NCBI RefSeq assembly: GCF_036967205.1
Contig: NZ_CP146022.1
Location: 7,998,001-8,062,000 of the forward strand
Source: Streptomyces sp. Q6
GTDB lineage: Bacteria; Actinomycetota; Actinomycetes; Streptomycetales; Streptomycetaceae
Direction: 5' to 3'
Length of the DNA stretch: 64,000 nucleotides
Part shown: positions 1 to 64,000 of the stretch, in pieces
Position numbering within the stretch: the stretch's first letter is position 1
How the letters are laid out: the number at the start of each line of letters is the position of its first letter
Notes under the pieces: model-generated
Databases searched by the model: none
Seen by the model: only the letters and a program-made list of their open reading frames with translations
Told to the model about the DNA's origin: nothing
Translations under genes and position numbers: made by a program

Positions 1-1
1 C

Positions 2-409
2 GACGGGACGGCGCTCGACGGGCTGCCGCAGGAACTCCACGAGCGGGCGACCACCATCGTCCCCGCCCTGCGCGCGGCGCCCGTCGCCGACGCGCGGATC
101 GGCGTACGGCCGGTGCCGGTGGACGGGCTGCCGCTGATCGGCGAGGCACTCGGCGCTCCCGGCCTCTACCACCTGGTCTCGCACAGCGGGGTGACGCTCG
201 CCCCGGTGCTCGGCCGGCTCGCCGCCCAGGAGATCACCACCGGCGGGACCGCCCCGGAACTCGCCGCGTACCGGCCCGACCGGCGGCTGCCCGGCGACGT
301 GCACGACGAGAACCTGCGCGCGATGAATGCGCGCGGACCGAACGGGCAGGTGCCCGATCACGGCCCCGGAACGTCCACCGCGAACCCCAAGTCTCAGGGT
401 CAGGTCTAG
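2..409 (+). CDS. FAD-dependent oxidoreductase (DAO family), C-terminal part
   Basis: The gene enters from the left edge, so only the last 135 or so residues are visible. The reading frame is open from base 2 to the TAG at 407-409. The stretch VRPVPVDGLPLIGEA followed by LYHLVSHSGVTLAP is the typical C-terminal FAD-contact region of the DAO superfamily (glycine oxidase, D-amino acid dehydrogenase, sarcosine oxidase-like enzymes). The glycine/histidine turn near HSGVTLAP contacts the flavin in that family. The last 35 residues are low in complexity and probably disordered. The substrate cannot be told from this fragment. The gene converges on the ABC ATPase to its right. Confidence 0.7.
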   Translation, partial: DGTALDGLPQELHERATTIVPALRAAPVADARIGVRPVPVDGLPLIGEALGAPGLYHLVSHSGVTLAPVLGRLAAQEITTGGTAPELAAYRPDRRLPGDVHDENLRAMNARGPNGQVPDHGPGTSTANPKSQGQV

Positions 410-420
410 GGTGAGGGTTC

Positions 421-480
421 ATCGGTGGAGGTCGGTGGAGGTCGGTGGAGACAGGTAGAGGTCGGTGGAGATCGGTGGAC
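421..480. repeat. Six tandem 10-bp units (gtcggtggag)
   Basis: Six consecutive 10-bp units follow the pattern gtcggtggag. Units 2, 3 and 5 match it exactly, unit 1 differs by one base, unit 6 by two and unit 4 by three. The array starts 11 bp after the stop of the FAD oxidoreductase and ends 20 bp before the stop of the convergent ABC ATPase. It fills the convergent intergenic space and has no arms that could form a conventional terminator. Confidence 0.85.
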
Positions 481-500
481 GTCGGCCGGGACCGGCACGC

Positions 501-1664
501 TCACGCGTCGGCCACCGAGTCGAACTCCACCTCGGCACGGGCGATCCCCTGCGCGTCCGCGTCGACCGAGCGGCGCAGCGCCTCATGGAGTTTCGCCGGG
601 GTGAGGACGCCCAGGAAGCGCGAGCCGTCGAGGACCGCCACCCAGCCCGCGTCGTGCTGAAGCATCACGCCGAACGCCTGCTTCAGCGGAGCGCCGACCG
701 GGACCCACGCGTTCATCCGGTGCGCGAGATCCCGGACCCGGCCGTCCTGCCCGGCGAGGGCCGCCTCGTCGAGGCCGATCCAGCCGTGCAGATCGCCTCC
801 CCCGTCGAGGACCACCGCCCAGCGCGCCGCCTCCGCGCGCATCCGGGACGCGGCCTGCGCCGCGGACTCGTCGAGCCGGGCCACCGCGGGCTGTTCGAGG
901 TCGTACGGCTCGATCTCCGTGACCGACAGACGCTTCAGCCCCCGGTCCGCGCCGACGAACTCGGCGACGTACGGCGTCGCGGGCGTGCCGAGGACCGCGC
1001 CCGGCGTGTCGAACTGCTCGATGCGGCCCTGCCCGTACACGGCGATCCGGTCGCCGAGCCGCACAGCCTCCTCGATGTCGTGCGTGACGAGGAGGACCGT
1101 CTTGCGCACGGCGGCCTGCATCCGCAGGAACTCGTCCTGGAGCTGTTCGCGCACCACCGGGTCGACGGCGCCGAACGGCTCGTCCATCAGGAGCACCGGC
1201 GGGTCGGCCGCGAGCGCGCGGGCGACCCCGACCCGCTGGCGCTGGCCGCCGGAGAGCTGTTCCGGATAGCGGCCGCCGTACGTCTTGGGGTCCAGGCCCA
1301 CCAGGTCGAGCAGCTCGGCGGCGCGCGCCCTGGCCTTCGCCTTCTTCCACCCGACGAGGGCCGGGACGGTCGCCGTGTTGTCGAGGATCGTGCGGTGCGG
1401 GAAGAGGCCGACCTGCTGGATGACGTAGCCGATCCGGCGGCGCAGCTTGACCGGGTCGACCGTCGCGATGTCCTCGCCGTCGACGTAGATCCGGCCCGAC
1501 GTGGGCTCGATGAGCCGGTTGACCATCATCATCGTCGTGGTCTTGCCGCAGCCGGACGGGCCGACGAGCGTGACCAGTTCGCCCTCGGCGACCTCGAAGG
1601 ACAGATCGTCCACCGCCGTGGTGCCGTCCGCGTACCGCTTGGTGACTTGGTCGAACCGGATCAT
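501..1664 (-). CDS. Glycine betaine/choline-type ABC transporter ATP-binding protein (OpuCA/ProV family)
   Basis: This is a 387-residue ATPase of the quaternary-amine importer family. Walker A is GPSGCGKTT at residues 35-43, the signature LSGGQ at 137-141 and Walker B LLLMDE at about 157-162, followed by the switch histidine (LLVTHD). About 140 residues follow the nucleotide-binding domain, and their size and position fit the paired CBS domains that sense ionic strength in OpuA/ProV proteins. No permease or binding protein lies next to it in the window: lutC is upstream and an unrelated gene converges downstream. It may therefore serve permeases encoded elsewhere. The family assignment is firm and the substrate is inferred. 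Confidence 0.85.
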   Translation of the reverse strand: MIRFDQVTKRYADGTTAVDDLSFEVAEGELVTLVGPSGCGKTTTMMMVNRLIEPTSGRIYVDGEDIATVDPVKLRRRIGYVIQQVGLFPHRTILDNTATVPALVGWKKAKARARAAELLDLVGLDPKTYGGRYPEQLSGGQRQRVGVARALAADPPVLLMDEPFGAVDPVVREQLQDEFLRMQAAVRKTVLLVTHDIEEAVRLGDRIAVYGQGRIEQFDTPGAVLGTPATPYVAEFVGADRGLKRLSVTEIEPYDLEQPAVARLDESAAQAASRMRAEAARWAVVLDGGGDLHGWIGLDEAALAGQDGRVRDLAHRMNAWVPVGAPLKQAFGVMLQHDAGWVAVLDGSRFLGVLTPAKLHEALRRSVDADAQGIARAEVEFDSVADA

Positions 1665-1686
1665 GGCCTCACGCTAACCGCGCCGC

Positions 1687-2334
1687 TCAGTCCTCGCTCA
1701 CCAGTACCACCTCCAGGGTGCGCGGTCCGTGCACCCCCTCGACCCGGTCCAGCTCGATGTCGCTGGTCGCGGACGGGCCCGAGATCCAGGTGAGCGGGCG
1801 TGCCGGGTCGAGCCGTTCGAGGGCCTGCGGCACGGAGGAGACGACCTGGCCGGGGACGCGCACGACGCAGATGTGGTGGTCGGGGACGAGGGTGATGCGG
1901 CGGCGGCCCTGGTCGGGGGAGCCGTCGAGGACGATCGTGCCCGTCTCGGCGACCGCGACCGCGCAGGCCGTGACGACGCTGTCGGCCCGGTCGAGTTCGG
2001 CGGCGGTGTTCGCGGCCCTGTCGTGGATGCGGACCGGGTCGGCCTCCGCCAGCCAGGAGGCGGGCAGCTCCGGCGGGACGACCACGGACTGCGCCCCGTG
2101 CTCGGCCAGCAGCCTCATGAGTGTCCTCGGCAGCTCCCCTGCGGAACACCGGTGCACGATCGCCCGGTAGTCCGCCAGGTTCTCCGCCAGGAGTTCGACC
2201 GTCTCCTCGGTCGTACGGGAACCGTGCTCACGCAGATAGCTCCGGTCGATGTCCGTCGCGTACGTCGACGGAGCGCCCGCCGGGCCGCCGAGCGCCCGTC
2301 GCACCCGGCCCAGGATCACGTCCCTGCTGCTCAC
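1687..2334 (-). CDS. lutC: Lactate utilization protein C
   Basis: LutC is the LUD-domain subunit of the LutABC L-lactate dehydrogenase complex, which oxidizes L-lactate to pyruvate. The 215-residue product is the normal length. It shows the LUD hallmarks: an internal VAETGTIVLDGS segment and the terminal TWISGPSATSDIE segment, which is also seen in LutC of Bacillus. The start chosen is the GTG at 2334, which overlaps the lutB stop as GTGA, so the two genes are translationally coupled. A longer open frame upstream is only a shadow of lutB. Confidence 0.9.
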   Translation of the reverse strand: MSSRDVILGRVRRALGGPAGAPSTYATDIDRSYLREHGSRTTEETVELLAENLADYRAIVHRCSAGELPRTLMRLLAEHGAQSVVVPPELPASWLAEADPVRIHDRAANTAAELDRADSVVTACAVAVAETGTIVLDGSPDQGRRRITLVPDHHICVVRVPGQVVSSVPQALERLDPARPLTWISGPSATSDIELDRVEGVHGPRTLEVVLVSED

Positions 2335-3809
2335 TTCTGGCCTTCCTTTCCGCCGTCGGTCCGCTGCCACCAGTCGCGGAACGATTCCGCGGGCACCTGC
2401 GGCAGGTCCCGGGTCGCCGTCCACGCCCTGCCGGGACCGGGCACCGTGCGCGGGTGGAAGCGCCGGGTGCGCGAGGCCATGCGCTGGCCGGTGGCGAGGA
2501 CGGCCGGGTGGGTGAACGCCCAGCGGGCCGCGCGCATCGCGGCGCGCTCCGCCGCGTGCCCCTTCGCCGGCTTGAGCGTCACCTTCGTGCCGCGCAGGGT
2601 CACCTCGCCGCCCTCCACCACCCGCTCGCGCAGATGGACGAGGACCTCGGGGATGTCGATGGCGACCGGGCACACCTCGTAGCAGGCGCCGCACAGCGAC
2701 GACGCGTACGGCAGTGAGGCGTCGATCTCGCTCGCCGTGCCCCGGAGCTGGGGGCTGAGGATGGCGCCGATCGGGCCCGGGTAGACCGAGCCGTACGCGT
2801 GCCCGCCGGCCCGTTCGTAGACGGGGCAGACGTTCAGGCACGCGGAGCAGCGGATGCAGCGCAGCGCCTGGCGGCCGACCTCGTCGGCGAGGGTGTCGGT
2901 GCGGCCGTTGTCGATCAGGACCAGGTGGAAGGTCCGCGGTCCGTCGCCGTCGGTGGTCCCCGTCCAGGTCGACGTGTACGGGTTCATCCGCTCCGCCGTC
3001 GAGGAGCGCGGCAGCGTCTGGAGGAAGACCTCCAGGTCCTGCCAGGTCGGGACGATCTTCTCGATGCCGACGACCGAGATCAGCGTCTCGGGGAGGGTGA
3101 GGCACATCCGGCCGTTGCCCTCGGACTCGACGACGACGAGGGTGCCGGTCTCGGCGACCATGAAGTTGGCCCCGGAGACGCCGACCTTGGCGCGCAGGAA
3201 CTTCTCGCGCAGGTGCAGCCGGGCCGCCTCGGCGAGTTCGGCGGGCGTGTCGGTCAGGCCCTCGGGGGCCGGGCGGCCCCAACGGCCCATCTCCTGAGCG
3301 AAGATGTCGCGGATCTCGCCGCGGTTGCGGTGGATGGCGGGGACCAGGATGTGCGAGGGCCGGTCGTCGCCGAGCTGCACGATGAGTTCGGCGAGGTCGG
3401 TCTCGTAGGCGCGGATGCCCTCGGCCTCCAGGTGTTCGTTGAGACCGATCTCCTGCGTGGCCATCGACTTGACCTTGACGACCTCCGACTCGCCGGTCTC
3501 CCGGACCAGCCGGGTGACGATGCGGTTGGCCTCGTCGGCGTCGCGCGCCCAGTGCACGGTGCCGCCCGCGGCCGTGACCGACTCCTCCAACTGGACCAGA
3601 TAGTGGTCGAGATGGCGGAGCGTGTGGTCCTTGATCTGCTTGCCGGCCTCCCGCAGCGCCGCCCAGTCGTCGAGTTCGGCGACGGCGCGGGCGCGCTTGT
3701 CACGGATGGTGTGGGTGGCGTGCTTCAGGTTGGCGCGCAGGGTCGTGTTCCGTACGGCGTCGTGCGCGGCCTTCGGGAAGGCCGGCATGCCGACGAAGGT
3801 GCCGCTCAT
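2331..3809 (-). CDS. lutB: Lactate utilization protein B (iron-sulfur LUD protein)
   Basis: This is the 492-residue iron-sulfur subunit of the LutABC lactate oxidation complex. Residues 60-300 form the LUD domain, including VAETGTLVVVESEGN near 219-233. Two ferredoxin-type clusters follow, with cysteines at 318, 321, 324 and 328 (CIRCSACLNVC) and at 373, 376 and 380 (CGACYEVC), enough for two [4Fe-4S] centres. The ATG at 3809 overlaps the lutA stop as ATGA, and the gene overlaps lutC by 4 bp. The order lutA-lutB-lutC with no gaps indicates one transcript. Its place beside the rhamnose genes fits disposal of the lactate made from lactaldehyde. Confidence 0.93.
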   Translation of the reverse strand: MSGTFVGMPAFPKAAHDAVRNTTLRANLKHATHTIRDKRARAVAELDDWAALREAGKQIKDHTLRHLDHYLVQLEESVTAAGGTVHWARDADEANRIVTRLVRETGESEVVKVKSMATQEIGLNEHLEAEGIRAYETDLAELIVQLGDDRPSHILVPAIHRNRGEIRDIFAQEMGRWGRPAPEGLTDTPAELAEAARLHLREKFLRAKVGVSGANFMVAETGTLVVVESEGNGRMCLTLPETLISVVGIEKIVPTWQDLEVFLQTLPRSSTAERMNPYTSTWTGTTDGDGPRTFHLVLIDNGRTDTLADEVGRQALRCIRCSACLNVCPVYERAGGHAYGSVYPGPIGAILSPQLRGTASEIDASLPYASSLCGACYEVCPVAIDIPEVLVHLRERVVEGGEVTLRGTKVTLKPAKGHAAERAAMRAARWAFTHPAVLATGQRMASRTRRFHPRTVPGPGRAWTATRDLPQVPAESFRDWWQRTDGGKEGQK

Positions 3810-4579
3810 ACGTGGGGCTCCTCTTCTGTGCTCGCCAGGATCTCCGCGATGTGGACCGGCCGCATGCCGACCTTCAGCCGGGACATCGTGCCGCCGATGT
3901 GCATCAGGCACGAGTTGTCGGCGGCGCACAGCACGTCGGCGCCGGTCGACTCGGCGTTGCGCACCTTGTCGGCGCCCATCGCCGAGGAGACATCGGAGTT
4001 CTTCACCGCGAACGTGCCGCCGAAGCCGCAGCACTCCTGCGCGCCGGGCAGCTCCGCCAGCTCAAGTCCCTTGACGGCCCGCAGGAGTTGGAGGGGGCGG
4101 TCGCCGAGGCCGAGCGAGCGCAGGCCGTGGCAGGTCGGGTGGTACGTCACCTTGTGCGGGTAGGAGGCGCCGACATCGGTCACCTTCAGCACGTCGACGA
4201 GGAACTCGGTGAGCTCGTACGTCTTCGGGATCACCGGCGCGAGCGTCGTCGCGAGCCGGTCGCCCCGGCCCTCCGCGCGCGCCCGCTCGCCCATCCGCGG
4301 GTACAGCTCGCGCACCATCGCCGCGCACGAGCCGGACGGCGTGATGATTGCGTCGTAATCACCCGACGCGAGGCCCGGCCCGAAGACATCGGAGTAATGA
4401 CGGGCCAGCGGTTCCGCCTGGCGGCGGTAGCCGGTGTTGTAGTGAGGCTGCCCGCAACAGGTCTGGGCGGCCGGGAAGTCCACGTCGACGCCCAGCCTGG
4501 TCAGGAGTTTCACCACGGCCCGGCCCGTGTCCGGGTAGAGCGTGTCGTTGACACAGGTCAGGAAGAGCGCGACACGCAT
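3806..4579 (-). CDS. lutA: Lactate utilization protein A (CCG-domain Fe-S oxidoreductase)
   Basis: The 257-residue protein carries two cysteine-rich CCG domains typical of LutA, GlcF and HdrB. The first has C41-C42-G43 plus C84, the second C150 plus C183-C184-G185. These residues bind an iron-sulfur cluster in the family. It heads the lutABC operon. The ATG at 4579 is preceded by AAGGGG at a good distance, and the coding sequence overlaps lutB by 4 bp. The 71-bp gap to the upstream rhaB stop may allow co-transcription with the rhamnose genes. Confidence 0.92.
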   Translation of the reverse strand: MRVALFLTCVNDTLYPDTGRAVVKLLTRLGVDVDFPAAQTCCGQPHYNTGYRRQAEPLARHYSDVFGPGLASGDYDAIITPSGSCAAMVRELYPRMGERARAEGRGDRLATTLAPVIPKTYELTEFLVDVLKVTDVGASYPHKVTYHPTCHGLRSLGLGDRPLQLLRAVKGLELAELPGAQECCGFGGTFAVKNSDVSSAMGADKVRNAESTGADVLCAADNSCLMHIGGTMSRLKVGMRPVHIAEILASTEEEPHV

Positions 4580-4650
4580 GGTGGCCCCTTCGTTGATAGA
4601 TGCGGCTCGGTCATCGGATGGGTGCAGCGTACGTGGTACCGGCGCGCGGG

Positions 4651-6093
4651 TCACGAGGTCGCGACACGAGCAGCCGCCGCGTCCCACTCGGAGCGTCGGC
4701 CGCGCGGCTCGTACCGGGTCAAGCGCTGCGTACGGGCGATCAGTTGGCGCATGGCGGCCCGGTCTCCGACGTCGCCGTGGGCGCGGGCCTGCACGAGGAC
4801 GTTGCCGAGCGCCGCGGCCTCCGCCGGGCCCGCCACGACCGGCAGCCCGCAGGCGTCGGCGGTGAGCCGGCACAGCAGGGCGTTGCGGGCGCCGCCGCCG
4901 ACGATGTGCACGACGTCCACCGGTCGGTCCGCGAGGCGGGCCGCGTCCGCGATGGCGCGGCGGTGCGCCAGGGCGAGCGAGTCGAGGATGCAGCGCGTGG
5001 TCTCGGCGCGGGTCCGGGGCTCCGGCTGGCCCGTGGCGCGGCAGGCGGCGGCGATCCGGTCCGGCATGCCGCCCGGTGCCAGGAACGCGGGGTCGCCCGC
5101 GTCGACGACCGAGCGCAGCGGGGCGCACCGGGCCGCCCCGTCGAGCAGTTCGGTCAGGTCGGCGTCCCGCCAGGTGCGTTGGCACTCCTGGAGCAGCCAC
5201 AGGCCCATGATGTTGCGGAGGTACCGGACGGTGCCGTCGATGCCGAGCTCGTTCGTGAAGTTCGCGGCGCGGCTCTCCTCGGTCAGGACCGGGGCGTCGA
5301 GTTCGAGGCCGGCCAGGGACCAGGTGCCGGTGCAGATGTACGCGAAGTGCTCCTCCGTCGCCGGGACCGCCGCCACTGCCGACGCCGTGTCGTGCGAGGC
5401 GACCGTCGTCACCGGGACGGGCCCGGTCAGCCCGGCCTCGTCGAGGACGTGCGGGAGCAGCTCGCCCGCCGGGTCGCCGGGGCGCCGCAGCGGGGCGAAC
5501 AGGGTCAGGTCGACGCCGGTGCGGGCCGCGACGTCGTGCGCCCAGTCGCCGGTGCGCGGGTCGATGAGCTGGGTCGTGGAGGCGTTGGTCAGCTCGGTGC
5601 CCTGCTGTCCCGTCAGCCAGTACGTCAGCAGGTCGGGGATCATCAACAGGCTTCGAGCCGCGTCGAGTTGGGCGGTGCCGCGGGCGGCGGCGAGCTGGTA
5701 CAGGGTGTTGAACGGGGCGTACTGGATGCCGGTCGCCGCGTACAGGTCGGCCGGCGGGACGCTCTCCCAGACCTTCTCGGCGACCTGGTCCGTGCGGCTG
5801 TCGCGGTAGTGGAACGGGTTGCCGAGCAGCGCGCCGTCCGCGTCGAGCAGGCCGTGGTCGACGGCCCAGCTGTCGATGCCGACGGAGCGGACCGGTCCTG
5901 CCGCGCGCAGGCCGTCGAGGATGCCCGCGTACAGGGCGAGGATGTCCCAGTGGAGGCCGTCCGGGGTGCGCACCGGTCGGTTCGCGAAGCGGTGCGACTC
6001 CGTCAGGGTGAGGGTGTCCGGGGTGACCTGGGCGGCCATGACCCGGCCGCTGGAGGCGCCCAGGTCGATCGCGGCATAGGGGATGTGGGGCAT
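4651..6093 (-). CDS. rhaB: L-rhamnulokinase
   Basis: This 480-residue FGGY-family sugar kinase phosphorylates L-rhamnulose at C1. The N-terminus AAIDLGASSGRV is the ATP phosphate-binding loop of rhamnulokinases. SVGIDSWAVDHGLL near residue 70 carries the substrate/catalytic aspartate region, and VASHDTASAV and VGGGARNALLC are the other conserved nucleotide-binding motifs. The ADVT of many kinases is replaced by the rhamnulokinase-type NASTTQL. Size and motif order match RhaB. It lies third in the leftward operon rhaI-rhaEW-rhaB and is followed by lutABC. Confidence 0.93.
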   Translation of the reverse strand: MPHIPYAAIDLGASSGRVMAAQVTPDTLTLTESHRFANRPVRTPDGLHWDILALYAGILDGLRAAGPVRSVGIDSWAVDHGLLDADGALLGNPFHYRDSRTDQVAEKVWESVPPADLYAATGIQYAPFNTLYQLAAARGTAQLDAARSLLMIPDLLTYWLTGQQGTELTNASTTQLIDPRTGDWAHDVAARTGVDLTLFAPLRRPGDPAGELLPHVLDEAGLTGPVPVTTVASHDTASAVAAVPATEEHFAYICTGTWSLAGLELDAPVLTEESRAANFTNELGIDGTVRYLRNIMGLWLLQECQRTWRDADLTELLDGAARCAPLRSVVDAGDPAFLAPGGMPDRIAAACRATGQPEPRTRAETTRCILDSLALAHRRAIADAARLADRPVDVVHIVGGGARNALLCRLTADACGLPVVAGPAEAAALGNVLVQARAHGDVGDRAAMRQLIARTQRLTRYEPRGRRSEWDAAAARVATS

Positions 6094-6163
6094 GAGGTTC
6101 GTTCGCCTTTGGGCCGGTGCGGTCGGGGTGTGGCTGGCGGGTGTGGGGCGTGGGGTGGCTGGT

Positions 6164-6206
6164 CGCGCGGTTCCCCGCGCCGCGGAAGGGCGCCGGGAAC
6201 CGCGCG
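6164..6206. terminator. Inverted repeat in the rhaEW-rhaB spacer
   Basis: A 12-bp perfect inverted repeat (CGCGCGGTTCCC at 6164-6175 and GGGAACCGCGCG at 6195-6206) encloses a GC-rich 19-nt loop. It lies in the 185-bp gap between the fused aldolase gene and rhaB on the leftward transcript. No U-tract follows on either strand. It could be an RNA-stability element or attenuator that sets the rhaB/rhaEW ratio. GC-rich palindromes containing GGTTCCCCGCG are common between Streptomyces genes, so a generic intergenic repeat is also possible. Confidence 0.5.
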
Positions 6207-6278
6207 GGGACCGGTCGCGGCCCGCGGGCGTCCGGCGGACGCGGGCGGGCCGATCACCGGATCAGCCACCCTCGCCGG

Positions 6279-8318
6279 TCACCTCAGGAACGCCGCCGCG
6301 ACCCCCGCGTCCACCGGAACGTGCAGCCCCGTCGTGTGCGTCAACTCCCCGCCCGTCAGCGCGAACACCGCGTTCGCCACGTGCTCCGGCAGCACCTCGC
6401 GCTTCAGCAGGGTCCGCTGCGCGTAGAACTCGCCCAGCTTCTCCTCCTCGATGCCGTACGTCGCCGCGCGCTGCGCGCCCCAGCCGCCCGCGAAGATGCC
6501 CGAGCCGCGCACCACACCGTCCGGGTTGACGCCGTTGACGCGGATGCCGTCGGCGCCCAGCTCGGCGGCGAGCAGGCGGACCTGATGGGCCTGGTCGGCC
6601 TTGGTCGCGGAGTAGGCGACGTTGTTGGGGCCGGCGAAGACCGCGTTCTTGGAGGCGATGTAGACGATGTCGCCGCCCATGCCCTGTGCCTTCATCACGC
6701 GGGCCGCCTCGCGCGAGACGAGGAAGGAGCCGCGCGCCATGATGTCGTGCTGGAGGTCCCAGTCCTTCGCCGTGGTCTCCAGGAGCGGCTTGGAGATGGA
6801 GATGCCGGCGTTGTTGACGACCAGGTCGACACCGCCGAAGGCGAGAGCGGCCGCACGGAACGCGTCCGCGATCTGCTCCTCCGACGTCACGTCGACCTCG
6901 ACCGCGACCGCCTTGTCGGCGCCGCCCAGCTCCTCGGCGACCGCCGCCGCGCCGTCCGCGTTCAGGTCGGCGACGACGACGCACGCGCCCTCGGCGACGA
7001 GGCGGTGCGCGATGGCCTTCCCGATGCCGCTGCCCGCGCCGGTCACCAGCGCGACCCGGGTGGCGAGCGCCTTCGGCTTCGGCATCCGCTGGAGTTTGGC
7101 CTCTTCGAGGGACCAGTACTCGATGCGGAACTTCTCCGACTCCTCGATCGGGGCGTACGTGGACACCGCTTCGGCGCCGCGCATGACGTTGATCGCGTTG
7201 AGGTAGAACTCGCCCGCGACGCGTGCCGTCTGCTTGTCCTTGCCGAAGGAGAACATGCCGATGCCGGGGACGAGGACGATCGCCGGGTCCGCGCCGCGCA
7301 TCGCGGGGGAGTCGGGGGTGGCGTGCCGCCGGTAGTAGGCGGCGTACTCCTCGCGGTAGGCGGCGTGCAGCTCCGTCAACCGGTCTACCACGGTGGTGAG
7401 TTCGGCGGTCGGCGGGAGGTCGAGGACGAGCGGGCGGACCTTCGTGCGCAGGAAGTGGTCCGGGCAGGACGTGCCGAGCGCGGCGAGGCGCGGGTGCTCG
7501 GCGGACGCCAGGAAGTCGAGGACCGTGCCGGAGTCGTCGAAGTGCCCGACCTGCGGACGGTCGCTGGACGCGAGCCCCCGGATGTACGGGGCGAGTGCGG
7601 CGGCCCGCGCCCGGCGCTCGGCCGCGTCGAGAGCCGCGTACCCCTCAAGGGCGGGTCCGAAGGGCTCGGCCCTGCCGCGCTCGGCGAGGAACGTCTCGGC
7701 GGTGCGGATGATGAAGAGGCTGTTCCGCTCGCACTCCTCGGCCGTGTCGCCCCACGCGGTGATGCCGTGGCCGCCGAGGACGCAGCCGATGGCCTGCGGG
7801 TTGGCGGCCTTGATCGCGGCGATGTCGAGGCCGAGCTGGAAGCCGGGACGGCGCCACGGCACCCACACGACCTGCTCGCCGAAGCACGCGGCGGTCAGCT
7901 TCTCGCCGTCCGCCGCGCAGGCCAGCGCGATACCGGAGTCGGGGTGCAGGTGGTCGACGTGGGCCGCGTCCACCAGGCCGTGCATGGCCGTGTCGATGGA
8001 CGGGGCCGCGCCGCCCTTGCCGTGCAGGCAGTAGTCGAACGCGGCGACCATCTCGTCCTCGCGCTCCACCCCCGGGTACACCGCGGTGAGCGCCTTGAGC
8101 CGGTCGGTGCGCAGGACGGCGAGGCCGCCCTCCTTGAGGGTGCCCAGGTCGCCGCCGGAGCCCTTGACCCACATCAGCTCGATGTCGGAGCCGGTGACGG
8201 GATCGGTCTCGGTGCCCTTGGCGGACGTGTTGCCGCCGGCGTAGTTCGTGTTGCGGGGGTCGGCGCCGAGCCGGTTCGAGCGCGCGAGGAGCGCGGCGAC
8301 CTCAGGATGCGTAGACAT
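6279..8318 (-). CDS. rhaEW: Bifunctional rhamnulose-1-phosphate aldolase / lactaldehyde dehydrogenase (RhaEW)
   Basis: The 679-residue product fuses a class II aldolase domain (about 1-400) to a short-chain dehydrogenase (about 425-679). In the RhaEW family the first half cleaves L-rhamnulose-1-phosphate to DHAP and L-lactaldehyde and the second oxidizes lactaldehyde to lactate. Visible motifs are NTSAKG early in the aldolase part, with histidines near HVDHLHPDS for zinc, and TGAGSGIG at 426-433 with S556 and Y569-SAT-K573 in the dehydrogenase part. The start is the ATG at 8318. Upstream in-frame sequence is a shadow of rhaI. Gap to rhaI is 50 bp, so they are likely co-transcribed. Confidence 0.93.
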   Translation of the reverse strand: MSTHPEVAALLARSNRLGADPRNTNYAGGNTSAKGTETDPVTGSDIELMWVKGSGGDLGTLKEGGLAVLRTDRLKALTAVYPGVEREDEMVAAFDYCLHGKGGAAPSIDTAMHGLVDAAHVDHLHPDSGIALACAADGEKLTAACFGEQVVWVPWRRPGFQLGLDIAAIKAANPQAIGCVLGGHGITAWGDTAEECERNSLFIIRTAETFLAERGRAEPFGPALEGYAALDAAERRARAAALAPYIRGLASSDRPQVGHFDDSGTVLDFLASAEHPRLAALGTSCPDHFLRTKVRPLVLDLPPTAELTTVVDRLTELHAAYREEYAAYYRRHATPDSPAMRGADPAIVLVPGIGMFSFGKDKQTARVAGEFYLNAINVMRGAEAVSTYAPIEESEKFRIEYWSLEEAKLQRMPKPKALATRVALVTGAGSGIGKAIAHRLVAEGACVVVADLNADGAAAVAEELGGADKAVAVEVDVTSEEQIADAFRAAALAFGGVDLVVNNAGISISKPLLETTAKDWDLQHDIMARGSFLVSREAARVMKAQGMGGDIVYIASKNAVFAGPNNVAYSATKADQAHQVRLLAAELGADGIRVNGVNPDGVVRGSGIFAGGWGAQRAATYGIEEEKLGEFYAQRTLLKREVLPEHVANAVFALTGGELTHTTGLHVPVDAGVAAAFLR

Positions 8319-8368
8319 GCGAATTCCTTGGGAAGTTGGGGTGTCGTGGGCGGCGAACGCGGGTGGGC

Positions 8369-9535
8369 TCAGGCCCCCCACCCGGCCTGCTCGCCGCCGA
8401 CCCGCTCGGCCACGATCCGCTCCTGCCACCCGGACGCCGCGTACCCGGCGACCGGGTCCGGGTTCAGGCCCCGCTCCTCGCGCCACTCGGCGAGCAGCGG
8501 CCGCACGTCGGTGTTGTAGGCGTCCATCACCACGGCGTTCGCGGCCAGCACGTCGCCCGCGGCCTGCGCCGCGCTCAGCGCCTCGCGGTCCACCAGCAGC
8601 GCCTTGGCGGTGGCCTCCTGCACGTTCATCACGGAGCGGATGACCGCCGGGATCTTCGCCTCGATGTTGTGGCACTGGTCGAGCATGAACGCCACGTTCG
8701 TCTCCGGCTCGAAGCCGCCGTTCTTGGCGACCTCGTGCAGGATGCGGAAGAGCTGGAAGGGGTCGGCCGAGCCGACCATCAGGTCGTCGTCGGCGTAGAA
8801 GCGGGAGTTGAAGTCGAAGCCGCCGAGCTTCTTCTCACGCAGCAGCAGCGCCACGATGAACTCGATGTTGGTGCCCGGCGCGTGGTGTCCGGTGTCGACG
8901 ACGACCTGCGCCTTGTCACCGAGCTTCAGGCACTGGAGGTACGACGTGCCCCAGTCGGGGACGTCCGTCGAGTAGAAGGCGGGCTCGAAGAACTTGTACT
9001 CCAGGAGCAGCCGCTGGTCGTCGCCGAGGCGCTCGTAGACGGTGGCGAGGGACTCGGCGAGCCGGTCCTGGCGGGCCACGATGTCGTCCTGGCCGGGGTA
9101 GTTCGTCCCGTCGGCGAACCACAGCTTCAGGTCCTTGGAGCCCGTCGCGTCCATGATGTCGACGCATTCCAGAAGGTGCTCGACCGCCTTGCGGCGCACC
9201 GCCGGGTCCGGGTGGCAGACGCTGCCGAGCTTGAAGTCGTCGTCCTGGAAGGTGTTGGAGTTGATGGCTCCCAGTTCCAGGCCGCGCTCCTTCGCGTGCG
9301 CTCCGAGCGCCGCGTAGTCGTCGACCTTGTCCCACGGAATGTGCAGCGACACCTTCGGGGCGATGCCGGTGAACTCGTGCACCTTCGCCGCGTCGTCGAG
9401 CTTCTCCTGCGGGGTGCGGGGCACACCGGCCTGGGCGAACACCTTGAACCGGGTGCCGGAGTTGCCGTAGCCCCACGACGGCGTCTCGATCCGCTGGCTG
9501 GAGAGTGCGGCCTTCACGGCAGCGATGTCAGGCAT
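8369..9535 (-). CDS. rhaI: L-rhamnose isomerase (RhaI type)
   Basis: RhaI converts L-rhamnose to L-rhamnulose, the first step of the pathway. The 388-residue product is of the Actinobacteria/Pseudomonas RhaI type, a TIM barrel with two metal ions. Metal and substrate residues sit in EYKFFEPAFYSTDVPDWG, VVVDTGHH and GGFDFNSRFYADDD. I chose the ATG at 9535 because AGAGGTGG lies 2-7 bases before it. A GTG two codons upstream (9541) is possible. It is the first gene of the leftward rha operon and diverges from the transporter operon across a 314-bp regulatory gap. Confidence 0.93.
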   Translation of the reverse strand: MPDIAAVKAALSSQRIETPSWGYGNSGTRFKVFAQAGVPRTPQEKLDDAAKVHEFTGIAPKVSLHIPWDKVDDYAALGAHAKERGLELGAINSNTFQDDDFKLGSVCHPDPAVRRKAVEHLLECVDIMDATGSKDLKLWFADGTNYPGQDDIVARQDRLAESLATVYERLGDDQRLLLEYKFFEPAFYSTDVPDWGTSYLQCLKLGDKAQVVVDTGHHAPGTNIEFIVALLLREKKLGGFDFNSRFYADDDLMVGSADPFQLFRILHEVAKNGGFEPETNVAFMLDQCHNIEAKIPAVIRSVMNVQEATAKALLVDREALSAAQAAGDVLAANAVVMDAYNTDVRPLLAEWREERGLNPDPVAGYAASGWQERIVAERVGGEQAGWGA

Positions 9536-9571
9536 GTCCACCTCTGGGTGCGGGTCTGGGCACGAATCGAG

Positions 9572-9583
9572 TGAATCGATTCA
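9572..9583. promoter_or_regulatory. LacI-type operator, perfect palindrome TGAATCGATTCA
   Basis: TGAATCGATTCA is a perfect 12-bp palindrome 36 bp upstream of the rhaI start. The T-GAA...TTC-A form with a central CG is the usual shape of LacI-family operators, and two LacI-type regulators are encoded in the locus. Its position suggests repression of the rhaI operon. Confidence 0.75.
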
Positions 9584-9738
9584 TTCGGAGGGGAAGTTAG
9601 CCCCGCTCGCCGAGGCCGTCAAGGGGTCGCGCACAAGGTCAACCGTGTTACTCAATCGTGTTGTACGTCGAAGGATCGGGATGGACTCGACCTCTTGACC
9701 TGTCCGGACGGACGGAGCTAGCTTCCGGGCAACTTCAC

Positions 9739-9750
9739 TGAAACATTTCA
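9739..9750. promoter_or_regulatory. LacI-type operator candidate TGAAACATTTCA
   Basis: TGAAACATTTCA has perfect TGAAA/TTTCA arms around a CA centre. It lies 99 bp before the transporter ATPase start and resembles the sites at 9572 and 19247. It probably governs the rightward importer operon. Confidence 0.6.
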
Positions 9751-9849
9751 CGCCGCAGGGAAAGCCCCGAGCGGCCCCGGTGCCCACAGCCGCCGCTCGT
9801 GCCTCCCGCACGACCCCGCCCGCCGTCAGCACACCCATGGAGACATGCC

Positions 9850-11376
9850 ATGACGCATCCTGAACCGGAGACGACTCCGGTGCTCGCGCTGGAGGGGGTG
9901 AGCAAGTCCTTCGGCGCCGTGCGCGCCCTGCGCGGCGTCTCGCTGCGCCTGTACGCGGGCGAGGCGCACGCCCTGGCCGGTGAGAACGGTGCGGGGAAGT
10001 CGACGCTCATCAAGGCCCTCGCCGGCGTGCACCGGCCCGACACCGGGACGGTGCTGCTCGACGGCGCGCCCGTGGAGTTCCACGGCCCCGCCGACGCCCG
10101 GGACGCCGGCGTCGCCGTCATCTACCAGGAGCCGACGCTCTTCCCCGACCTGTCGATCGCCGAGAACATCTTCATGGGGCGCCAGCCGCGCCGCTCCCTC
10201 GGCCGCGTCGACCACCGCGCCGTCAAGGACGCCACCGCCGCCCTCTTCCAGCGCCTCGGCGTCGACCTCGACCCCGACCAGCCCGCCCGCGGCCTGTCCA
10301 TCGCCGACCAGCAGCTCGTCGAGATCGCCAAGGCCCTCTCGTTCGACGCCCGCGTCCTGATCATGGACGAGCCGACCGCCGCGCTGACCGGCAGCGAAGT
10401 GGCCCGCCTGTTCGGCGTCGTGAAGGCACTGCGCGCGCAGGGTGCGGCCGTGCTGTTCATCTCGCACCGCCTGGAGGAGATCTTCGAGCTGTGCCAGCGC
10501 GTCACCACGCTGCGCGACGGCGCCTGGGTGGCGAGCGAACCCCTCGACGGGCTGACCGAGGACGACCTCGTACGCCGCATGGTCGGCCGCGACCTCGACG
10601 AGCTCTACCCCAAGCAGGACACCGAACTCGGCGAAGTGGCGCTGAGCGTGCGCCGGCTGACCCGCGAGGGCGTCTTCACCGACGTCTCCTTCGAGGTGCG
10701 CCGCGGCGAGATCGTCGGCCTCGCCGGACTCGTCGGCGCCGGACGCAGCGAGGTGGCCCGCGCCGTGTTCGGCGTCGACCGGTTCGACGGCGGCGAGGTC
10801 GAGGTGCTCGGTCGGCGGCTCGAACCCGGCGCGCCGAGCCTCGCCATGCACGCGGGCCTCGCGCTCGTCCCCGAGGACCGCCGCGCCCAGGGCCTGGTGA
10901 TGGACATGTCCATCGAGCGCAACATCGGCCTCACCGGATTCGCCGACACCAGCCGCGCCGGCCTGATGAACCGCCGGGCGGAGCGCAGCCGTTCGCTCGA
11001 CTGGGCCGTGAAGCTCCAGGTCAAGTACGCGCGGCTCGCCGATGTCGTCGGCACCCTGTCGGGCGGCAACCAGCAGAAGGTCGTCCTCGCCAAGTGGCTC
11101 GCCACCGGGCCGCAGGTCCTCATCGTCGACGAGCCGACGCGCGGCATCGACGTCGGCACCAAGGCCGAGGTGCACCGCCTGCTGTCGTCGCTGGCCGCCG
11201 AGGGCGTCGCCGTCCTGATGATCTCCTCCGACCTGCCGGAGATCCTCGGCATGGCCGACCGCGTCCTCGTCATGCACGAGGGCCGCCTGACCGCCGAACT
11301 CACCCGGACCGAGGCCACCGAGGAGACCGTGATGGCCGCCGCCACCGGACGGACGACCCAGGGGAGGGCGGCATGA
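9850..11376 (+). CDS. rhaT: L-rhamnose ABC importer, ATP-binding protein (two ABC domains)
   Basis: The 508-residue protein is a duplicated sugar ABC ATPase of the RbsA/XylG/RhaT type. The first domain has Walker [10 protein letters not shown] at 44-52 and [10 protein letters not shown] as Walker B. The second has a degenerate Walker A (GLVGAGRSE) and an intact LSGGNQQK signature with VDEPTRGID, as is normal for the family. The ATG at 9850 has GGAG 7 bases upstream. In-frame ATG codons further upstream lack a ribosome site. The name follows Rhizobium usage, where RhaT is this ATPase. It is not the unrelated E. coli RhaT permease. It overlaps the next gene as ATGA. Confidence 0.9.
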
Positions 11377-12428
11377 CCGTCACCGCTCAGCCGGTGCGCG
11401 AGGACGCCGCACCCGAACCGGCCGCCGGACGGCGCCTGCTCGACAAGGTGTTCAAGGCCCGCGAACTCGCCGTCGCCGGCGTGCTCGTCCTGATGCTGCT
11501 CGCCACCCAGATCTCCAACACGGAGTTCCTGTCCGAGCAGGGCGTCAAGGACCTGCTCCTCAACGCCACGATCCTGGTCCTCGTCGCCACCGGCCAGGCC
11601 GTCGTCGTCATCACCCGCAACGTCGACCTCTCGGTCGGCTCGGTGCTCGGCATCTCCGCCTTCGCCGCGGGCAACTACCTCCAGGGCGGCGGCAGTTCAC
11701 TCGTCGCCGTGCTGTACGCCGTCGCCCTCGGCGCCCTCTTCGGCGCCCTGAACGGCGCGCTCGTCAGCCTCGGCAAGGTGCCCGCGCTCGTCGTCACTCT
11801 CGGCACCCTCTACGTGATCCGCGGCATCGACTCGATCTGGGTCGGCTCCGAGCAGATCGTCGCCTCCGACCTGCCGGACGGTTTCGTCGACTTCGGCCAC
11901 GACGGTCTGTGGATCGTGCCCTACCTGGCGCTGCTGGCCGTCGCCGTCCTGCTCTGCGTCGGCTTCTACCTGCGCAGCTACCGCAGCGGCCGCGACCTGT
12001 ACGCGCTCGGCTCCAGCCCGGAGGCCGCGACCCTCGCCGGTGTCCCCGTCCGCAAGCGCGTCATGACCGCCTACATCCTGTGCGGGGCGCTCGCCGGCCT
12101 GGCCGGCGCCCTGTACCTGGCGCGCTTCGGCAACGTCGACTCCGCCACCGGCAACGGCTACGAACTCACCGTCGTCAGCGCCGTCGTCGTCGGCGGCGTC
12201 GCCTTCACCGGTGGCTCCGGCACCGTCTACGGAGCCGCCCTCGGCGCGCTGCTGCTGACCTCCATCAACAGCGTCCTGCCCGCCATCGGCGTCAGCTCCG
12301 TGTGGGTCACCGCCATCAACGGAATCCTGCTGCTGCTCGCCATCGCCGTCGACCGGATCCTGGCGCTGCGCGTCGCCGCAGTGCTGCGCAAGCAGGCCGC
12401 ACAGATGAGGAGCGCCCGCCATGCCTGA
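11373..12428 (+). CDS. rhaP: L-rhamnose ABC importer, permease 1
   Basis: This is a 351-residue integral membrane protein of the BPD_transp_2 (RbsC-like) family with about 8-10 hydrophobic segments between residues 30 and 335. The signature [13 protein letters not shown] near residue 80 and [17 protein letters not shown] near 270 are the conserved permease motifs of carbohydrate ABC importers. Its start overlaps the ATPase stop by 4 bp and its end overlaps the next permease by 8 bp, so translation is coupled. Together with the second permease it would form the membrane channel for L-rhamnose. Confidence 0.88.
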
Positions 12429-13440
12429 GAACCTCAAGGCCGATTCCCTGAGGAGCGTGGTGCGCTGGGACACCGCCGTCGGCGCCCTGCTGATCGTGCT
12501 GCTGCTCTGCTCGTTCTCGTTCGTCGACAACTTCGGCAACGCGCTGAACGTGTCCTTCCTCATCGGCAACACCCTGCCGATCGCGCTCATCGCCCTGCCG
12601 ATGACGATGCTCGTCGTCTCCGGTGAGGTCGACCTGTCGGTCGGCTCGACGGCCGGACTGTCCGGCGCCGTCATGGGCGCGCTGTGGAACGAGGGCATGG
12701 CCATCGAGACGATCATCCCGGTCTGCCTCGTGCTCGGCCTCGTCTGCGGACTGGTCAACGGACTGCTCGTGACCCGTCTCGGCCTGCCCTCCCTCGCCGT
12801 CACCATCGGCACCATGGCCGCCTACCGCGGCATCGCGCAGATCGTCCTCGGCTCCGACTCGGTCACCGACTTCCCCTCCTCGTACCTGGACTTCGGCGCC
12901 GGCCACATCGGCGACACGTTCGTCCCGTACGCCTTCCTGCCCTTCCTCGTCCTCCTCGGGATCGCGGTCGTCGTGCTGCACGCCACCCGCGTGGGCCGCT
13001 CGCTGTTCGCGATCGGCGCGAGCGAGGAAGCCGCCCGCTTCTCCGGTGTCCGCGTCAAGCGGCTCAAGCTGTCGATGTTCGTGACGACCGGCCTGCTCGC
13101 CGCGCTCACCGGCGTCTTCTGGGCCCTGCACTACGCCAGCGCCCGCTACGACAACGCCACCGGCCTCGAACTGTCGGTCATCGCGGCCGTCCTGCTCGGC
13201 GGCATCGACTTCGACGGCGGCAAGGGCACCCTCGGCGGCGCGATCGCGGGTGTGTTCCTGCTCGGCACGCTCCAGAACGTGATGAGCCTGCTCAACGTCT
13301 CCGCCCAGTCCCAGATCGTCGTCACCGGCGTCCTCCTCGTGATCTCCGTGCTCGCGCCGCGCGTCGGCCGCCGGATCGCCCAGGCCAGGGCCCGCAGGAA
13401 GACCGCCGCCGCACCTCCACCGGTACCGGCCGCGCCCTGA
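12421..13440 (+). CDS. rhaQ: L-rhamnose ABC importer, permease 2
   Basis: This second RbsC-like permease has 339 residues. It shares the motif SGEVDLSVGST near residue 65 and LLGGIDFDGGKGTLGGA near 260, with about 8-10 membrane segments. The C-terminus ends in a basic, proline/alanine-rich cytosolic tail. The paired permeases of different sequence are characteristic of rhamnose-type importers, whereas ribose importers use a homodimer. The ATG at 12421 lies inside the end of the previous gene, with an 8-bp overlap. Confidence 0.88.
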   Translation: MPENLKADSLRSVVRWDTAVGALLIVLLLCSFSFVDNFGNALNVSFLIGNTLPIALIALPMTMLVVSGEVDLSVGSTAGLSGAVMGALWNEGMAIETIIPVCLVLGLVCGLVNGLLVTRLGLPSLAVTIGTMAAYRGIAQIVLGSDSVTDFPSSYLDFGAGHIGDTFVPYAFLPFLVLLGIAVVVLHATRVGRSLFAIGASEEAARFSGVRVKRLKLSMFVTTGLLAALTGVFWALHYASARYDNATGLELSVIAAVLLGGIDFDGGKGTLGGAIAGVFLLGTLQNVMSLLNVSAQSQIVVTGVLLVISVLAPRVGRRIAQARARRKTAAAPPPVPAAP

Positions 13441-13486
13441 ACTCCGTTCCCGTGTCTCCCCTCCCTTCGACCCGTGAGGAACCGCC

Positions 13487-14572
13487 ATGTCCGCAACCGC
13501 CCGAACCCGCCGCCTCTCCACCGCGCTCGCCGTCACCACCGCCCTCGTCCTCGGCGCCACCGCCTGCAGCGGCACGACGAAGGACGACGCGAACAAGGAG
13601 GACGCGAAGTCCGCGGCCGCCGGCAAGGCCGACCCGAACGCCGCCACCAAGAAGGGCCTCACGGTCGCCTTCCTGCCCAAGCAGGTCAACAACCCGTACT
13701 TCACCACCTCCGACAACGGCGGCAAGAAGGCGCTCGCGGAGCTCGGTTCGACGTACAAGGAGGTCGGGACGTCCAGCGGCACCGACACCTCCGGCCAGGT
13801 CTCCTACGTCAACACCCTCACCCAGCAGCAGGTCGACGGCATCGCCGTCTCCGCGCAGGACCCGGGCGCCCTGTGCACCGCCCTGAAGCAGGCGATGAAG
13901 AACGGCGTCAGCGTCGTCACGTACGACTCCGACACCAAGGCCGACTGCCGCAACGTCTTCGTCTCGCAGGCCAGCGCCGAGGACCTCGGCCGCACCCAGG
14001 TCCAGCAGATCGCGCGGCAGATCGGCGGCAAGGGCGAGATCGCGATCCTCTCGGCGGCCCAGACGGCCACCAACCAGAACACGTGGATCGACTACATGAA
14101 GGACGAGCTGAAGAAGCCCGCGTACAAGGACATCAAGCTCGTCACGACCGCCTACGGGGACGACGACGCCCAGAAGTCGTTCCAGCAGACCCAGGGCCTC
14201 CTCCAGGAGCACCCGAAGCTGAAGGGGATCATCTCCCCGACCACCGTCGGCATCAAGGCCGCCGCCCAGTACCTGTCGGGCTCCAAGTACAAGGGCAAGG
14301 TCAAGCTGACCGGCCTCGGCACCCCCAACGACATGCGCGCCTACGTCAAGAACGGCACCGTCGAGGCGTTCGAGCTGTGGGACCCGGCGAAGCTCGGCGC
14401 GCTCGCCGCGCACACCGCCGTCGCGCTGGAGTCCGGGCAGATCTCCGGCAAGGAGGGCGAGACCTTCAAGGCCGGTGACCTCGGCGAGTTCACCGTCGGG
14501 AAGGACGGCGTCGTCTCCCTCGGCAAGCCGACCGTCTTCGACAAGAAGAACATCGACCAGTTCACGTTCTGA
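13487..14572 (+). CDS. rhaS: Rhamnose-binding lipoprotein of the ABC importer
   Basis: The 361-residue protein is a periplasmic-binding protein of the Peripla_BP_4 fold, here anchored to the outer face of the membrane. Residues 1-27 form a lipoprotein signal ending in LGATACSG, and C27 would be lipidated. A lysine/aspartate/alanine-rich linker follows, then the sugar-binding domain starting at GLTVAFLPKQVNNPYF. The GAGGAA ribosome site sits 6 bases before the ATG at 13487. The gene follows the permeases and precedes rhaM. Name as in Rhizobium; it is not the E. coli AraC-type RhaS. Confidence 0.9.
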   Translation: MSATARTRRLSTALAVTTALVLGATACSGTTKDDANKEDAKSAAAGKADPNAATKKGLTVAFLPKQVNNPYFTTSDNGGKKALAELGSTYKEVGTSSGTDTSGQVSYVNTLTQQQVDGIAVSAQDPGALCTALKQAMKNGVSVVTYDSDTKADCRNVFVSQASAEDLGRTQVQQIARQIGGKGEIAILSAAQTATNQNTWIDYMKDELKKPAYKDIKLVTTAYGDDDAQKSFQQTQGLLQEHPKLKGIISPTTVGIKAAAQYLSGSKYKGKVKLTGLGTPNDMRAYVKNGTVEAFELWDPAKLGALAAHTAVALESGQISGKEGETFKAGDLGEFTVGKDGVVSLGKPTVFDKKNIDQFTF

Positions 14573-14588
14573 GCGAGGGACCACCCAT

Positions 14589-14909
14589 ATGCAGCGCGTC
14601 TGTTTTCTGCTCAAGGTCAAGGCCGACCGGATCGACGAGTACCGCGCCCGCCACGCGGACGTGTGGCAGGAGATGCGGGAGGCCCTGACCGCCACCGGCT
14701 GGCACAACTACTCCCTCTTCCTCAGGGACGACGGACTGCTCGTCGGCTATCTGGAGACGGAGGACTTCCACGCGGCCCGCGCCGCCATGGACGCCACGGA
14801 GGTGAACGCCCGCTGGCAGGCCGAGATGGGCGCCTTCTTCGAGGAGCTGGACGGACAGGCCCCGGACGCCGCGATGCGGCCGCTCACCGAGGTCTTCCAC
14901 CTTGCCTGA
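14589..14909 (+). CDS. rhaM: L-rhamnose mutarotase
   Basis: RhaM interconverts the alpha and beta anomers of L-rhamnose, which speeds isomerization. The 106-residue product matches the family length. QRVCFLLKVKADRIDEYRARHADVWQ is the typical N-terminus, with the catalytic His near residue 22, and GWHNYSLFLRDD with its Tyr follows. The ATG at 14589 is chosen because upstream in-frame codons overlap the binding-protein gene. It overlaps the following regulator gene by 8 bp, placing that regulator in the same operon. Confidence 0.92.
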   Translation: MQRVCFLLKVKADRIDEYRARHADVWQEMREALTATGWHNYSLFLRDDGLLVGYLETEDFHAARAAMDATEVNARWQAEMGAFFEELDGQAPDAAMRPLTEVFHLA

Positions 14910-15927
14910 ACGCTCGACGGTCGGCATCAAGGACGTGGCCCACGAGGCGGGAGTCTCCGTGGGCACCGTCTCCAACGTCCTCAACCAGCCGCACCGCGTC
15001 TCCGAACCCACCCGCCGCCACGTCCAGCAGGTCATCGCCCGGCTCGGCTACGTCCGCAGCGAGTACGCGCGTCAGCTGCGGGCCGGACACAGCCGCATCG
15101 TGGCGCTGCTCGTCCTCGACATGGGGAACCCGTTCTTCGTGGACGTCGCGCGCGGCGCCGAACGCGCCGCGCGCGACGCGGGCCTCGGCGTCATGGTCTG
15201 CAACAGCGCCCAGAACCCGTCGGAGGAGGCCGAGTACCTCTCGCTCTTCGCCGAACAGCGGGTGCGCGGCGCCCTGATCACCCCCGCCGACCCGAGCGGC
15301 GCGACCCTGCGCGACTTCCGGCGGCACGGCATCCCGTACGTCGTCGTGGACCGGGTCGCCGGTGACGAACCGGGCTGCTCGGTCGCCGTCGACGACGTGT
15401 CGGGCGGCGCCCTGGCCCTCCGCCACCTCGTCGGCGGCGGCCACCGCAAGCTCGCCTTCGTCAGCGGCCCGCCGCACCTCAAACAGGTCCAGGACCGCAG
15501 GGAGGGCGCCCTCAAGGCACTCGCCGAGGCGGGCCTGCCCGAGACCCTCCTGTGCGAACTGCCCACCGCCCGCCTCGACGTGGCCGCGGGCCGCGACGCG
15601 GGCGCCCGCCTCCTCGGCCTCGCCGACCGCCCCACCGCCGTCTTCTGCGCCAACGACCTGCTGGCCCTCGGCGTCCTCCAGGCGCTGTACGCGGCCGGGG
15701 TGCGGGTCCCCGACGACATCTCGATCGTCGGCTACGACGACATCGAGTTCGCGGCGGCGGCCACCGTCCCGCTCACCTCGGTCCGCCGGCCCGCCCTCAC
15801 CCTCGGCATGATCGCGGCGGAACTGCTGCTCCAGGAGACGGGCGAGCGGGCCTCCGCGCACCGGCACCAACATGTGCTGATGCGACCGGAGTTGGTGGTA
15901 CGGGGGTCGAGCCGGGCGCTTCGGTGA
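14902..15927 (+). CDS. LacI-family transcriptional regulator (copy 1)
   Basis: The 341-residue protein has an N-terminal LacI helix-turn-helix (GIKDVAHEAGVSVGTVSNVL), a hinge helix (ARQLRAG) and a periplasmic-binding-like effector domain from about residue 60. The TTG at 14902 is the only start that gives the normal LacI length. It lies inside the end of rhaM, so translation is coupled. Being the last gene of the importer operon, it probably represses the rha promoters in the absence of rhamnose or rhamnulose. It is closely similar in DNA and protein to the regulator at 19.6 kb. Confidence 0.9.
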   Translation: MPERSTVGIKDVAHEAGVSVGTVSNVLNQPHRVSEPTRRHVQQVIARLGYVRSEYARQLRAGHSRIVALLVLDMGNPFFVDVARGAERAARDAGLGVMVCNSAQNPSEEAEYLSLFAEQRVRGALITPADPSGATLRDFRRHGIPYVVVDRVAGDEPGCSVAVDDVSGGALALRHLVGGGHRKLAFVSGPPHLKQVQDRREGALKALAEAGLPETLLCELPTARLDVAAGRDAGARLLGLADRPTAVFCANDLLALGVLQALYAAGVRVPDDISIVGYDDIEFAAAATVPLTSVRRPALTLGMIAAELLLQETGERASAHRHQHVLMRPELVVRGSSRALR

Positions 15928-15961
15928 GCGGGCGGGGAGCCGCCCCGTCCGCTCACCGAAG
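15919..15961. terminator. Bidirectional terminator between LacI gene and rhamnosidase
   Basis: Arms of 19 bases (15919-15937 and 15943-15961) pair with one mismatch around a 5-nt loop. The left arm overlaps the end of the LacI gene including its stop, and the right arm lies 20 bp from the stop of the convergent rhamnosidase gene. There is no T-tract, as is usual for high-GC actinomycete terminators. Confidence 0.75.
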
Positions 15962-15980
15962 GCCGATACGCGGCGCGGGG

Positions 15981-18900
15981 TCAGCGCACCGTGCTCGTCA
16001 GTCGGTACCGGCCCGCCGGCAGCGAGAACGTCGCCGTGCCGTCCGCGAACCCGCGCGCTCGGACGCCGGCCACCTTCGCCAGTGGTGTGCGTCCCTCGCG
16101 GACCGCCGACGCCGACACCGCGGGCAGGCTCAGCGTCGCCTCGGTGTTGGCCGGGACGACCGCCTCATACGTGAGCGTGCCGTCCTTGGCCAGGGACCAC
16201 TCGCTGGTGATCTCGCCGTAGGGGGACAGGTGGCGGGCCGACACCCGTGTGATGCGGCCGGTCGGGTCGAGGTGCGGCTGGAGGCGGAAGCGCCGGAAGC
16301 CGGGGTGCTCCGGGTCCCGTGCGATACCCGCCATGTACGCGTACATCCACTCCATGATCGCGCCGTACGAGTAGTGGTTGAAGGAGTTCATCTCGACGGG
16401 GCCGAACCCGTCCTCCTGGGAGTACGAGTTCCAGCGCTCCCACACCGTCGTCGCGCCGTTCTTCACCGAGTACAGCCAGGAGGGCATGGCGTCCTGGTGC
16501 AGCAGCTCGTACGCGAGATCGGCGCGGCCCTCGTCGGTCAGGACCGGCGCGAGGACGTTCACTCCGAGGAAGCCGACGGAGAGGGTGTTCCGCGCGTACC
16601 GCACCCGGGCACTGTCCGGATGAGCCGCCTTGTACGCGGCGTCGTTGCCGATGTTGTCCGCCAACAGCCCCACCAGGGAGCGGCGTTGGGCCTCGGTGTC
16701 GTAGAAGCCGAGCTTGAGGACCCACAGCAGTGCGGACTGGCTGTCGTCCTCGGGGTCACCGCCCATGAGCGGCTTGCCGCCCTTGCTCGACAGCACGGTG
16801 ATCCGGTCACCGTCCGTCCTGATGTACGTGGCCAGGAACGCGCGCCGGATGCGGGCCAGGAGGTCGTCGTACGCCGTGGCCTCGGCGGTGCGTCCGGTGG
16901 CCCGCGCCATCTGCGCCATCAGAAGCACGCTGTAGGCGTAGTAGACGTCGCTCATCAGCTGGGTGCCGGTGTTCTGGAACGCCAGCCAGTCGGCGAAGAT
17001 CGCGCCCTGGCCCGCGTAGGTGTCGCCGCCCTTGCGCCGGATCCAGTCGATGTAGCGGACCATCGCCTCCCAGCTGCGGTCGATGATCGTGGCGTCGCCG
17101 CTCATCTGCCACACCGTCCACGGCACGATGACGCCGCAGTCCGCCCAACCGCTGCACGGCGCGGCCGCGTTGTACCGGTTGCCCGGCGCCACCGCGGTGA
17201 ACTGGGCGCCGTCGACCCCGTACGTCTTCTGCGACTCGATGAGGATGTCCTCGAAGTGGCTGAGGAACGCGACCGCGTCGGTGTTGTACAGGCCGGTGTT
17301 CGAGAAGACCTGGGTGTCGCCGGTCCAGCCGAGCCGCTCGTCGCGCTGCGGGCAGTCGGTCGGTACCCACAGGTAGTTGCCGCGCTGGCCCCAACGGACG
17401 TTGCTGATCAGCTGGTTGACGGCGTCGTCGTCCGTGGTGACGTCGCCGATCTCGCGGATCGCGGACGTGCCGACCTTGCCGGTGAGGTCCGAGACGGTGA
17501 CCTCGGCGCCGGGCGTCGTCACCTCCACCGAGACGTAGCGGAAGCCGTAGAAGGTGAGCGAGTCCTGGTGGGTCTCGCCGGCCTTCGCGCCCTTGAGGAC
17601 GTACGTGCTCGTCGCCTTCGCCGAGCGGAGGTTGGCGCGGTAGAGGGAGCCGACCGGGCCGTCGGCGCCCTCGCTGTCGTCGTTGAGCATCTCGGCGCAT
17701 CTGACGACGACCTCGGCGCCGGACGGACCGCGCAGGGTGTAGCGGGGGACACCGACCATGTTCTGGCCGAGGTCGAAGACGGCCGTGTCACCGGGGCGCA
17801 GGGTGACCGGGCCGGGCCTGCCGGTGGTCGTGCGGTCCGGGTCGGGGACGATCTCGCCCTTGCCGTTGGCGCTCGACGACGCGCCGGTCACCGTGTCGTA
17901 GACGGTGAGCGACCGGGGGTGGCGGTCCCACTTCGGGATCAGGCGTGCCGTCTCGCCGGGGTACGCGGTGAGCTTCGCGCCGGGGAACCTGGCCGCGTAG
18001 CCGACCTGTTCGACGTCGGCCCAGCCCGCGGTGTCGAAGCCGGCGGACGTCCAGCCGTCGAGTTCCTTCCGCGCGTCGTACGTCTGCCCGTCGTAGATGT
18101 CGTCCGCGCGGTAGGGGCCGGTGTCGGTGGCCTTCCAGCCGGCGTCCGGGCGGGTCACGACCGACTGTGTGCTGCCGTCGGCGTACCGGACGAGGAGCTT
18201 GGCCTTCAGCGCGAGCGCGTTCCCGTCCTTGGACCAGTACGTGCTGCCCTCGGAGACGCGGGCGTTGTACCAGCCGTTGCCGAGGACCGCCGCGAGCGTC
18301 ACGGAGCGGCCTCCGCGCGCCACCGCGTCCGTGACGTCGTACGTCAGGTAGTTCACCGTGGTGTCGTAGTTCGTCCAGCCCGGCGTGAGGAGCTCCGTCG
18401 CCCGGCCGCCGTCCTGCGGCGCGGTGACGCGCTCGCCGTTGACGTACGCCTCGTACACCCCGAGGGCCGTGATGTACAGGCGGGCCTCGGCGATCCCGCC
18501 CTCGCCGAGCGGTGTCTCGCTGCGGAGCAGGGGCGCGCCCGCCGAGTCGGGGGCCTTGCCCTTCATGCCGAGCCACTGGGCGCCGTCCCAGTCGGCGACG
18601 CCGTCCGTGCTCATGAGGCTCGTCTCGAACCAGGCGGCCGATGCCGTGCCCAGGCCGCGGCCCGTGGCGTCCCAGGCCGTCACGTCCCAGAAGTACCGGG
18701 TGGACGGCTTGAGTCGGGGCCCGTCGTACCGCACGGCGACCGAGTCGGAGCCCTGCACCGTGCCGCTGTCCCACACGTCGGGCCGGCCCGCGGTCAGCCG
18801 CTGGGGGGAGGTCGCGACGCGGAGGCGGTACGCGCCCTGCGCGAGGCCGCGCGCCGTCGAACCGAGCCGCCAGCCGAAGCGGGGGCGGGCCGCGTCGGTG

Positions 18901-19085
18901 CCGAGCGGCAGGACGCGGTGCTCGACGGTCAGGCCGGTGACGGTGGGGGTGGCGTCCGGTGCGGCGGACGCCGACGGGGCCGCCTGTGCCGGTGCCGCCG
19001 TGCCCACGGCGGCGAGCCCGGTGATCACGGGCACGGCGCCCGCGGTCGCGGCCAGCACGGTCCTGCGGTGGATGTCGCTGCTCAT
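15981..19085 (-). CDS. Secreted alpha-L-rhamnosidase (GH78)
   Basis: The 1034-residue protein should release terminal L-rhamnose from plant glycosides or polysaccharides outside the cell. It starts with a twin-arginine signal (HRRTVLAA, residues 6-13) and a hydrophobic stretch ending at AQA. An N-terminal beta-domain, the rhamnosidase N domain and the (alpha/alpha)6 catalytic domain follow, then a C-terminal beta-sandwich. The GH78 catalytic signature CPQRDERLGWTGD lies at about residues 577-589 and contains the general-acid region. The ATG at 19085 gives the complete signal peptide. Upstream in-frame sequence runs through a repeat array and is not coding. It lies between two LacI regulators and beside their operators. 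Confidence 0.92.
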   Translation of the reverse strand: MSSDIHRRTVLAATAGAVPVITGLAAVGTAAPAQAAPSASAAPDATPTVTGLTVEHRVLPLGTDAARPRFGWRLGSTARGLAQGAYRLRVATSPQRLTAGRPDVWDSGTVQGSDSVAVRYDGPRLKPSTRYFWDVTAWDATGRGLGTASAAWFETSLMSTDGVADWDGAQWLGMKGKAPDSAGAPLLRSETPLGEGGIAEARLYITALGVYEAYVNGERVTAPQDGGRATELLTPGWTNYDTTVNYLTYDVTDAVARGGRSVTLAAVLGNGWYNARVSEGSTYWSKDGNALALKAKLLVRYADGSTQSVVTRPDAGWKATDTGPYRADDIYDGQTYDARKELDGWTSAGFDTAGWADVEQVGYAARFPGAKLTAYPGETARLIPKWDRHPRSLTVYDTVTGASSSANGKGEIVPDPDRTTTGRPGPVTLRPGDTAVFDLGQNMVGVPRYTLRGPSGAEVVVRCAEMLNDDSEGADGPVGSLYRANLRSAKATSTYVLKGAKAGETHQDSLTFYGFRYVSVEVTTPGAEVTVSDLTGKVGTSAIREIGDVTTDDDAVNQLISNVRWGQRGNYLWVPTDCPQRDERLGWTGDTQVFSNTGLYNTDAVAFLSHFEDILIESQKTYGVDGAQFTAVAPGNRYNAAAPCSGWADCGVIVPWTVWQMSGDATIIDRSWEAMVRYIDWIRRKGGDTYAGQGAIFADWLAFQNTGTQLMSDVYYAYSVLLMAQMARATGRTAEATAYDDLLARIRRAFLATYIRTDGDRITVLSSKGGKPLMGGDPEDDSQSALLWVLKLGFYDTEAQRRSLVGLLADNIGNDAAYKAAHPDSARVRYARNTLSVGFLGVNVLAPVLTDEGRADLAYELLHQDAMPSWLYSVKNGATTVWERWNSYSQEDGFGPVEMNSFNHYSYGAIMEWMYAYMAGIARDPEHPGFRRFRLQPHLDPTGRITRVSARHLSPYGEITSEWSLAKDGTLTYEAVVPANTEATLSLPAVSASAVREGRTPLAKVAGVRARGFADGTATFSLPAGRYRLTSTVR

Positions 19086-19110
19086 CTGCGAGGTTTCCCT
19101 TCGTCCTTGA

Positions 19111-19217
19111 AGGCGCTCGGTGAAGGCGCTCGGTGAAGGAGCTGGGTGAAGGCGCCCGGCGAGGGCGCTCTGCGGAGGTCTCTGCCGGAAGGCCTCTGCC
19201 GGAAGGTCTCTGTCGAT
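19111..19217. repeat. Eight degenerate 13-14-bp tandem units in rhamnosidase leader
   Basis: Units begin at 19111, 19124, 19137, 19150, 19163, 19176, 19190 and 19204. The first five follow aggcgctcggtga (13 bp) and the last three aggcctctgccgga (14 bp). The first two units are identical. The array lies 25-132 bp upstream of the rhamnosidase start and would be transcribed as part of its 5' leader if the promoter is near the operators at 19247-19267. Confidence 0.8.
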
Positions 19218-19246
19218 GGGTGGGGGGGAGGAGCGAGATCGTGGGT

Positions 19247-19267
19247 TGAACGATTTCAAACGATTCA
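19247..19267. promoter_or_regulatory. Two overlapping LacI-type operators
   Basis: TGAACGATTTCA (19247-19258) and TCAAACGATTCA (19256-19267) overlap by three bases. Both keep the TGAA/TTCA half-sites with a central CGAT or ACGA, and the second matches the perfect rhaI palindrome at 10 of 12 positions. They lie about 160 bp upstream of the rhamnosidase start. Confidence 0.65.
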
Positions 19268-19392
19268 ATGTGGGGTGGAGGAACCTATGCGCAGCCTGAG
19301 GCGGAGACAAGGGGCTTGCGTGCACAAAAGACACTCGTGCAAGCGGATTGACAGAGGATGCCGGTGGGCGCACAGTGGCCGACGGTGTGGTA

Positions 19393-19404
19393 AGAAACGA
19401 TTCA
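19393..19404. promoter_or_regulatory. LacI-type operator candidate AGAAACGATTCA
   Basis: AGAAACGATTCA matches the rhaI palindrome at 10 of 12 positions. It is 161 bp upstream of the second LacI gene, so it could serve autoregulation. Confidence 0.5.
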
Positions 19405-19564
19405 AGTCATCGGGCTGCCGCCGTCTCGGCGTGGCGACGAGCGGCTCGGTCCGGGGACCCGGCACCGACCTCCGTCGTCCGGTTGTCCGACTGGCCGAAC
19501 ATTTCGGGGTGCGCCCCACGTACACTCCCCCTGCCGCACCCGCTCACCTGGAGGTCCGTACCCG

Positions 19565-20593
19565 ATGGGACAGTCCGTGGGGATCAAGGACGTAGCCCGC
19601 GCCGCCGGGGTGTCCGTGGGCACGGTCTCGAACGTGATCAACCGGCCCGAGACCGTCGCCGACGAGACGCGGTCCCGCGTCCTCGCGGTCATCGACCGGC
19701 TCGGCTACGTCCGCAGCGAGTCCGCCCGCCAGTTGCGCGCCGGCCGCAGCCGCATCATGGGCCTGCTCGTCCTCGACATGGGCAACCCGTTCTTCGTGGA
19801 CGTCGCGCGCGGCGCCGAGCGTGCCGCGCGCGAGGCCGGGCTCGGCGTGATGGTCTGCAACAGCGCGCAGAGCGCGAGCGAGGAGGCCGAGTACCTGTCC
19901 CTCTTCGCCGAGCAGCGGGTGCGCGGCGTCCTGCTCACCCCGGCCGAGGCGACCGGCCGCACCGTCGAGCAGTTCCGCCGGCACGACATCCCGTTCGTCC
20001 TCGTCGACCGGGTCGCCGAGGGCGCCACCGAGTGCTCCGTATCCGTCGACGACGTCAACGGCGGCGCGCTCGCGGTCAGTCACCTCGTCGACGCGGGTCA
20101 CCGACGCATCGCGTACGTGAGCGGCCCGCCCGCCCTCAACCAGGTCGAGGACCGCCGGCAGGGCGCGCTCCGCGCCCTCGACGAGGCCGGACTGCCCGCC
20201 ACCGCGCTGCGCGAACTGCCCACCGACCGGCTCGACGTGGCCGCGGGCCGCGACGCGGGCGCCCGCCTCCTCGGCCTCTCCGCCCGCCCCACCGCCGTCT
20301 TCTGCGCCAACGACCTGCTGGCCCTCGGCGTCCTCCAGTCCCTGTACGCGGCCGGGGTGCGGGTCCCCGAGGACGTCGCGATCGTCGGCTACGACGACAT
20401 CGAGTTCGCGGCCGCCGCCGCCGTCCCCCTCACGTCCGTGCGGCAGCCCGCCGTCACCATGGGCGCCCTCGCCGCCGAGCTGCTCCTCGACGAGATCGAC
20501 GCCGCCGACCACCCCGGGCGCCGGCACGAGCACCGCCGGGTCGTCCTCCAGCCGGAGCTCGTCGTCCGCGGCTCCAGCCTGGGCCCGCGCTGA
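19565..20593 (+). CDS. LacI-family transcriptional regulator (copy 2)
   Basis: The 342-residue regulator has the LacI helix-turn-helix GIKDVARAAGVSVGTVSNVI at residues 6-25 and a sugar-sensing C-terminal domain with the conserved FCANDLLALGVLQ segment. The ATG at 19565 is preceded by GGAGG. It is divergent from the rhamnosidase gene and very similar to the regulator at 14.9 kb, including long stretches of nearly identical DNA. A role in rhamnose/rhamnoside control is inferred from location and the shared operators. Which of the two copies acts at which promoter cannot be told from sequence. Confidence 0.9.
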   Translation: MGQSVGIKDVARAAGVSVGTVSNVINRPETVADETRSRVLAVIDRLGYVRSESARQLRAGRSRIMGLLVLDMGNPFFVDVARGAERAAREAGLGVMVCNSAQSASEEAEYLSLFAEQRVRGVLLTPAEATGRTVEQFRRHDIPFVLVDRVAEGATECSVSVDDVNGGALAVSHLVDAGHRRIAYVSGPPALNQVEDRRQGALRALDEAGLPATALRELPTDRLDVAAGRDAGARLLGLSARPTAVFCANDLLALGVLQSLYAAGVRVPEDVAIVGYDDIEFAAAAAVPLTSVRQPAVTMGALAAELLLDEIDAADHPGRRHEHRRVVLQPELVVRGSSLGPR

Positions 20594-20682
20594 ACCCGCC
20601 CGCGACCATGTGCTGAACTGGGCGGACGGCCCGCTTGTCCGCAGTTCGGGCCGCCCGCACCGCCATCCGTACAGGAGTTGCC

Positions 20683-21987
20683 TTGAGCGCCGCCCGTTAC
20701 CGTCAGGCCGGAGTCGTCCTGGCCGACCGTCGCTTCTCCGTCCCTCTGGACCACGCCGACCCCGACGGCGAGCGCATCGAGCTGTACGCGCGCGAGGCCG
20801 TCGCCGCCGGCCGGGAGAACGACGAACTGCCCTGGCTCGTCTACCTCCAGGGCGGCCCCGGGTTCGGCGCGAACCGCTTCAGCGGCAAGCAGGCGTGGCT
20901 CGGCCGCGCCCTCCAGGACTACCGCGTCCTCCTGCTCGACCAGCGCGGCACCGGCGCCTCCGCGACCGTGAACCGCCAGACGCTCCCGCTGCGCGGCGAC
21001 GCGCGGGCCCAGGCCGAGTACCTCACGCACTTCCGCGCCGACTCGATCGTCCGCGACTGCGAGCTGGTCCGCCACGAGGTCACCGGGGGCGCCCCGTGGA
21101 CCGTCCTCGGCCAGAGCTTCGGCGGCTTCTGCGCCGTGCGCTACCTGTCGTCCGCGCCCGAGGGCCTCGCGGCGGCGCTCATCACGGGCGGCCTGCCCAC
21201 GCTCGACGGCCACGCCGACGACGTCTACCGCGCCGCGTACCCGCGCGTCGAGCGCAAGGTCCGCGCGCACTACGCCCGCTATCCGATGGACGTCGAGCGG
21301 GCCCGGGAGATCGCCGCGTACGTCCAGGACCGGCAGCCGGTCCTGCCCAACGGCTACCGCCTCACCCTGGAGGCGTTCCAGTCGCTCGGCATCTGGCTCG
21401 GCGGGAGCGACGGCAGCGACCGACTGCACCACCTCCTGGAGGACGCGTTCGTCCGCACCCCCGCCGGACGCGAACTCTCCGACGCGTTCCAGGAGCAGGT
21501 CGCCGGCGCGCTGTCCTACGCGAGCCACCCGCTCTACGCGGTCCTGCACGAGGCGATCTACGCGCAGGGCGGGCGCGCCACCGACTGGTCCGCCGAACGG
21601 GTGCGCGCCGAGTTCCCCCAGTTCGACGGCGAGAAGACGCTGGCCTCGGGCTCGGCGCTGCTCTTCACCGGGGAGTCGGTGCACCCCTGGCAGTTCGACA
21701 CCGACCCGGCGCTGCGCCCGCTGCGGGAGGCCGCGCACGCGGTGGCCGCGCGCACGGACTGGGCTCCGCTCTACGACCCGGCGCGACTCGCGGCGAACGA
21801 GGTGCCGGTGGTCGCAGCCGTCTACCACGACGACATGTACGTCGACACGGAGCACGCGCTGCACACGGCCCGCTCGATCCGAGGGCTGCGGCCCTGGGTG
21901 ACGAACGAGTTCGAGCACGACGGCCTCCGGGCGGGCGGACCGCGCGTCCTCGACCGTCTGCTGGCCATGGTGCGCGGCGACGTGTAG
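20683..21987 (+). CDS. Proline iminopeptidase-like alpha/beta hydrolase (S33 family)
   Basis: This 434-residue cytosolic hydrolase would remove N-terminal proline (or a related residue) from peptides. WLVYLQGGPGFG is the oxyanion-hole region of the S33 family and VLGQSFGGFCAVRYL holds the nucleophile serine in GQSFGG. A C-terminal histidine is in NEFEHDGL. The TTG at 20683 is chosen because CAGGAG lies 6 bases upstream. An ATG 48 bp earlier lacks a ribosome site. The lid insertion and length match Streptomyces proline iminopeptidases. It lies 89 bp after the LacI gene and shows no link to rhamnose. Confidence 0.82.
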   Translation: MSAARYRQAGVVLADRRFSVPLDHADPDGERIELYAREAVAAGRENDELPWLVYLQGGPGFGANRFSGKQAWLGRALQDYRVLLLDQRGTGASATVNRQTLPLRGDARAQAEYLTHFRADSIVRDCELVRHEVTGGAPWTVLGQSFGGFCAVRYLSSAPEGLAAALITGGLPTLDGHADDVYRAAYPRVERKVRAHYARYPMDVERAREIAAYVQDRQPVLPNGYRLTLEAFQSLGIWLGGSDGSDRLHHLLEDAFVRTPAGRELSDAFQEQVAGALSYASHPLYAVLHEAIYAQGGRATDWSAERVRAEFPQFDGEKTLASGSALLFTGESVHPWQFDTDPALRPLREAAHAVAARTDWAPLYDPARLAANEVPVVAAVYHDDMYVDTEHALHTARSIRGLRPWVTNEFEHDGLRAGGPRVLDRLLAMVRGDV

Positions 21988-22001
21988 CCCCGTACGGGGT
22001 T
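21986..22001 (+). terminator. Short hairpin after the iminopeptidase gene
   Basis: The palindrome CCCCGTACGGGG followed by TT starts at the stop codon of the iminopeptidase gene. The stem is only four to five base pairs, so it is a weak candidate for transcription termination. Confidence 0.35.
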
Positions 22002-22215
22002 CTGTGGCTTCGGCGTGCGGTCGCGGGTGCGCCGTGGTTCCCCGAGTCCCCTGGAACAGCGGCGAGGCCGCTTGCTTGAGGGGGCCACGGGGACGAGGCG
22101 GCCCGTGCCGTGGGGCGGGACGACGAGGCCACCGGATGGGGCGTGTGCTGGTCCGGGGAGACATCTGGCGCGCGCCCCTTCGTTGTGGTCGCGGGGGCGG
22201 GGGTATCCGGTCCGA

Positions 22216-22449
22216 ATGAATCTTTCGAGGAGAACGCGGTACGTCCTGAGCGCGGTAGCGATCTACGTCGTCATGGTCTTGATCTGGCGCTTCAGCGGCA
22301 TCGGTTGGTGGATGGCGCTAGGGATGGGGATGGTCGCGACCCCCTTGGTGTTGTGGATGACGTGGCTGCGTCGGCGGCTCAATGACCGGTCGAGGGAGTT
22401 CGGCCGGCGCCACGGTCCCTTCGCGTGGCCGGAGGATCGCAGGCGCTGA
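22216..22449 (+). CDS. Small membrane protein of unknown function
   Basis: This 77-residue product has two membrane segments (about residues 8-25 and 30-48) separated by a short loop with Trp-Trp, and a basic C-terminal tail. I do not recognise the family. The ATG at 22216 has no Shine-Dalgarno sequence, but TATCCG lies exactly 6 bases upstream, the spacing seen at other leaderless starts here. The surrounding DNA is visibly lower in GC than the rest of the window. It lies alone between the iminopeptidase and an oppositely oriented small gene. Confidence 0.55.
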   Translation: MNLSRRTRYVLSAVAIYVVMVLIWRFSGIGWWMALGMGMVATPLVLWMTWLRRRLNDRSREFGRRHGPFAWPEDRRR

Positions 22450-22524
22450 GGGCGGCGATCCTCGGCGCGGTCGTACAGGGCGTCGAGGTGATCGCTGGTC
22501 ATCTCGTCCAGCGGATGCGGTCGG

Positions 22525-22962
22525 TCATGCGGCGTTGCTCCTCGTCATGCGGGTGGGGCAGGCCGAGTCATGGGTGGTGCCGCGGGAGACGAACCCGTCG
22601 GCGCAGCACGCGGCGTGCAGTTCTTCGTCCGGGTCCCGAGGGCGCAGGCAGTCGGAACCATGCGCGCTGCCGTCGGCGTGGGTGGAGAGGTCGCAGCACG
22701 GCACGACCTCGAACACGGCCTCGAAGATGGGGATGCCGCGGGCTTTGCGTTCGGCGAGCTGCGCCCGGAGCCTTGCCCGGCGGGCGATGGCGTACTCGCG
22801 GGACGCGCACCAGGCGAGGAGGCCGGCCGCATAGACGACCCCGGCGGCGGACCTGTACCAGCCGGTGGCGGTGAGGTAGGCGGCGGTGGCGCTGCTGAGG
22901 GCGGCGGCCGCGGTGAGCCAGCGGGCGGTGCGGAGGGCGGGTGTCATTGGCGTTCCGATCAT
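22525..22962 (-). CDS. Small membrane protein with Cys/His-rich tail, unknown function
   Basis: This product of up to 145 residues has two hydrophobic N-terminal segments (about 12-30 and 38-52), a basic amphipathic stretch and a C-terminal half with conserved-looking cysteines and histidines (PCCDLSTHADG, HAACCADGF, HDSACP) that could bind a metal. The start is either ATG 22962 or ATG 22947, and the second has a weak GGAACG upstream. I do not recognise a named family. Similar small membrane/Cys-rich proteins occur in actinomycete integrative elements, so an element remnant is possible, but no integrase or replication gene is present. Confidence 0.5.
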   Translation of the reverse strand: MIGTPMTPALRTARWLTAAAALSSATAAYLTATGWYRSAAGVVYAAGLLAWCASREYAIARRARLRAQLAERKARGIPIFEAVFEVVPCCDLSTHADGSAHGSDCLRPRDPDEELHAACCADGFVSRGTTHDSACPTRMTRSNAA

Positions 22963-23514
22963 GGTGGCGTGGGGTGTCGTGGTGGGTGCGGTCGCGGGCT
23001 GGGTGTTCAGCGCGGACGATCCAGTGCGGATCGGGGTCGTGGAGGTCGCGGTTGTGGTTGGCCCCCTGGGGCTGCTGCTTCGGGGTCGGTACAGGAAGAC
23101 TTAAGTGGTGAACGGGGCGAGGACGATGCCGACCCGCGAGGGCGCGGCCCCTTTCTGATGCCCCGAGACAGGAGAGCCAGCCGCCTCGATCACGGTCTCT
23201 GTAGGAGACGGTCTCCGTCTGGCTTGTTGGCGGTCTGCTCCGGGAGGTGTTCATGCATGTCGCCGTCGATTGGCCATGGTCGGTAGCGGTGGTCGGGGGG
23301 ATGGGGTCGAGCTGGTGTCGGGGGTGTTGTTCCTGCTGTAGGCGCGGTGCCCGGCGCAGCCGCGGCGGTAGAGGCCGAGCCCTGCCCACCGGAGGGTGAG
23401 CACGAGCGCGGAGGCGACAGGCCAGACGGCTCCGCATTCCCAGCGGCCCCGCGAGGCTGACCCCGGTGAATCCGGATGAGGCGCCCCGCGCCGTGGGCGC
23501 CTACCCTGCCCTTC
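22963..23514. other. Intergenic region without convincing genes
   Basis: This is a 552-bp stretch. A plus-strand frame ending at 23104 overlaps the start of the minus-strand Cys-rich gene and a 22-codon minus-strand frame lies at 23190-23258. Neither is convincing. At 23195-23220 two small inverted repeats abut (GTCTC/GAGAC and AGACGG/CCGTCT). The lower GC content continues here. Confidence 0.5.
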
Positions 23515-24267
23515 ATGAGCCTGCCCGAACCGAAGAGCGAACCCGCGCTCCAGCCCATGCCGGAGGACTGGCAGCGGGCCCTCGCGGTCGTCGCCCACCC
23601 CGACGACCTGGAATACGGCTGCGCCGCGGCCATCGCCGCCTGGACCGACGCCGGCAAGGAGGTCACGTATGTCCTCGCCACGCGCGGAGAGGCCGGCATC
23701 GACACCCTCGCCCCGGACAAGTGCGGTCCGCTGCGCGAACAGGAGCAGCGGGCGAGCGCGGCCGTCGTCGGCGTCGACACCGTCGAGTTCCTCGACCACA
23801 AGGACGGAGTCATCGAGTACGGCGTCGCGCTGCGCCGCGACATCGCCGCCGCGATCCGCCGGCACCGCCCCGAACTCGTCATCACCCTCAACCACCGCGA
23901 CACGTGGGGAGGCGTGTACTGGAACACCCCCGACCACGTCGCCGTCGGCCGCGCCACGCTCGACGCCGCGGCGGACGCGGGCAACCGGTGGATCTTCCCC
24001 GAGCTGACGGAGGAGGGGCTGGAGCCGTGGAACGGCGTGAAATGGGTCGCCGTCGCCGGTTCCGCGCAGCCCACGCACGCCGCCGACGCCACGGCGGGCC
24101 TCGAACGCGCCGTCCGCTCGCTGCTCGAACACCGTACGTACATCGAAGTGTTGACCGACGAGGACCCGGAGACCTACTGCCGCACCTTCCTCACCGGAAA
24201 CGTGCAGGCCGCGGCCGAGCGGTTCGGCGGGAAGCCGGCCGTGCCGTTCGAAGTGTTCAACCGCTGA
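23515..24267 (+). CDS. PIG-L family deacetylase (LmbE-like)
   Basis: The 250-residue enzyme belongs to the GlcNAc-PI de-N-acetylase family, which includes the mycothiol enzymes MshB and Mca. The zinc motif AHPDD is at residues 27-31 (VVAHPDDLE) and the third metal ligand is in TPDHVAVGR. The catalytic aspartate is the second D of HPDD. The substrate is not clear: MshB and Mca have a different C-terminus. The ATG at 23515 has no ribosome site but TACCCT lies 7 bases upstream, suggesting a leaderless mRNA. Confidence 0.85.
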
Positions 24268-24292
24268 GGCCGCGGTCCCCTATCGTTGCGGG

Positions 24293-25225
24293 ATGGCTGC
24301 CGAGCTGATCCGTATCGTCTCCCGTTCCTCTCCGATGGCCCTGGCGCAGGTGGAGCGCGTCCGCGAGGAACTCGCCGCGCTCCACCCCGAGGTGCGCACC
24401 GAGGTCGTCCCCGTCACCACCAGCGGCGACAAGTGGATGGGTGACCTGGCGAAACTCGGCGGCAAGGGCGCCTTCACCAAAGAGGTCGACCAGGCACTCC
24501 TCGACGGGCGCGCCGACCTCGCCGTGCACTGCCTCAAGGACATCCCCGCCGACCGCCCGCTGCCCGAAGGGTGCACGTTCGGCGCCTACTTGAAGCGGGA
24601 CGACGTCCGCGACGCGCTCATCGACCCGCACGGCCGCACCCTCGACGAGCTGCCCGAGGGCACCAGGATCGGCACGTCCTCGGTCCGCCGGGTCGCTCAA
24701 CTCGCCGCCAGCCACCCGCACGTGATGTGTGTGCCGATGCGCGGCAACGCCAACAGGCGGCTGGAGAAGCTCGCGGCGGGCGACGCCGACGTGCTGCTGC
24801 TCGCCCTGTCGGGGCTGGAGCGGATCGGCCGCACGGACGTGGTCACCGACGTGCTCGCGCCCGAGCTGATGTGCCCGCCGATCGGCGCCGGCATCCTCGC
24901 GCTCCAGTGCCGCGCCGACGACACGGTCACCCTGGACACGGTGAGCGGGCTCGGCCACCGCGACACCTGGCGGGAGGCGACGGCGGAGCGCATGTTCCTG
25001 CACGTCCTCCAAGGCCACTGCAACTCGCCGGTCGCCGGGTACGCGCGGGCCGAGCGCAGCGGCGATCTGTCGCTGCGCGCCTGCGTGTTCACGCCCGACG
25101 GCAAGCGGGTGCTCAACGCCCAGGAATGGGCGGGTCCGCTGGACCCGGCGACGCTGGGGATGTCCGTGGCGGTGGCGCTGCTGCGTCAGGGGGCGCGGGA
25201 ACTGATCGACGGGATCCCGCACTGA
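24293..25225 (+). CDS. hemC: Hydroxymethylbilane synthase (porphobilinogen deaminase), likely second copy
   Basis: This 310-residue enzyme polymerizes four porphobilinogens to hydroxymethylbilane in tetrapyrrole synthesis. Conserved features are [13 protein letters not shown] near the start, [11 protein letters not shown] with the catalytic Asp at 83, [11 protein letters not shown] at 127-137, the RGN(x)RRLEKL segment at 150-160 and the dipyrromethane-binding Cys243 in [11 protein letters not shown]. In the common form the sequence around the cysteine is GGCQVPIG and the RGN motif has Thr before Arg, so this is a divergent paralogue. No other hem gene is nearby. TATCGT lies 6 bases before the ATG, with no ribosome site, so the mRNA is probably leaderless. 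Confidence 0.85.
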
Positions 25226-26570
25226 CGGCTTCCGTCTCCCGTGCCGGCAGCAGGCGCGCCGCCACGGCGGCCGCGCACGTCAGGGCCGCCAGGACGGTCA
25301 GCGTCGTGCGCATCGAGCCGACGAAGTCCGCGCCGGACGCCAGCAGTGTCGTGGCCGTCGCCACGCCCAGCGTCGGCCCCACGTTCATCGCTGTCTGCTG
25401 CAACCCGCCCGCGACCCCGGCGTGCGCCTCGGACGCCCGGCGCACCAGGACCTCCGTCGCGCTCACCATGACCGTGCCGAAGCCCGCGCCCATCGCCACC
25501 GCGCAAGCGCCGATGGCGAGTTGAGCGGCGCCTTCGTCCAGCCGGCCGAAGCCGAGGACGCCCGCCGTCAGCAGGAGCATCCCGGCCGCCGTCGTCGCCC
25601 TCGCGCCGTGCCGACGCAGCAGCACCGCGCTCAGCGGCGCCGCGAGGACCATGCACAGCGCGGCGGGCAGCATCCGCAGGGCCGTCGCCAGGGCGTCGAG
25701 GCCCAGCACGTCCTGGAGGAAGTACGTCGCCGCGAACAGCGACCCGAACAGGGCCGCCGACGACGTGAGCAGGATGCCCAGCGCCGCCGCGGACACCGGC
25801 GACGCGACGATCGCGGGGGTGAGCAGCGGGCTGGAGGTGCGGCGCTCGTGCCGGACGAGGAGCGCCGTCGCCGCGGCGGCCCCGGCGAGCGCCGGTGTCG
25901 CACCTGCCCCCGGGAGTGCGACAAGTCCCGTGACGAGGCAGGCCAGCGCGGTGCCGAGAAGCAGCGCCCCGAGCGGATCGAGCCCCACGGGCGTCGTCGT
26001 CGGTGCTACCCGCGGCTCCCGTACGAAGAGGACGAGCAGCGCGATCACCACCGCCGGGAGCACGCCGAGGAAGAACACGGAGCGCCAGCCGAGATGCGCC
26101 GTCAGGACACCGCCGACCAGCGGACCCGCGGCCGCCGCGAGCCCGATGGCACTGGTCCGCAGCGCGATCGGCATGCCCAGTTCGTCCGGCGGGTACGCGG
26201 CCCGCAGCATGCCGAGCGTCGCCGGTTGCAGCAGCGCCCCGCACACGCCCTGGACGACGCGCAGCGCGATCACCCAGCCGATGCCCGGGACGAGCCCGAT
26301 GCCCGCCGACGTCGCCGCGAACCCGAGCATCCCGTACGCGAACAGCCGCCGGTGTCCGAACCGGTCGCCGAGCCGCCCCGCGAAGACCAGCAGGCTCGCC
26401 ACCGCGATCAGATAAGCGGTGCTCGTCCACTGGACCTGCGACAGCGAGGCACCCAGATCGCGCTGGAGCGCGGGCTGGGCGATCGTCAGGACCGTGCCGT
26501 CGAGCGCCACCAGCACCGCGCCGACGACGCTCCCGGCGAGCATGACCCGCCGCTGCGCCGGGGCGCTCAT
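25113..26570 (-). CDS. MFS multidrug-type exporter (DHA2-like)
   Basis: This 485-residue major facilitator has about 12-14 membrane segments. Motif A-like [13 protein letters not shown] follows the second segment and [14 protein letters not shown] lies in the first, as in the 14-segment DHA2 exporters. The ATG at 26570 overlaps the TetR stop as ATGA, so both genes form one operon driven by a TetR-regulated promoter. The frame stays open past the last membrane segment into a proline/alanine-rich tail that overlaps the 3' end of hemC by 113 bp on the opposite strand. Substrate unknown. Confidence 0.85.
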
Positions 26571-27160
26571 CGCGCCACCGGACCCAGGTGAGCGTCCAGT
26601 ACGGAAGCGAGCAGCGGCTCGATCTCGTCGCCGCCCACGGCCAGTTGGAGACTGCCCCAGCCCCACAACTGCGCGACCCCGTGCAGATTGGCCCACAACG
26701 CGCCCGCCACGACAGCGGGCTCGACGTCGGGACGGGCCGCCGCGACCAGCTCCACCAGCACCTCGAAGAGCGGCAGGCTCGTGTCGCGCAGCCCCAACTC
26801 GTTGCTCTCCAGCAGATCGTGACGGAACATCAGCTCATACATGCCGCGATGGTCCGCCGCGAAGTCCAGATACGTACGGGCCAGGGTGGCGAGCCGTGCC
26901 CGCGCGCTCTCGTCCCCGGCCGCCCGTACGGCCTCGTCCGCCTGTGCGCCCAGCTCCGCGAAGCCACGCCGGGCGATCGCCGACAGCAGTTCCAGGTGCG
27001 TGGGGAAGTGGCGCCTGGGTGCTCCGTGCGAGACACCCGCCCTGCGGGCGATCTCCCGCAGTGACAGGGCCGCCGCCCCTTCCGCGTCCACGAGCGCGAC
27101 ACCCGTGTCGACGAGTCGATCCCTGAGTGAGCCGATACCGCCGCTGTCCGCGCCGTCCAT
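26567..27160 (-). CDS. TetR-family transcriptional regulator
   Basis: The 197-residue repressor has a TetR helix-turn-helix with AAALSLREIARRAGVSHGAPRRHF at about residues 28-51 and a ligand-binding C-terminal domain of the WHG/TetR_C type (ADHRGMYELMFRHDLL). The ATG at 27160 has GGAGG at the right distance. A GTG 14 codons upstream (27202) has none and sits inside the operator. It heads the operon with the MFS exporter and likely represses it from the operators at 27197-27233. Confidence 0.88.
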   Translation of the reverse strand: MDGADSGGIGSLRDRLVDTGVALVDAEGAAALSLREIARRAGVSHGAPRRHFPTHLELLSAIARRGFAELGAQADEAVRAAGDESARARLATLARTYLDFAADHRGMYELMFRHDLLESNELGLRDTSLPLFEVLVELVAAARPDVEPAVVAGALWANLHGVAQLWGWGSLQLAVGGDEIEPLLASVLDAHLGPVAR

Positions 27161-27196
27161 GCGTTCCCTCCGCAGTCCCTGCCGGTCCTCGTGCAG

Positions 27197-27233
27197 AGAC
27201 ACTGTCTACCCGACGGAGGTAGACAGTGTCTAC
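27197..27233. promoter_or_regulatory. Tandem TetR operators inside a 14-bp perfect inverted repeat
   Basis: The arms AGACACTGTCTACC (27197-27210) and GGTAGACAGTGTCT (27218-27231) are perfect inverted copies with a 7-bp spacer. Each arm also contains its own palindrome: GTAGACA-G-TGTCTAC at 27219-27233 is perfect and GAGACA-C-TGTCTAC in the left arm nearly so. TAGACAnTGTCTA is a form common in TetR-family operators. The sites lie 37 bp upstream of the tetR start and 94 bp upstream of the enoyl-CoA hydratase gene. Confidence 0.85.
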
Positions 27234-27326
27234 TCGCGTCGGTCGTCGTGCATCCCTTCAAGGTCGTACGCGGACGCGTTACGCTGCGCGCCGCCCGCAC
27301 CCGCCGACGAGCCGGCCGGAGACCAC

Positions 27327-28166
27327 ATGATCGACACCCTCGACACCGAGATCCCCGACGGCGACGCGCGGCGGCTGCGCCTGGACGTCGAGAAGGACGG
27401 CATCGGCGTCCTCACCCTGTGCCGCCCGGCCAAGCTCAACGCCTGGAGTTGGGAGTCGAGCCGTCAGCTCGGCGTGCTCACCGACCGGATCCGCTTCGAC
27501 GACCGCATCCGCGTCGTCCTGCTGCGGGCCGAGGGACGGGCCTTCTGCGCGGGCATCGACGTGACCGCGCCCGGCGGCGGCATCGAGGGCGAGAGCGGAT
27601 CGGCGCGCAGCCGCGCCTACTACGAGGGCATCCGCTGGGTGCACGAGCGGTTCGCCGCGTTCGCCCGCTTGCCGCAGCCCGTGGTCGCCGCCGTGCGGGG
27701 GTACTGCCTGGGCTTCGGGTTCGAGCTGGCCCTGATGGCTGACGTGCGGATCGCGGCGGACGACGCCGTGTTCGCGCTGCCCGAGGCGCGGCTCGGCGTC
27801 GCCGTCGACGCGGGCGGTGATCTGCGCATCGCGCGGGAGGCGGGCGCGGGCTGGGCCAAGTTCCTCGCGCTCACCGGACGACGCATCGACGCGGTCACGG
27901 CCAGGGAACTGCGACTGCTCCAACACGTCGTCCCGGAAGCGGAGTTGGAGGAGGCCGCCCGGGACGTCGCCGCCGAGATCGCGGCCAACGCGCCCCTGGC
28001 CGTGCAGTCCGTCAAGCGCGACATCGACGCGTACGCCGACGCCGGGCTCGACGCGGCGTTGGACCGGGTGGCGATGAGCGCCGCCCTCACCCTGACCTCG
28101 AACGACGCGCGCGAGGGCTTCGCCGCGAAGGGGGAGCGACGGCCACCGGAGTTCCGCGGGGCGTGA
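27327..28166 (+). CDS. Enoyl-CoA hydratase/isomerase family protein
   Basis: The 279-residue crotonase-fold protein has the N-terminal LTLCRPAKLNAW segment, the first oxyanion-hole segment in AEGRAFCAGIDV and the second in VRGYCLGFGFELALMAD. At the position of the catalytic glutamate of hydratases, LPEARLGVAVDAGGD is present, so hydratase or isomerase activity on a fatty acyl-CoA is plausible. The ATG at 27327 has CCGGAG upstream. It diverges from the TetR/MFS operon across the operator and may share its control. Confidence 0.82.
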   Translation: MIDTLDTEIPDGDARRLRLDVEKDGIGVLTLCRPAKLNAWSWESSRQLGVLTDRIRFDDRIRVVLLRAEGRAFCAGIDVTAPGGGIEGESGSARSRAYYEGIRWVHERFAAFARLPQPVVAAVRGYCLGFGFELALMADVRIAADDAVFALPEARLGVAVDAGGDLRIAREAGAGWAKFLALTGRRIDAVTARELRLLQHVVPEAELEEAARDVAAEIAANAPLAVQSVKRDIDAYADAGLDAALDRVAMSAALTLTSNDAREGFAAKGERRPPEFRGA

Positions 28167-28218
28167 GCGTGCCGGGGCCGGGCGGAATCAACGACGCGCC
28201 GGGTCCGTTGCGCTCGGT

Positions 28219-28674
28219 ATGACTACCGCAGACACGTACGGCACGGCCGCCACGGACTTCGACCCCCGCACCCTCCTCGCCGAGAGCCGCCTCGGTGTCC
28301 TCGCCACGATCAAGTCCGGGGGCCTGCCCCAGCTCTCACCCGTCATGCCCTTCTACGACCGCGCGAACGAGACCCTCTACGTATCCATGACCGAGGGGCG
28401 GGCCAAGACCGCGAACCTGCGCCGCGACCCGCGGGCGGCACTGGAGGTCACCGGCTCCAGCGGCCGCGCGTGGGCCACCGCCGAGGGCAAGGTCACGCTC
28501 ATCGGCCCCGGTACCGATCCGCACGGCCCGGAGGTCGAGGCGCTGGTCGACTACTACCGCGCGGCCGCCGGCGAGCACCCCGACTGGGACGAGTACCGGA
28601 CGGTCATGGTCGCCGACCGGCGCGTCCTGATGATCATGGCCGTCGACCACGTCTACGGGCAGCGGATCGGCTGA
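28219..28674 (+). CDS. PPOX-class F420-dependent (or FMN) oxidoreductase
   Basis: The 151-residue protein has the split beta-barrel fold of the pyridoxamine-phosphate-oxidase-like family. GVLATIKSGGLPQLSPVMPFYD and RAKTANLRRDPRAAL are the cofactor-contacting segments usual for the actinobacterial F420-dependent subgroup. It lacks the substrate features of true PdxH. It stands alone, converging on the SDR gene, and a natural substrate cannot be deduced. Confidence 0.8.
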   Translation: MTTADTYGTAATDFDPRTLLAESRLGVLATIKSGGLPQLSPVMPFYDRANETLYVSMTEGRAKTANLRRDPRAALEVTGSSGRAWATAEGKVTLIGPGTDPHGPEVEALVDYYRAAAGEHPDWDEYRTVMVADRRVLMIMAVDHVYGQRIG

Positions 28675-28726
28675 GGGCCGGGTGCGGAACGCCTGTCAGC
28701 AGCCTGCCGCACGGCACGTACGCCGC

Positions 28727-29626
28727 TCAGCGTGGGTCGAACGGTCCGCGGCCGAGCTGGTCGCGCACGGTTGTCACTGGTGCGTTGACCAGGCCGCGTC
28801 GTTGCCAGTTCGCGCCGTCCACCACCAGGGTGTGCCCGCTGATGAACCGTGCGTACGGCGAGGCGAGGAAGGTCGCCGCCCAGCCCAACTCCCTGGGCGC
28901 GCCCACCCGGAGAGCGGGCTGGCGGGCGGCCGGATCATCGGCCCGGTCGAGGTTCTCGCGGATGTCGGGCGTCATGTCGTCGTGCGGCATCAGGCCCGGC
29001 ACCAGCCCGTTGACCTGGATGCCGTACGGGCCCCACTCGACCGCGAGGGTCTCCACCAGGTTCTTCACGCCCGCCTTGGCCGCCGCGCTGTGCGCGAATC
29101 CGGGGCCGCCGGTCCACGCGTACGAGGCACCCACCGCGATCACCGAACCCGGGGTGCCCGCGGCGAGGTGCCTGCGGCCGAACTCGCGGGTCATCAGGAA
29201 CGTCCCGTTGAGCGTGATGTCGACCACCGAGCGCCAGCCGTTCGGCGTCAACTCCTCAGCGGGTACGGGGAAGTTGGCGGCGGCGTTGTTCACCAGGACG
29301 TCCGGGATGCGGCGGTGCGCCGCCTCGGCCGCGTCGAAGACCTCGGCGATCCGCGCGGCGTCCCGTATGTCGCAGGTCGCCGCCGTGACCGTGCCCGCGC
29401 CCTCGATACGGGCCAACTCCTCTCGCGCGGGCGCCAGATGCTCCGCCTTCCGGCTGACGATCATCACCGAGGCGCCGAGCCGTACGAACTCGGCGGCGAC
29501 GGCCCGCCCGAGCCCGGTGCCGCCCCCGGTCACCAGGACCAGCCTGCCGTCGTACGTGTCCGGGGGCAGCGCCGACGCACCGAGCGGGGGAGGGGCGGGC
29601 AGGCCGGGTACGGAGGAGGGATTCAT
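28727..29626 (-). CDS. SDR oxidoreductase of the 2,4-dienoyl-CoA reductase type
   Basis: The 299-residue protein has a Rossmann nucleotide-binding motif TGGGTGLG at 33-40 and VNNAAANFP near 112. In place of the usual catalytic YxxxK it has HSAAAK (H179, K184), with SYAW at 168-171 upstream. Absence of that tyrosine is characteristic of the 2,4-dienoyl-CoA reductase branch of the SDR family, which reduces dienoyl-CoA esters in beta-oxidation of unsaturated fatty acids. It follows the thioredoxin-reductase-like gene by 51 bp. The substrate is inferred from family resemblance and nearby acyl-CoA genes. Confidence 0.8.
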   Translation of the reverse strand: MNPSSVPGLPAPPPLGASALPPDTYDGRLVLVTGGGTGLGRAVAAEFVRLGASVMIVSRKAEHLAPAREELARIEGAGTVTAATCDIRDAARIAEVFDAAEAAHRRIPDVLVNNAAANFPVPAEELTPNGWRSVVDITLNGTFLMTREFGRRHLAAGTPGSVIAVGASYAWTGGPGFAHSAAAKAGVKNLVETLAVEWGPYGIQVNGLVPGLMPHDDMTPDIRENLDRADDPAARQPALRVGAPRELGWAATFLASPYARFISGHTLVVDGANWQRRGLVNAPVTTVRDQLGRGPFDPR

Positions 29627-29643
29627 GCGGGCATGGATACCGC

Positions 29644-29655
29644 TTGAGCGCTCAA
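29644..29655. promoter_or_regulatory. Perfect palindrome TTGAGCGCTCAA upstream of the SDR gene
   Basis: TTGAGCGCTCAA is a perfect 12-bp palindrome 18 bp upstream of the SDR start, within the 51-bp gap after the preceding gene. It has the shape of operators used by TetR-type regulators of acyl-CoA metabolism. The regulator is not identified. Confidence 0.55.
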
Positions 29656-29677
29656 CCCTCCATGCCTGGAGCGAACT

Positions 29678-30706
29678 TCACGCCGGTTCGGACACCTGGG
29701 ACACCTGGCGCGCCCGTGCGACCGCCTGCTCGCCCTCCGGCGAGAACACCCCGGACCGCCGCAGCGCGACCTTTCGTTCCAGGTCGGCGTGGAGCAGGTC
29801 CGTGTTGATGAAGGTGCCGGCCCGGTACCCGGCGCTCGCCGCGTTGACCACCTGCTCCGCGGGCCCCGCCGCGTTCCCGACCGCCCACACGCCCGGCACG
29901 CTGGTCAGACCCGTCGGGTCGATGTCGGCGAAGGGACCGGCCGGGGTCTCCTTCGTGCGGGCGCCCAGGGCGGCCAGCAGCGCGTCGCGGGGCACCATGC
30001 GGGTCGGCACGACGAACACCGAGCGTGCGACCGTCCGTCCGTCGGTGAGCCGTGCACCGGTCAGTCGGTCGTCCTCGACGACGAGTTCGGCGACCGCGCC
30101 GGTCACGACGCTCACTCCCGCCGCCGCGAGCATCTGCCAGTCCGCGTCCGGGAGTGCGTCCGCGTCGACGTCGTGCAGGAAGAGCGTCACGTCGTTCGAG
30201 AGCTGACTGAAGAGCAGCGCCTGGTGCGTGCCGAACGCCTTGCCGTACAGGACACCGATCGGCTCGTCCCGCCCCTCGTACCCGTGGCAGTACGGGCAGT
30301 GGATCACGTCCCGGCCCCAGCGTTCGGCGACGCCGGGGATGTCCGGAAGCTCGTCGACCAGGCCGGTCGCGACCACGAGCCGACGTGCGTGCACCTGGCC
30401 GCCGCCCGCGAGAGCCACGTCGAACTCCCCAGCCGCGTCCGGGTCGGCCGCCGTCACCCGGTCCCGTACGAGCTCGACCCCGTACCCGGCGACCTCGCGG
30501 CGCACCTCGGCGAGGAACTCCGCCGGCGGCATGCCGTCCCGCGACGGGTAGCCCTGCATGTGCGCGGCCGGCGCGTTGCGCGGCTCGCCCGCGTCGACCA
30601 CGAGCACGGAGCGGCGCGAGCGGCCGAGGATCAGCGCCGCCGACAGGCCCGCCGCGCCGCCGCCGACCACCACGACCTCGTACGTCTCCTTCTCGGTCCC
30701 GTTCAT
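29678..30706 (-). CDS. Thioredoxin-reductase-like NAD(P)/FAD oxidoreductase
   Basis: The 342-residue flavoprotein has the FAD motif VVVVGGGAAGLSAAL at 11-25, a redox-active pair C137-P-Y-C140 and the C-terminal FAD motif GVWAVGNAA. The thioredoxin reductase fold and CxxC suggest disulfide exchange, but the C-terminal extension with RSGVFSPEGEQ is not typical of TrxB. I therefore keep to the wider family. The start ATG at 30706 has GAGGTGG upstream. It diverges from the XRE-cupin regulator, which probably controls it. Confidence 0.82.
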   Translation of the reverse strand: MNGTEKETYEVVVVGGGAAGLSAALILGRSRRSVLVVDAGEPRNAPAAHMQGYPSRDGMPPAEFLAEVRREVAGYGVELVRDRVTAADPDAAGEFDVALAGGGQVHARRLVVATGLVDELPDIPGVAERWGRDVIHCPYCHGYEGRDEPIGVLYGKAFGTHQALLFSQLSNDVTLFLHDVDADALPDADWQMLAAAGVSVVTGAVAELVVEDDRLTGARLTDGRTVARSVFVVPTRMVPRDALLAALGARTKETPAGPFADIDPTGLTSVPGVWAVGNAAGPAEQVVNAASAGYRAGTFINTDLLHADLERKVALRRSGVFSPEGEQAVARARQVSQVSEPA

Positions 30707-30778
30707 GTGCCCACCTCGTCGTCCGTGCGTCTCTGTGTGTGTACCTGCACTCATGAAGGTGCATCTGAGCCGACCGTA

Positions 30779-30813
30779 TTGACAAATGCATTTGCCGAAA
30801 CTGCAATGGATGC
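30779..30813 (+). promoter_or_regulatory. Leaderless promoter with central palindrome for the XRE-cupin gene
   Basis: TTGACA (30779-30784), a 17-bp spacer and TGCAAT (30802-30807) lie 6 bases upstream of the ATG at 30814, which has no ribosome site. A perfect palindrome CAAATGCATTTG (30783-30794) overlaps the -35 box and the spacer. A bound regulator there would block the promoter, which fits autorepression and control of the divergent flavoprotein gene. Confidence 0.75.
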
Positions 30814-31443
30814 ATGAACCAGCACACGCACGAGCACGACGACGAGCCGTCCGGGGCGAGCATGGACGCCGTGCTGTCCGGGGTCGGCCCCCGGCTGCGC
30901 GCGCTGCGCAAGGAGCGCGGCGCCACGCTGTCGGGTCTCTCCGAGACGACCGGCATCTCGGTCAGCACGCTCTCCCGCCTGGAGTCCGGGCTGCGCAAGC
31001 CCAGCCTGGAGCTGCTGCTGCCCATCGCCCGCGCCCACCAGGTGCCCTTGGACGAGCTGGTGGGTGCCCCGCCCGTGGAGGATCCACGGGTGCGCGCGAA
31101 GCCGATCAAGATGGGCGGCCGGACCCTGATCCCGCTGACCCGGCAGCCCGGCGGCCTCCAGGCGTACAAGGTGATCGAGCCGCAGCGCCTGATGGAGCCC
31201 GACCCCCGCACCCACGAGGGGTACGAGTGGCTGTACATGCTCTCCGGCAAGCTGCGCCTCGTCCTCGGCGAGCACGACGTGGTGCTCGGCCCCGGCGAGG
31301 CCGTCGAGTTCGACACGCGCGTGCCGCACTGGTTCGGCTCGACCGGCGAGGGTCCCGCCGAGTTCCTCAGCCTCTTCGGGCCGCAGGGGGAGCGGATGCA
31401 CGTACGGGCACGGCCCGCGCGAACGGCCCGCTCCGAGGAGTGA
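30814..31443 (+). CDS. XRE-family regulator with C-terminal cupin domain
   Basis: The 209-residue regulator has a Cro/C1 helix-turn-helix (about 25-80; GATLSGLSETTGISVSTLSRLESG) and a C-terminal cupin barrel (about 115-190) with HEGYEWLYMLSGKLRL and PGEAVEFDTRVPHWF motifs. Such proteins sense a small ligand and usually control a neighbouring metabolic gene. Here the likely targets are the divergent thioredoxin-reductase-like gene and itself. Its start at 30814 appears leaderless. Confidence 0.87.
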   Translation: MNQHTHEHDDEPSGASMDAVLSGVGPRLRALRKERGATLSGLSETTGISVSTLSRLESGLRKPSLELLLPIARAHQVPLDELVGAPPVEDPRVRAKPIKMGGRTLIPLTRQPGGLQAYKVIEPQRLMEPDPRTHEGYEWLYMLSGKLRLVLGEHDVVLGPGEAVEFDTRVPHWFGSTGEGPAEFLSLFGPQGERMHVRARPARTARSEE

Positions 31444-31465
31444 GCGGAGCGACCCGGCAGGGGCA

Positions 31466-31495
31466 TTCACAGAAGGGCAAGCGACCGCTTAGTAT
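31466..31495 (+). promoter_or_regulatory. Promoter and operator of the quinone reductase/acyl-CoA dehydrogenase operon
   Basis: TTCACA (31466-31471), an 18-bp spacer and TAGTAT (31490-31495) form a plausible promoter 45 bp before the first gene. The imperfect palindrome AAGCGACCGCTT (31479-31490) overlaps the spacer and -10 box. AAGCG/CGCTT half-sites are known from TetR-type repressors of fatty-acid genes in actinomycetes. Confidence 0.6.
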
Positions 31496-31539
31496 GCAGC
31501 GGAACCCGGTGTGACGACGCAGTCCCGTGGAGGCTCCGC

Positions 31540-32526
31540 ATGCAGGCATGGCAAGTGCACGAGATCGGCGAGCCGAGCGAGGTGATGCGCCTCGAAGAGG
31601 TCGAGCGCCCCGTGCCCGGCGAGGGGCAGGTCCTGCTCAAGGTGCGCGCCGCCAACATCAACTTCCCCGACGCGCTGATGTGCCGCGGTCAGTACCAGGT
31701 CAGGCCGCCGCTGCCGTTCACCCCCGGCGTGGAGATCTGCGGCGAGACCGAGGACGGTCGCCGCGTCATCGCCAACCCGGTCCTGCCGTACGGCGGCTTC
31801 GCCGAGTACGCCGTCGCCGACGCGCGCGGCCTGCTGCCCGCGCCCGACGCGCTGGACGACGCCGAGACGGCCGCGCTGCACATCGGCTACCAGACCGGCT
31901 GGTTCGGCCTGCACCAGCGCGCCCGCCTCCAGGACGGCGAGACGCTGCTCGTGCACGCCGCCGCCGGTGGCGTCGGCAGCGCCGCCGTCCAGCTCGGCAA
32001 GGCCGCGGGCGCCAAGGTCATCGGTGTCGTCGGCGGCCCGGAGAAGGCGAAGGTCGCCGCCGAGCTCGGCTGCGACGTCGTCATCGACCGCCGCTCCGAG
32101 GACGTCATCGCCGCCGTGAAGGAGGCCACCGGCGGCCGCGGCGCCGACGTGATCTACGACCCGGTCGGCGGCGACGCGTACACGCAGTCCGCGAAGACCG
32201 TCGCCTTCGAGGGCCGGATCGTCGTCGTCGGCTTCGCCAGCGGCACCATCCCGAGCCCCGCGCTCAACCACGCCCTCGTCAAGAACTACTCGATCATGGG
32301 TCTGCACTGGGGGCTGTACGCCAGCAAGAACCCCAAGCTCATCCCGCACTGCCACGAGCGGCTCACCGAACTCGCCACGCGCGGCGCGATCAAGCCCCTC
32401 GTCAGCGAGCGGGTCGACCTGACCGGTGCCGCGGCCGCCGTGCAGCGCGTCGCCGACGGCGTGACCACGGGCCGCGTCGCCGTGATCCCCGGCCTGACCG
32501 CCGACAAGGAAGGTGCCGCCGCATGA
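31540..32526 (+). CDS. NADPH:quinone oxidoreductase family protein (zinc-free MDR)
   Basis: The 328-residue protein is a medium-chain reductase/dehydrogenase of the QOR/CurA-like group. The conserved ANINFPDALMCRGQYQ segment near 33-48 and the nucleotide-binding AAAGGVGSAAVQLGK near 145-159 are visible, and the zinc-binding cysteines are absent. It would use NADPH to reduce quinones or enoyl compounds. GGAGG precedes the ATG at 31540. It overlaps the next gene as ATGA and is the first gene of an operon with two acyl-CoA dehydrogenases, so an acyl-CoA-linked substrate is possible. Confidence 0.87.
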   Translation: MQAWQVHEIGEPSEVMRLEEVERPVPGEGQVLLKVRAANINFPDALMCRGQYQVRPPLPFTPGVEICGETEDGRRVIANPVLPYGGFAEYAVADARGLLPAPDALDDAETAALHIGYQTGWFGLHQRARLQDGETLLVHAAAGGVGSAAVQLGKAAGAKVIGVVGGPEKAKVAAELGCDVVIDRRSEDVIAAVKEATGGRGADVIYDPVGGDAYTQSAKTVAFEGRIVVVGFASGTIPSPALNHALVKNYSIMGLHWGLYASKNPKLIPHCHERLTELATRGAIKPLVSERVDLTGAAAAVQRVADGVTTGRVAVIPGLTADKEGAAA

Positions 32527-33707
32527 CCGTCGACGCCGCTCGACTGCGCTCGCTCACCCAGGAGTTCCTGGCCGCGCACCCGCCCGCCACCACCCCGCGC
32601 GCCGACTTCCTCAGCGCCCGCTTCGACGCGGGCCTGGCCTGGGTGCACTACCCCGAGGGCCTCGGCGGGCTCGACGCCCCGCGCTCCCTCCAGGCCGTCG
32701 TGGACGCCGAACTGGAGGCCGCCGGCGCCCCCGACAACGCCCCGAGGCGCAACGGCATCGGGCTCGGCATGGCCGCCCCCACCATCCTCGCCTTCGGCAC
32801 CGACGAGCAGAAGCGGCGGTTCCTCAAGCCGCTGTGGACCGGCCAGGAGATCTGGTGCCAGCTGTTCAGCGAGCCCGGCGCCGGATCCGACCTCGCCGCG
32901 CTCGGCACCCGAGCCGTCCGTGAGGGCGACGAGTGGACGGTCAACGGCCAGAAGGTGTGGACGTCCGGCGCGCACAACGCCCGGTTCGCCATCCTCATCG
33001 CCCGCACCGACCCGGACGTGCCCAAGCACAAGGGCATCACGTACTTCGTGTGCGACATGACCGACCCGGGTGTCGACGTGCGGCCGCTGCGCCAGATCAC
33101 CGGCGAGGCCGAGTTCAACGAGGTGTTCCTCACCGACGTCCGCATCCCCGACGCCCACCGCCTCGGCGATGTCGGCAACGGCTGGAAGGTCGCCCAGACC
33201 ACCCTCAACAACGAGCGCGTCGCCATCGGCGGCGCCCGCATCCCGCGCGAGGGCGGCCTCATCGGCATCGTCGCCGGTACGTGGCGCGAGCGCCCCGAGC
33301 TGCGCACCCACGACCTGCACCAGCGCCTCGTGAAGTTGTGGGTCGACGCCGAGGTCGCCCGCCTCACCGGCGAGCGGCTGCGCCAGCAGCTCGTCGCCGG
33401 ACATCCCGGCCCCGAGGGCGCCGGCATGAAGCTCGGCTTCGCCCGCCTCAACCAGGAGATCAGCGGCCTGGAGGTGGAACTCCTCGGCGAGGAGGGCCTG
33501 TTGTACGACGACTGGACGCTGCGCCGCCCCGAGATCGTCGACTTCGCGGGCCGCGAGGCCGGCTACCGCTACCTGCGCGCCAAGGGCAACAGCATCGAGG
33601 GCGGGACGAGCGAGGTCCTGCTGAACATCGTCGCCGAGCGCGTCCTGGGCCTGCCGCCCGAGCCCCGCACCGACAAGGACGTCGCCTGGAAGGACCTCGC
33701 CCGATGA
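32523..33707 (+). CDS. Acyl-CoA dehydrogenase (first subunit-type)
   Basis: The 394-residue flavoenzyme shows acyl-CoA dehydrogenase signatures: CQLFSEPGAGSDLA near 115-128, GQKVWTSGAHNA, GWKVAQTTL and the C-terminal SIEGGTSEVLLNIVAER that binds FAD and the adenine of CoA. No clear catalytic glutamate is at the position used by short/medium-chain enzymes. It is of the FadE17/FadE26-like class, whose members act as heterotetramers with a paired partner. It overlaps both neighbours by 4 bp, so the partner is very likely the next gene. Confidence 0.88.
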   Translation: MTVDAARLRSLTQEFLAAHPPATTPRADFLSARFDAGLAWVHYPEGLGGLDAPRSLQAVVDAELEAAGAPDNAPRRNGIGLGMAAPTILAFGTDEQKRRFLKPLWTGQEIWCQLFSEPGAGSDLAALGTRAVREGDEWTVNGQKVWTSGAHNARFAILIARTDPDVPKHKGITYFVCDMTDPGVDVRPLRQITGEAEFNEVFLTDVRIPDAHRLGDVGNGWKVAQTTLNNERVAIGGARIPREGGLIGIVAGTWRERPELRTHDLHQRLVKLWVDAEVARLTGERLRQQLVAGHPGPEGAGMKLGFARLNQEISGLEVELLGEEGLLYDDWTLRRPEIVDFAGREAGYRYLRAKGNSIEGGTSEVLLNIVAERVLGLPPEPRTDKDVAWKDLAR

Positions 33708-34813
33708 ACACGACGCCCACCCAGCCCGACCTCCTCTACTCCGAGGAGGAGGAAGCGCTCCGCTCGGCGGTCCGCGACCTGCTCGCCGACCACTGCGACG
33801 CCACCGCCGTCCTCGCCCGCATCGAGTCGGACGAGCCGCACGACCGCGCCCTGTGGAAGAACCTCGCCGAGAGCATGGGCCTCGCGGGTCTCCTCGTACC
33901 GGAGGAGCGCGGCGGCCAGGGTGCCTCGCACCGCGAAGCCGCCGTCGTCCTGGAGGAGTTGGGGCGCGCTGTCGCCCCCGTGCCGTACCTGACCAGTGCC
34001 GTCATCGCCACCGAGGCGCTGCTTGCCTGTGACACGGACGCCGCCGCCACCCTGCTGGCGTCCCTCGCCTCGGGCCGCACCGTCGGCGCACTCGCCGTGC
34101 CGTCGGCGGCGACGTCCGGGCGCGCCCTCGACGACGTACGAGAAGCGGACGGCGCCCTCACCGGGCAGGTGACCGGTGTCGCCGACGCGGCCGCCGCCGA
34201 CGTGTTCCTCGTGCCCACGGCGGACGGTCTCTTCGCCGTCGACGCCACGGCCCAGGGCGTCACGGTCGAGGCGCAGATCTCCTTCGACCGCACCCGCCCA
34301 CTGGCCACCGTCACCCTGTCCGGCGCCTCCGGACGGCTGCTCGCCCGGGACGCCGCACCGGCCGTGCGCCGTGCCCTGCGCGCCGGAGCCGGTCTCCTGG
34401 CCTCCGAGCAACTCGGCCTCGCCGAGTGGCTGTTGGCCGAGACGGTGCGCTACACCCGCGAGCGCCACCAGTTCAACCGGCCCATCGCCTCGTTCCAGTC
34501 GCTCAAGCACCGGCTCGCGCAGCTGTGGCTGGAAACCGTCAACACCCGTGCCGCCGCACGGAACGCGGCCGACGCGCTCGCCACCGGCAGCGCGGACGCC
34601 GACATCGCGGTGGCCGTCGCCCAGGCCTACGCGGCGCCCGTCGCGGTGCACGCCGCCGAAGAAGCCCTCCAGTTGCACGCGGGCATCGGCATGACCTGGG
34701 AACACCCGATCCACCTCTACCTCAAGCGGGCCAAGGCCGACTCGATCGCCCTCGGCACGGCGGGCCGCCACCGCGAGGAACTGGCCGAACTGATCGACCT
34801 CCGGGCGCCCTGA
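33704..34813 (+). CDS. Acyl-CoA dehydrogenase (second subunit-type)
   Basis: The 369-residue protein has the N-terminal and C-terminal acyl-CoA dehydrogenase domains but a reduced middle domain: the SEPxAGSD-type signature is missing. The C-terminus keeps YTRERHQFNRPIASFQSLKHRLA and LQLHAGIGMTWEHPIHLYLKRAK. Paired adjacent fadE genes of unequal conservation usually form alpha2beta2 enzymes in actinobacteria, some acting on steroid or branched side chains. The ATG at 33704 overlaps the previous stop. A strong hairpin follows 10 bp after its stop. Confidence 0.88.
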   Translation: MNTTPTQPDLLYSEEEEALRSAVRDLLADHCDATAVLARIESDEPHDRALWKNLAESMGLAGLLVPEERGGQGASHREAAVVLEELGRAVAPVPYLTSAVIATEALLACDTDAAATLLASLASGRTVGALAVPSAATSGRALDDVREADGALTGQVTGVADAAAADVFLVPTADGLFAVDATAQGVTVEAQISFDRTRPLATVTLSGASGRLLARDAAPAVRRALRAGAGLLASEQLGLAEWLLAETVRYTRERHQFNRPIASFQSLKHRLAQLWLETVNTRAAARNAADALATGSADADIAVAVAQAYAAPVAVHAAEEALQLHAGIGMTWEHPIHLYLKRAKADSIALGTAGRHREELAELIDLRAP

Positions 34814-34823
34814 GCGTCCCCGC

Positions 34824-34861
34824 GGGCCGACGGCCACCGCCGACGCGGTGGCCGTCGGCCC
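34824..34861 (+). terminator. Perfect 16-bp hairpin ending the acyl-CoA operon
   Basis: The arms GGGCCGACGGCCACCG (34824-34839) and CGGTGGCCGTCGGCCC (34846-34861) are perfect inverted copies around a 6-nt loop, 10 bp after the stop of the second acyl-CoA dehydrogenase gene. There is no T-tract, which is normal for Streptomyces terminators. Confidence 0.85.
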
Positions 34862-34901
34862 GTGCGGCATCGCCCCTCCGCGCCCGTGTGATCATGACCG
34901 T

Positions 34902-35498
34902 ATGACGCCTGGCCGGATCATCTTCCTCAACGGCACGTCCAGTTCGGGCAAGTCGAGCATCGCCCGCGAACTCCTCGACGTCCTCGACGACGGCGTCCAC
35001 TTCCATCTGGCGGTGGACGCCTTCAACGCCATGCGCACCCGGCGCGACCTGGGCCCCGAGGAACTCGACGCCTCTCTGCGCCGCACCCGCAGGGGCTTCC
35101 ACCGCGCGATCGCGGCCATGGCCGAGGTCGGCAACGACCTCGTCGTCGACCACGTGCTCAGCGAGCCCTGGCGGCTGCGCGACTGCCTGAGCGTGCTGCG
35201 CCCCGAGGACGTCGTCTTCGTCGGCGTCCGCTGCCCGCTCGACGAACTCACCCGCCGCGAACGCGCCCGCGGCGACCGCCCGCCCGGACTCGCGGCCCTC
35301 CAGTACGACCAGGTCCACCGCTACGGCGACGCCGACATCGACTACGACATCGAGTGCGACACCGGCCTGTCGAGCCCGCGGGACTGCGCCGAACAGATCA
35401 AGGCGTTCCTGCCCCACCGGCCGACCCCCACCGCGTTCGGCCGCCTGCGCGAGCGACTGTCCGCGGGGGAGCCGGCGCGCCAGGTCCCGGCGCGATGA
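34902..35498 (+). CDS. Chloramphenicol phosphotransferase-like kinase (CPT family)
   Basis: The 198-residue P-loop kinase resembles the chloramphenicol 3-O-phosphotransferase of the chloramphenicol producer. Walker A is GTSSSGKSS at 11-19, the region FHLAVDAFNAM carries the acidic residue that binds substrate or magnesium in CPT, and VGVRCPLDELTRRERARGDR is the typical lid. Whether it inactivates chloramphenicol or phosphorylates another substrate cannot be told. CPT-like proteins are common in actinomycetes that do not make chloramphenicol. The ATG at 34902 has no ribosome site. Confidence 0.8.
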   Translation: MTPGRIIFLNGTSSSGKSSIARELLDVLDDGVHFHLAVDAFNAMRTRRDLGPEELDASLRRTRRGFHRAIAAMAEVGNDLVVDHVLSEPWRLRDCLSVLRPEDVVFVGVRCPLDELTRRERARGDRPPGLAALQYDQVHRYGDADIDYDIECDTGLSSPRDCAEQIKAFLPHRPTPTAFGRLRERLSAGEPARQVPAR

Positions 35499-35614
35499 CC
35501 CGGCGGTGAACCAGGGGCGGCAGTCCGGCCAACTCCCGTCACGGCACTGCCCTTCGGCGTCCCCCGCCCCGCATACTCACCCGTGTCCCCACCCGCCCAC
35601 CACGGGAGGCACAC

Positions 35615-36471
35615 ATGGCCCTGACCACTCGCCGCAGAGCGCTCGGCACCCTCGCCGCCGCACTCGCCACCGGGATCGCCGCACCCGGTCTCGCGCACGC
35701 CGGGGCAGGGCGGCGCGGCCCCGCCCGCTCCCGCGCGCGCACGCCCACAACGACTACGAGCACCCGCGGCCCCTGTTCGACGCGCTCGACCACCGGTTCA
35801 ACAGCGTCGAGGCCGACATCTACCTCGTGAACGGCGAGCTCCTCGTCGCCCACGACCCGATCGACCTCGACCCCGCGCGCACCCTCGACTCGCTCTACCT
35901 CGCCCCGCTCGCCGCCCGCGTCAGGGCCAACCACGGCTCCGTGTACCGGGGGTGGCGCACCCCGCTGCACCTGCTCGTCGACATCAAGACCGAGGGCGCC
36001 GCGACGTACCTCGAACTCGACCGGCAACTGCGCCGCTACCGCGGCCTGTTCACCACGTACGCCCACGGGCGGGTGCGCAACGGACCCGTCACAGCCGTCG
36101 TCTCGGGCGACCGAGCCGCCCGCGTCCCGATGGAGGCGCAGCGCAGCCGCAGCGCGTTCTACGACGGCCGCCTCGCCGACCTCGGCACTGCGGCGCCCGC
36201 CTCCTTCATCCCGCTCATCAGCGACAACTGGGCGAACAACTTCACCTGGCTGGGCACCGGCCCGATCCCTGCGGCCGAGCGCGCCAAGCTGCGCGGCATC
36301 GTCGACGCGGCTCACGCGCGCGGACAGCGCGTCCGGTTCTGGGCGACGCCTGATCTCGCCGGGCCCGAACGCGACGCGGTCTGGGCCGAGTTGATCGCTG
36401 CCGACGTCGACCACCTGAACACCGACGATCTCGCCGGGCTCGAAGCCTTCCTCGAGGCCCACGACCGGTGA
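35615..36471 (+). pseudogene. Secreted GDPD/PI-PLC-fold phosphodiesterase-like protein, frameshifted
   Basis: A twin-arginine signal peptide (TTRRRALGTLAAALA...) starts at ATG 35615 behind GGGAGG, but its frame does not continue into the enzyme. The catalytic part, starting at PLPRAHAHNDYEHPRPLFDAL, is in the next frame to the stop at 36471. Adding one G to the run at 35702-35705 joins signal and enzyme into a protein of about 285 residues. HAHNDYEHP and VEADIYL are metal and substrate residues of glycerophosphodiester phosphodiesterase-fold proteins, and DIKTEG and FWATPD follow. I regard the shift as a probable sequence error, but a real pseudogene is not excluded. Confidence 0.75.
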
Positions 36472-36596
36472 CCGTGGGACGGTGACCCGCTGTTAACACC
36501 CGTTCGGGGGACAGGTCATGCCCCGGTGGGCGTCCTCCGCTGCGTCACACTTGCGGCCGAAAGCCACGGTGTTGACGTGGCGGAGGAGGTTCGACG

Positions 36597-36791
36597 ATGT
36601 CGCTGTCCATTTCCATCGTGCTGTTGCTCCTGATCGTCGCGGTGATCTTCCTGCGCAGCGGTTCCATGAAGCTCTCGCACGCCCTCGTGTGCGTCTTCCT
36701 GGGGTTCCTGCTCGCGGGGACCAGCGCGGCCCCGACCATCCACAACGGCATCAGTGCCACCGCAGGGCTCGTCAGCAGCCTCAACCCGTAG
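36597..36791 (+). CDS. Small two-helix membrane protein, unknown function
   Basis: The 64-residue protein has two hydrophobic segments (about 4-20 and 28-44) with SMKLSHALVCVFLG between them and an extracellular or cytosolic tail rich in Ser/Ala/Thr. GGAGGAGG lies 9 bases upstream of the ATG at 36597, a strong ribosome site, so it is a real gene. Similar short proteins occur singly in many Streptomyces genomes. I know of no function. It stands alone between the phosphodiesterase and a secreted protein gene. Confidence 0.75.
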   Translation: MSLSISIVLLLLIVAVIFLRSGSMKLSHALVCVFLGFLLAGTSAAPTIHNGISATAGLVSSLNP

Positions 36792-36883
36792 CCGCGCCCC
36801 GCGCCCCGCGTGATCGTTTCGGGTTCGTGAACAACTCCCGTATATGCATGGACACTTCAAGGGTGGCGACCTAGCTTCGGCGC

Positions 36884-38461
36884 ATGCCGCCTCGCAGACA
36901 TCTCGCCCGTGCCGCAGCCTTCACCCTGACCCTCGCGGCGGCCTGTGCCGTGCAGCCCCAGGTCGCGTCGGCCGACGAGATCCCCAAGGCCCCGGGCCAC
37001 CGCCTCGTCACGCAGTACGAGGGCGCGCCCGCCGCCCCGCAGCCCGTCCCCGGCAAGGCCCCCGACCAGCACCCGTACCTCGCCGCCAACGGCCGCAGCG
37101 GGATGCACGCGGACGCCTGGGGCAGTGGCACGTACCCCTGGAGCGGCCCCAGCGGGAAGAGTCCGACGGTCAGCAGCGAGCAGATGGCGGCGCTCGGCGG
37201 CGAGTGCGCCACCGTCACGTTCGACCGGGCCGGCCGCATCGTCACCGTCTGCGGCACCTTCACCGGGTTCCTCGTCAAACTCCTCGACCCGCACAGCCTC
37301 GCCACGCTCGCCGAGTACCAGCTCCCGCAGCGGCCCTCCACCGTCGAGGCGATCACCCGGCTCGACTTCGCGAAGATCTTCAAGGACACGTCGGGCGGCG
37401 CCTACTCCTACCTGGACGACCAGGACCGCCTCGTCCTCGCCGACTCCCGGCAGCACATCGTCCGCCTCGCGCACGAACAGGCGGCGGACGGGAGCTGGCG
37501 GTTCGTCGTCACCGACGACTGGGACCTCACCGGGCAGGTCCCCCACGACTGCGTCAGCTGGACGAACCTCTACCCCAGCGGCGAGTGCGACCCCGTCACC
37601 GCCGTGATGCCCGACTGGGAAGGCCGGATCTGGTGGGTGACCCGCCAGGGACGTGTCGGCACCGTCGACCCCGCCACCGGCACCATCCGCTCGATCCGCC
37701 TGCAAGGCGAGGAGATCCAGAACTCGTTCTCCGTCGCGAAGGACGGCGTCTCGATCGTCACCGACCACGCCCTGTACGGGTTCACGGCCGCCCCCGACGG
37801 CACCCCGAAGTCGGTCTGGCGGCAGACCTACGACCGGGGCACCGGCACCAAACCCGGCTCCGTGAACCAGGGTTCGGGCACCACCCCCGACCTGTTCGGC
37901 GAGGGGGAGGACTACGTGGCCATCACCGACAACGCCGACGACCGCATGAACGTCCTCGTCTACCGCCGCGGCGCCGACGTCCCCGACGACGAACGGCTCG
38001 TCTGCAAGGTGCCGGTCTTCGGCTCCGGCGCCTCCACGACCGACAACTCCCTCATCTCCCACGGGAACAGCCTCGTCGTCGAGAACAACTACGGCTACGA
38101 GAACATCACGTCCCTCACCTTCGGCCGCAGCGTCGTCGGCGGCGTCACCCGCATCGACGTACGCGCCGACGGCAGCGGCTGCGACACGGTGTGGGAGAGC
38201 GGCGTGCGCGCCCCCTCCACCGTGCCGAAGCTCTCCACCGCCAACGGGCTGCTGTACTTCTACACGAAGGAGCCCAACTCCCTCGGCGTCGACGCCTGGT
38301 ACCTCACGGCCGTCGACTTCCGCAGCGGTGAGACCCGGTGGAAGCGCCTCGCGGGGACCGGCGTCGCGTACGACAACAACTGGGCGCCCGTGACGCTCGG
38401 CCCCGACGGGACGGCCTACGTCGGTGTCTTCAACGGGCTGGTGGCCGTGCGGGACAACTGA
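36884..38461 (+). CDS. Secreted protein of unknown function, probable beta-propeller
   Basis: The 525-residue protein begins with a Sec signal (basic RRHLAR, hydrophobic core, cleavage near VASADE at residue 31). The rest has repeated VTFDRAGRIVTVCG-like and MPDWEGRIWWVTRQGRVG-like stretches that suggest a six- to seven-bladed propeller. I recognise no catalytic motif. The start is leaderless: TAGCTT lies exactly 6 bases before the ATG. Its stop is 4 bp from the stop of the convergent glycosidase-like gene. Confidence 0.8.
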   Translation: MPPRRHLARAAAFTLTLAAACAVQPQVASADEIPKAPGHRLVTQYEGAPAAPQPVPGKAPDQHPYLAANGRSGMHADAWGSGTYPWSGPSGKSPTVSSEQMAALGGECATVTFDRAGRIVTVCGTFTGFLVKLLDPHSLATLAEYQLPQRPSTVEAITRLDFAKIFKDTSGGAYSYLDDQDRLVLADSRQHIVRLAHEQAADGSWRFVVTDDWDLTGQVPHDCVSWTNLYPSGECDPVTAVMPDWEGRIWWVTRQGRVGTVDPATGTIRSIRLQGEEIQNSFSVAKDGVSIVTDHALYGFTAAPDGTPKSVWRQTYDRGTGTKPGSVNQGSGTTPDLFGEGEDYVAITDNADDRMNVLVYRRGADVPDDERLVCKVPVFGSGASTTDNSLISHGNSLVVENNYGYENITSLTFGRSVVGGVTRIDVRADGSGCDTVWESGVRAPSTVPKLSTANGLLYFYTKEPNSLGVDAWYLTAVDFRSGETRWKRLAGTGVAYDNNWAPVTLGPDGTAYVGVFNGLVAVRDN

Positions 38462-38465
38462 CCGG

Positions 38466-39697
38466 CTACGGGCGGGAGTAGACGCCTATGCCGTTCGCGA
38501 CGGCGCGCTCCGGGGGATCCGTGGGATGGTTGCGGACCGTCACCGTGGCCGCCCCCGGGTCCCGCGACACCAGCGTCGAGGAACCGCCGCCGTCGAGGCT
38601 GAACGCGTCGGTCGAACCCAACGACCGCATCGTGTCGGCGACTTCGGCGATCGACAGACCGGTGCGGTACGCGGGCGCCCCGTCCAGGGCGAGCAGGATC
38701 AGGGTCCGGCCGTCGTCGGCGATCCCGGCGGCGGTCCGCACGGCCGAGGTCCTCGCGTCCAGGCCGGGCAGCGGCGCGCCGTCGCGCAGCACCGGATAGC
38801 CGCCGACCGCGAAGCCGTACGGGACGCGGGAGCCGGCCGCGACCAGCCGGTGCGTGACCCGCACCGGATCGCCCGCGGACAGCTTCCGCAGCCACTGGGC
38901 GCCCGCCTCCCGCCCGACCAGAACCGTGTCGGCGTCCGCGATCGGACCGCCGCCCGGGGTGTCGGCCGATGCCACGACCCGGCCGTGGCGCACCGTGACC
39001 TCGTACGTGTCCGTACTGCACGGAGCCGCCCGCTGGGTGTCCGTGCCGCAGGTGGCGCGCACCCGGGACACGCCGCCCCAGTCCGCCGTGAACGCGCCGA
39101 CCGAACCGACCGGCAGCGCGTACTGGTTGAGCCCGCCGAGCGGGACCGCGTCGTCGCGCGTGCGGACCGACCCGTCGAGCGCCAGGCTGTCGAGCCGGGC
39201 CCGCCGGTCGACCCCCACTCCCAGCACGTCGCGCGTCGAGGTGCCCGGCGGCAGGGCGGGCCCGAACCGCTGCCCGTCCGGGACGGCCGCCTTCAGCGGG
39301 TGTCCGTTCGCGATCGCGGGCCCGACCGCCGCGCCGGTCGCCTCGACGCCCGGGTGCTGGGTCTCCGTGATGTTGAAGAAGTCCCCGTTCACCCCCGCGA
39401 CCGCGCCGCTCGCGTCGGCCATCGACGACACGGTGGCCCGCGCGCCGACCACGCCCGGGTGCAGCAGCCCCACCCGTATGTGCGGGTCGCGCAGATCGAC
39501 CGTGACCACATGGGCGTGCGCCGTGCCCTGGTCGCCGGTATGTCGAACTCCGTGTACGTGACGCCCGCCGCCACCCGGGCCGCGCCCGGATCGGCGGCGG
39601 CCGGCGCCGCCCCGCCCAGCACGGTCCCCGCCAGTACGCCCGCGACCGCGAGGGCCGCCAGAACACTTCTGCGTCTCTTGCCAACTCTCGTCTGCAT
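38466..39697 (-). pseudogene. Secreted phosphodiester glycosidase-like (NAGPA domain) protein, frameshifted
   Basis: The signal peptide (MQTRVGKRRRSVLAALAVAG..., ending near AAAAD) is encoded from ATG 39697 and its frame holds to VTYTEFDIPATRA. The rest of the protein, from HAHVVTVDLRDPHIRVGLL onward, is in another frame. Restoring one G to the run opposite 39526-39528 fuses them into about 410 residues. GVNGDFFN, ADWGG, VGGYPVLRDG and FSLDGGGSSTLV are the conserved NAGPA (phosphodiester glycosidase) motifs, a family that in animals removes GlcNAc from lysosomal enzymes and in bacteria is linked to exopolysaccharide. Substrate unknown. Confidence 0.75.
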
Positions 39698-39735
39698 CAA
39701 GGGAGTTCAGCAGACGTCCGGAGCCCCGTCGATGG

Positions 39736-40092
39736 CTATGTACCGACCAGCCGGGAACGGATCAGGAAACGTACGCCCTCCGGCGCCTCCAGCGAGAAGC
39801 CGCTGCCCCGGCCCTCGACCACGTCCACGATCAGACGCGTATGACTCCACACCTCGTACTGGCTCTTCGACATCCAGAACGACACCGGCTCCGCCATCCC
39901 CTCCACCGCCAGCTCCGCGAGCAGCACGTCCGAGGCACCGGTGCGGAACTCGCCCTCCGGGTAGCACATCGGCGCGCTGCCGTCACAGCAGCCGCCGGAC
40001 TGGTGGAACATCAGCGGACCGTGGGCGTCCCGCAGCCGCCGCAGCAGGTCGGCGGCCTCGGGCGTCAGCTCCACGCGGGGTACGTCGGTCAT
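39736..40092 (-). CDS. DUF779 family protein
   Basis: The 118-residue protein has the conserved FHQSGGCCDGSAPMCYPEGEF segment (here split as SGGCCDGS plus PMCYP), with three cysteines that could bind a metal, and the C-terminal RFLIRSRLV. DUF779 genes usually sit beside NAD-dependent aldehyde dehydrogenase genes, but none is present here. The ATG at 40092 is used because upstream in-frame sequence overlaps the divergent gene's promoter. Biochemical role unknown. Confidence 0.85.
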   Translation of the reverse strand: MTDVPRVELTPEAADLLRRLRDAHGPLMFHQSGGCCDGSAPMCYPEGEFRTGASDVLLAELAVEGMAEPVSFWMSKSQYEVWSHTRLIVDVVEGRGSGFSLEAPEGVRFLIRSRLVGT

Positions 40093-40166
40093 GACGGGCA
40101 GTGAAGCCCCAGGGACGTTGCGACCACGTTGCACGTCTGGAGGCCCTTCGCGCATAGGCTCCTCGC

Positions 40167-40517
40167 ATGGAACAGAGGGAGATCATCCTGCGGGCGATCG
40201 GCGTACTGACCGAGACGCAGGAGATGGTGCGCAGACTGGGGACGGGTGAGGCACTCGACACCGACGTCAATCAACTCGGCAAGCTGGTCTCGGAGGTGTT
40301 CCCGACCATCGAGATCCCGGCCGGAGCCACCGCCGAGGAGGCGGCCGAGCTGACGATCGCGGCCCTGATGCCGGCGAGCGTCTCGCTCGTCGAGGCGTTC
40401 GCGTTCGTGTTCATGCAGCTCGCGAAGGTGCACGACGAAGGACGCGGCGACGTCACGTCCTCCGAGCTGCTCCAGGAGATCGCGCTGCGGATGTCCGAGC
40501 CCGGCCCGCAGGAGTGA
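40167..40517 (+). CDS. Conserved hypothetical protein
   Basis: This is a 116-residue, acidic, probably all-helical protein (MEQREIILRAIGVLTETQEMV... to SSELLQEIALRM) with no motif that I recognise. TAGGCT lies exactly 6 bases before the ATG and there is no ribosome site, indicating a leaderless transcript. It is divergent from the DUF779 gene by 74 bp. Confidence 0.75.
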   Translation: MEQREIILRAIGVLTETQEMVRRLGTGEALDTDVNQLGKLVSEVFPTIEIPAGATAEEAAELTIAALMPASVSLVEAFAFVFMQLAKVHDEGRGDVTSSELLQEIALRMSEPGPQE

Positions 40518-40529
40518 CGCGGGATCGCG

Positions 40530-41684
40530 CTACTTCCCCGGATCCCGGAACCGGCCGAACGCCTTCGTGAGGGCGCTCAGCGGGGAGGCCTCGCCCTTGC
40601 CGGGCGAGGCCGTCGAGGGGCGCGGCAACCCGTCGCCGCCGGTCGCCTCGGCCAGCGCCGCCTGCGCCGCCTCGGCCGCCTCCCGGTACAGATCACGGGA
40701 CCGGGTCATCGCGTCGAGTGCCTCCGCGTACCGGCCGACCATGTCCTGCGCGTGGGCCAGCTCCTCGTCCGGCGTGAGCAGGTGCCAGCCCTTGCGCAGC
40801 CGCGTGAGGGCCTGCTCCGCCTCGGCGGACAGGGGCCGCGGGATCGCCGCGAACTCCGCGATCCTGGCGAGGAGTTCGGTCTGCTCGGAGCCGTCGAGGA
40901 AGACATTGCGCACCGTGAAGTGGTCCGCGTCGTAGCCCGGCGGCGGGGGAGACGTGGGCAGGACGACGGCGCCGCCGCGCGGCATCCCCGACTTCAGCTC
41001 GCGGCGCAGCGCGAAGTCCGCGATCTGCGCCTGCTCCGGCGTCGCCCGGTGCTCGATCACCCGGTGTCGCAGGCTCGGCGGCAGATACGCGGTGACCGGC
41101 CGCTGACCGCGCGCGTCCGGCGTCATCGCCTCGTGCACCACCACGTGCACGTACCAGCTCTGCTTCGCGCAGTCCCGCAGCAGGTGACGCAGTTCGTCGT
41201 CGTCCTTGGGCAGCGGGTTCGGTGCCCGCAGGCGCAGCCCCGCCACCGTGTCGTGGTCCCACGGGATGCTGTCGCTGTCCGGCCAGAACATGGTCAGCGG
41301 CGACGGCCACCGCGGGTCCCAGGCCTGCTCCGCCTCGGCGGCCAGCACCCAGCCGACACCGGGCGCACCGTCCTTGCGGCGCGCCTCGACGTCGTACGTG
41401 GTCAGCTGTGCGCGGACCGTGACGCCGTCGACCGGGCGCCAGCGCGCCTCGAACAGGCGGCGGGTCGCGGGTCCGGGCACGGAGTCCTCGTCCCGCGGGT
41501 GCAGGGCGGTGGAGCGGGCCGCCTCCACGGGATCGAGATCGAGGAAGCCGTCGAGCACACCGGCCGCCTCGAGGGCGATCAGGTTGCGCCGGACGTCCTG
41601 CTCGGGTTCGGGCCCGAGATGGCGCCCGCGTCCCAGCCACGCGGTGTCGGGGACGAGGGGCGAGGGGGTGCTGGTCTTAGACAT
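40530..41684 (-). CDS. Hypothetical protein with C-terminal helical region
   Basis: I do not recognise this 384-residue protein. Residues 1-260 appear globular and rich in Trp/His (MFWPDSDSIPWDHD, SWYVHVVVHEAMTPD). The C-terminal 110 residues are helical (AEAEQALTRLRKGWHLLTPDEELAHAQD...) and end in a low-complexity basic tail. There is no signal peptide or membrane segment. The ATG at 41684 is the first that is free of overlap with shadow sequence and has no clear ribosome site. It converges with the small hypothetical gene 12 bp away. Confidence 0.7.
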   Translation of the reverse strand: MSKTSTPSPLVPDTAWLGRGRHLGPEPEQDVRRNLIALEAAGVLDGFLDLDPVEAARSTALHPRDEDSVPGPATRRLFEARWRPVDGVTVRAQLTTYDVEARRKDGAPGVGWVLAAEAEQAWDPRWPSPLTMFWPDSDSIPWDHDTVAGLRLRAPNPLPKDDDELRHLLRDCAKQSWYVHVVVHEAMTPDARGQRPVTAYLPPSLRHRVIEHRATPEQAQIADFALRRELKSGMPRGGAVVLPTSPPPPGYDADHFTVRNVFLDGSEQTELLARIAEFAAIPRPLSAEAEQALTRLRKGWHLLTPDEELAHAQDMVGRYAEALDAMTRSRDLYREAAEAAQAALAEATGGDGLPRPSTASPGKGEASPLSALTKAFGRFRDPGK

Positions 41685-41928
41685 GGAGTCGTTCTGTGAG
41701 CGGACGGGGTGGGACCCAGTATGGGCCGCCTTCGCCCCGGACGGTGCAGGCAGGGGGTGCCCGGCGCGCCATGTCCGGTGCTTCCTGTCACGGTTCGCCA
41801 GGTGTGAGAGGAATCTTCGTGGAACCCGTGTGCACAGAGGTCTCAGAAGTGATGCACATGATGTGGCCGCTCCGGGCAAGGCGTCCTCGGGAGTGCGACA
41901 GGTCGGTAAGGAAGGACAGCGGTGATGG

Positions 41929-42354
41929 ATGATGGCTGACGGTGAGGGGCGGACGAGCGCCGACGACCTGGCGGCGACCGTGGTGAACGGGTACGACCCA
42001 CGGGGAGTGACCGACGCCCGGTTGTTCGCGGCGGACTTTCTGGACACGCTCGCCCGCCGGGTCCCACCCGACGAGCCCGACAGTCGTGACGACGCGCTGC
42101 TCATCGTGGACGAGCTCGTCGCCAACGCGGTGCAGTACGCACCGGGGCCGGTCACCGTCACCCTGCGCCGTACCTTCGACGGCCTGCACCTGACCGTCGG
42201 CGACAGCAATCCGGTGCCGCCCACGCCGCGCCCCGCCGATCCGCGTCGCGGGCCGGGACACATCGGCTGGCATCTGGTGCGCGCGCTCGCCCGTCAGGTG
42301 CATGTCGTGGCGGGCGCCGGCGGCAAGGAGATCCACGTGTTCCTCCCCTGGTGA
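41929..42354 (+). CDS. Anti-sigma factor / histidine-kinase-like ATPase (RsbW/SpoIIAB type)
   Basis: The 141-residue protein has the GHKL ATPase fold used by anti-sigma factors. The N-box is VDELVANAVQYA (about 64-75), the first G-box region is VGDSNP (Asp for ATP) and GPGHIGWHLV is the second. It probably binds and inhibits the sigma factor encoded 207 bp downstream, with release by phosphorylation of an antagonist. Two ATG codons are adjacent (41929 and 41932). An overlapping ATG at 41925 opens a 4-codon frame ending in TGA just inside, which could dampen translation. Confidence 0.85.
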   Translation: MMADGEGRTSADDLAATVVNGYDPRGVTDARLFAADFLDTLARRVPPDEPDSRDDALLIVDELVANAVQYAPGPVTVTLRRTFDGLHLTVGDSNPVPPTPRPADPRRGPGHIGWHLVRALARQVHVVAGAGGKEIHVFLPW

Positions 42355-42383
42355 CGCGGACACCTGCCGAAAAGGCCCGCGAA

Positions 42384-42429
42384 GTCGTTGCGAGAACGAC
42401 TTGTTTGCGGTGCGGGGGCCGGGGCAAAC
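42384..42429 (+). promoter_or_regulatory. Two hairpins upstream of the sigma factor gene
   Basis: GTCGTT-GCGAG-AACGAC (42384-42400) forms a perfect 6-bp stem with a 5-nt loop. Immediately after, GTTTGC (42403-42408) pairs with GCAAAC (42424-42429) around a 15-nt loop. The pair lies between the anti-sigma and sigma genes. The first stem could terminate the anti-sigma transcript. GTTT at 42403 also fits the -35 box of SigB-type promoters. Confidence 0.5.
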
Positions 42430-42561
42430 GGGAGTCGTGCTTCGGACAGGAGGCGCGTTCGCGGGAGAGGTGTGTCCTTTCCCGGTGGACGGCCGCTTCG
42501 TCGGTCGTTCCCGGCTCCCGCGGTGACCTGCCAGCAGTTATCCGTGGAGGAGCGAATCTTC

Positions 42562-43380
42562 ATGATGACCCAGACCGCCGCACACCCCGCCCCGCGCACG
42601 ACCGCCCCGGGGCGACACCCGCATGACGACGCGCCCGACACCGCCGTGCTCTTCGCCCGGCTGAACAGCCTCGACGCGGGGCCCGAGTACGACCTCGTCT
42701 GCGAGCAACTCGCCTCGGCCTGGCTGCCGATGGCCCACCGCATCGCCGGCCGTTACCGTGACCGCGGCGAGAGCCTGGACGACCTCAAGCAGGTCGCCGC
42801 CGTGGGCCTGCTCAAGGCGATCAAGCGCTTCGACCCCGAGCGCGGGGCTTTCGAGAGTTACGCCGTGCCCACCATCACCGGCGAGCTGCGCCGCCACTTC
42901 CGGGACCGCACCTGGGACCTGCGGGTACCCCGTCGTGTCCAGGATCTGCGGAACAAGGTGCGCGCCGCGCGCCGTGACATCGCCGACGCCCCCGGCGCCG
43001 GCGAGCCCGGCATCGCCGAGATAGCCGAGCACACCGGGCTGACCGAGCAGGAGGTCCGTGACGGTCTGGAGGCCCTGGAGAGCTACACCGCGCTCTCCCT
43101 CGACGCCGAACTCGCCACCTCGGACGACGGGTACAGCCTGGCCGACGTCCTGGGCACCGCCGACCCCGGCTTCGACCTCGTCACCGACCGGGAGGCCGCT
43201 CGGCAGGGCCTGCGCGAGCTGCCGGAGCGCGAACGCGCCATCCTCTACATGCGGTTCTTCGAGGACATGACGCAGAGCCGGATCGCCGAGCAGCTCGGCA
43301 TCTCCCAGATGCACGTCTCGCGGCTGATCAACCGCAGCTGCGACCGCGTGCGCCGCAGTGCCACGGGAGAGGCGGCCTGA
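42562..43380 (+). CDS. RNA polymerase sigma factor, SigB/SigF family
   Basis: The 272-residue stress-type sigma factor of the SigB/SigF/SigG family has region 2 (LPMAHRIAGRYRDRGESLDDLKQVAAVGLLKAIKRFDPERGAFESYAVPTI), region 3 and a region 4 helix-turn-helix (MTQSRIAEQLGISQMHVSRLINRS). It directs transcription from GTTT...GGGTA-type promoters. The ATG at 42562 has GGAGGAG 9 bases upstream. The anti-sigma-like ATPase upstream probably controls it. A DUF5133 gene starts on its stop codon. Confidence 0.9.
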   Translation: MMTQTAAHPAPRTTAPGRHPHDDAPDTAVLFARLNSLDAGPEYDLVCEQLASAWLPMAHRIAGRYRDRGESLDDLKQVAAVGLLKAIKRFDPERGAFESYAVPTITGELRRHFRDRTWDLRVPRRVQDLRNKVRAARRDIADAPGAGEPGIAEIAEHTGLTEQEVRDGLEALESYTALSLDAELATSDDGYSLADVLGTADPGFDLVTDREAARQGLRELPERERAILYMRFFEDMTQSRIAEQLGISQMHVSRLINRSCDRVRRSATGEAA

Positions 43381-43622
43381 TGCTGGTCCCGCACCCCACG
43401 GTGCTGCGCAGACTCCTCGCCGAGTACCAGGAGTTGAGCGAGAGCGCGGCGCCGGGCGCCGCGCCGGTGGACGCCGTCACGCGGCAGCGCGTGGAGGACC
43501 TCGGCTACACGCTGTGCGTGGTCACCGGAACCCGTCACGTCGGCGCCGCCGTGCGGACCGCCACCCGGCTCCTCGCCTCGTCGGGCCCGGCCCGCGCGGT
43601 CGCCGAACCGGCCGGGGAGTGA
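43380..43622 (+). CDS. DUF5133 family protein
   Basis: This is an 80-residue protein characteristic of Streptomyces: MLVPHPTVLRRLLAEYQEL, then DVTRQRVEDLGYTLCVVTGTR-like text and a short variable tail. No function is known. ATG 43380 shares a base with the sigma-factor stop (TGATG), so the two are translationally coupled and the protein probably belongs to the same stress response. Confidence 0.85.
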   Translation: MLVPHPTVLRRLLAEYQELSESAAPGAAPVDAVTRQRVEDLGYTLCVVTGTRHVGAAVRTATRLLASSGPARAVAEPAGE

Positions 43623-43694
43623 GGCGTCGCGCCCCGGCCCGGTTCACTCCGCATGCACCGGGCCGGACCGCGGGTGATCCCGTACGCTCGGCGG

Positions 43695-44315
43695 ATGGCC
43701 AGGTATTTCGACGTGCACCCCGAGAATCCGCAGACGCGCATCATCTCCGCGGTCGCCGACAGCATCCGCGACAGCGCCCTCGTCGCCTACCCGACGGACT
43801 CCTGCTACGCCCTGGGGTGCCGACTCGGCAACCGTGACGGCGTCGAGCGGATCCGCTCGATCCGGCACCTCGACGACAAGCACCACTTCACCCTGGTCTG
43901 CCAGGACTTCGCGCAGCTCGGCAAGTTCGTGCAGATCGACAACGACGTGTTCCGCGCGATCAAGGCGGCGACCCCCGGCAGCTATACGTTCATCCTCCCC
44001 GCGAGCCGGGAGGTGCCGCGCCAGTTGCAGCACCCGAAGAAGCGGACCGTCGGCGTACGCATCCCCGACCACGTGGTGACCCAGGCGCTCCTCGCCGAGC
44101 TGGGCGAGCCGCTCCTGTCGAGCACCCTGCTGCTGCCCGGCGAGGAGGAGCCGCTGACGCAGGGCTGGGAGATCAAGGAGCGGCTCGACCACGCGGTGGA
44201 CGCCGTGCTCGACTCCGGTGACTGCGGCACCGAACCCACCACCGTCATCGACTTCTCCGGCGGAGAGGCCGAGATCGTGCGGCGCGGAGCCGGGGACGTC
44301 GACCGCTTCGAGTGA
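43695..44315 (+). CDS. Threonylcarbamoyl-AMP synthase-like protein (YrdC/YciO/Sua5 domain)
   Basis: The 206-residue protein has a single YrdC domain: YPTDSCYALGC near residue 37, ERIRSIRHLDDKHHFTLVC, and GVRIPDH. TsaC/Sua5 make threonylcarbamoyl-AMP for the t6A tRNA modification. The DKHHF segment and length are closer to YciO, whose role is less clear, so I avoid a tsaC name. The start ATG 43695 follows TACGCT by exactly 6 bases and has no ribosome site. Its coding end is 14 bp from the stop of the convergent ABC ATPase gene. Confidence 0.85.
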   Translation: MARYFDVHPENPQTRIISAVADSIRDSALVAYPTDSCYALGCRLGNRDGVERIRSIRHLDDKHHFTLVCQDFAQLGKFVQIDNDVFRAIKAATPGSYTFILPASREVPRQLQHPKKRTVGVRIPDHVVTQALLAELGEPLLSSTLLLPGEEEPLTQGWEIKERLDHAVDAVLDSGDCGTEPTTVIDFSGGEAEIVRRGAGDVDRFE

Positions 44316-44329
44316 CACGGGGTCCGGTC

Positions 44330-45117
44330 TCAGCGGCCGACCGTGCCCAGGAACCGGATGTGCGGACGGTCCGCGGGGCCCGGCCGACTGACCTCGGCGC
44401 GTACGCCGTAGACCTCGGCGATGAGCTCCGTGGTCAGGATGTCGCCCGGGGCGCCCGCGGCCACCACCCGGCCCCGGCACAGGACGACGACCTGGTCGCA
44501 GTACGCGGCGGCCAGGTTCAGATCGTGCAGGGCGACGACGCTGGTCAGGTCGAGCCCGCCGATCAGGTCCAGCAGGTCCAACTGGTGCTGGATGTCGAGG
44601 TGGTTCGTCGGCTCGTCGAGCAGCAGCTCGCGCGGCTCCTGCGCCAGGGCGCGGGCGATCTGCACGCGCTGCCGCTCCCCGCCCGACAGCGTGTGCCACA
44701 GCCGGTGGGCCCGGTCGGCGAGCCCACTGCGCTCCAGGGCGGCCCGGACCGCCGCCTCGTCCCCGCCGACGCGGCCGACCAGGCGCGGCGGTGCGGCACC
44801 CGGCCGAGACGTACGACATCGGCGACCGTCAATTCGACCTGGGTGTCGGCCTGTTGCTCCACCATCGCGATGCGCCGGGCGGCCGTCCTGCGGCGCACCG
44901 AGGCGAGCGGGTCGCCGTCGAGGGTGACGACACCGCCGCTCGGGGCCAGCACACCGGCGAGCAGCCGCAGCAGGGTCGACTTGCCCGAGCCGTTCGGACC
45001 GAGGAGTCCGGTGACGGTGCCGGGGCGCGGGGCGAGGCTCACCCCGTCGAGGACGAGCGCCCCGCCGGGCGACCAGGACACGCGCTCCGCGCTCAGCCCC
45101 TTCCCGGAGACAGTCAC
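44330..45117 (-). pseudogene. btuD: BtuD/FecE-type ABC ATPase of the B12-riboswitch operon, frameshifted
   Basis: The GTG at 45117 overlaps the permease stop as GTGA. The first frame has Walker A GPNGSGKST and the Q-loop (VEQQAD) and breaks after HRRAWSAASAG. The second frame has QIARALAQEP, Walker B LLLDEPTNHLD, the switch VALHDL and the end of the protein. The signature LSGGERQR is also in the second frame. Adding one G opposite the C-run at 44761-44764 repairs a normal 262-residue ATPase. The riboswitch upstream of the operon indicates cobalamin or a corrinoid as substrate, although such proteins are often labelled F420-0 transporters. Confidence 0.85.
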
Positions 45118-46130
45118 CGCACGGCCCTGCCGCGGTAGAGGACGAGCACGAACGCGGGCACGCCGATCAAGGACGTCACCACCCCCACCGGAACCTCCTG
45201 GGGTTCGAGGACCGTGCGGGCCGCCGTGTCCACCCACACCAGGAACACCGCCCCGGCCAGCGCCGTCACCGGCAGCAGCCGGGTGTGCCCGGGACCCACC
45301 AGGGCGCGGGCCGCGTGCGGCAGCACCAGACCGACGAAGCCGATGGCGCCCGCCGCGCTCACCAGGGCCGCCGTCAACAGGGCCGTCACACACAGCAGGA
45401 CCAGGCGGGTGCGGGCGACATGGACGCCGAGCGCCGCCGCCGCCTCCGGGCCGAACGCGAACGCGTCGAGCGTGCGCCCGTACCCGAGACAGACCGCGAG
45501 GGCGACGACGAGGACCGCGAGGCAGAGCCACACCTCGGTCCAGCCGACGCCGCCGAGCGAGCCGAGCAGCCAGAACAGGACGCCGCGCGTCGTCTCCGCG
45601 TCGGCCGCCGTCAGCACCACGAACGACGTCAGCGCGGAGAAGAGCTGCATCGCGGCCACCCCGCACAGCACCACCCGGTCCGTGCTGCCGCCGAGGCTGT
45701 GGCTGAGCAGCAGGACGAGCGCGAACGAGCAGACCGCGCCCGCGAACGCGCCGCCCGACACGGACAGGGCGCCCCCGCCCACCCCGAGCACCACGACGAG
45801 CACGGCGCCGGTCGACGCTCCGGACGACACCCCGAGCACGAACGGGTCGGCGAGCGGATTGCGCAGCAGCGCCTGGAGCACCGTGCCGCACACCGCGAGG
45901 CCCGCGCCGCACACGGCCGCGAGCAGCGTGCGCGGCAGCCGCAGGTTCCACACGATGCCGTCGCGGATCGGCGAGAGATCGGAGGTGCCCCAGCCGAGCC
46001 GTGCCCCGACCGCGGCCCACACGTCGGCGACCTCGATGTGCGCGGGCCCGATGGTGATGGCCACGGCGACGGAGGCGCACAGCGCGGCGAGGCCCGCGGC
46101 CCCGTAGAGTCCCGGCCGCAGGACGCTCAC
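45114..46130 (-). CDS. btuC: Cobalamin/siderophore-type ABC importer permease
   Basis: The 338-residue integral membrane protein belongs to the FecCD/BtuC family with about ten membrane segments. Conserved family segments are RLPRTLLAAVCGAGLAVCGTVLQALLRNPLADPFVLGVSSGAS (split: RLPRTL, NPLADP) and GAIGFVGLVLPHAAR, which contacts the ATPase. GTG 46130 overlaps the binding-protein stop as GTGA and its own end overlaps the ATPase start in the same way. It forms the channel of the riboswitch-controlled importer. Confidence 0.9.
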   Translation of the reverse strand: MSVLRPGLYGAAGLAALCASVAVAITIGPAHIEVADVWAAVGARLGWGTSDLSPIRDGIVWNLRLPRTLLAAVCGAGLAVCGTVLQALLRNPLADPFVLGVSSGASTGAVLVVVLGVGGGALSVSGGAFAGAVCSFALVLLLSHSLGGSTDRVVLCGVAAMQLFSALTSFVVLTAADAETTRGVLFWLLGSLGGVGWTEVWLCLAVLVVALAVCLGYGRTLDAFAFGPEAAAALGVHVARTRLVLLCVTALLTAALVSAAGAIGFVGLVLPHAARALVGPGHTRLLPVTALAGAVFLVWVDTAARTVLEPQEVPVGVVTSLIGVPAFVLVLYRGRAVR

Positions 46131-47161
46131 CTGGTGAGGCCGTACGTGCGCAGCGCCGCCGCCACCTTCTCCACGCCGTCCACGGTCCGGATCGTGGGAT
46201 TCATGTCCTGCCCGCTGAGCAGCACGTACCGCTTCTTCCGTACGGCCGTCATGTTCTTGGTGACCGGGTCGGACTCCAGGAACCGGATCTTCTGCGCGGC
46301 CGACTCGGCGGACTGCGAGCGGCGCGTCAGATCGCCGATGACGAGGACGTCGGGGTCGCGGTCGGCGACCGTCTCCCAGTTGATCTGCGGCCACTCCTCG
46401 CGCGTGTCGTCGAACACGTTGCGCAGGCCGAGTTCCTTCGTGATGACGCCGGGCGCGCCGCAACACCCCGCCATATAGGGCGAGTCGGAGTTGGCGAACC
46501 AGTACAGGACGTCCACGCCGCTCGCGTCGAGCCCCGAAGTGGCCGCGCCGACACGGGACTTCAGACCGGTGATCAACTTCTCGCCGCGTTCCTCGACGCC
46601 GAAGACGCGCGCGAGGTCACGTATCTCCCCGTACACGGTGTCCAGGGTGAGGGCCTCGGTGCGCACCCCGTCGCCGTCGCCACTGTTGTCCTTGTCCGCG
46701 CAGTCGGTGGGGGAGAGGTAGGTGGGCACGCCGAGCTTCTCGAACTCCTCGCGCGGGGCCACACCGCCCTTGCCGAGGGTGTACGTGAAGGAGGCCGCGG
46801 CGAAGTCCGGTTCGGTGTCGAGGACCTTCTCGAAGGACGGGTAGCGGTCGGCCAGACGCGGCACCTTCGCGTTCGCCTTCGCCAGGCCCTTGAGGACCGG
46901 ATCGGTCCAGGTGGCCGTGCCCACCATCCGGTCCGCGAGTCCGAGGGACAGCATGATCTCGGCCGACCCCTGATCGAGGGCGACGGCCCGGCGCGGCGCG
47001 TGGGCGACGCGGACCTTCGTACCGCAGTTGTCGAGCGTCACGGCGCGTGCGTCGCCGTCCGGCGCGCCGTCGGCCGGTTCCGCTGTCGCGCATCCGGTGA
47101 GCAGCAGCAGGGTTCCCGCCAACAGGGGCGCGGCAAGGCGGAGTTGACGTGCGAGGGGCAC
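46127..47161 (-). CDS. btuF: Cobalamin-type ABC importer substrate-binding lipoprotein
   Basis: The 344-residue protein has a lipoprotein signal ending LLLLTGCAT (C24) and a type III binding-protein fold: VRVAHAPRRAVALDQGSAEIMLSLGLADR is the usual start, and YWFANSDSPYMAGCCGAPG carries an uncommon Cys-Cys pair. Databases often call this subgroup a putative F420-0 binding protein. The cobalamin riboswitch directly upstream argues for a corrinoid instead. It is the first gene of the three-gene operon and is complete. Confidence 0.88.
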   Translation of the reverse strand: MPLARQLRLAAPLLAGTLLLLTGCATAEPADGAPDGDARAVTLDNCGTKVRVAHAPRRAVALDQGSAEIMLSLGLADRMVGTATWTDPVLKGLAKANAKVPRLADRYPSFEKVLDTEPDFAAASFTYTLGKGGVAPREEFEKLGVPTYLSPTDCADKDNSGDGDGVRTEALTLDTVYGEIRDLARVFGVEERGEKLITGLKSRVGAATSGLDASGVDVLYWFANSDSPYMAGCCGAPGVITKELGLRNVFDDTREEWPQINWETVADRDPDVLVIGDLTRRSQSAESAAQKIRFLESDPVTKNMTAVRKKRYVLLSGQDMNPTIRTVDGVEKVAAALRTYGLTR

Positions 47162-47234
47162 GGGGAGTCCTTAGCGTCCAGGGCTCATACGCGGAGCCGG
47201 CCTACGGTTCACCCCCGCCCGCTGGTCGCCGCCG

Positions 47235-47395
47235 GAGGCTGCCAGCAGGTCTTCGGACTCGGGGTCGTCCGCGCGAAGCGCCTTCCCGGGCCGGTGGCCC
47301 AGTGGCAGTTGCTCCGCCCGTCACCCTCACCGCTGCGCGTCAGTTCCGGGTTCCCACCGGATTCCCTGACCCGTGTGCGTCGTTGAACGCACAAA
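47235..47395 (-). ncRNA. Cobalamin (adenosylcobalamin) riboswitch
   Basis: Read on the minus strand, this leader shows the conserved cobalamin-riboswitch core in order: a CAGGGAATCCGGTGGGAA-like element with the paired CCCGGAACTG (47326-47372), a following CGCAGCGGTGA, the B12-box-like GCCACTGGGCC (47296-47306) and a 3' GGGAAGGCGC and AGACCTGC portion (to 47235). It is 74 bp upstream of the binding-protein start, leaving room for a terminator or ribosome-site sequestering stem. High adenosylcobalamin should shut the importer off. A -10 box GATAAT at 47416-47421 (minus strand) fits as the promoter. Confidence 0.9.
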
Positions 47396-47453
47396 GGTAC
47401 GACTGGCTCGGCGAAATTATCACAGGCCGGACGTCTCGGGCCGAGCGGACCCA

Positions 47454-47553
47454 GGGCCTGCCCGGCGGATCAGGTCGCGGCTCGGGTGGCCCGTGCCCTG
47501 CTGCGCCGGCGTGCCGGACCCCGCGTCCACGACACGATCGGCCGGGCAGGCCC
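47454..47553. repeat. 13-bp perfect inverted repeat between the B12 operon and PLC fusion gene
   Basis: GGGCCTGCCCGGC (47454-47466) is inverted at GCCGGGCAGGCCC (47541-47553) with a 74-nt loop. The right arm touches the stop codon of the PLC fusion gene. It could end that leftward transcript before the riboswitch promoter. Confidence 0.5.
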
Positions 47554-49718
47554 TAGGGGGCCGGTGTCCGGCGCTCCGCGTTGAGCACGGCCACCGCACC
47601 CCGCGCGTCGCCGATCGTCGCGTAGTCGACGGCGACGAAGGTCACCGGTCGGCCGCGTTCGCGCTCGCAGCGGCGGGCCCGGTCGAGCACGAACCTGCGG
47701 GTGTTGACCGTACCGGCGTCCAGGCGGCTGCCGCCGTCGATCGTGATGAAGTGGTTCAGCAGGAAGAGCCGCTTGTCGTCGCCGCCGCGGTGCGCCACGC
47801 AGTTCATGTCGCCGGGGGAGCGGAAGGCGAACGGGGTCTCCATGCCGTACCGGTAGAAGTTCCGGTACCAGGGAGCGGGGCCGTCGGCCTGTTCGGCGAA
47901 GACGACGAGCCGGCGACCGCTGTCGATCATGTCGCCGAGCGTCGGCCAGGGCCGTGCGGGATCCGGGTCGGGCGTGTGGACCAGATCGTCGAGACCGGCC
48001 TCGGCGAACGCCTTCGCGGTGTCCTCACCACTGATCGCGTCCTGCACGATGAACGTGACCACATCGGTGGGATGGGCCCGCATCCAGTCACCGATCCCGC
48101 GCAGCGCCGCCACCAGCTCGACCGCCCCGGCCCGGCACACCGCGTGGCACAGCCACAGCCCGTCGCGCGGCGGGTTGATCGCGTTGACCGCCGACCTGAC
48201 CAGGGCCTGCTGCGCGGGGGTGAAATCCGAGTCGGAGAGCCGCCCGGCGATCTCGTCGGGCCGCTCCCACCGGTACGTGTCGATCTGGAGGGCCCGCACC
48301 CCGTCGTCCAACTGCGCGGTGATCCCCGGGTCCTGGAGCGGCCCGATGAACCGGTCGACCGTCGTCGACATGGCGTTGTGCGAGGTCAGGTACGCCACCT
48401 CGTCGTAGCGCCGGTCGCACAGCTTGGCGCTGCCCTGGCACACGCGCGGCCCACCGGGACTGATCAGCGGCGGCAGCGCGACCATCCCGGCCACCGCCAC
48501 GGCGGCCGCGCCCAGCCCCGCCCCGAGGAATCGCCGCGACGGCGCCGTCCGCGCCCGCTCCGCGCGCAGCCGCAGCCCCGCCGCCACCAGCAGCACCCCG
48601 ACGGCGACGGGCACCAGCGCCGCGACGACCGCGGTGGCGGTGAGCCGGTCGACGGCGGTGCCCTGCACGTCGTCGACCAGCCGGGCCAGGCTCGGCGGCC
48701 ACGAGGCGGGCGGGTCGACCAGGCGCCCGTCGGCCGACAGCCGCGCCGCGCCCACGGCCAGCAGCGTGAGGAGACCACCTGCGACGAGCGGCACGCCGAG
48801 CCGCGTCAACCGCCGTCCGGGCTGCGGCGATCCGGCCCACCACAGCACGGCGAGGGACGCCACGAGCAGCGCGGCCGCGAGTCCCTCGACCAGACCGAGC
48901 CCGACCGCCGTGTACGGACGCACGTCGTGCAGCGTGTCGAGGTCGTTGCCCGACTCCCGCAGCGCCGCGCCCAGGTCCCAGGTGCCGTCGTCCACGAGCT
49001 GCCGGAGCTGGGCGACCGCGCCCCGCGTGTGCTCCGACAGGGCGGCGGGCGCCACGGCGGCCAGCGCGGTCGCGACGTCCCCGTCGGCCAGCGCCGTCTC
49101 CACCTCGGGTCGCAGCGCCCCGCGCTCGTTCTCCGCGACCGCGGACAGCAGCGCGTCCGCGACCCGGTCGGCCTGCTCCTCGGTGAGCGGGAGCGCCGGT
49201 ATCCCCTCGGGGGCCCGCCCCGCGGACAACTCCCGCAGGGCGTCCGACAGATCGGCGGTGAACCGCTCGAAGTCCGGCTCCGGGCTGCGCTGCACCCCGG
49301 CCACGAGGTCACCGAAGTACGTCTGCGCGAGATCGTCGAGGTGGGCGAGGACCGGCCGCAGATCGACGGTGAGGTCGAGGGAGCCGCGCGTGCCGTTGAG
49401 ATAGCCGACCACGGCCTGGATCTGCTCCAGCGTGAGGTCGCGCACCGTTTCCGGCGGCAGCACCAGCTTGATGTTGGAGGTCACCTGGGCCTCCGGCACG
49501 GCGAGGCCGGCGAGCAGATCACGCGTGAGCGGGGCCGCCCGGGGATCCACCAGGACCTCGTTGTACAGCCGGTCGTAGGCGTGCTCCTCGTCGAGGACGG
49601 ACGCGTGGAAACCCGGGTCGAGGACGGTGCCGCGCACCGTCGCCGTCGTGAGGACGGTCAGCGTGGCGAGCGCCGCCACCACGCAGGCGACGGCACGCGC
49701 CGCGAACCGGGCGTCCAC
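47553..49718 (-). CDS. Membrane protein fused to a PI-PLC-like phosphodiesterase domain
   Basis: The 721-residue protein has a signal-anchor (residues 8-28), a long extracytoplasmic alpha-helical region (30-260), four or so membrane helices (270-420), and a C-terminal PI-PLC X-like domain from about 440. In that domain YLTSHNAMSTT carries the first catalytic histidine region, DDGVRALQIDTYRW the metal/substrate part and LWLCHAVCR the second histidine. The combination of a helical sensor-like domain, membrane helices and a phosphodiesterase domain is unusual. Its target lipid or polymer is unknown. The gene lies 6 bp downstream of arcA, so it may be co-transcribed. Confidence 0.78.
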   Translation of the reverse strand: MDARFAARAVACVVAALATLTVLTTATVRGTVLDPGFHASVLDEEHAYDRLYNEVLVDPRAAPLTRDLLAGLAVPEAQVTSNIKLVLPPETVRDLTLEQIQAVVGYLNGTRGSLDLTVDLRPVLAHLDDLAQTYFGDLVAGVQRSPEPDFERFTADLSDALRELSAGRAPEGIPALPLTEEQADRVADALLSAVAENERGALRPEVETALADGDVATALAAVAPAALSEHTRGAVAQLRQLVDDGTWDLGAALRESGNDLDTLHDVRPYTAVGLGLVEGLAAALLVASLAVLWWAGSPQPGRRLTRLGVPLVAGGLLTLLAVGAARLSADGRLVDPPASWPPSLARLVDDVQGTAVDRLTATAVVAALVPVAVGVLLVAAGLRLRAERARTAPSRRFLGAGLGAAAVAVAGMVALPPLISPGGPRVCQGSAKLCDRRYDEVAYLTSHNAMSTTVDRFIGPLQDPGITAQLDDGVRALQIDTYRWERPDEIAGRLSDSDFTPAQQALVRSAVNAINPPRDGLWLCHAVCRAGAVELVAALRGIGDWMRAHPTDVVTFIVQDAISGEDTAKAFAEAGLDDLVHTPDPDPARPWPTLGDMIDSGRRLVVFAEQADGPAPWYRNFYRYGMETPFAFRSPGDMNCVAHRGGDDKRLFLLNHFITIDGGSRLDAGTVNTRRFVLDRARRCERERGRPVTFVAVDYATIGDARGAVAVLNAERRTPAP

Positions 49719-49724
49719 GCGGAC

Positions 49725-50984
49725 TCAGAAGTCCACGGGGTCGCGCACGATCGGGCACGTCATGCAGTGCCCGCCGCCGCGCCCGCGGCCGAGCTCGGCG
49801 CCGACGATCGTGATCACCTCGACGCCGGCCTTGCGCAGCAGCGTGTTGGTCTGGGTGTTGCGGTCGTACGTGAACACGACGCCCGGCTCGACGGCGACGG
49901 CGTTGTTGCCGCTGTCCCACTGCTGCCGCTCGGACGCGTACACGTCGCCACCGGTCTCGATGACCCGCAGCCCGCCGCTCAGGCCCAGGGCCGAGGCGAC
50001 GACGTCGACGAACGGCGTCGTGCCCTCGTCGGTGATGTGCAGGCCGGGCGCCTTGTCGCTCGGACGCAGCGAGAACGTGTGCACCGAGTCCATGATCCGC
50101 GGGTACAGCGTGACGATGTCCCGGTCGGCGAACGTGAAGACGGTGTCCAGGTGCATCGCCGAGCGGAGCTTGGGCATCCCGGCGACGATGACGTGCTCGG
50201 CCGCGCCGTTCTCGAACAGGGCCGCCGCGACCTGGGTGACGGCCTGCCGCGAGGTGCGCTCGCTCATGCCCATCAGGACGACGCCCTTGCCGACCGGCAT
50301 GATGTCGCCGCCCTCGAACGTGGCCTGCCCCCAGCTCCGCTCGGGGTCCCCCCACCACACCGTCGACCCCACGAAGTCCGGGTGGAACCCGTACACGGCC
50401 TTCATCAGGAGCGTCTCGTCGTGCCGCGCCGGCCAGGACAGCGGGTTGAGCGTGAGCCCCCCGTACAGCCAGCAGGTGGTGTCACGGGTGTAGAGCGTGT
50501 TGGGCAGCGGTGGCATCAAGTACTCGCGTACGCCGGTGGATTCCCGCGCGAGCGACACATAGGCGGAGCGGTGGTCGTCGGGCAGGTCCGTGGTCGCGAG
50601 ACCGCCGATGAGGTACTCCGCGAGCTGCCGCGGCTCCTGCGCCTCCAGGAAGGCACGGGTGTCGTCGATGAGACCGACCCCGACCTGGTTGGCGACGATC
50701 TTGCGGTCCAGGAGCCAGGACTTCGCCTCGGGGATCGCCATCGTCTGCGCGAGCACCTCGTGGAGCTCCACGACGTCGACGCCGCGCCCGCGCAGCTTGT
50801 TGACGAAGTCGGCGTGGTCGCGCTGCGCGTTCTCCACCCACATGACGTCGTCGAAGAGCAGGTCGTCGGAGTTGGTCGGGGTGAGTCTGCGGTGCGCGAG
50901 CCCGGGTGCGCAGACGAGGACCTTGCGCAGCTTGCCCACCTCGGAGTGGACGCCGTAGGACGCGGAAGCGGGGGTGTCGGTCAC
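49725..50984 (-). CDS. arcA: Arginine deiminase
   Basis: ArcA hydrolyses L-arginine to citrulline and ammonia. The 419-residue product has the guanidino-modifying fold, with [26 protein letters not shown] for the catalytic histidine, and the nucleophile Cys407 in GGGHCMTCP near the C-terminus. The next gene upstream encodes an arginine/ornithine antiporter (39-bp gap), so both act together. The other ADI genes (ornithine carbamoyltransferase, carbamate kinase) are not in the window. The start is ATG 50984. Confidence 0.95.
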
Positions 50985-51023
50985 GGAGTGCCTTCCAGGG
51001 GGTGCGGGGCTCGGGTGAGCGGC

Positions 51024-52460
51024 TCAGAGGCTGATCCAGCCGGCGGCCAGGGCCACGACGCCGAGCACGGCGCCGACGACGGAGACGACGAGGATGACCA
51101 GCTCCCGCGGGGAGAACAGGCGTCGGCCCTGCTCCCTGCGGGCCATCACGAACAAGATCGTGGCGGGGGCGTAGAAGATGAACGACACCAGGACGAACTT
51201 CAGCCCGGCCGCGACGAGCATGAACAGCGTGTAGAGCGCGGCGACGGCCGCGATGGTCAGCTCACGGTTCGAGGTGCGGCCGCCGTCGGTGAGCGGATCG
51301 GAGCGGGTCCCGAGCTTGACGGCGAACCCGGCCGCCAGCAGATACGGGATGAGCGAGAGCGCACTGGTCAGATCGAGCGCGAAGTTGAACGCGTCGTCCG
51401 AGAACGCGGTGATGATCAGGACCACCTGCGACAGGGCCGTCGTCAGCATCAGCGCGGGCACCGGCACGTCGGCGCGGTTCGCGCTGCGCAGGAAGCGCGG
51501 CATGTCGTCGTCCTTGGCGGCGACGAACAGTACCTCGGCCGCCATCAGCGTCCAGGCCAGATAGGCGCCCAGCACCGACACGATCAGGCCGACGCTGATG
51601 AACACCTTGCCCCAGGTGCCGACCGCCTCCTCCAGGACGCCGGCCATGGACGGCTGGCGCAGTTCGGCGATCTGTTCCATGGGCATGATCCCGTAGGACA
51701 CGATGACCACGGAGGCGAAGACGGCGAAGACGCTGAGGAAACCGAGGACGGTCGCCTTGCCGACGTCGGAGCGCTTCTTGGCGTGCCGCGAGTACACGCT
51801 CGCGCCCTCGACGCCGAGGAAGACGAAGACGGTGGCGAGCATCGTGCCGCGAACCTGGCTGAACAGCGAGCCCGCGTAGTCGGCGCCGCCCCAGTTGTCG
51901 GCGAAGACGTCGGCCTTGAAGCAGAACAGCGCCAGCAGGACGAAGACGAGGATCGGGACGACCTTGGCCACGGTGACGATCTTGTTGATCGCCGCGGCCT
52001 CCTTCACGCCGCGCCGGATCATCAGGAAGAACGCCCACAGGCCGGCCGAGGAGATCACGATCGCGAGCGCCGTGTCGCCCTCGCCGAGCGCCGGCCAGAT
52101 CGCGCCCACCGTGGACATGATCAGCACCCAGTACGTCACGTTGCCGACGCAGGCGCTGGCCCAGTAGCCGAACGCGGAGAAGAAGCCGAGGTACTCGCCG
52201 AACCCGGCCTTCGCGTACGCGTAGACACCCGCGTCCAGATCGGGCCTGCGCACGGCCAGGGACTGGAAGACGAAGGCGAGCATCAGCATGCCGGTGCCGG
52301 CGATGGCCCACGCGATGAGCGCGCCCGCCACGCCGGTCTCCTCGGCGAAGCGCCGGGGGAGCGAGAACACGCCCGCGCCGACCATCGAACCCACGACCAT
52401 GGTGGTCAGCGTGAACAGCGGCAGTTTGGCCGTGGTGGGGGTGGTGGTGGCCTTCTCCAT
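51024..52460 (-). CDS. arcD: Arginine/ornithine antiporter-type APC transporter
   Basis: The 478-residue transporter of the APC superfamily basic-amino-acid antiporter group has about 12 membrane segments. VVGSMVGAGVFSLPRRFAEETG at the start is the consensus substrate-binding helix of the family and GVEGASVYSRHAKKRSDVG the conserved cytoplasmic loop. It probably exchanges arginine for ornithine or citrulline, matching the arcA product. The ATG at 52460 is preceded by GAGGAAGAC. It is the first gene of the operon with arcA. Confidence 0.9.
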   Translation of the reverse strand: MEKATTTPTTAKLPLFTLTTMVVGSMVGAGVFSLPRRFAEETGVAGALIAWAIAGTGMLMLAFVFQSLAVRRPDLDAGVYAYAKAGFGEYLGFFSAFGYWASACVGNVTYWVLIMSTVGAIWPALGEGDTALAIVISSAGLWAFFLMIRRGVKEAAAINKIVTVAKVVPILVFVLLALFCFKADVFADNWGGADYAGSLFSQVRGTMLATVFVFLGVEGASVYSRHAKKRSDVGKATVLGFLSVFAVFASVVIVSYGIMPMEQIAELRQPSMAGVLEEAVGTWGKVFISVGLIVSVLGAYLAWTLMAAEVLFVAAKDDDMPRFLRSANRADVPVPALMLTTALSQVVLIITAFSDDAFNFALDLTSALSLIPYLLAAGFAVKLGTRSDPLTDGGRTSNRELTIAAVAALYTLFMLVAAGLKFVLVSFIFYAPATILFVMARREQGRRLFSPRELVILVVSVVGAVLGVVALAAGWISL

Positions 52461-52498
52461 GTCTTCCTCACGGTCGCGCTGCGGAGCCAACGGAACGC

Positions 52499-52528
52499 TC
52501 GGGCACACAGTCTTCTCTGAGTGCCCGA
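52499..52528 (-). promoter_or_regulatory. 8-bp hairpin in the arcD leader
   Basis: TCGGGCAC (52499-52506) and GTGCCCGA (52521-52528) are perfect inverted copies with a 14-nt loop, 39 bp upstream of the arcD start. A TGTATCCGTACA site with TGTA/TACA half-sites is at 52549-52560. Either could take part in control of the arginine genes or the divergent lipoprotein gene. Confidence 0.4.
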
Positions 52529-52641
52529 CCGAACGCATCTTTTAGTGGTGTATCCGTACAAATGGCGGGACTCGTGACATATAGGCAGCATGGGGCGTGC
52601 CGCTGACGGATGTACGGAAGTACGGAAGAAGGTCCCCAGGC

Positions 52642-53247
52642 ATGCCACGCACCCTGCGCTCCGCCACCCTGGCCCTGTGCGCGCTCACCAGCGCCCTGGC
52701 GCTCGCGGCCTGCAGCACCGAATCGGGCAGCGACGCGGACGCGAGCGTCACCCCGCGCGCCACCGCCCCCGACGCGTCGAACTTCACCGGCGAGCCGCCG
52801 TCCGCGCTGGCGTCGAGCGCAGCGTCCAAGAAGGCGGAGGTGAAGAAGTCGGCCTCCGCCGCGGCGGAGTCGGCGTCCCAGCGCGCCCACGACTTCGAGG
52901 CGTCCGTCTCCGCCGACGTGGAGCGCAACCGCCAGGAGTTCACCAAGGCACTCGACGCGGCCGACGGTCAGGGCAACGCCATGAAAGACGTCTCGATGAC
53001 CGGCAAGCCGCTCTCCCAGACCGACGGCGTCCGCGCCCTCGTCGTCACCATCACCAACAGCACCGACGCGACCGCCTCCTACGCGGTCCAGGTCGACTTC
53101 AGCGACTCCGACGGCAAGGTCGTGGAGACCACCGTCGTCGGTGCCAAGGACCTGAAGCCCGGCGAGAAGGCGCAGCCTCTGGCGATCAGCACCCAACCGC
53201 CGGAGCCGCACCTCACCGCGAAGATCGCGAAGGCGCAGCGGTACTGA
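52642..53247 (+). CDS. Lipoprotein of unknown function (FxLYD-like domain)
   Basis: The 201-residue protein has a lipoprotein signal (MPRTLRSATLALCALTSALALAAC, split: lipobox LAAC) with C24 the lipidated residue. A Ser/Ala/Lys-rich coiled region (SSAASKKAEVKKSASAAAES) and a beta-sandwich part with ALVVTITNSTDATASYAVQVDFSDSDG, as in FxLYD domain proteins, follow. The ATG at 52642 gives a normal signal; a GTG 15 codons earlier is possible. AAGG lies 9 bases upstream. Role unknown. Confidence 0.75.
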   Translation: MPRTLRSATLALCALTSALALAACSTESGSDADASVTPRATAPDASNFTGEPPSALASSAASKKAEVKKSASAAAESASQRAHDFEASVSADVERNRQEFTKALDAADGQGNAMKDVSMTGKPLSQTDGVRALVVTITNSTDATASYAVQVDFSDSDGKVVETTVVGAKDLKPGEKAQPLAISTQPPEPHLTAKIAKAQRY

Positions 53248-53311
53248 GGCTCACACCAGTGTGTACGGACGCGCGCACCGACACCTCCGCGCGCGCCGGC
53301 CGAGACCCGGA

Positions 53312-53731
53312 CTACGCCGTCGCGAGCGACACCTCGGTCGACTTCATCAGGGCGACCACACAGGAGCCCGCCGCGAGGCCCAGGTCGGCGACCGCGTCCT
53401 TGGTGACCGCCGCGGTCAGCTCGCCGCCGCCGACCGAGACCTTCACCGAGGCCATCGCGCCCCCGGTGGCCACGTCGGTGACCGTGCCCCGCACCTGATT
53501 GCGGATGGACAGACCCGTCACCGGGCCGGTCGCCAGCGCCACATCGGTGGACTTGACGAGCGCGCGGACCACGGCGCCCTCGGCGAGACCGAGGTCCTTG
53601 ACGGCGTCCAGGGTGATCGCGGCCGTCAGTTCCTGGCCCCCGTCGAGACGGACCCCGACCGTCGCCATCACCTCGCCCGGGGTGACGGCGGTGACGGTTC
53701 CGGGGAGCTGGTTGCGGATGCTCAGACTCAT
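53312..53731 (-). CDS. Molbindin-like double TOBE protein
   Basis: The 139-residue cytosolic protein consists of two similar mop (TOBE) repeats, residues 1-66 and 70-139. Each begins SIRNQ(L/V)xGTVT and contains a DAVxDLGLAxGxxVxAL(V/M)KST segment, so the repeats are near 50 percent identical. Such molbindins store or buffer molybdate (or tungstate) as oligomers. The gene is 88 bp downstream of modC and read in the same direction, so molybdate storage is likely. Confidence 0.87.
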   Translation of the reverse strand: MSLSIRNQLPGTVTAVTPGEVMATVGVRLDGGQELTAAITLDAVKDLGLAEGAVVRALVKSTDVALATGPVTGLSIRNQVRGTVTDVATGGAMASVKVSVGGGELTAAVTKDAVADLGLAAGSCVVALMKSTEVSLATA

Positions 53732-53819
53732 GACGACGCGCCTCACGGAGGAAGGGGGGCGCGCCCGTGCGGGCCCCGACGCGGCCCACCGTAGCCCCGC
53801 GTCCGGCACCGCTGCGGTT

Positions 53820-54910
53820 TCAGGCCGGGTACGCGTGTGTCTGCGTCGCCTTGACCGACGCCCACACGGTCACCCCCGGATGCAGCCCGAGTTCGGCGGC
53901 GGCGACGGTCGTCAGATCCGCCGCGAGCGGCAGCTCACCGGCGAGCGCGGCCCGGATCCGGTCGCCGTGCGTCTCCATGCCACTCACCTCGCACCGCCAC
54001 AGATTGCGGGCGCTCGCACCGGTCGGCCGCTCCCGGTGCAGCGTCACGGCGCCGGGTGGGAACGCGACGAACACCGGTCCGTCCAACTCCTCGGTCGTGG
54101 TGATCGCGGGACCGCCGTCGTCGACCCGCACGGTGTGGCCCTCGGCACGGCCCCGGTACAGATTGAGGCCGACGAGCTGGGCGATGTAGTCGGTCCGCGG
54201 CCGCCGCGCGATGTCGGACGGCGCGCCCTCCTGGACCACGCGACCGTGCTCGATGACGACGAGCCGGTCGGCGAGCACCATGGCGTCCAGCGGATCGTGC
54301 GTCACCAGCACCGCGACGGCCTCGAACTCGGCCAGATGCCGCCGGAGCTGGGCGCGCACCTCCAGACGCGTACGGGCGTCGAGGGCGGCCAGCGGCTCGT
54401 CGAGCAGCAGCAGCCGGGGCCGGGTGGCGAGCGCGCGGGCGAGAGCGACGCGCTGCGCCTGACCGCCGGAGAGCCGGCCCGGCTTGGCCCCGCGTGCGCG
54501 GCGAGACCCATCCGGTCGAGCCAGTCCGCCGCCTCGGCACGGGCCTGCGCCTTGGTCCTGCCCTGGCAGCGCGGCCCGAAGGCGACGTTGTCGAGGGCGG
54601 TCAGGTGCGGGAAGAGGAGGTAGTCCTGGAAGACCACGCCGACGGGCCGTGACTCGGGTGGTGTGCCGTCGAGTTCGGTGCCGTCCAGGCGCAGTCTGCC
54701 CCCGTCGAGCGGGGTGAGGCCCGCCAGGGCGCGCAGGGCGGTGGTCTTGCCGGCGCCGTTCGGGCCGAGCAGGGCGACCACCTCGCCGGGCGCCGCGGTC
54801 AGCGCGATGTCGAGGCGGAAGGCACCCCGGTCGACGACGAGCCGCGCGTCGAGCCCCTCGGCCGGGTCCTTGCGCACCGGTTCCGTCGGTACGGGCTCGG
54901 TGGAGGTCAT
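53820..54910 (-). pseudogene. modC: Molybdate ABC transporter ATPase ModC, frameshifted
   Basis: The first frame from ATG 54910 has Walker [10 protein letters not shown] (about 48-56), Q-loop [15 protein letters not shown] and [11 protein letters not shown]. The following [15 protein letters not shown] (split: LSGGQAQR), Walker [12 protein letters not shown]-like sequence, [11 protein letters not shown] and the C-terminal TOBE domain ([20 protein letters not shown], in part) are in another frame. Adding one G opposite the run at 54488-54491 joins them into a normal ModC of about 363 residues. The ATG overlaps the modB stop as ATGA. I regard the break as a probable sequence error. Confidence 0.88.
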
Positions 54911-55752
54911 GAGGCGGTCATCCAGCGGTCGCGCAGGCCCGCGAGCACCGTGACGGACACGGCGAGCAGGACCAGACTGAGGGCGATCGCCGCGGCCGGG
55001 TCGCTCTGCATGGCGAGGTAGACGGCGAGCGGCATGGTCTGGGTACGGCCGGGGAAGTTGCCGGCGAAGGTGATCGTGGCGCCGAACTCACCGAGCGCGC
55101 GGGCCCACGCGAGCACCGAGCCCGCCGCGATCCCGGGCGCGATGAGCGGCAGCGTCACCCGGCGGAACGCGGTGAACCGCGACGCCCCGAGTGTCGTGGC
55201 GGCCTCCTCGTACCGCGGATCGGCGGCCCGGAGCGTCCCTTCGACGCTGATGACGAGGAACGGCATCGCGACGAACGCCTCGGCGATCACCACACCCGTC
55301 GTCGTGAACGGCAGCGTCACACCGAACCACTGGTCCAGGTACTGCCCGACCACGCCGTTGCGCCCGAGCGCCGTCAGGAGCGCCACGCCCCCGACCACCG
55401 GCGGCAGCACCAGCGGCAGCGTCACCAGCGCCCGTACGAGACCGCGCCCCGGAAACCGCGTCCGCGCGAGCACCCAGGCCAGTGGCACCCCGAGCACCAG
55501 ACTCACCGCGGTCGCCGACGTGGCGCACAGCAGGGACAGCTGGAGCGCCTGCCACACCTCGGGGCTGGCCAGTTGCTCCGGCAGGTCCCGCCACGGCGCG
55601 CGGACGAGCAGCGCGACCAGCGGCACGACGAGGAACGCGAGACCGACCAGCGCGGGCAGCAGCAGCGGCAGCGGCGCCCAGCGGGTACGGCGGCGCCGCG
55701 ATGCGCCCTGGAGGGTGTCGGCCGCGGCGCCGGGCTTGTGGAGCGAGGTCAC
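54907..55752 (-). CDS. modB: Molybdate ABC transporter permease
   Basis: The 281-residue inner-membrane permease has about six membrane segments after a basic N-terminus. [16 protein letters not shown] and [30 protein letters not shown] with the EAA loop (contact to ModC) are the binding-protein-dependent permease signature. [25 protein letters not shown] is diagnostic of molybdate/tungstate permeases. GTG 55752 overlaps the modA stop as GTGA and it overlaps modC by 4 bp. Confidence 0.92.
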
Positions 55753-56564
55753 GGCTTGAGGAACCCGGCCGCCGTCAGGACCTTCTGCCCCTCGGCCGAC
55801 CTGACCAGCGCGATGAAGGCCTTCGCGGCCTCGGTGTGGGGCGCGTCCTTCAGCAGGGCGATCGGGTAGTCGTTGATGGCGTCGGCCGCCTCGGGGAAGT
55901 CCACGCCCTCCACCTTGTCACCCGCCGCCCGCACGTCGGTCCTGTAGACGACGGCGGCGTCGGCCTCCTTCAGCTCCACCTTCGTCAGCGCGCTCTTGAC
56001 GTCCTGCTCGTACGAGACCGGGGTGAGCTTCAACCCGGCGGCGTCCAGGGCCGTCCGGACGGCGGCACCGCACGGCACCGTCTTGTCGCACAGCACGACC
56101 TTGAGGCCCGCACCGGTGAGGTCCTTGAGCGAGGCCACCTTGTCCGGGTTGCCCGGCACGGTCGCGATCTCCAGCCGGTTGCGCACGAACGTCGTCGGCT
56201 CCCCGGACGCGTCGCCCTGGTCCGTCACGATCTTCATCGTCTTGGGGCTGGCCGCGGCGAACACGTCGGCCGGGGCGCCCCCGGTGATCCCGGCGGCGAG
56301 GGTGTCGCTGCCGCCGAAGTTGAAGGTGACCTTGGTGCCGGGGTGCTCCTTCTCGAACCGCTTGCCCAGCGTCGTGAAGCTCTCCGTGAGGGAGGCGGCG
56401 GCGAACACGTTCACCGTGCCGGAGAGCTTCTTCGCCGAGGAGTCCGACGTGTCGGAGGAGGAGCCGGAGTCGGACGACCCGCACGCGCTCAGGGTGAGCA
56501 GCGCGGCGGTGCCGAGGCCGCTCACCTGAAGCATGCGACGGGTGCGGCGCGCGGAACGGGTCAT
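55749..56564 (-). CDS. modA: Molybdate-binding lipoprotein
   Basis: The 271-residue lipoprotein has a signal ending LLTLSAC (lipidated Cys) followed by a Ser/Asp linker, and then the molybdate-binding fold: VNVFAAASLTESFTTLGKRFE, FNFGGSDTLAAGITGGAPADVFAAA and YPIALLKDAPHTEAAKAFIALV. The oxyanion ligands are the serines in AAASLT and GGSDTL. The ATG at 56564 follows GGGAG; a GTG six codons earlier is also open. It is the first gene of the modABC operon. Confidence 0.93.
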   Translation of the reverse strand: MTRSARRTRRMLQVSGLGTAALLTLSACGSSDSGSSSDTSDSSAKKLSGTVNVFAAASLTESFTTLGKRFEKEHPGTKVTFNFGGSDTLAAGITGGAPADVFAAASPKTMKIVTDQGDASGEPTTFVRNRLEIATVPGNPDKVASLKDLTGAGLKVVLCDKTVPCGAAVRTALDAAGLKLTPVSYEQDVKSALTKVELKEADAAVVYRTDVRAAGDKVEGVDFPEAADAINDYPIALLKDAPHTEAAKAFIALVRSAEGQKVLTAAGFLKP

Positions 56565-56587
56565 CACGGAGTACTCCCTCACCTTCT

Positions 56588-56648
56588 CGCGCAGGACGCG
56601 AGAACTTCTCTACGAGCCGGGACAGGGCCGATGTCCTGCGCGGATCAT
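56588..56648 (-). promoter_or_regulatory. modA promoter with 10-bp inverted repeat
   Basis: On the minus strand a -10 box TATGAT (56643-56648) is followed directly by CGCGCAGGAC (56633-56642). Its inverted copy GTCCTGCGCG lies at 56588-56597 after a 35-nt loop. The repeat lies in the start region of the mRNA, 24 bp upstream of the modA start codon. It could be an operator for the nearby MerR-TOBE regulator or a leader hairpin. Confidence 0.5.
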
Positions 56649-56795
56649 ACTGCCGCAGATGCGAGGGGGAAGTCTCCTGTCTCATCGCATGAGCGTCCCT
56701 GGAGATCCAAAGGCTTGGTATGTGCGTTAGTACGGGATCCAGTGGGGCTCGGTGGTGCGGGGCTGGAGGGGCCGGCCGTGGGCCGGTGTCCCCGC

Positions 56796-57191
56796 TCAGG
56801 TGCGGTCGATGTGCACGTTCGTCGACTTCACGCGGGCGGTGGCCTCCATACCGACCTCCAGGCCCAGTTCCTCCACCGCCTCCCGCGTCAGCAGCGACAC
56901 CAGACGGTGCGGCCCCGCCTGGATCTCCACCTGGGCGGCGACATCGCCGAGCTTGATGGCGGTGACGATGCCCGGGAACGCGTTGCGCACCGACGTGTAG
57001 GAGGCGTCCTCCTCGCTGTGCACGCTCTTGGCGAGCTCCACGGAGAAGGCGGCGAGATCCTTCCCGTCGACGAGGCGCCGCCCGCTCTCGTCGCGATGGG
57101 TCGCCACCCGGCCCGCGTCCGCCCACCGTCGCGCGGTGTCGGGGCTCACGCCGAGCAACCTGGCCGTCTGGCCGATCGTGTATGACTGCAT
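56796..57191 (-). CDS. MerR-type HTH / TOBE molybdate-responsive regulator
   Basis: The 131-residue protein joins an N-terminal excisionase/MerR-like helix-turn-helix (MQSYTIGQTARLLGVSPDTARRWADAGRV, split: LLGVSPDTARRW) with a C-terminal TOBE/mop domain (SYTSVRNAFPGIVTAIKLG ... EVGMEATARVKSTNVHID). This layout replaces ModE in many actinobacteria: molybdate bound at TOBE changes DNA binding. The gene is next to modABC. The ATG at 57191 is chosen over a TTG three codons upstream, since TATCTT lies 7 bases before it and no ribosome site is visible, fitting a leaderless mRNA. Confidence 0.87.
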   Translation of the reverse strand: MQSYTIGQTARLLGVSPDTARRWADAGRVATHRDESGRRLVDGKDLAAFSVELAKSVHSEEDASYTSVRNAFPGIVTAIKLGDVAAQVEIQAGPHRLVSLLTREAVEELGLEVGMEATARVKSTNVHIDRT

Positions 57192-57316
57192 GGTCGCCAA
57201 GATAGGCCAGGTGAAAAAGGGGACTGACAGATCAACTTCGGCGTGGTTACGATGCCGGGGATGACGAACTTCTCCTCGTACCGATTGGGGGATTCATTCG
57301 CGAACGGTGAGTGCTG

Positions 57317-58732
57317 ATGGCACCTCACACCGCGAATGAGATTCCGCCCCGCCTTCTGATGTGGCAGCGCGTACGTGAGTACGCCGTGCCACCGTCCATG
57401 ATCGAGACCGCGACCGCACGCCGTGCGGTCGGCGACTGGGCCGGCGCCTGCGCCGCCGCCCGTATCGATGTCGACCTCGATCTGCGCGCCGTGCGCCACC
57501 GCCACGGCACCGAGACAGCCACCCGCCTCCGCGCGGAGCTGCGCAGTCTGGCACCGGATCTGCTGCGCTGGCACATGCCGAGAACCGCCCCCGACGGGCG
57601 ACTGCGGCCCGGCCTCACCCTCGCGCTCGCCCGCTGTCGCGGCTCCGGGCCGACACCGCCGTGGTTGGTGGTGCGGACACCACCCGCTCGGGCGGACGCC
57701 GGTCAGCGGATGTCCCTCGCCCTGTGGGACGGGGCCGACGACCACGCCCCCTGGCACCCGCATCCGCATCCCGACCGGCGGTTCCGGCTCGATCTGCACC
57801 GGCACCTCTGGGACGCGGGCCACGCCGGCGACCTGGCTCGGCGGTGCGGAGCGGGCCCGGCACCGCGCGAACCGGCGGTGCCCGGCGTCGACGTGGATCC
57901 GAACGCGGGCTGGGCCGTGGGCAGTTGGGCCCGCGAGGCCGAGCTGCTGCTGCGCGCCGCGGGTCGGCCGCGCGGCGCGTTCACCGTACGGCTCGGGGCC
58001 CGCGACCGCGCCGTGCTCGAACTCGTCGCTCCCGACGACAGCCACGCCCCGACGCTCCGGCCGCCGCGCCGGACCCCGCCGCCGCAGGACGTCGCCGGGC
58101 TCGCGGTCCTGCCGGAGGCGGCGGCCCGGGTCCTGCCGGACCTGGAACTGCTGCGGGCCGGTCTGATCGCGCCCGGACGGTTGCATCCGCTGGTGGCGCG
58201 GGCCTTGACCGGCGCGGGTGCGGCCCAGGGGCCGCGCCCCGACGCCGGTCCCGAGCCGCCCGGCGATCCGCACCGGGTCGACTGCCGCGGCGAGATCCAC
58301 CGGATCGCGCTGCGGGACGGAGTCCTGACCGCGGTCGACCACGACGCGGACCAACTGCGCCGCGAGGAAATCCTGGTGGCGCTCGGCGGCCCCGGGCTGC
58401 CCTGCCTCCGGGCGATCGACGCGGTGCACCGCGATCCGCAGGCGCTGCCCGCGGTCCGTGAACGCCTCGGCCACGGCGACATGGAGGGAGCCCTGGCTGT
58501 CGTCGAGGGGCTCCTCGGATCCGGCGCGGTCCTGCGCGACGGGCCGCTGCGCGACGAACTCGCCTCGGCCGCGGCCCGCCGCGTCGACCACGGGCTCTTC
58601 CGCGCGGGGCTCACCGACGGGGGCCCGGCCGCACGGCAGGGGACCGGACGCCCGCGGATCGAGCGCCGGACACCACTTGCGGTGCGCCGTAAACGGGGGA
58701 GCCGGGCGCGTCCTCGTACCGGTCAGGTGTAG
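57317..58732 (+). CDS. Unknown protein of the MoxR/VWA gene set
   Basis: This is a 471-residue protein with no motif I can name. Residues 1-110 are Arg-rich helices (RLLMWQRVREYAVPPSMIE). A His-Pro cluster HPHPHPDRR lies near 146-156, followed by a globular middle, a Pro-rich linker (about 290-310) and a helical C-terminus. It has no membrane segment. It sits directly before a MoxR ATPase and an HExxH/VWA gene, an arrangement that recurs in actinomycetes, so it may be their partner or substrate. The last 6-7 residues are encoded by the first copy of the 86-bp tandem repeat, so the original end of the gene may have been replaced. Confidence 0.7.
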   Translation: MAPHTANEIPPRLLMWQRVREYAVPPSMIETATARRAVGDWAGACAAARIDVDLDLRAVRHRHGTETATRLRAELRSLAPDLLRWHMPRTAPDGRLRPGLTLALARCRGSGPTPPWLVVRTPPARADAGQRMSLALWDGADDHAPWHPHPHPDRRFRLDLHRHLWDAGHAGDLARRCGAGPAPREPAVPGVDVDPNAGWAVGSWAREAELLLRAAGRPRGAFTVRLGARDRAVLELVAPDDSHAPTLRPPRRTPPPQDVAGLAVLPEAAARVLPDLELLRAGLIAPGRLHPLVARALTGAGAAQGPRPDAGPEPPGDPHRVDCRGEIHRIALRDGVLTAVDHDADQLRREEILVALGGPGLPCLRAIDAVHRDPQALPAVRERLGHGDMEGALAVVEGLLGSGAVLRDGPLRDELASAAARRVDHGLFRAGLTDGGPAARQGTGRPRIERRTPLAVRRKRGSRARPRTGQV

Positions 58733-58925
58733 CTGGTCGCGGTCGGTCGGGGCTCGCCTGCCCGACTGGCTCGACCAGTTCGCCTGGCTGGGTTCGTTCT
58801 CGTACCGGTCGGTGGGAGCTGGTCGCGGTCGGTCGGGGCTCGCCTGCCCGACTGGCTCGACCAGTTCGCGTGGCCGGCTTCGTTCTCGTACCGGTCAGGT
58901 GTAGCTGGTCGCGGTCGGTCGGGGC
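58713..58925. repeat. 86-bp tandem repeat, about 2.5 copies, each with an inverted repeat
   Basis: Copies begin at 58713, 58799 and 58885 (at ctcgtaccggtc). The first two are complete and differ at a few bases, and the third breaks off near 58925. Another 21-bp piece of the unit end recurs at 58997-59017. Every unit has CTGGTCG and its inverted copy CGACCAG about 33 bases apart with an inner GTCGGGGC/GCCCGAC pair, so each could form a long GC-rich hairpin in RNA. The array lies at the 3' end of the unknown gene and before the moxR gene. Confidence 0.85.
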
Positions 58926-59178
58926 CAACTGGCCGACCGGCGGTAGCGGTTCTCCTGACCCGCCTGGTCGGGCCGGCACAACTGGACGTTCCACAGGACC
59001 AGTTCGCCTGGCTCGGCCCATCCACGTACTGATCAGACCCGGCGAGGTGCAGGCCGCCCCGCCCTCCGTCCCGCCACCGTGTCCCGCACATCCAGACATG
59101 CACACCTCCGCATTCCCACACGCCTTCCTCCCCGGAACGCCGACACGGCGTTCCCTCGACTCTCCCCAGGTGATGCCC
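58733..59178. other. Non-coding gap before the MoxR gene
   Basis: This 446-bp gap holds most of the 86-bp repeat array and then about 160 bp of sequence with no further repeat except a partial unit end at 58997. Frames in it continue the moxR frame upstream but translate the repeat and lack a ribosome site, so I regard it as leader sequence. A promoter was not clear. Confidence 0.55.
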
Positions 59179-60447
59179 ATGACGCCCAGCACCCTCCTGA
59201 CCGCTCCCGCCTCCGCTCCGTCCCTTGCCCCCGGCTCGGACCTCTCCGTGGCCGAGGATCTGCTCCGGCTGCTCCGTACGACGAGCACCGAACCCCGGCC
59301 CGACGAGCAGCTCGAAGCGCTGACTCTGGCCGTCGCCGCCGACCTGCCCGTCCTGCTGTGGGGCGAGCCCGGCATCGGGAAGACCGCCGCTCTGACCCAG
59401 CTCGCGGACTCGCTCGACCTGCCGCTGACGACGGTGATCGCCAGCGTGCACGAGCCGTCCGACTTCTCGGGACTGCCCATCGTCGGCGACGACCCGGCGG
59501 TGCGGGGCGTGCCGATGGCACCGCCGCAGTGGGCCGTGGAACTCGTACGGGCCGGGCGCGGACTGCTCTTCCTCGACGAACTGTCCACCGCCACCCCCGC
59601 CGTGCAGGCCGCGTTGCTGCGGGTCGTCCTGGAGCGGCGCGTCGGCGCGCTCCAACTCCCGCCCGGCGTCCGGATCGTGGCCGCCGCCAACCCGCGCGCG
59701 TCGGCTGCGGACGGCTGGGAGCTGAGCCCGCCGCTGGCCAACCGTTTCGTGCACCTGTACTGGGTGCACGACCGCGACGTGGTGGTGCGCGGCCTCGGCG
59801 GCGTCTGGCCCCGGGCCGAACTGCCCCGCCTCGAACCGGAGCGGCTGCCCGAGGCCGTGGCGCTCGCCCGGCGCGCGGTCTGCGGTTTCCTCGCGGCGCG
59901 GCCGACGCTCATCCACCGGCTGCCGAACACCGAGACCCGGCGCGGCGGCGCCTGGCCCTCGCCGCGCAGTTGGGAGGCCGCGCTGACCCTGCTGGCGTTC
60001 GGCACGGCGGCCTCGGTGTCCCGGGACGTCATCGCGCTGCTCGTGCGCGGCGCGGTCGGCGACGGCCCCGGCCTCGAACTCCTCGCCCACATCGACCGGA
60101 TGGACCTGCCGGACCCCGAGACCTTCCTCGCCGACCCGGCAACCGCCGACCTTCCGGAACGCGGCGACCTGCGCCAGGCCGCTCTGGAGGCGGTCGTCGC
60201 CGCCGTTGGGGGACGGCCCGAGCGGGCGCGCTGGGAAGCGGGCTGGGCCGTCCTCGTCCGGGCCCTGGAGACCGGCGCCCCCGATCTGCTGGTCGCCCCG
60301 GCGACCGCGCTGGCCGGGCTGCGGCGCGACGACTGGGAGGTACCGGAGACGGTGCAGCGCCTGGCCGGTGTCATCGGTCTCGCGCAACGGGCGCAGCGCT
60401 CGGTCGGCCGCGTCGAGGCGGGCCGCGCGAACGGGGTGCGCCGATGA
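59179..60447 (+). CDS. MoxR-family AAA+ ATPase
   Basis: The 422-residue protein of the MoxR/RavA branch of AAA+ ATPases has Walker A GEPGIGKTA at 62-70, Walker B LLFLDE at 128-133, sensor-1 Asn170 (AAANPR) and the arginine finger in NRF (R188). Such ATPases act as chaperones that remodel or activate VWA-domain partners, often for metal insertion. The ATG at 59179 is picked because AGGTG lies 6 bases before it, with ATG 59173 as an alternative. The gene overlaps the HExxH/VWA gene as ATGA, so the two are made together. Confidence 0.88.
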   Translation: MTPSTLLTAPASAPSLAPGSDLSVAEDLLRLLRTTSTEPRPDEQLEALTLAVAADLPVLLWGEPGIGKTAALTQLADSLDLPLTTVIASVHEPSDFSGLPIVGDDPAVRGVPMAPPQWAVELVRAGRGLLFLDELSTATPAVQAALLRVVLERRVGALQLPPGVRIVAAANPRASAADGWELSPPLANRFVHLYWVHDRDVVVRGLGGVWPRAELPRLEPERLPEAVALARRAVCGFLAARPTLIHRLPNTETRRGGAWPSPRSWEAALTLLAFGTAASVSRDVIALLVRGAVGDGPGLELLAHIDRMDLPDPETFLADPATADLPERGDLRQAALEAVVAAVGGRPERARWEAGWAVLVRALETGAPDLLVAPATALAGLRRDDWEVPETVQRLAGVIGLAQRAQRSVGRVEAGRANGVRR

Positions 60448-61771
60448 CCGGGCCCACCCGGCGCCCGCTGCCCCGCCCGATGGCCAGGCCCGCGCCGCCG
60501 CGCCCGGTGCGAGCCGTGCGTCCCGCGCCGCCCCCCGGGCCGGGCGAGCCCCGCATCCCGCTGGACATGGAGAAGTTGCTGGCCGCCCGGCTGCACGCGG
60601 TGAAGGTCCGCCCCTACCTGGCCGACGCGCTCTTCGCGCTGCACGTGATCGAGGACCCGACCGTGCCGACGATGGCCGTCGACGTGCACTGGCGCTGCTA
60701 CGTCTCGCCGGGCTTCGTGGCGCTGATGCCGGTGGAGGAACTGGCGGGCGTCTGGGTGCACGAGGTCTCCCACCTGCTGCGGGACCACCACGGGCGGGGC
60801 GAACGCCATGCCCGCGAGCACGAGGAGTTCGGGCCGGGGGAGCGGCTGCGGCGCAACATCGCCGCCGACTTCGAGATCAACGACGACATCTACGGCGACG
60901 GGCTGCCGCTGCCGGTCGGCGCTGCGCTGCCGTCGATGCTGCGGCTGCCCGACGGGCTCCTGATGGAGGAGTACCTGCGGGCGGCGTCGATGTCCGGGCT
61001 CGCCGCGGACCTGGCCTGGCTGGACTGCGGCAGCGGCGCCGACGGACAGCAACGGCCCTGGGAGCTGGGGCCCGAGGGTGCGAACGGGCTGACCCGGCAG
61101 CAGCGGGACGCCGTCCGCTTCCGTGTCGCGGAAGGCATCAGGGGGCGCCCGGGGAGGCGCCGGAGGGGTGGCGGCGGTGGGCGCAGGACGCGTTCCAACC
61201 GCCGCAGCCCTGGCGGCAGTTGCTGGGGTCGGCGATCCGGTCTGCGGCGGGCGCGCCGGGTGTCGGCGAGGACCACACCTACCGCCGCCCGTCCCGGCGC
61301 TCCGCGAGCCTGCCGGGCGTGGTGCTGCCGAGCCTGCGCCGGACCCCGCCCCGCGTCTGCGTCGTCATCGACACGTCAGGCTCGGTGAGCGACGCCGAAC
61401 TGGGCAGCGCGCTGATCGAAGTGGCGGCCATCTCCCGCGCCGTGGGCGGGCGGCGCGACCTGGTCTCGGTCCTCTCCTGCGACGCGGCGGCCGGGATCGC
61501 CGTCCCGATCTGCCGCGCCGAGAGCCTCGAACTGATCGGAGGCGGCGGCACCGACCTGCGCTCCGGATTCGACCGGGCCCTGCGCTCGCGTCCCCGCCCC
61601 GACGTGATCGTCGCCCTGACCGACGGCCAGACCCCCTGGCCGTCCGCGCCACCCCCGTGCCGCACCGTCGTCGGCCTCTTCCCCCGCCCGACGCGCGGCA
61701 CGGACGAGGACGATCCCGACTACGTCCCCGACTCCCCGCCGACCTGGGCACGGGTGGTGACCATCGGCTGA
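60444..61771 (+). pseudogene. HExxH metallopeptidase-like / VWA domain protein (DUF2201 type), frameshifted
   Basis: From ATG 60444 the first frame codes a Pro/Arg-rich start, then a metallopeptidase-like domain with H106-E-V-S-H110 and H115-H116, up to RVAEGIRGRPGR. The second frame holds the rest: AQDAFQPPQPWRQLLG, the VWA domain with its MIDAS motif DTSGSVSDAE, VLSCDAA and TDGQTPWP. Adding one G to the runs at 61141-61145 or 61151-61154 joins them into a normal protein of about 442 residues. The HExxH domain plus VWA in one chain, next to MoxR, is the DUF2201-type arrangement. It starts within the MoxR stop. Confidence 0.83.
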
Positions 61772-61793
61772 GGGGCGGGAGAGCGGCGTCCGG

Positions 61794-62315
61794 TCAGGCG
61801 GCGGGCAGCGGGAAGAGCATGCACGTACTGGTCGCGTGCGCCAGGACACGGTCCGTCGCGTCGACCAACTGGGCCTGCGCCAGGGCCGTTTGGCGGCCGC
61901 TGCTGATCACCGTACCGATGGCGCGCACCGTGCCGGTGTCCACGGTGATCCGGCGCAGGAACTTCACGGTCAGATCGAGCGACGTGTACGCCATGCCCGG
62001 CGGCAGCGTCGACTGCACCGCGCAGCCGGCCGCCGAGTCGAGCAAGGTCGCGTAGACGCCGCCGTGCACGCTGCCGATCGGGTTGTAGTGAGCCTCGCCG
62101 GGGACGAGGGAGAAGACCACGCGTCCCTTCTCCACCTCGTCGAGGGTGAAGCCGATCGTGGCGCCCACCGGCGCCGCGGGAAGCTTCCCCGCCTGGATGT
62201 CGCGGAGGAAGTCCAGACCGGAGCCCTGGCCCACGGCGGCCGCGGTGCGCGCGGGATCCTCCCACTCGTACGTGCGTGTCCGTCCCACAGCCCCGCTCCT
62301 CTTCGTCCGAACCAT
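61794..62315 (-). CDS. PaaI-family hotdog thioesterase
   Basis: The 173-residue protein has a hotdog fold and probably hydrolyses aryl- or acyl-CoA thioesters. HYNPIGSVHGGVYATLLDSAAGCAV contains the PaaI-type HGG motif and catalytic Asp, and AYTSLDLTVKFLRRI is the following strand. The start ATG 62315 gives an extra 40-residue basic N-terminal extension; shorter starts are possible. It diverges from an HxlR regulator over 90 bp and may be its target. Confidence 0.85.
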   Translation of the reverse strand: MVRTKRSGAVGRTRTYEWEDPARTAAAVGQGSGLDFLRDIQAGKLPAAPVGATIGFTLDEVEKGRVVFSLVPGEAHYNPIGSVHGGVYATLLDSAAGCAVQSTLPPGMAYTSLDLTVKFLRRITVDTGTVRAIGTVISSGRQTALAQAQLVDATDRVLAHATSTCMLFPLPAA

Positions 62316-62331
62316 GCCACCTGCGCGCCAT

Positions 62332-62405
62332 CTGACTTCGAAGAATGAAGCTAGCCGGGCGTCATCTGGCTGTCAATCATGAAGTCAGGCTTCTACGATG
62401 ACGGC
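62332..62405. promoter_or_regulatory. HxlR operator half-sites and leaderless promoter
   Basis: CTGACTTC (62332-62339) and GAAGTCAG (62381-62388) are inverted 8-bp copies 41 bp apart in the space between the thioesterase gene and the regulator. CTGTCA (62370-62375), an 18-bp spacer and TACGAT (62394-62399) form a promoter 6 bp before the ATG at 62406. Binding at both half-sites would cover the regulator promoter and likely the thioesterase promoter. Confidence 0.6.
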
Positions 62406-62873
62406 ATGGAGTGGCTTGAGACGAGCACGGAGAACTGCCCGGTCCAGCTCACGCTCGACGTCGTGGGGGAGAAGTGGACGCTGCTGATCCTGCGCGACGC
62501 CTGTAACGGGGTGCGCCGGTTCGACGAGTTCCGCCGCCACATCGGCCTGTCGGAGGCCGTCCTCAGCGACCGGCTGCGCAAGCTCACCGCGGCGGGCATC
62601 CTCCGGGCCGTCCCCTACCAGGAGCCCGGCAGCCGCGCCCGCAACGAGTACCGCGTGACCCGCAAGGGCTGGGACCTGTGGCCGGTCCTGGTGGCGCTGA
62701 AACAGTGGGGGGAGACCCACACCGGCACGGGCCCCGAGCCGGTCCTCGACCTGCGGCACACGGAGTGCGGCGCGCCGGTGCGGGTCACGGTCGGCTGCGA
62801 GCACGGGCACACGTCCCTGGCCCCCACCGAGGTGACCGCCAGGCCCGGACCGGCCGCCCGGCCCGCCTCCTGA
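62406..62873 (+). CDS. HxlR-family transcriptional regulator
   Basis: The 155-residue regulator has an HxlR winged helix: CPVQLTLDVVGEKWTLLILRDAC at the start with Cys11, a residue that in some HxlR members senses electrophiles, then FDEFRRHIGLSEAVLSDRLRKLTAAGIL and the wing RVTRKGWDLWPVLVAL. I chose the ATG at 62406 since TACGAT lies exactly 6 bases upstream. An ATG at 62379 would add nine residues but overlaps the putative operator. It diverges from the PaaI thioesterase and may regulate it. Confidence 0.85.
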   Translation: MEWLETSTENCPVQLTLDVVGEKWTLLILRDACNGVRRFDEFRRHIGLSEAVLSDRLRKLTAAGILRAVPYQEPGSRARNEYRVTRKGWDLWPVLVALKQWGETHTGTGPEPVLDLRHTECGAPVRVTVGCEHGHTSLAPTEVTARPGPAARPAS

Positions 62874-62888
62874 CGGTCACCCACGCCA

Positions 62889-64000
62889 TCAGTCCCGCGC
62901 CACCGCGGGCGGAGCGGCGTCGACGCCCCAACGGGTGGGCCGGTCGGACAACGTGACGCGCAGTGTGCCGGACCGGAGCAGATCCTCGTGGGACAGCCAG
63001 CTCTGCCGCGACGGGCCCCGGTCCGTCCGCACCGACGCGACGTACTGGGCCTTCGACGCGTCCGCCCCCGGTGCCTCGATGCGGATCGCGCGCCCGTGCG
63101 CGGGCCGGATCTCGACCTTCTCGAACATCGGCGCCGAGACGATGTAGCGGGCCGACCCGGGCTGGGCCTCGAACACTCCCGCCATGGCGAAGACGAGCAG
63201 CGACGACGTCGCACCGAGATCGTCATTGCCCGGCATGCCGTACGCGTCGTCCGTGAACAGCGTCCGCATCGCCCGCAGTACCGCCGAGGTCTTCCACGGC
63301 GCGCCGGTCCACGCGTACATCCACGGGGTGTGGAAGTCCGGCTCGTTGTTCGGGTTGAAGGCGAAGTTGTTGTGGTAGTCGTACGCGCCCGTCACCCAGG
63401 ACTCCGACGCGGCCTTCGCCGGGTCGGTGAGCACGGTCGGCATGTCGAAGAACGTGTCGAGCCGCTGTTCCGCGCCCGAGGCTCCGCCCATCAGGCCGAA
63501 CAGCGCCTTCGGGTCCTGCTGCGCCAGCCACTGGTACTGCCACGCGGTGCCCTCGTGGAACGCCCCCGACCGAGTGGGATCCGGGTCACCGGCGACCGTG
63601 CCGTCCGCGTCGCGCGTGACCGGGAACCCGGTGAAGCCCTTCGACGTGACGTCCTTGTCCCACAGCGTGCTGAAGTTGTCGCAGCGCGCGGCGAGCGTCG
63701 CGGCCTTGTCCCGGTGGCCGAGCCCCGCCGCCATCGTGGACAGCGCGCAGTCGCCGAGCGCGTACTCGAGCGTGGCCGAGCCCGCCTGACGGCTGTCGCC
63801 GAACCGGTAGCCGGGCAGGTTCTGGTACCCGACCCAGCCGTTCTTCACATACGTCGGATTGCCGTCACGGCCGCGGAACAGGGACTGGTCGGCGGGCACC
63901 TCGTTGGCGTTCTTCCACAAGGCGTCGAAGAGTTGACGCGCGGTGCTGTCGTCGAGCAGGCCGCGGTTGTAGAGGTCCACGACCCACGGGGTGACGGGAT
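62889..64000 (-). CDS. GH92 family alpha-mannosidase, C-terminal part
   Basis: The frame is open from the right edge to the stop at 62889, about 370 residues, and the N-terminus lies beyond the window. It is the catalytic (alpha/alpha)6 region of glycoside hydrolase family 92, calcium-dependent exo-alpha-mannosidases: GTAWQYQWLAQQD holds the EG-xxWQYxW family motif, EPDFHTPWMYAWTGAPWKT follows, and GMPGNDDLGATSSLLVFAM is the conserved acidic substrate/calcium region with the likely catalytic aspartates. The C-terminal beta-domain is complete (ADASKAQYVASVR). Confidence 0.88.
   Translation of the reverse strand, partial: PVTPWVVDLYNRGLLDDSTARQLFDALWKNANEVPADQSLFRGRDGNPTYVKNGWVGYQNLPGYRFGDSRQAGSATLEYALGDCALSTMAAGLGHRDKAATLAARCDNFSTLWDKDVTSKGFTGFPVTRDADGTVAGDPDPTRSGAFHEGTAWQYQWLAQQDPKALFGLMGGASGAEQRLDTFFDMPTVLTDPAKAASESWVTGAYDYHNNFAFNPNNEPDFHTPWMYAWTGAPWKTSAVLRAMRTLFTDDAYGMPGNDDLGATSSLLVFAMAGVFEAQPGSARYIVSAPMFEKVEIRPAHGRAIRIEAPGADASKAQYVASVRTDRGPSRQSWLSHEDLLRSGTLRVTLSDRPTRWGVDAAPPAVARD

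Follow-up and report, generated by a model that had tools for sequence, protein, structure and literature searches.

Single-base losses split five genes in a Streptomyces sequence window and most probably originate in the assembly

Five otherwise ordinary genes in one window of the Streptomyces sp. Q6 genome each break into two reading frames, which raises the question of whether the organism, the expression of its genes or the assembly of its sequence is responsible. The window is the whole 64,000-nucleotide stretch of DNA that was analysed (positions 7,998,001-8,062,000 of an 8.57-Mb contig), and it belongs to a genome of 8.95 Mb on two contigs with a GC content of about 72% and an estimated completeness of 99.99%. 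The best match to a window protein among the 80 loci kept belongs to S. violens, at 90% identity. The five split genes are as follows.

35615..36471, plus strand: GDPD-like gene; the break is placeable only to about 35700-35725 (signal peptide / mature protein start)
38466..39700, minus strand: NAGPA (phosphodiester glycosidase) gene; break near 39526-39528
44330..45113, minus strand: iron/B12-type ABC transporter ATPase gene; break near 44761-44764
53820..54910, minus strand: modC-like ABC ATPase gene with a TOBE domain; break near 54488-54491
60452..61771, plus strand: DUF2201_N metallopeptidase-like / VWA gene (HExxH/VWA); break near 61141-61154

At all five coordinates the letters of the sequence match those quoted in the sequence-only reading, which had proposed that each of these genes is broken into two frames. 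Three-frame translation places the two protein halves of each gene in two frames of the same strand, and GC content by phase marks a same-strand frame change clearly at three sites and more bluntly at the two near gene starts. When the pieces were scanned separately against Pfam, those of three genes matched successive parts of the same model: ABC_tran 1-79 and then 84-137 for the B12-type ATPase, ABC_tran 3-95 and then 106-137 for the modC-like ATPase, and, for the HExxH/VWA gene, DUF2201_N 5-134 in the upstream piece followed by DUF2201_N 215-271 (slightly below the family cut-off) and DUF2201 in the downstream piece. The GDPD_2 and NAGPA matches of the remaining two genes lie in the downstream, longer piece alone. 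A search of the B12-type region against plasmids returned partial matches only. The sequence, the translations and a one-base shortfall against relatives thus bear out the proposed breaks.

This shortfall was measured against relatives within the genus, with four of the genes searched in 150 Streptomyces genomes (Q6 included) and the fifth in 21 (Q6 and 20 relatives); the ortholog counts are of alignments that span the site, and they are partly non-independent because some loci overlap. Q6 is one base short locally in 27/27 alignments of NAGPA, 7/10 of the B12-type ATPase, 19/19 of modC and 18/19 of VWA, and by overall length modulo 3 in 25/27, 9/10, 14/19 and 16/19 of them, respectively. For GDPD, where the break is only roughly placed because the signal-peptide region aligns poorly, Q6 is one base short by overall length modulo 3 in 35/36 alignments. 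Intact copies of these genes are therefore widespread in the genus.

The sequence-only reading had also held that the missing base is always a G in a coding-strand G-run, and the relatives do not confirm this claim. Their aligned column is G in 4/22 cases at the NAGPA site, 3/9 at the B12-type ATPase site, 3/19 at the VWA site and 1/19 at the modC site, where the placement of the column is ambiguous. Since relatives at four of the five sites thus mostly carry another base, some of the G-runs now seen in Q6 may themselves be products of base loss.

To look beyond the window, we modelled coding DNA with a phased Markov model of order 4, for which long open frames of Q6 and its relatives (554 kb) served as training data, and decoded sequences with a Viterbi algorithm that allows a mid-gene frame change at a cost. 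Within the window this frame-switch HMM called three of the five sites (B12-type ATPase, modC and VWA) and made no call at the GDPD and NAGPA sites, both of which are near gene starts. In 33 stretches of the Q6 genome (704 kb, window included) we found 31 mid-gene switches in 593 kb of coding sequence, with 16 of the 33 stretches affected; 28 stretches from seven relatives gave 10 switches in 470 kb. A 400-kb block of Q6 paired with its syntenic counterpart in a relative, G111, contained 26 mid-gene switches in 344 kb coding, and the HMM found none in 351 kb coding of G111. A second 400-kb block of Q6 contained 25 in 347 kb coding. Without double counting (two stretches, L060 and L025, lie inside the 400-kb blocks and were excluded), Q6 has 80 switches in 1.249 Mb of coding sequence, 68 of them of loss type and 12 of gain type. 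One of the gain-type calls, L296:9492, could equally reflect two losses, as Q6 lacks 2 bases modulo 3 in the 8/8 alignments shown.

Switch densities in the three Q6 samples are similar, at 5.2, 7.6 and 7.2 per 100 kb coding, and an event specific to the window or to an operon was accordingly rejected. Random single deletions placed in the G111 block were recovered in 264 of 314 cases, with 1 false call over two runs. Corrected for detection, losses amount to about 6.5 per 100 kb coding, which extrapolates to roughly 500 coding losses in the whole genome if the sample is representative; five in the window is then close to the number expected in any 64 kb of the genome. The genes broken elsewhere, named from their pieces, are unrelated and ordinary: recN, a dnaE2-like polymerase, an alcohol dehydrogenase, cobB, cobC, kdgD, a glycosyltransferase, an sbcC-like gene and a polyprenyl diphosphate synthase-like gene. 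No universally essential gene is found among the broken genes nameable from their pieces.

Direct alignment to G111 (263 kb, 85% identity) shows the same asymmetry base by base. Among well-flanked, isolated gaps of one base in coding sequence (5 rows without clean flanks omitted), Q6 lacks the base in 13 and G111 in 0; for the same class of gap outside coding calls, Q6 lacks the base in 16 and G111 in 9. Ten of the 13 coding gaps in Q6 have an HMM call no more than 16 nt away, and the remaining three are more than 4 kb away from one. Conversely, 17 of the 26 HMM calls in the 400-kb block have a G111 alignment across the break, and by our count Q6 is locally one base short modulo 3 in 17/17; the other 9 calls have no alignment across the break.

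Which bases are lost was asked of the 60 loss-type calls (of 68) that could be localised well, 8 having been dropped before the run count for a wide interval or a short flank. GGGG is present at 25/60 localised breaks compared with 14/260 simulated random deletions (p = 1.3e-11), and CCCC at 21/60 compared with 29/260 (p = 3.5e-5). The two occur together in 0/60 intervals and 14/60 have neither, so a genome-wide rule of coding-strand G (25 G, 21 C, 14 neither) was rejected. Breaks with no run of at least 3 of any base number 3/60, compared with 106/260 in the simulation. Losses are thus strongly associated with short runs of G or C, both bases of the coding strand being involved. The five-of-five coding-strand G-runs in the window are small-sample luck, aided by picking a G-run inside an ambiguous interval, because the genome sample links breaks to G- and C-runs alike.

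The proposal that the common signature is homopolymer under-calling stands in part: base losses are tied to short runs, but the G-only rule does not hold, and at single sites a base other than that of the run may have been lost. Comparison of homopolymer lengths with relatives gives a correspondingly divided answer. Within the 400-kb pair, G111 has the longer run at positions 474 and 96283 but not at 171057 or 209532, and at several sites its run is interrupted where the Q6 run is merged; in the window, relatives mostly show no longer run at the breaks of the B12-type ATPase, modC and VWA genes. In simulations, GGGG remains at 0.21 of detected breaks when a run of four loses a base, and at 0.98 when the lost base is the one that separates GGG from G. 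The observed 25/60 falls between these values, and we take the lost bases to be a mixture of run bases and interposed bases. The stricter idea that every lost base had separated two runs was dropped as a general rule, both because two of five relatives have a longer G run at L060:16767 and because GGG and GGC codons of Q6 in the interposed-base context both often align to GGC in G111 (27/73 and 423/560, respectively).

We judge with high confidence that deletions in the consensus of an insufficiently polished assembly, probably built from long reads alone, split the five genes, the bases being absent from the consensus rather than from the organism. A consensus error is favoured because losses far outnumber gains, fall at short runs of either G or C, have similar densities in three samples and affect genes that are intact in relatives. 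The assembly would be missing one base at some 6 or 7 places in every 100 kb of coding sequence, mostly in or beside short G/C runs; each lost base would shift the frame by one and split an ordinary gene in two, and the probable cause would be too little polishing of a long-read consensus with short reads. Several observations count against an assembly error. Several sites lack the longer run in relatives that plain homopolymer under-calling leads one to expect, the simulated loss from a run of four gives GGGG less often than is seen, relatives also yield HMM calls (10 in 470 kb), the broken genes that could be named include no universally essential one, which would have been the strongest argument for error, and a raised mismatch ratio in downstream pieces is a hint of relaxed constraint.

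This last observation bears on the reading that the deletions are real and recent, the product of a mutator strain or of mass gene loss, with the five genes as young pseudogenes, which we consider very unlikely. Relatives are intact at the five sites, as real deletions in Q6 would also have it, and repair genes are among those broken (recN, sbcC-like). The ratio of mismatches at codon positions 1+2 to those at position 3, moreover, is 0.382 in downstream pieces compared with 0.264 in intact genes (p = 0.010, unmatched), that is, downstream pieces carry more amino-acid-changing mismatches before identity matching. After identity matching, however, the comparison is 0.382 with 0.305 in intact segments (p = 0.135, 16 broken pieces) and no longer significant, and upstream pieces are close to intact genes (0.277 and 0.264); the open frames of the pieces were not used as evidence, since they are partly built into the decoder. 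All of the roughly 500 extrapolated breaks would also have to be young, and they are scattered over unrelated genes at the three densities given above. It is likewise highly improbable that the bases are truly absent because a mutator lineage was caught early, with a genome-wide bias to one-base loss at short G/C runs and some hundreds of genes broken very recently.

That the split genes give full-length proteins through programmed -1 ribosomal frameshifting, or through transcriptional slippage at G runs, has a negligible probability in our judgement. The -1 direction and the GGGG at several sites would be mechanically compatible with it, but the sites are not conserved, most relatives having the five genes one base longer (modulo 3); breaks at CCCC are nearly as many as those at GGGG, the genes are unrelated, and the syntenic relative shows 0 switches in 351 kb. 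Frameshifting and gene decay, which the sequence-only reading had already judged less likely, are thus poorly supported here, given the non-conserved sites, C-runs, unrelated genes and scattered breaks. We regard it as scarcely credible that some of the calls made beyond the window reflect ordinary gene overlaps, or artefacts that codon usage causes in the HMM, instead of losses. The 9 of 26 calls without a spanning alignment and the 12 of 80 of gain type leave room for it, but the HMM made a single false call over the two random-deletion runs and no call in G111, the gain-type call L296:9492 is explicable as two losses, and the evidence for the five sites in the window comes from orthologs, independently of the HMM.

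Assembly error accordingly remains the preferred reading. The earlier attribution of the five breaks to under-called bases rather than to programmed frameshifting or decay is supported, in that one-base losses recur across the Q6 genome and are absent from the syntenic relative; that they are errors, and of which platform, we infer. Some hundreds of genes in this genome are probably split by assembly error, and therefore its absences, pseudogenes and short ORFs are not to be taken as biology. The completeness score is blind to such errors, which a frame-switch HMM combined with a syntenic-relative control exposes. On present evidence the feature most likely holds no new biology and represents an ordinary type of error for high-GC genomes with too little error correction.

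Published precedents describe errors of this kind. For three Streptomyces genomes, a comparison of long-read-only with short-read-corrected assemblies reports 70, 295 and 335 differences, the vast majority of them single-base insertions in homopolymers (PMC6923854), and an account of another Streptomyces assembly counts 205 indels still present, almost every one of them in a homopolymer of G or C (PMC4832174). As described in these two reports, the assemblies resemble that of Q6 in their high GC content, in single-base differences that lie mostly in G/C homopolymers, and in numbers of tens to hundreds per genome, from which frameshifts in ordinary genes are expected. They differ from Q6 in that the roughly 500 extrapolated coding breaks here are somewhat more, that the platform here is presumed from the pattern of losses, and that relatives at several sites here are without a longer run. 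In the Kastor paper, gene-fragmenting deletions follow homopolymers of two to eight, runs of four to five being the most frequent, and a minor fraction of them remove a non-repeated base (PMC12007338); the profile given there is of one long-read draft, Pss508, with 59% GC and A/T runs dominant, whereas Q6 has about 72% GC and a predominance of G/C runs. Known programmed -1 ribosomal frameshifting shares with the Q6 breaks the direction of the frame change and the G run at some sites, but the breaks described here are unconserved in relatives, affect unrelated genes and occur at C runs as well.

The codon-model decoder (phased order-4 Markov, Viterbi, allowing mid-gene frame switches) placed four frame switches within 2 kb of the Q6 genome (stretch L296, 8564-10550; G000:C1 about 2248.6-2250.6 kb), three as if one base were missing (loss-type, n = 3) and one as if one base were in excess (gain-type, n = 1). 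At the gain-type switch (L296:9492), Q6 is locally one base short relative to 8/8 relatives among the matches listed, and over the whole 500-base query it is short by 2 modulo 3 relative to 8/8 among the matches listed; because of these deficits, the apparent gain may represent two losses. Two adjacent cobalamin genes, cobB-like and cobC-like, are each broken in the Q6 assembly (L263:5448-9650), and metabolic reconstruction could wrongly score them as absent.

The window contains a long open frame in the sequence:
47373-52520, plus strand, 1715-aa open frame
The codon model assigns segments of 47553-52484 to the minus strand, antisense to this frame, which is probably a high-GC artefact and not a gene.

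Across same-genus relatives, the decoder found 10 mid-gene frame switches in 470 kb of coding sequence, with some relatives showing a few:
L038, L040, L015, L021, L055 and others, stretches with mid-gene frame switches
Several of these switches adjoin C-runs, and other assemblies of the genus may therefore carry low-level errors of the same kind.
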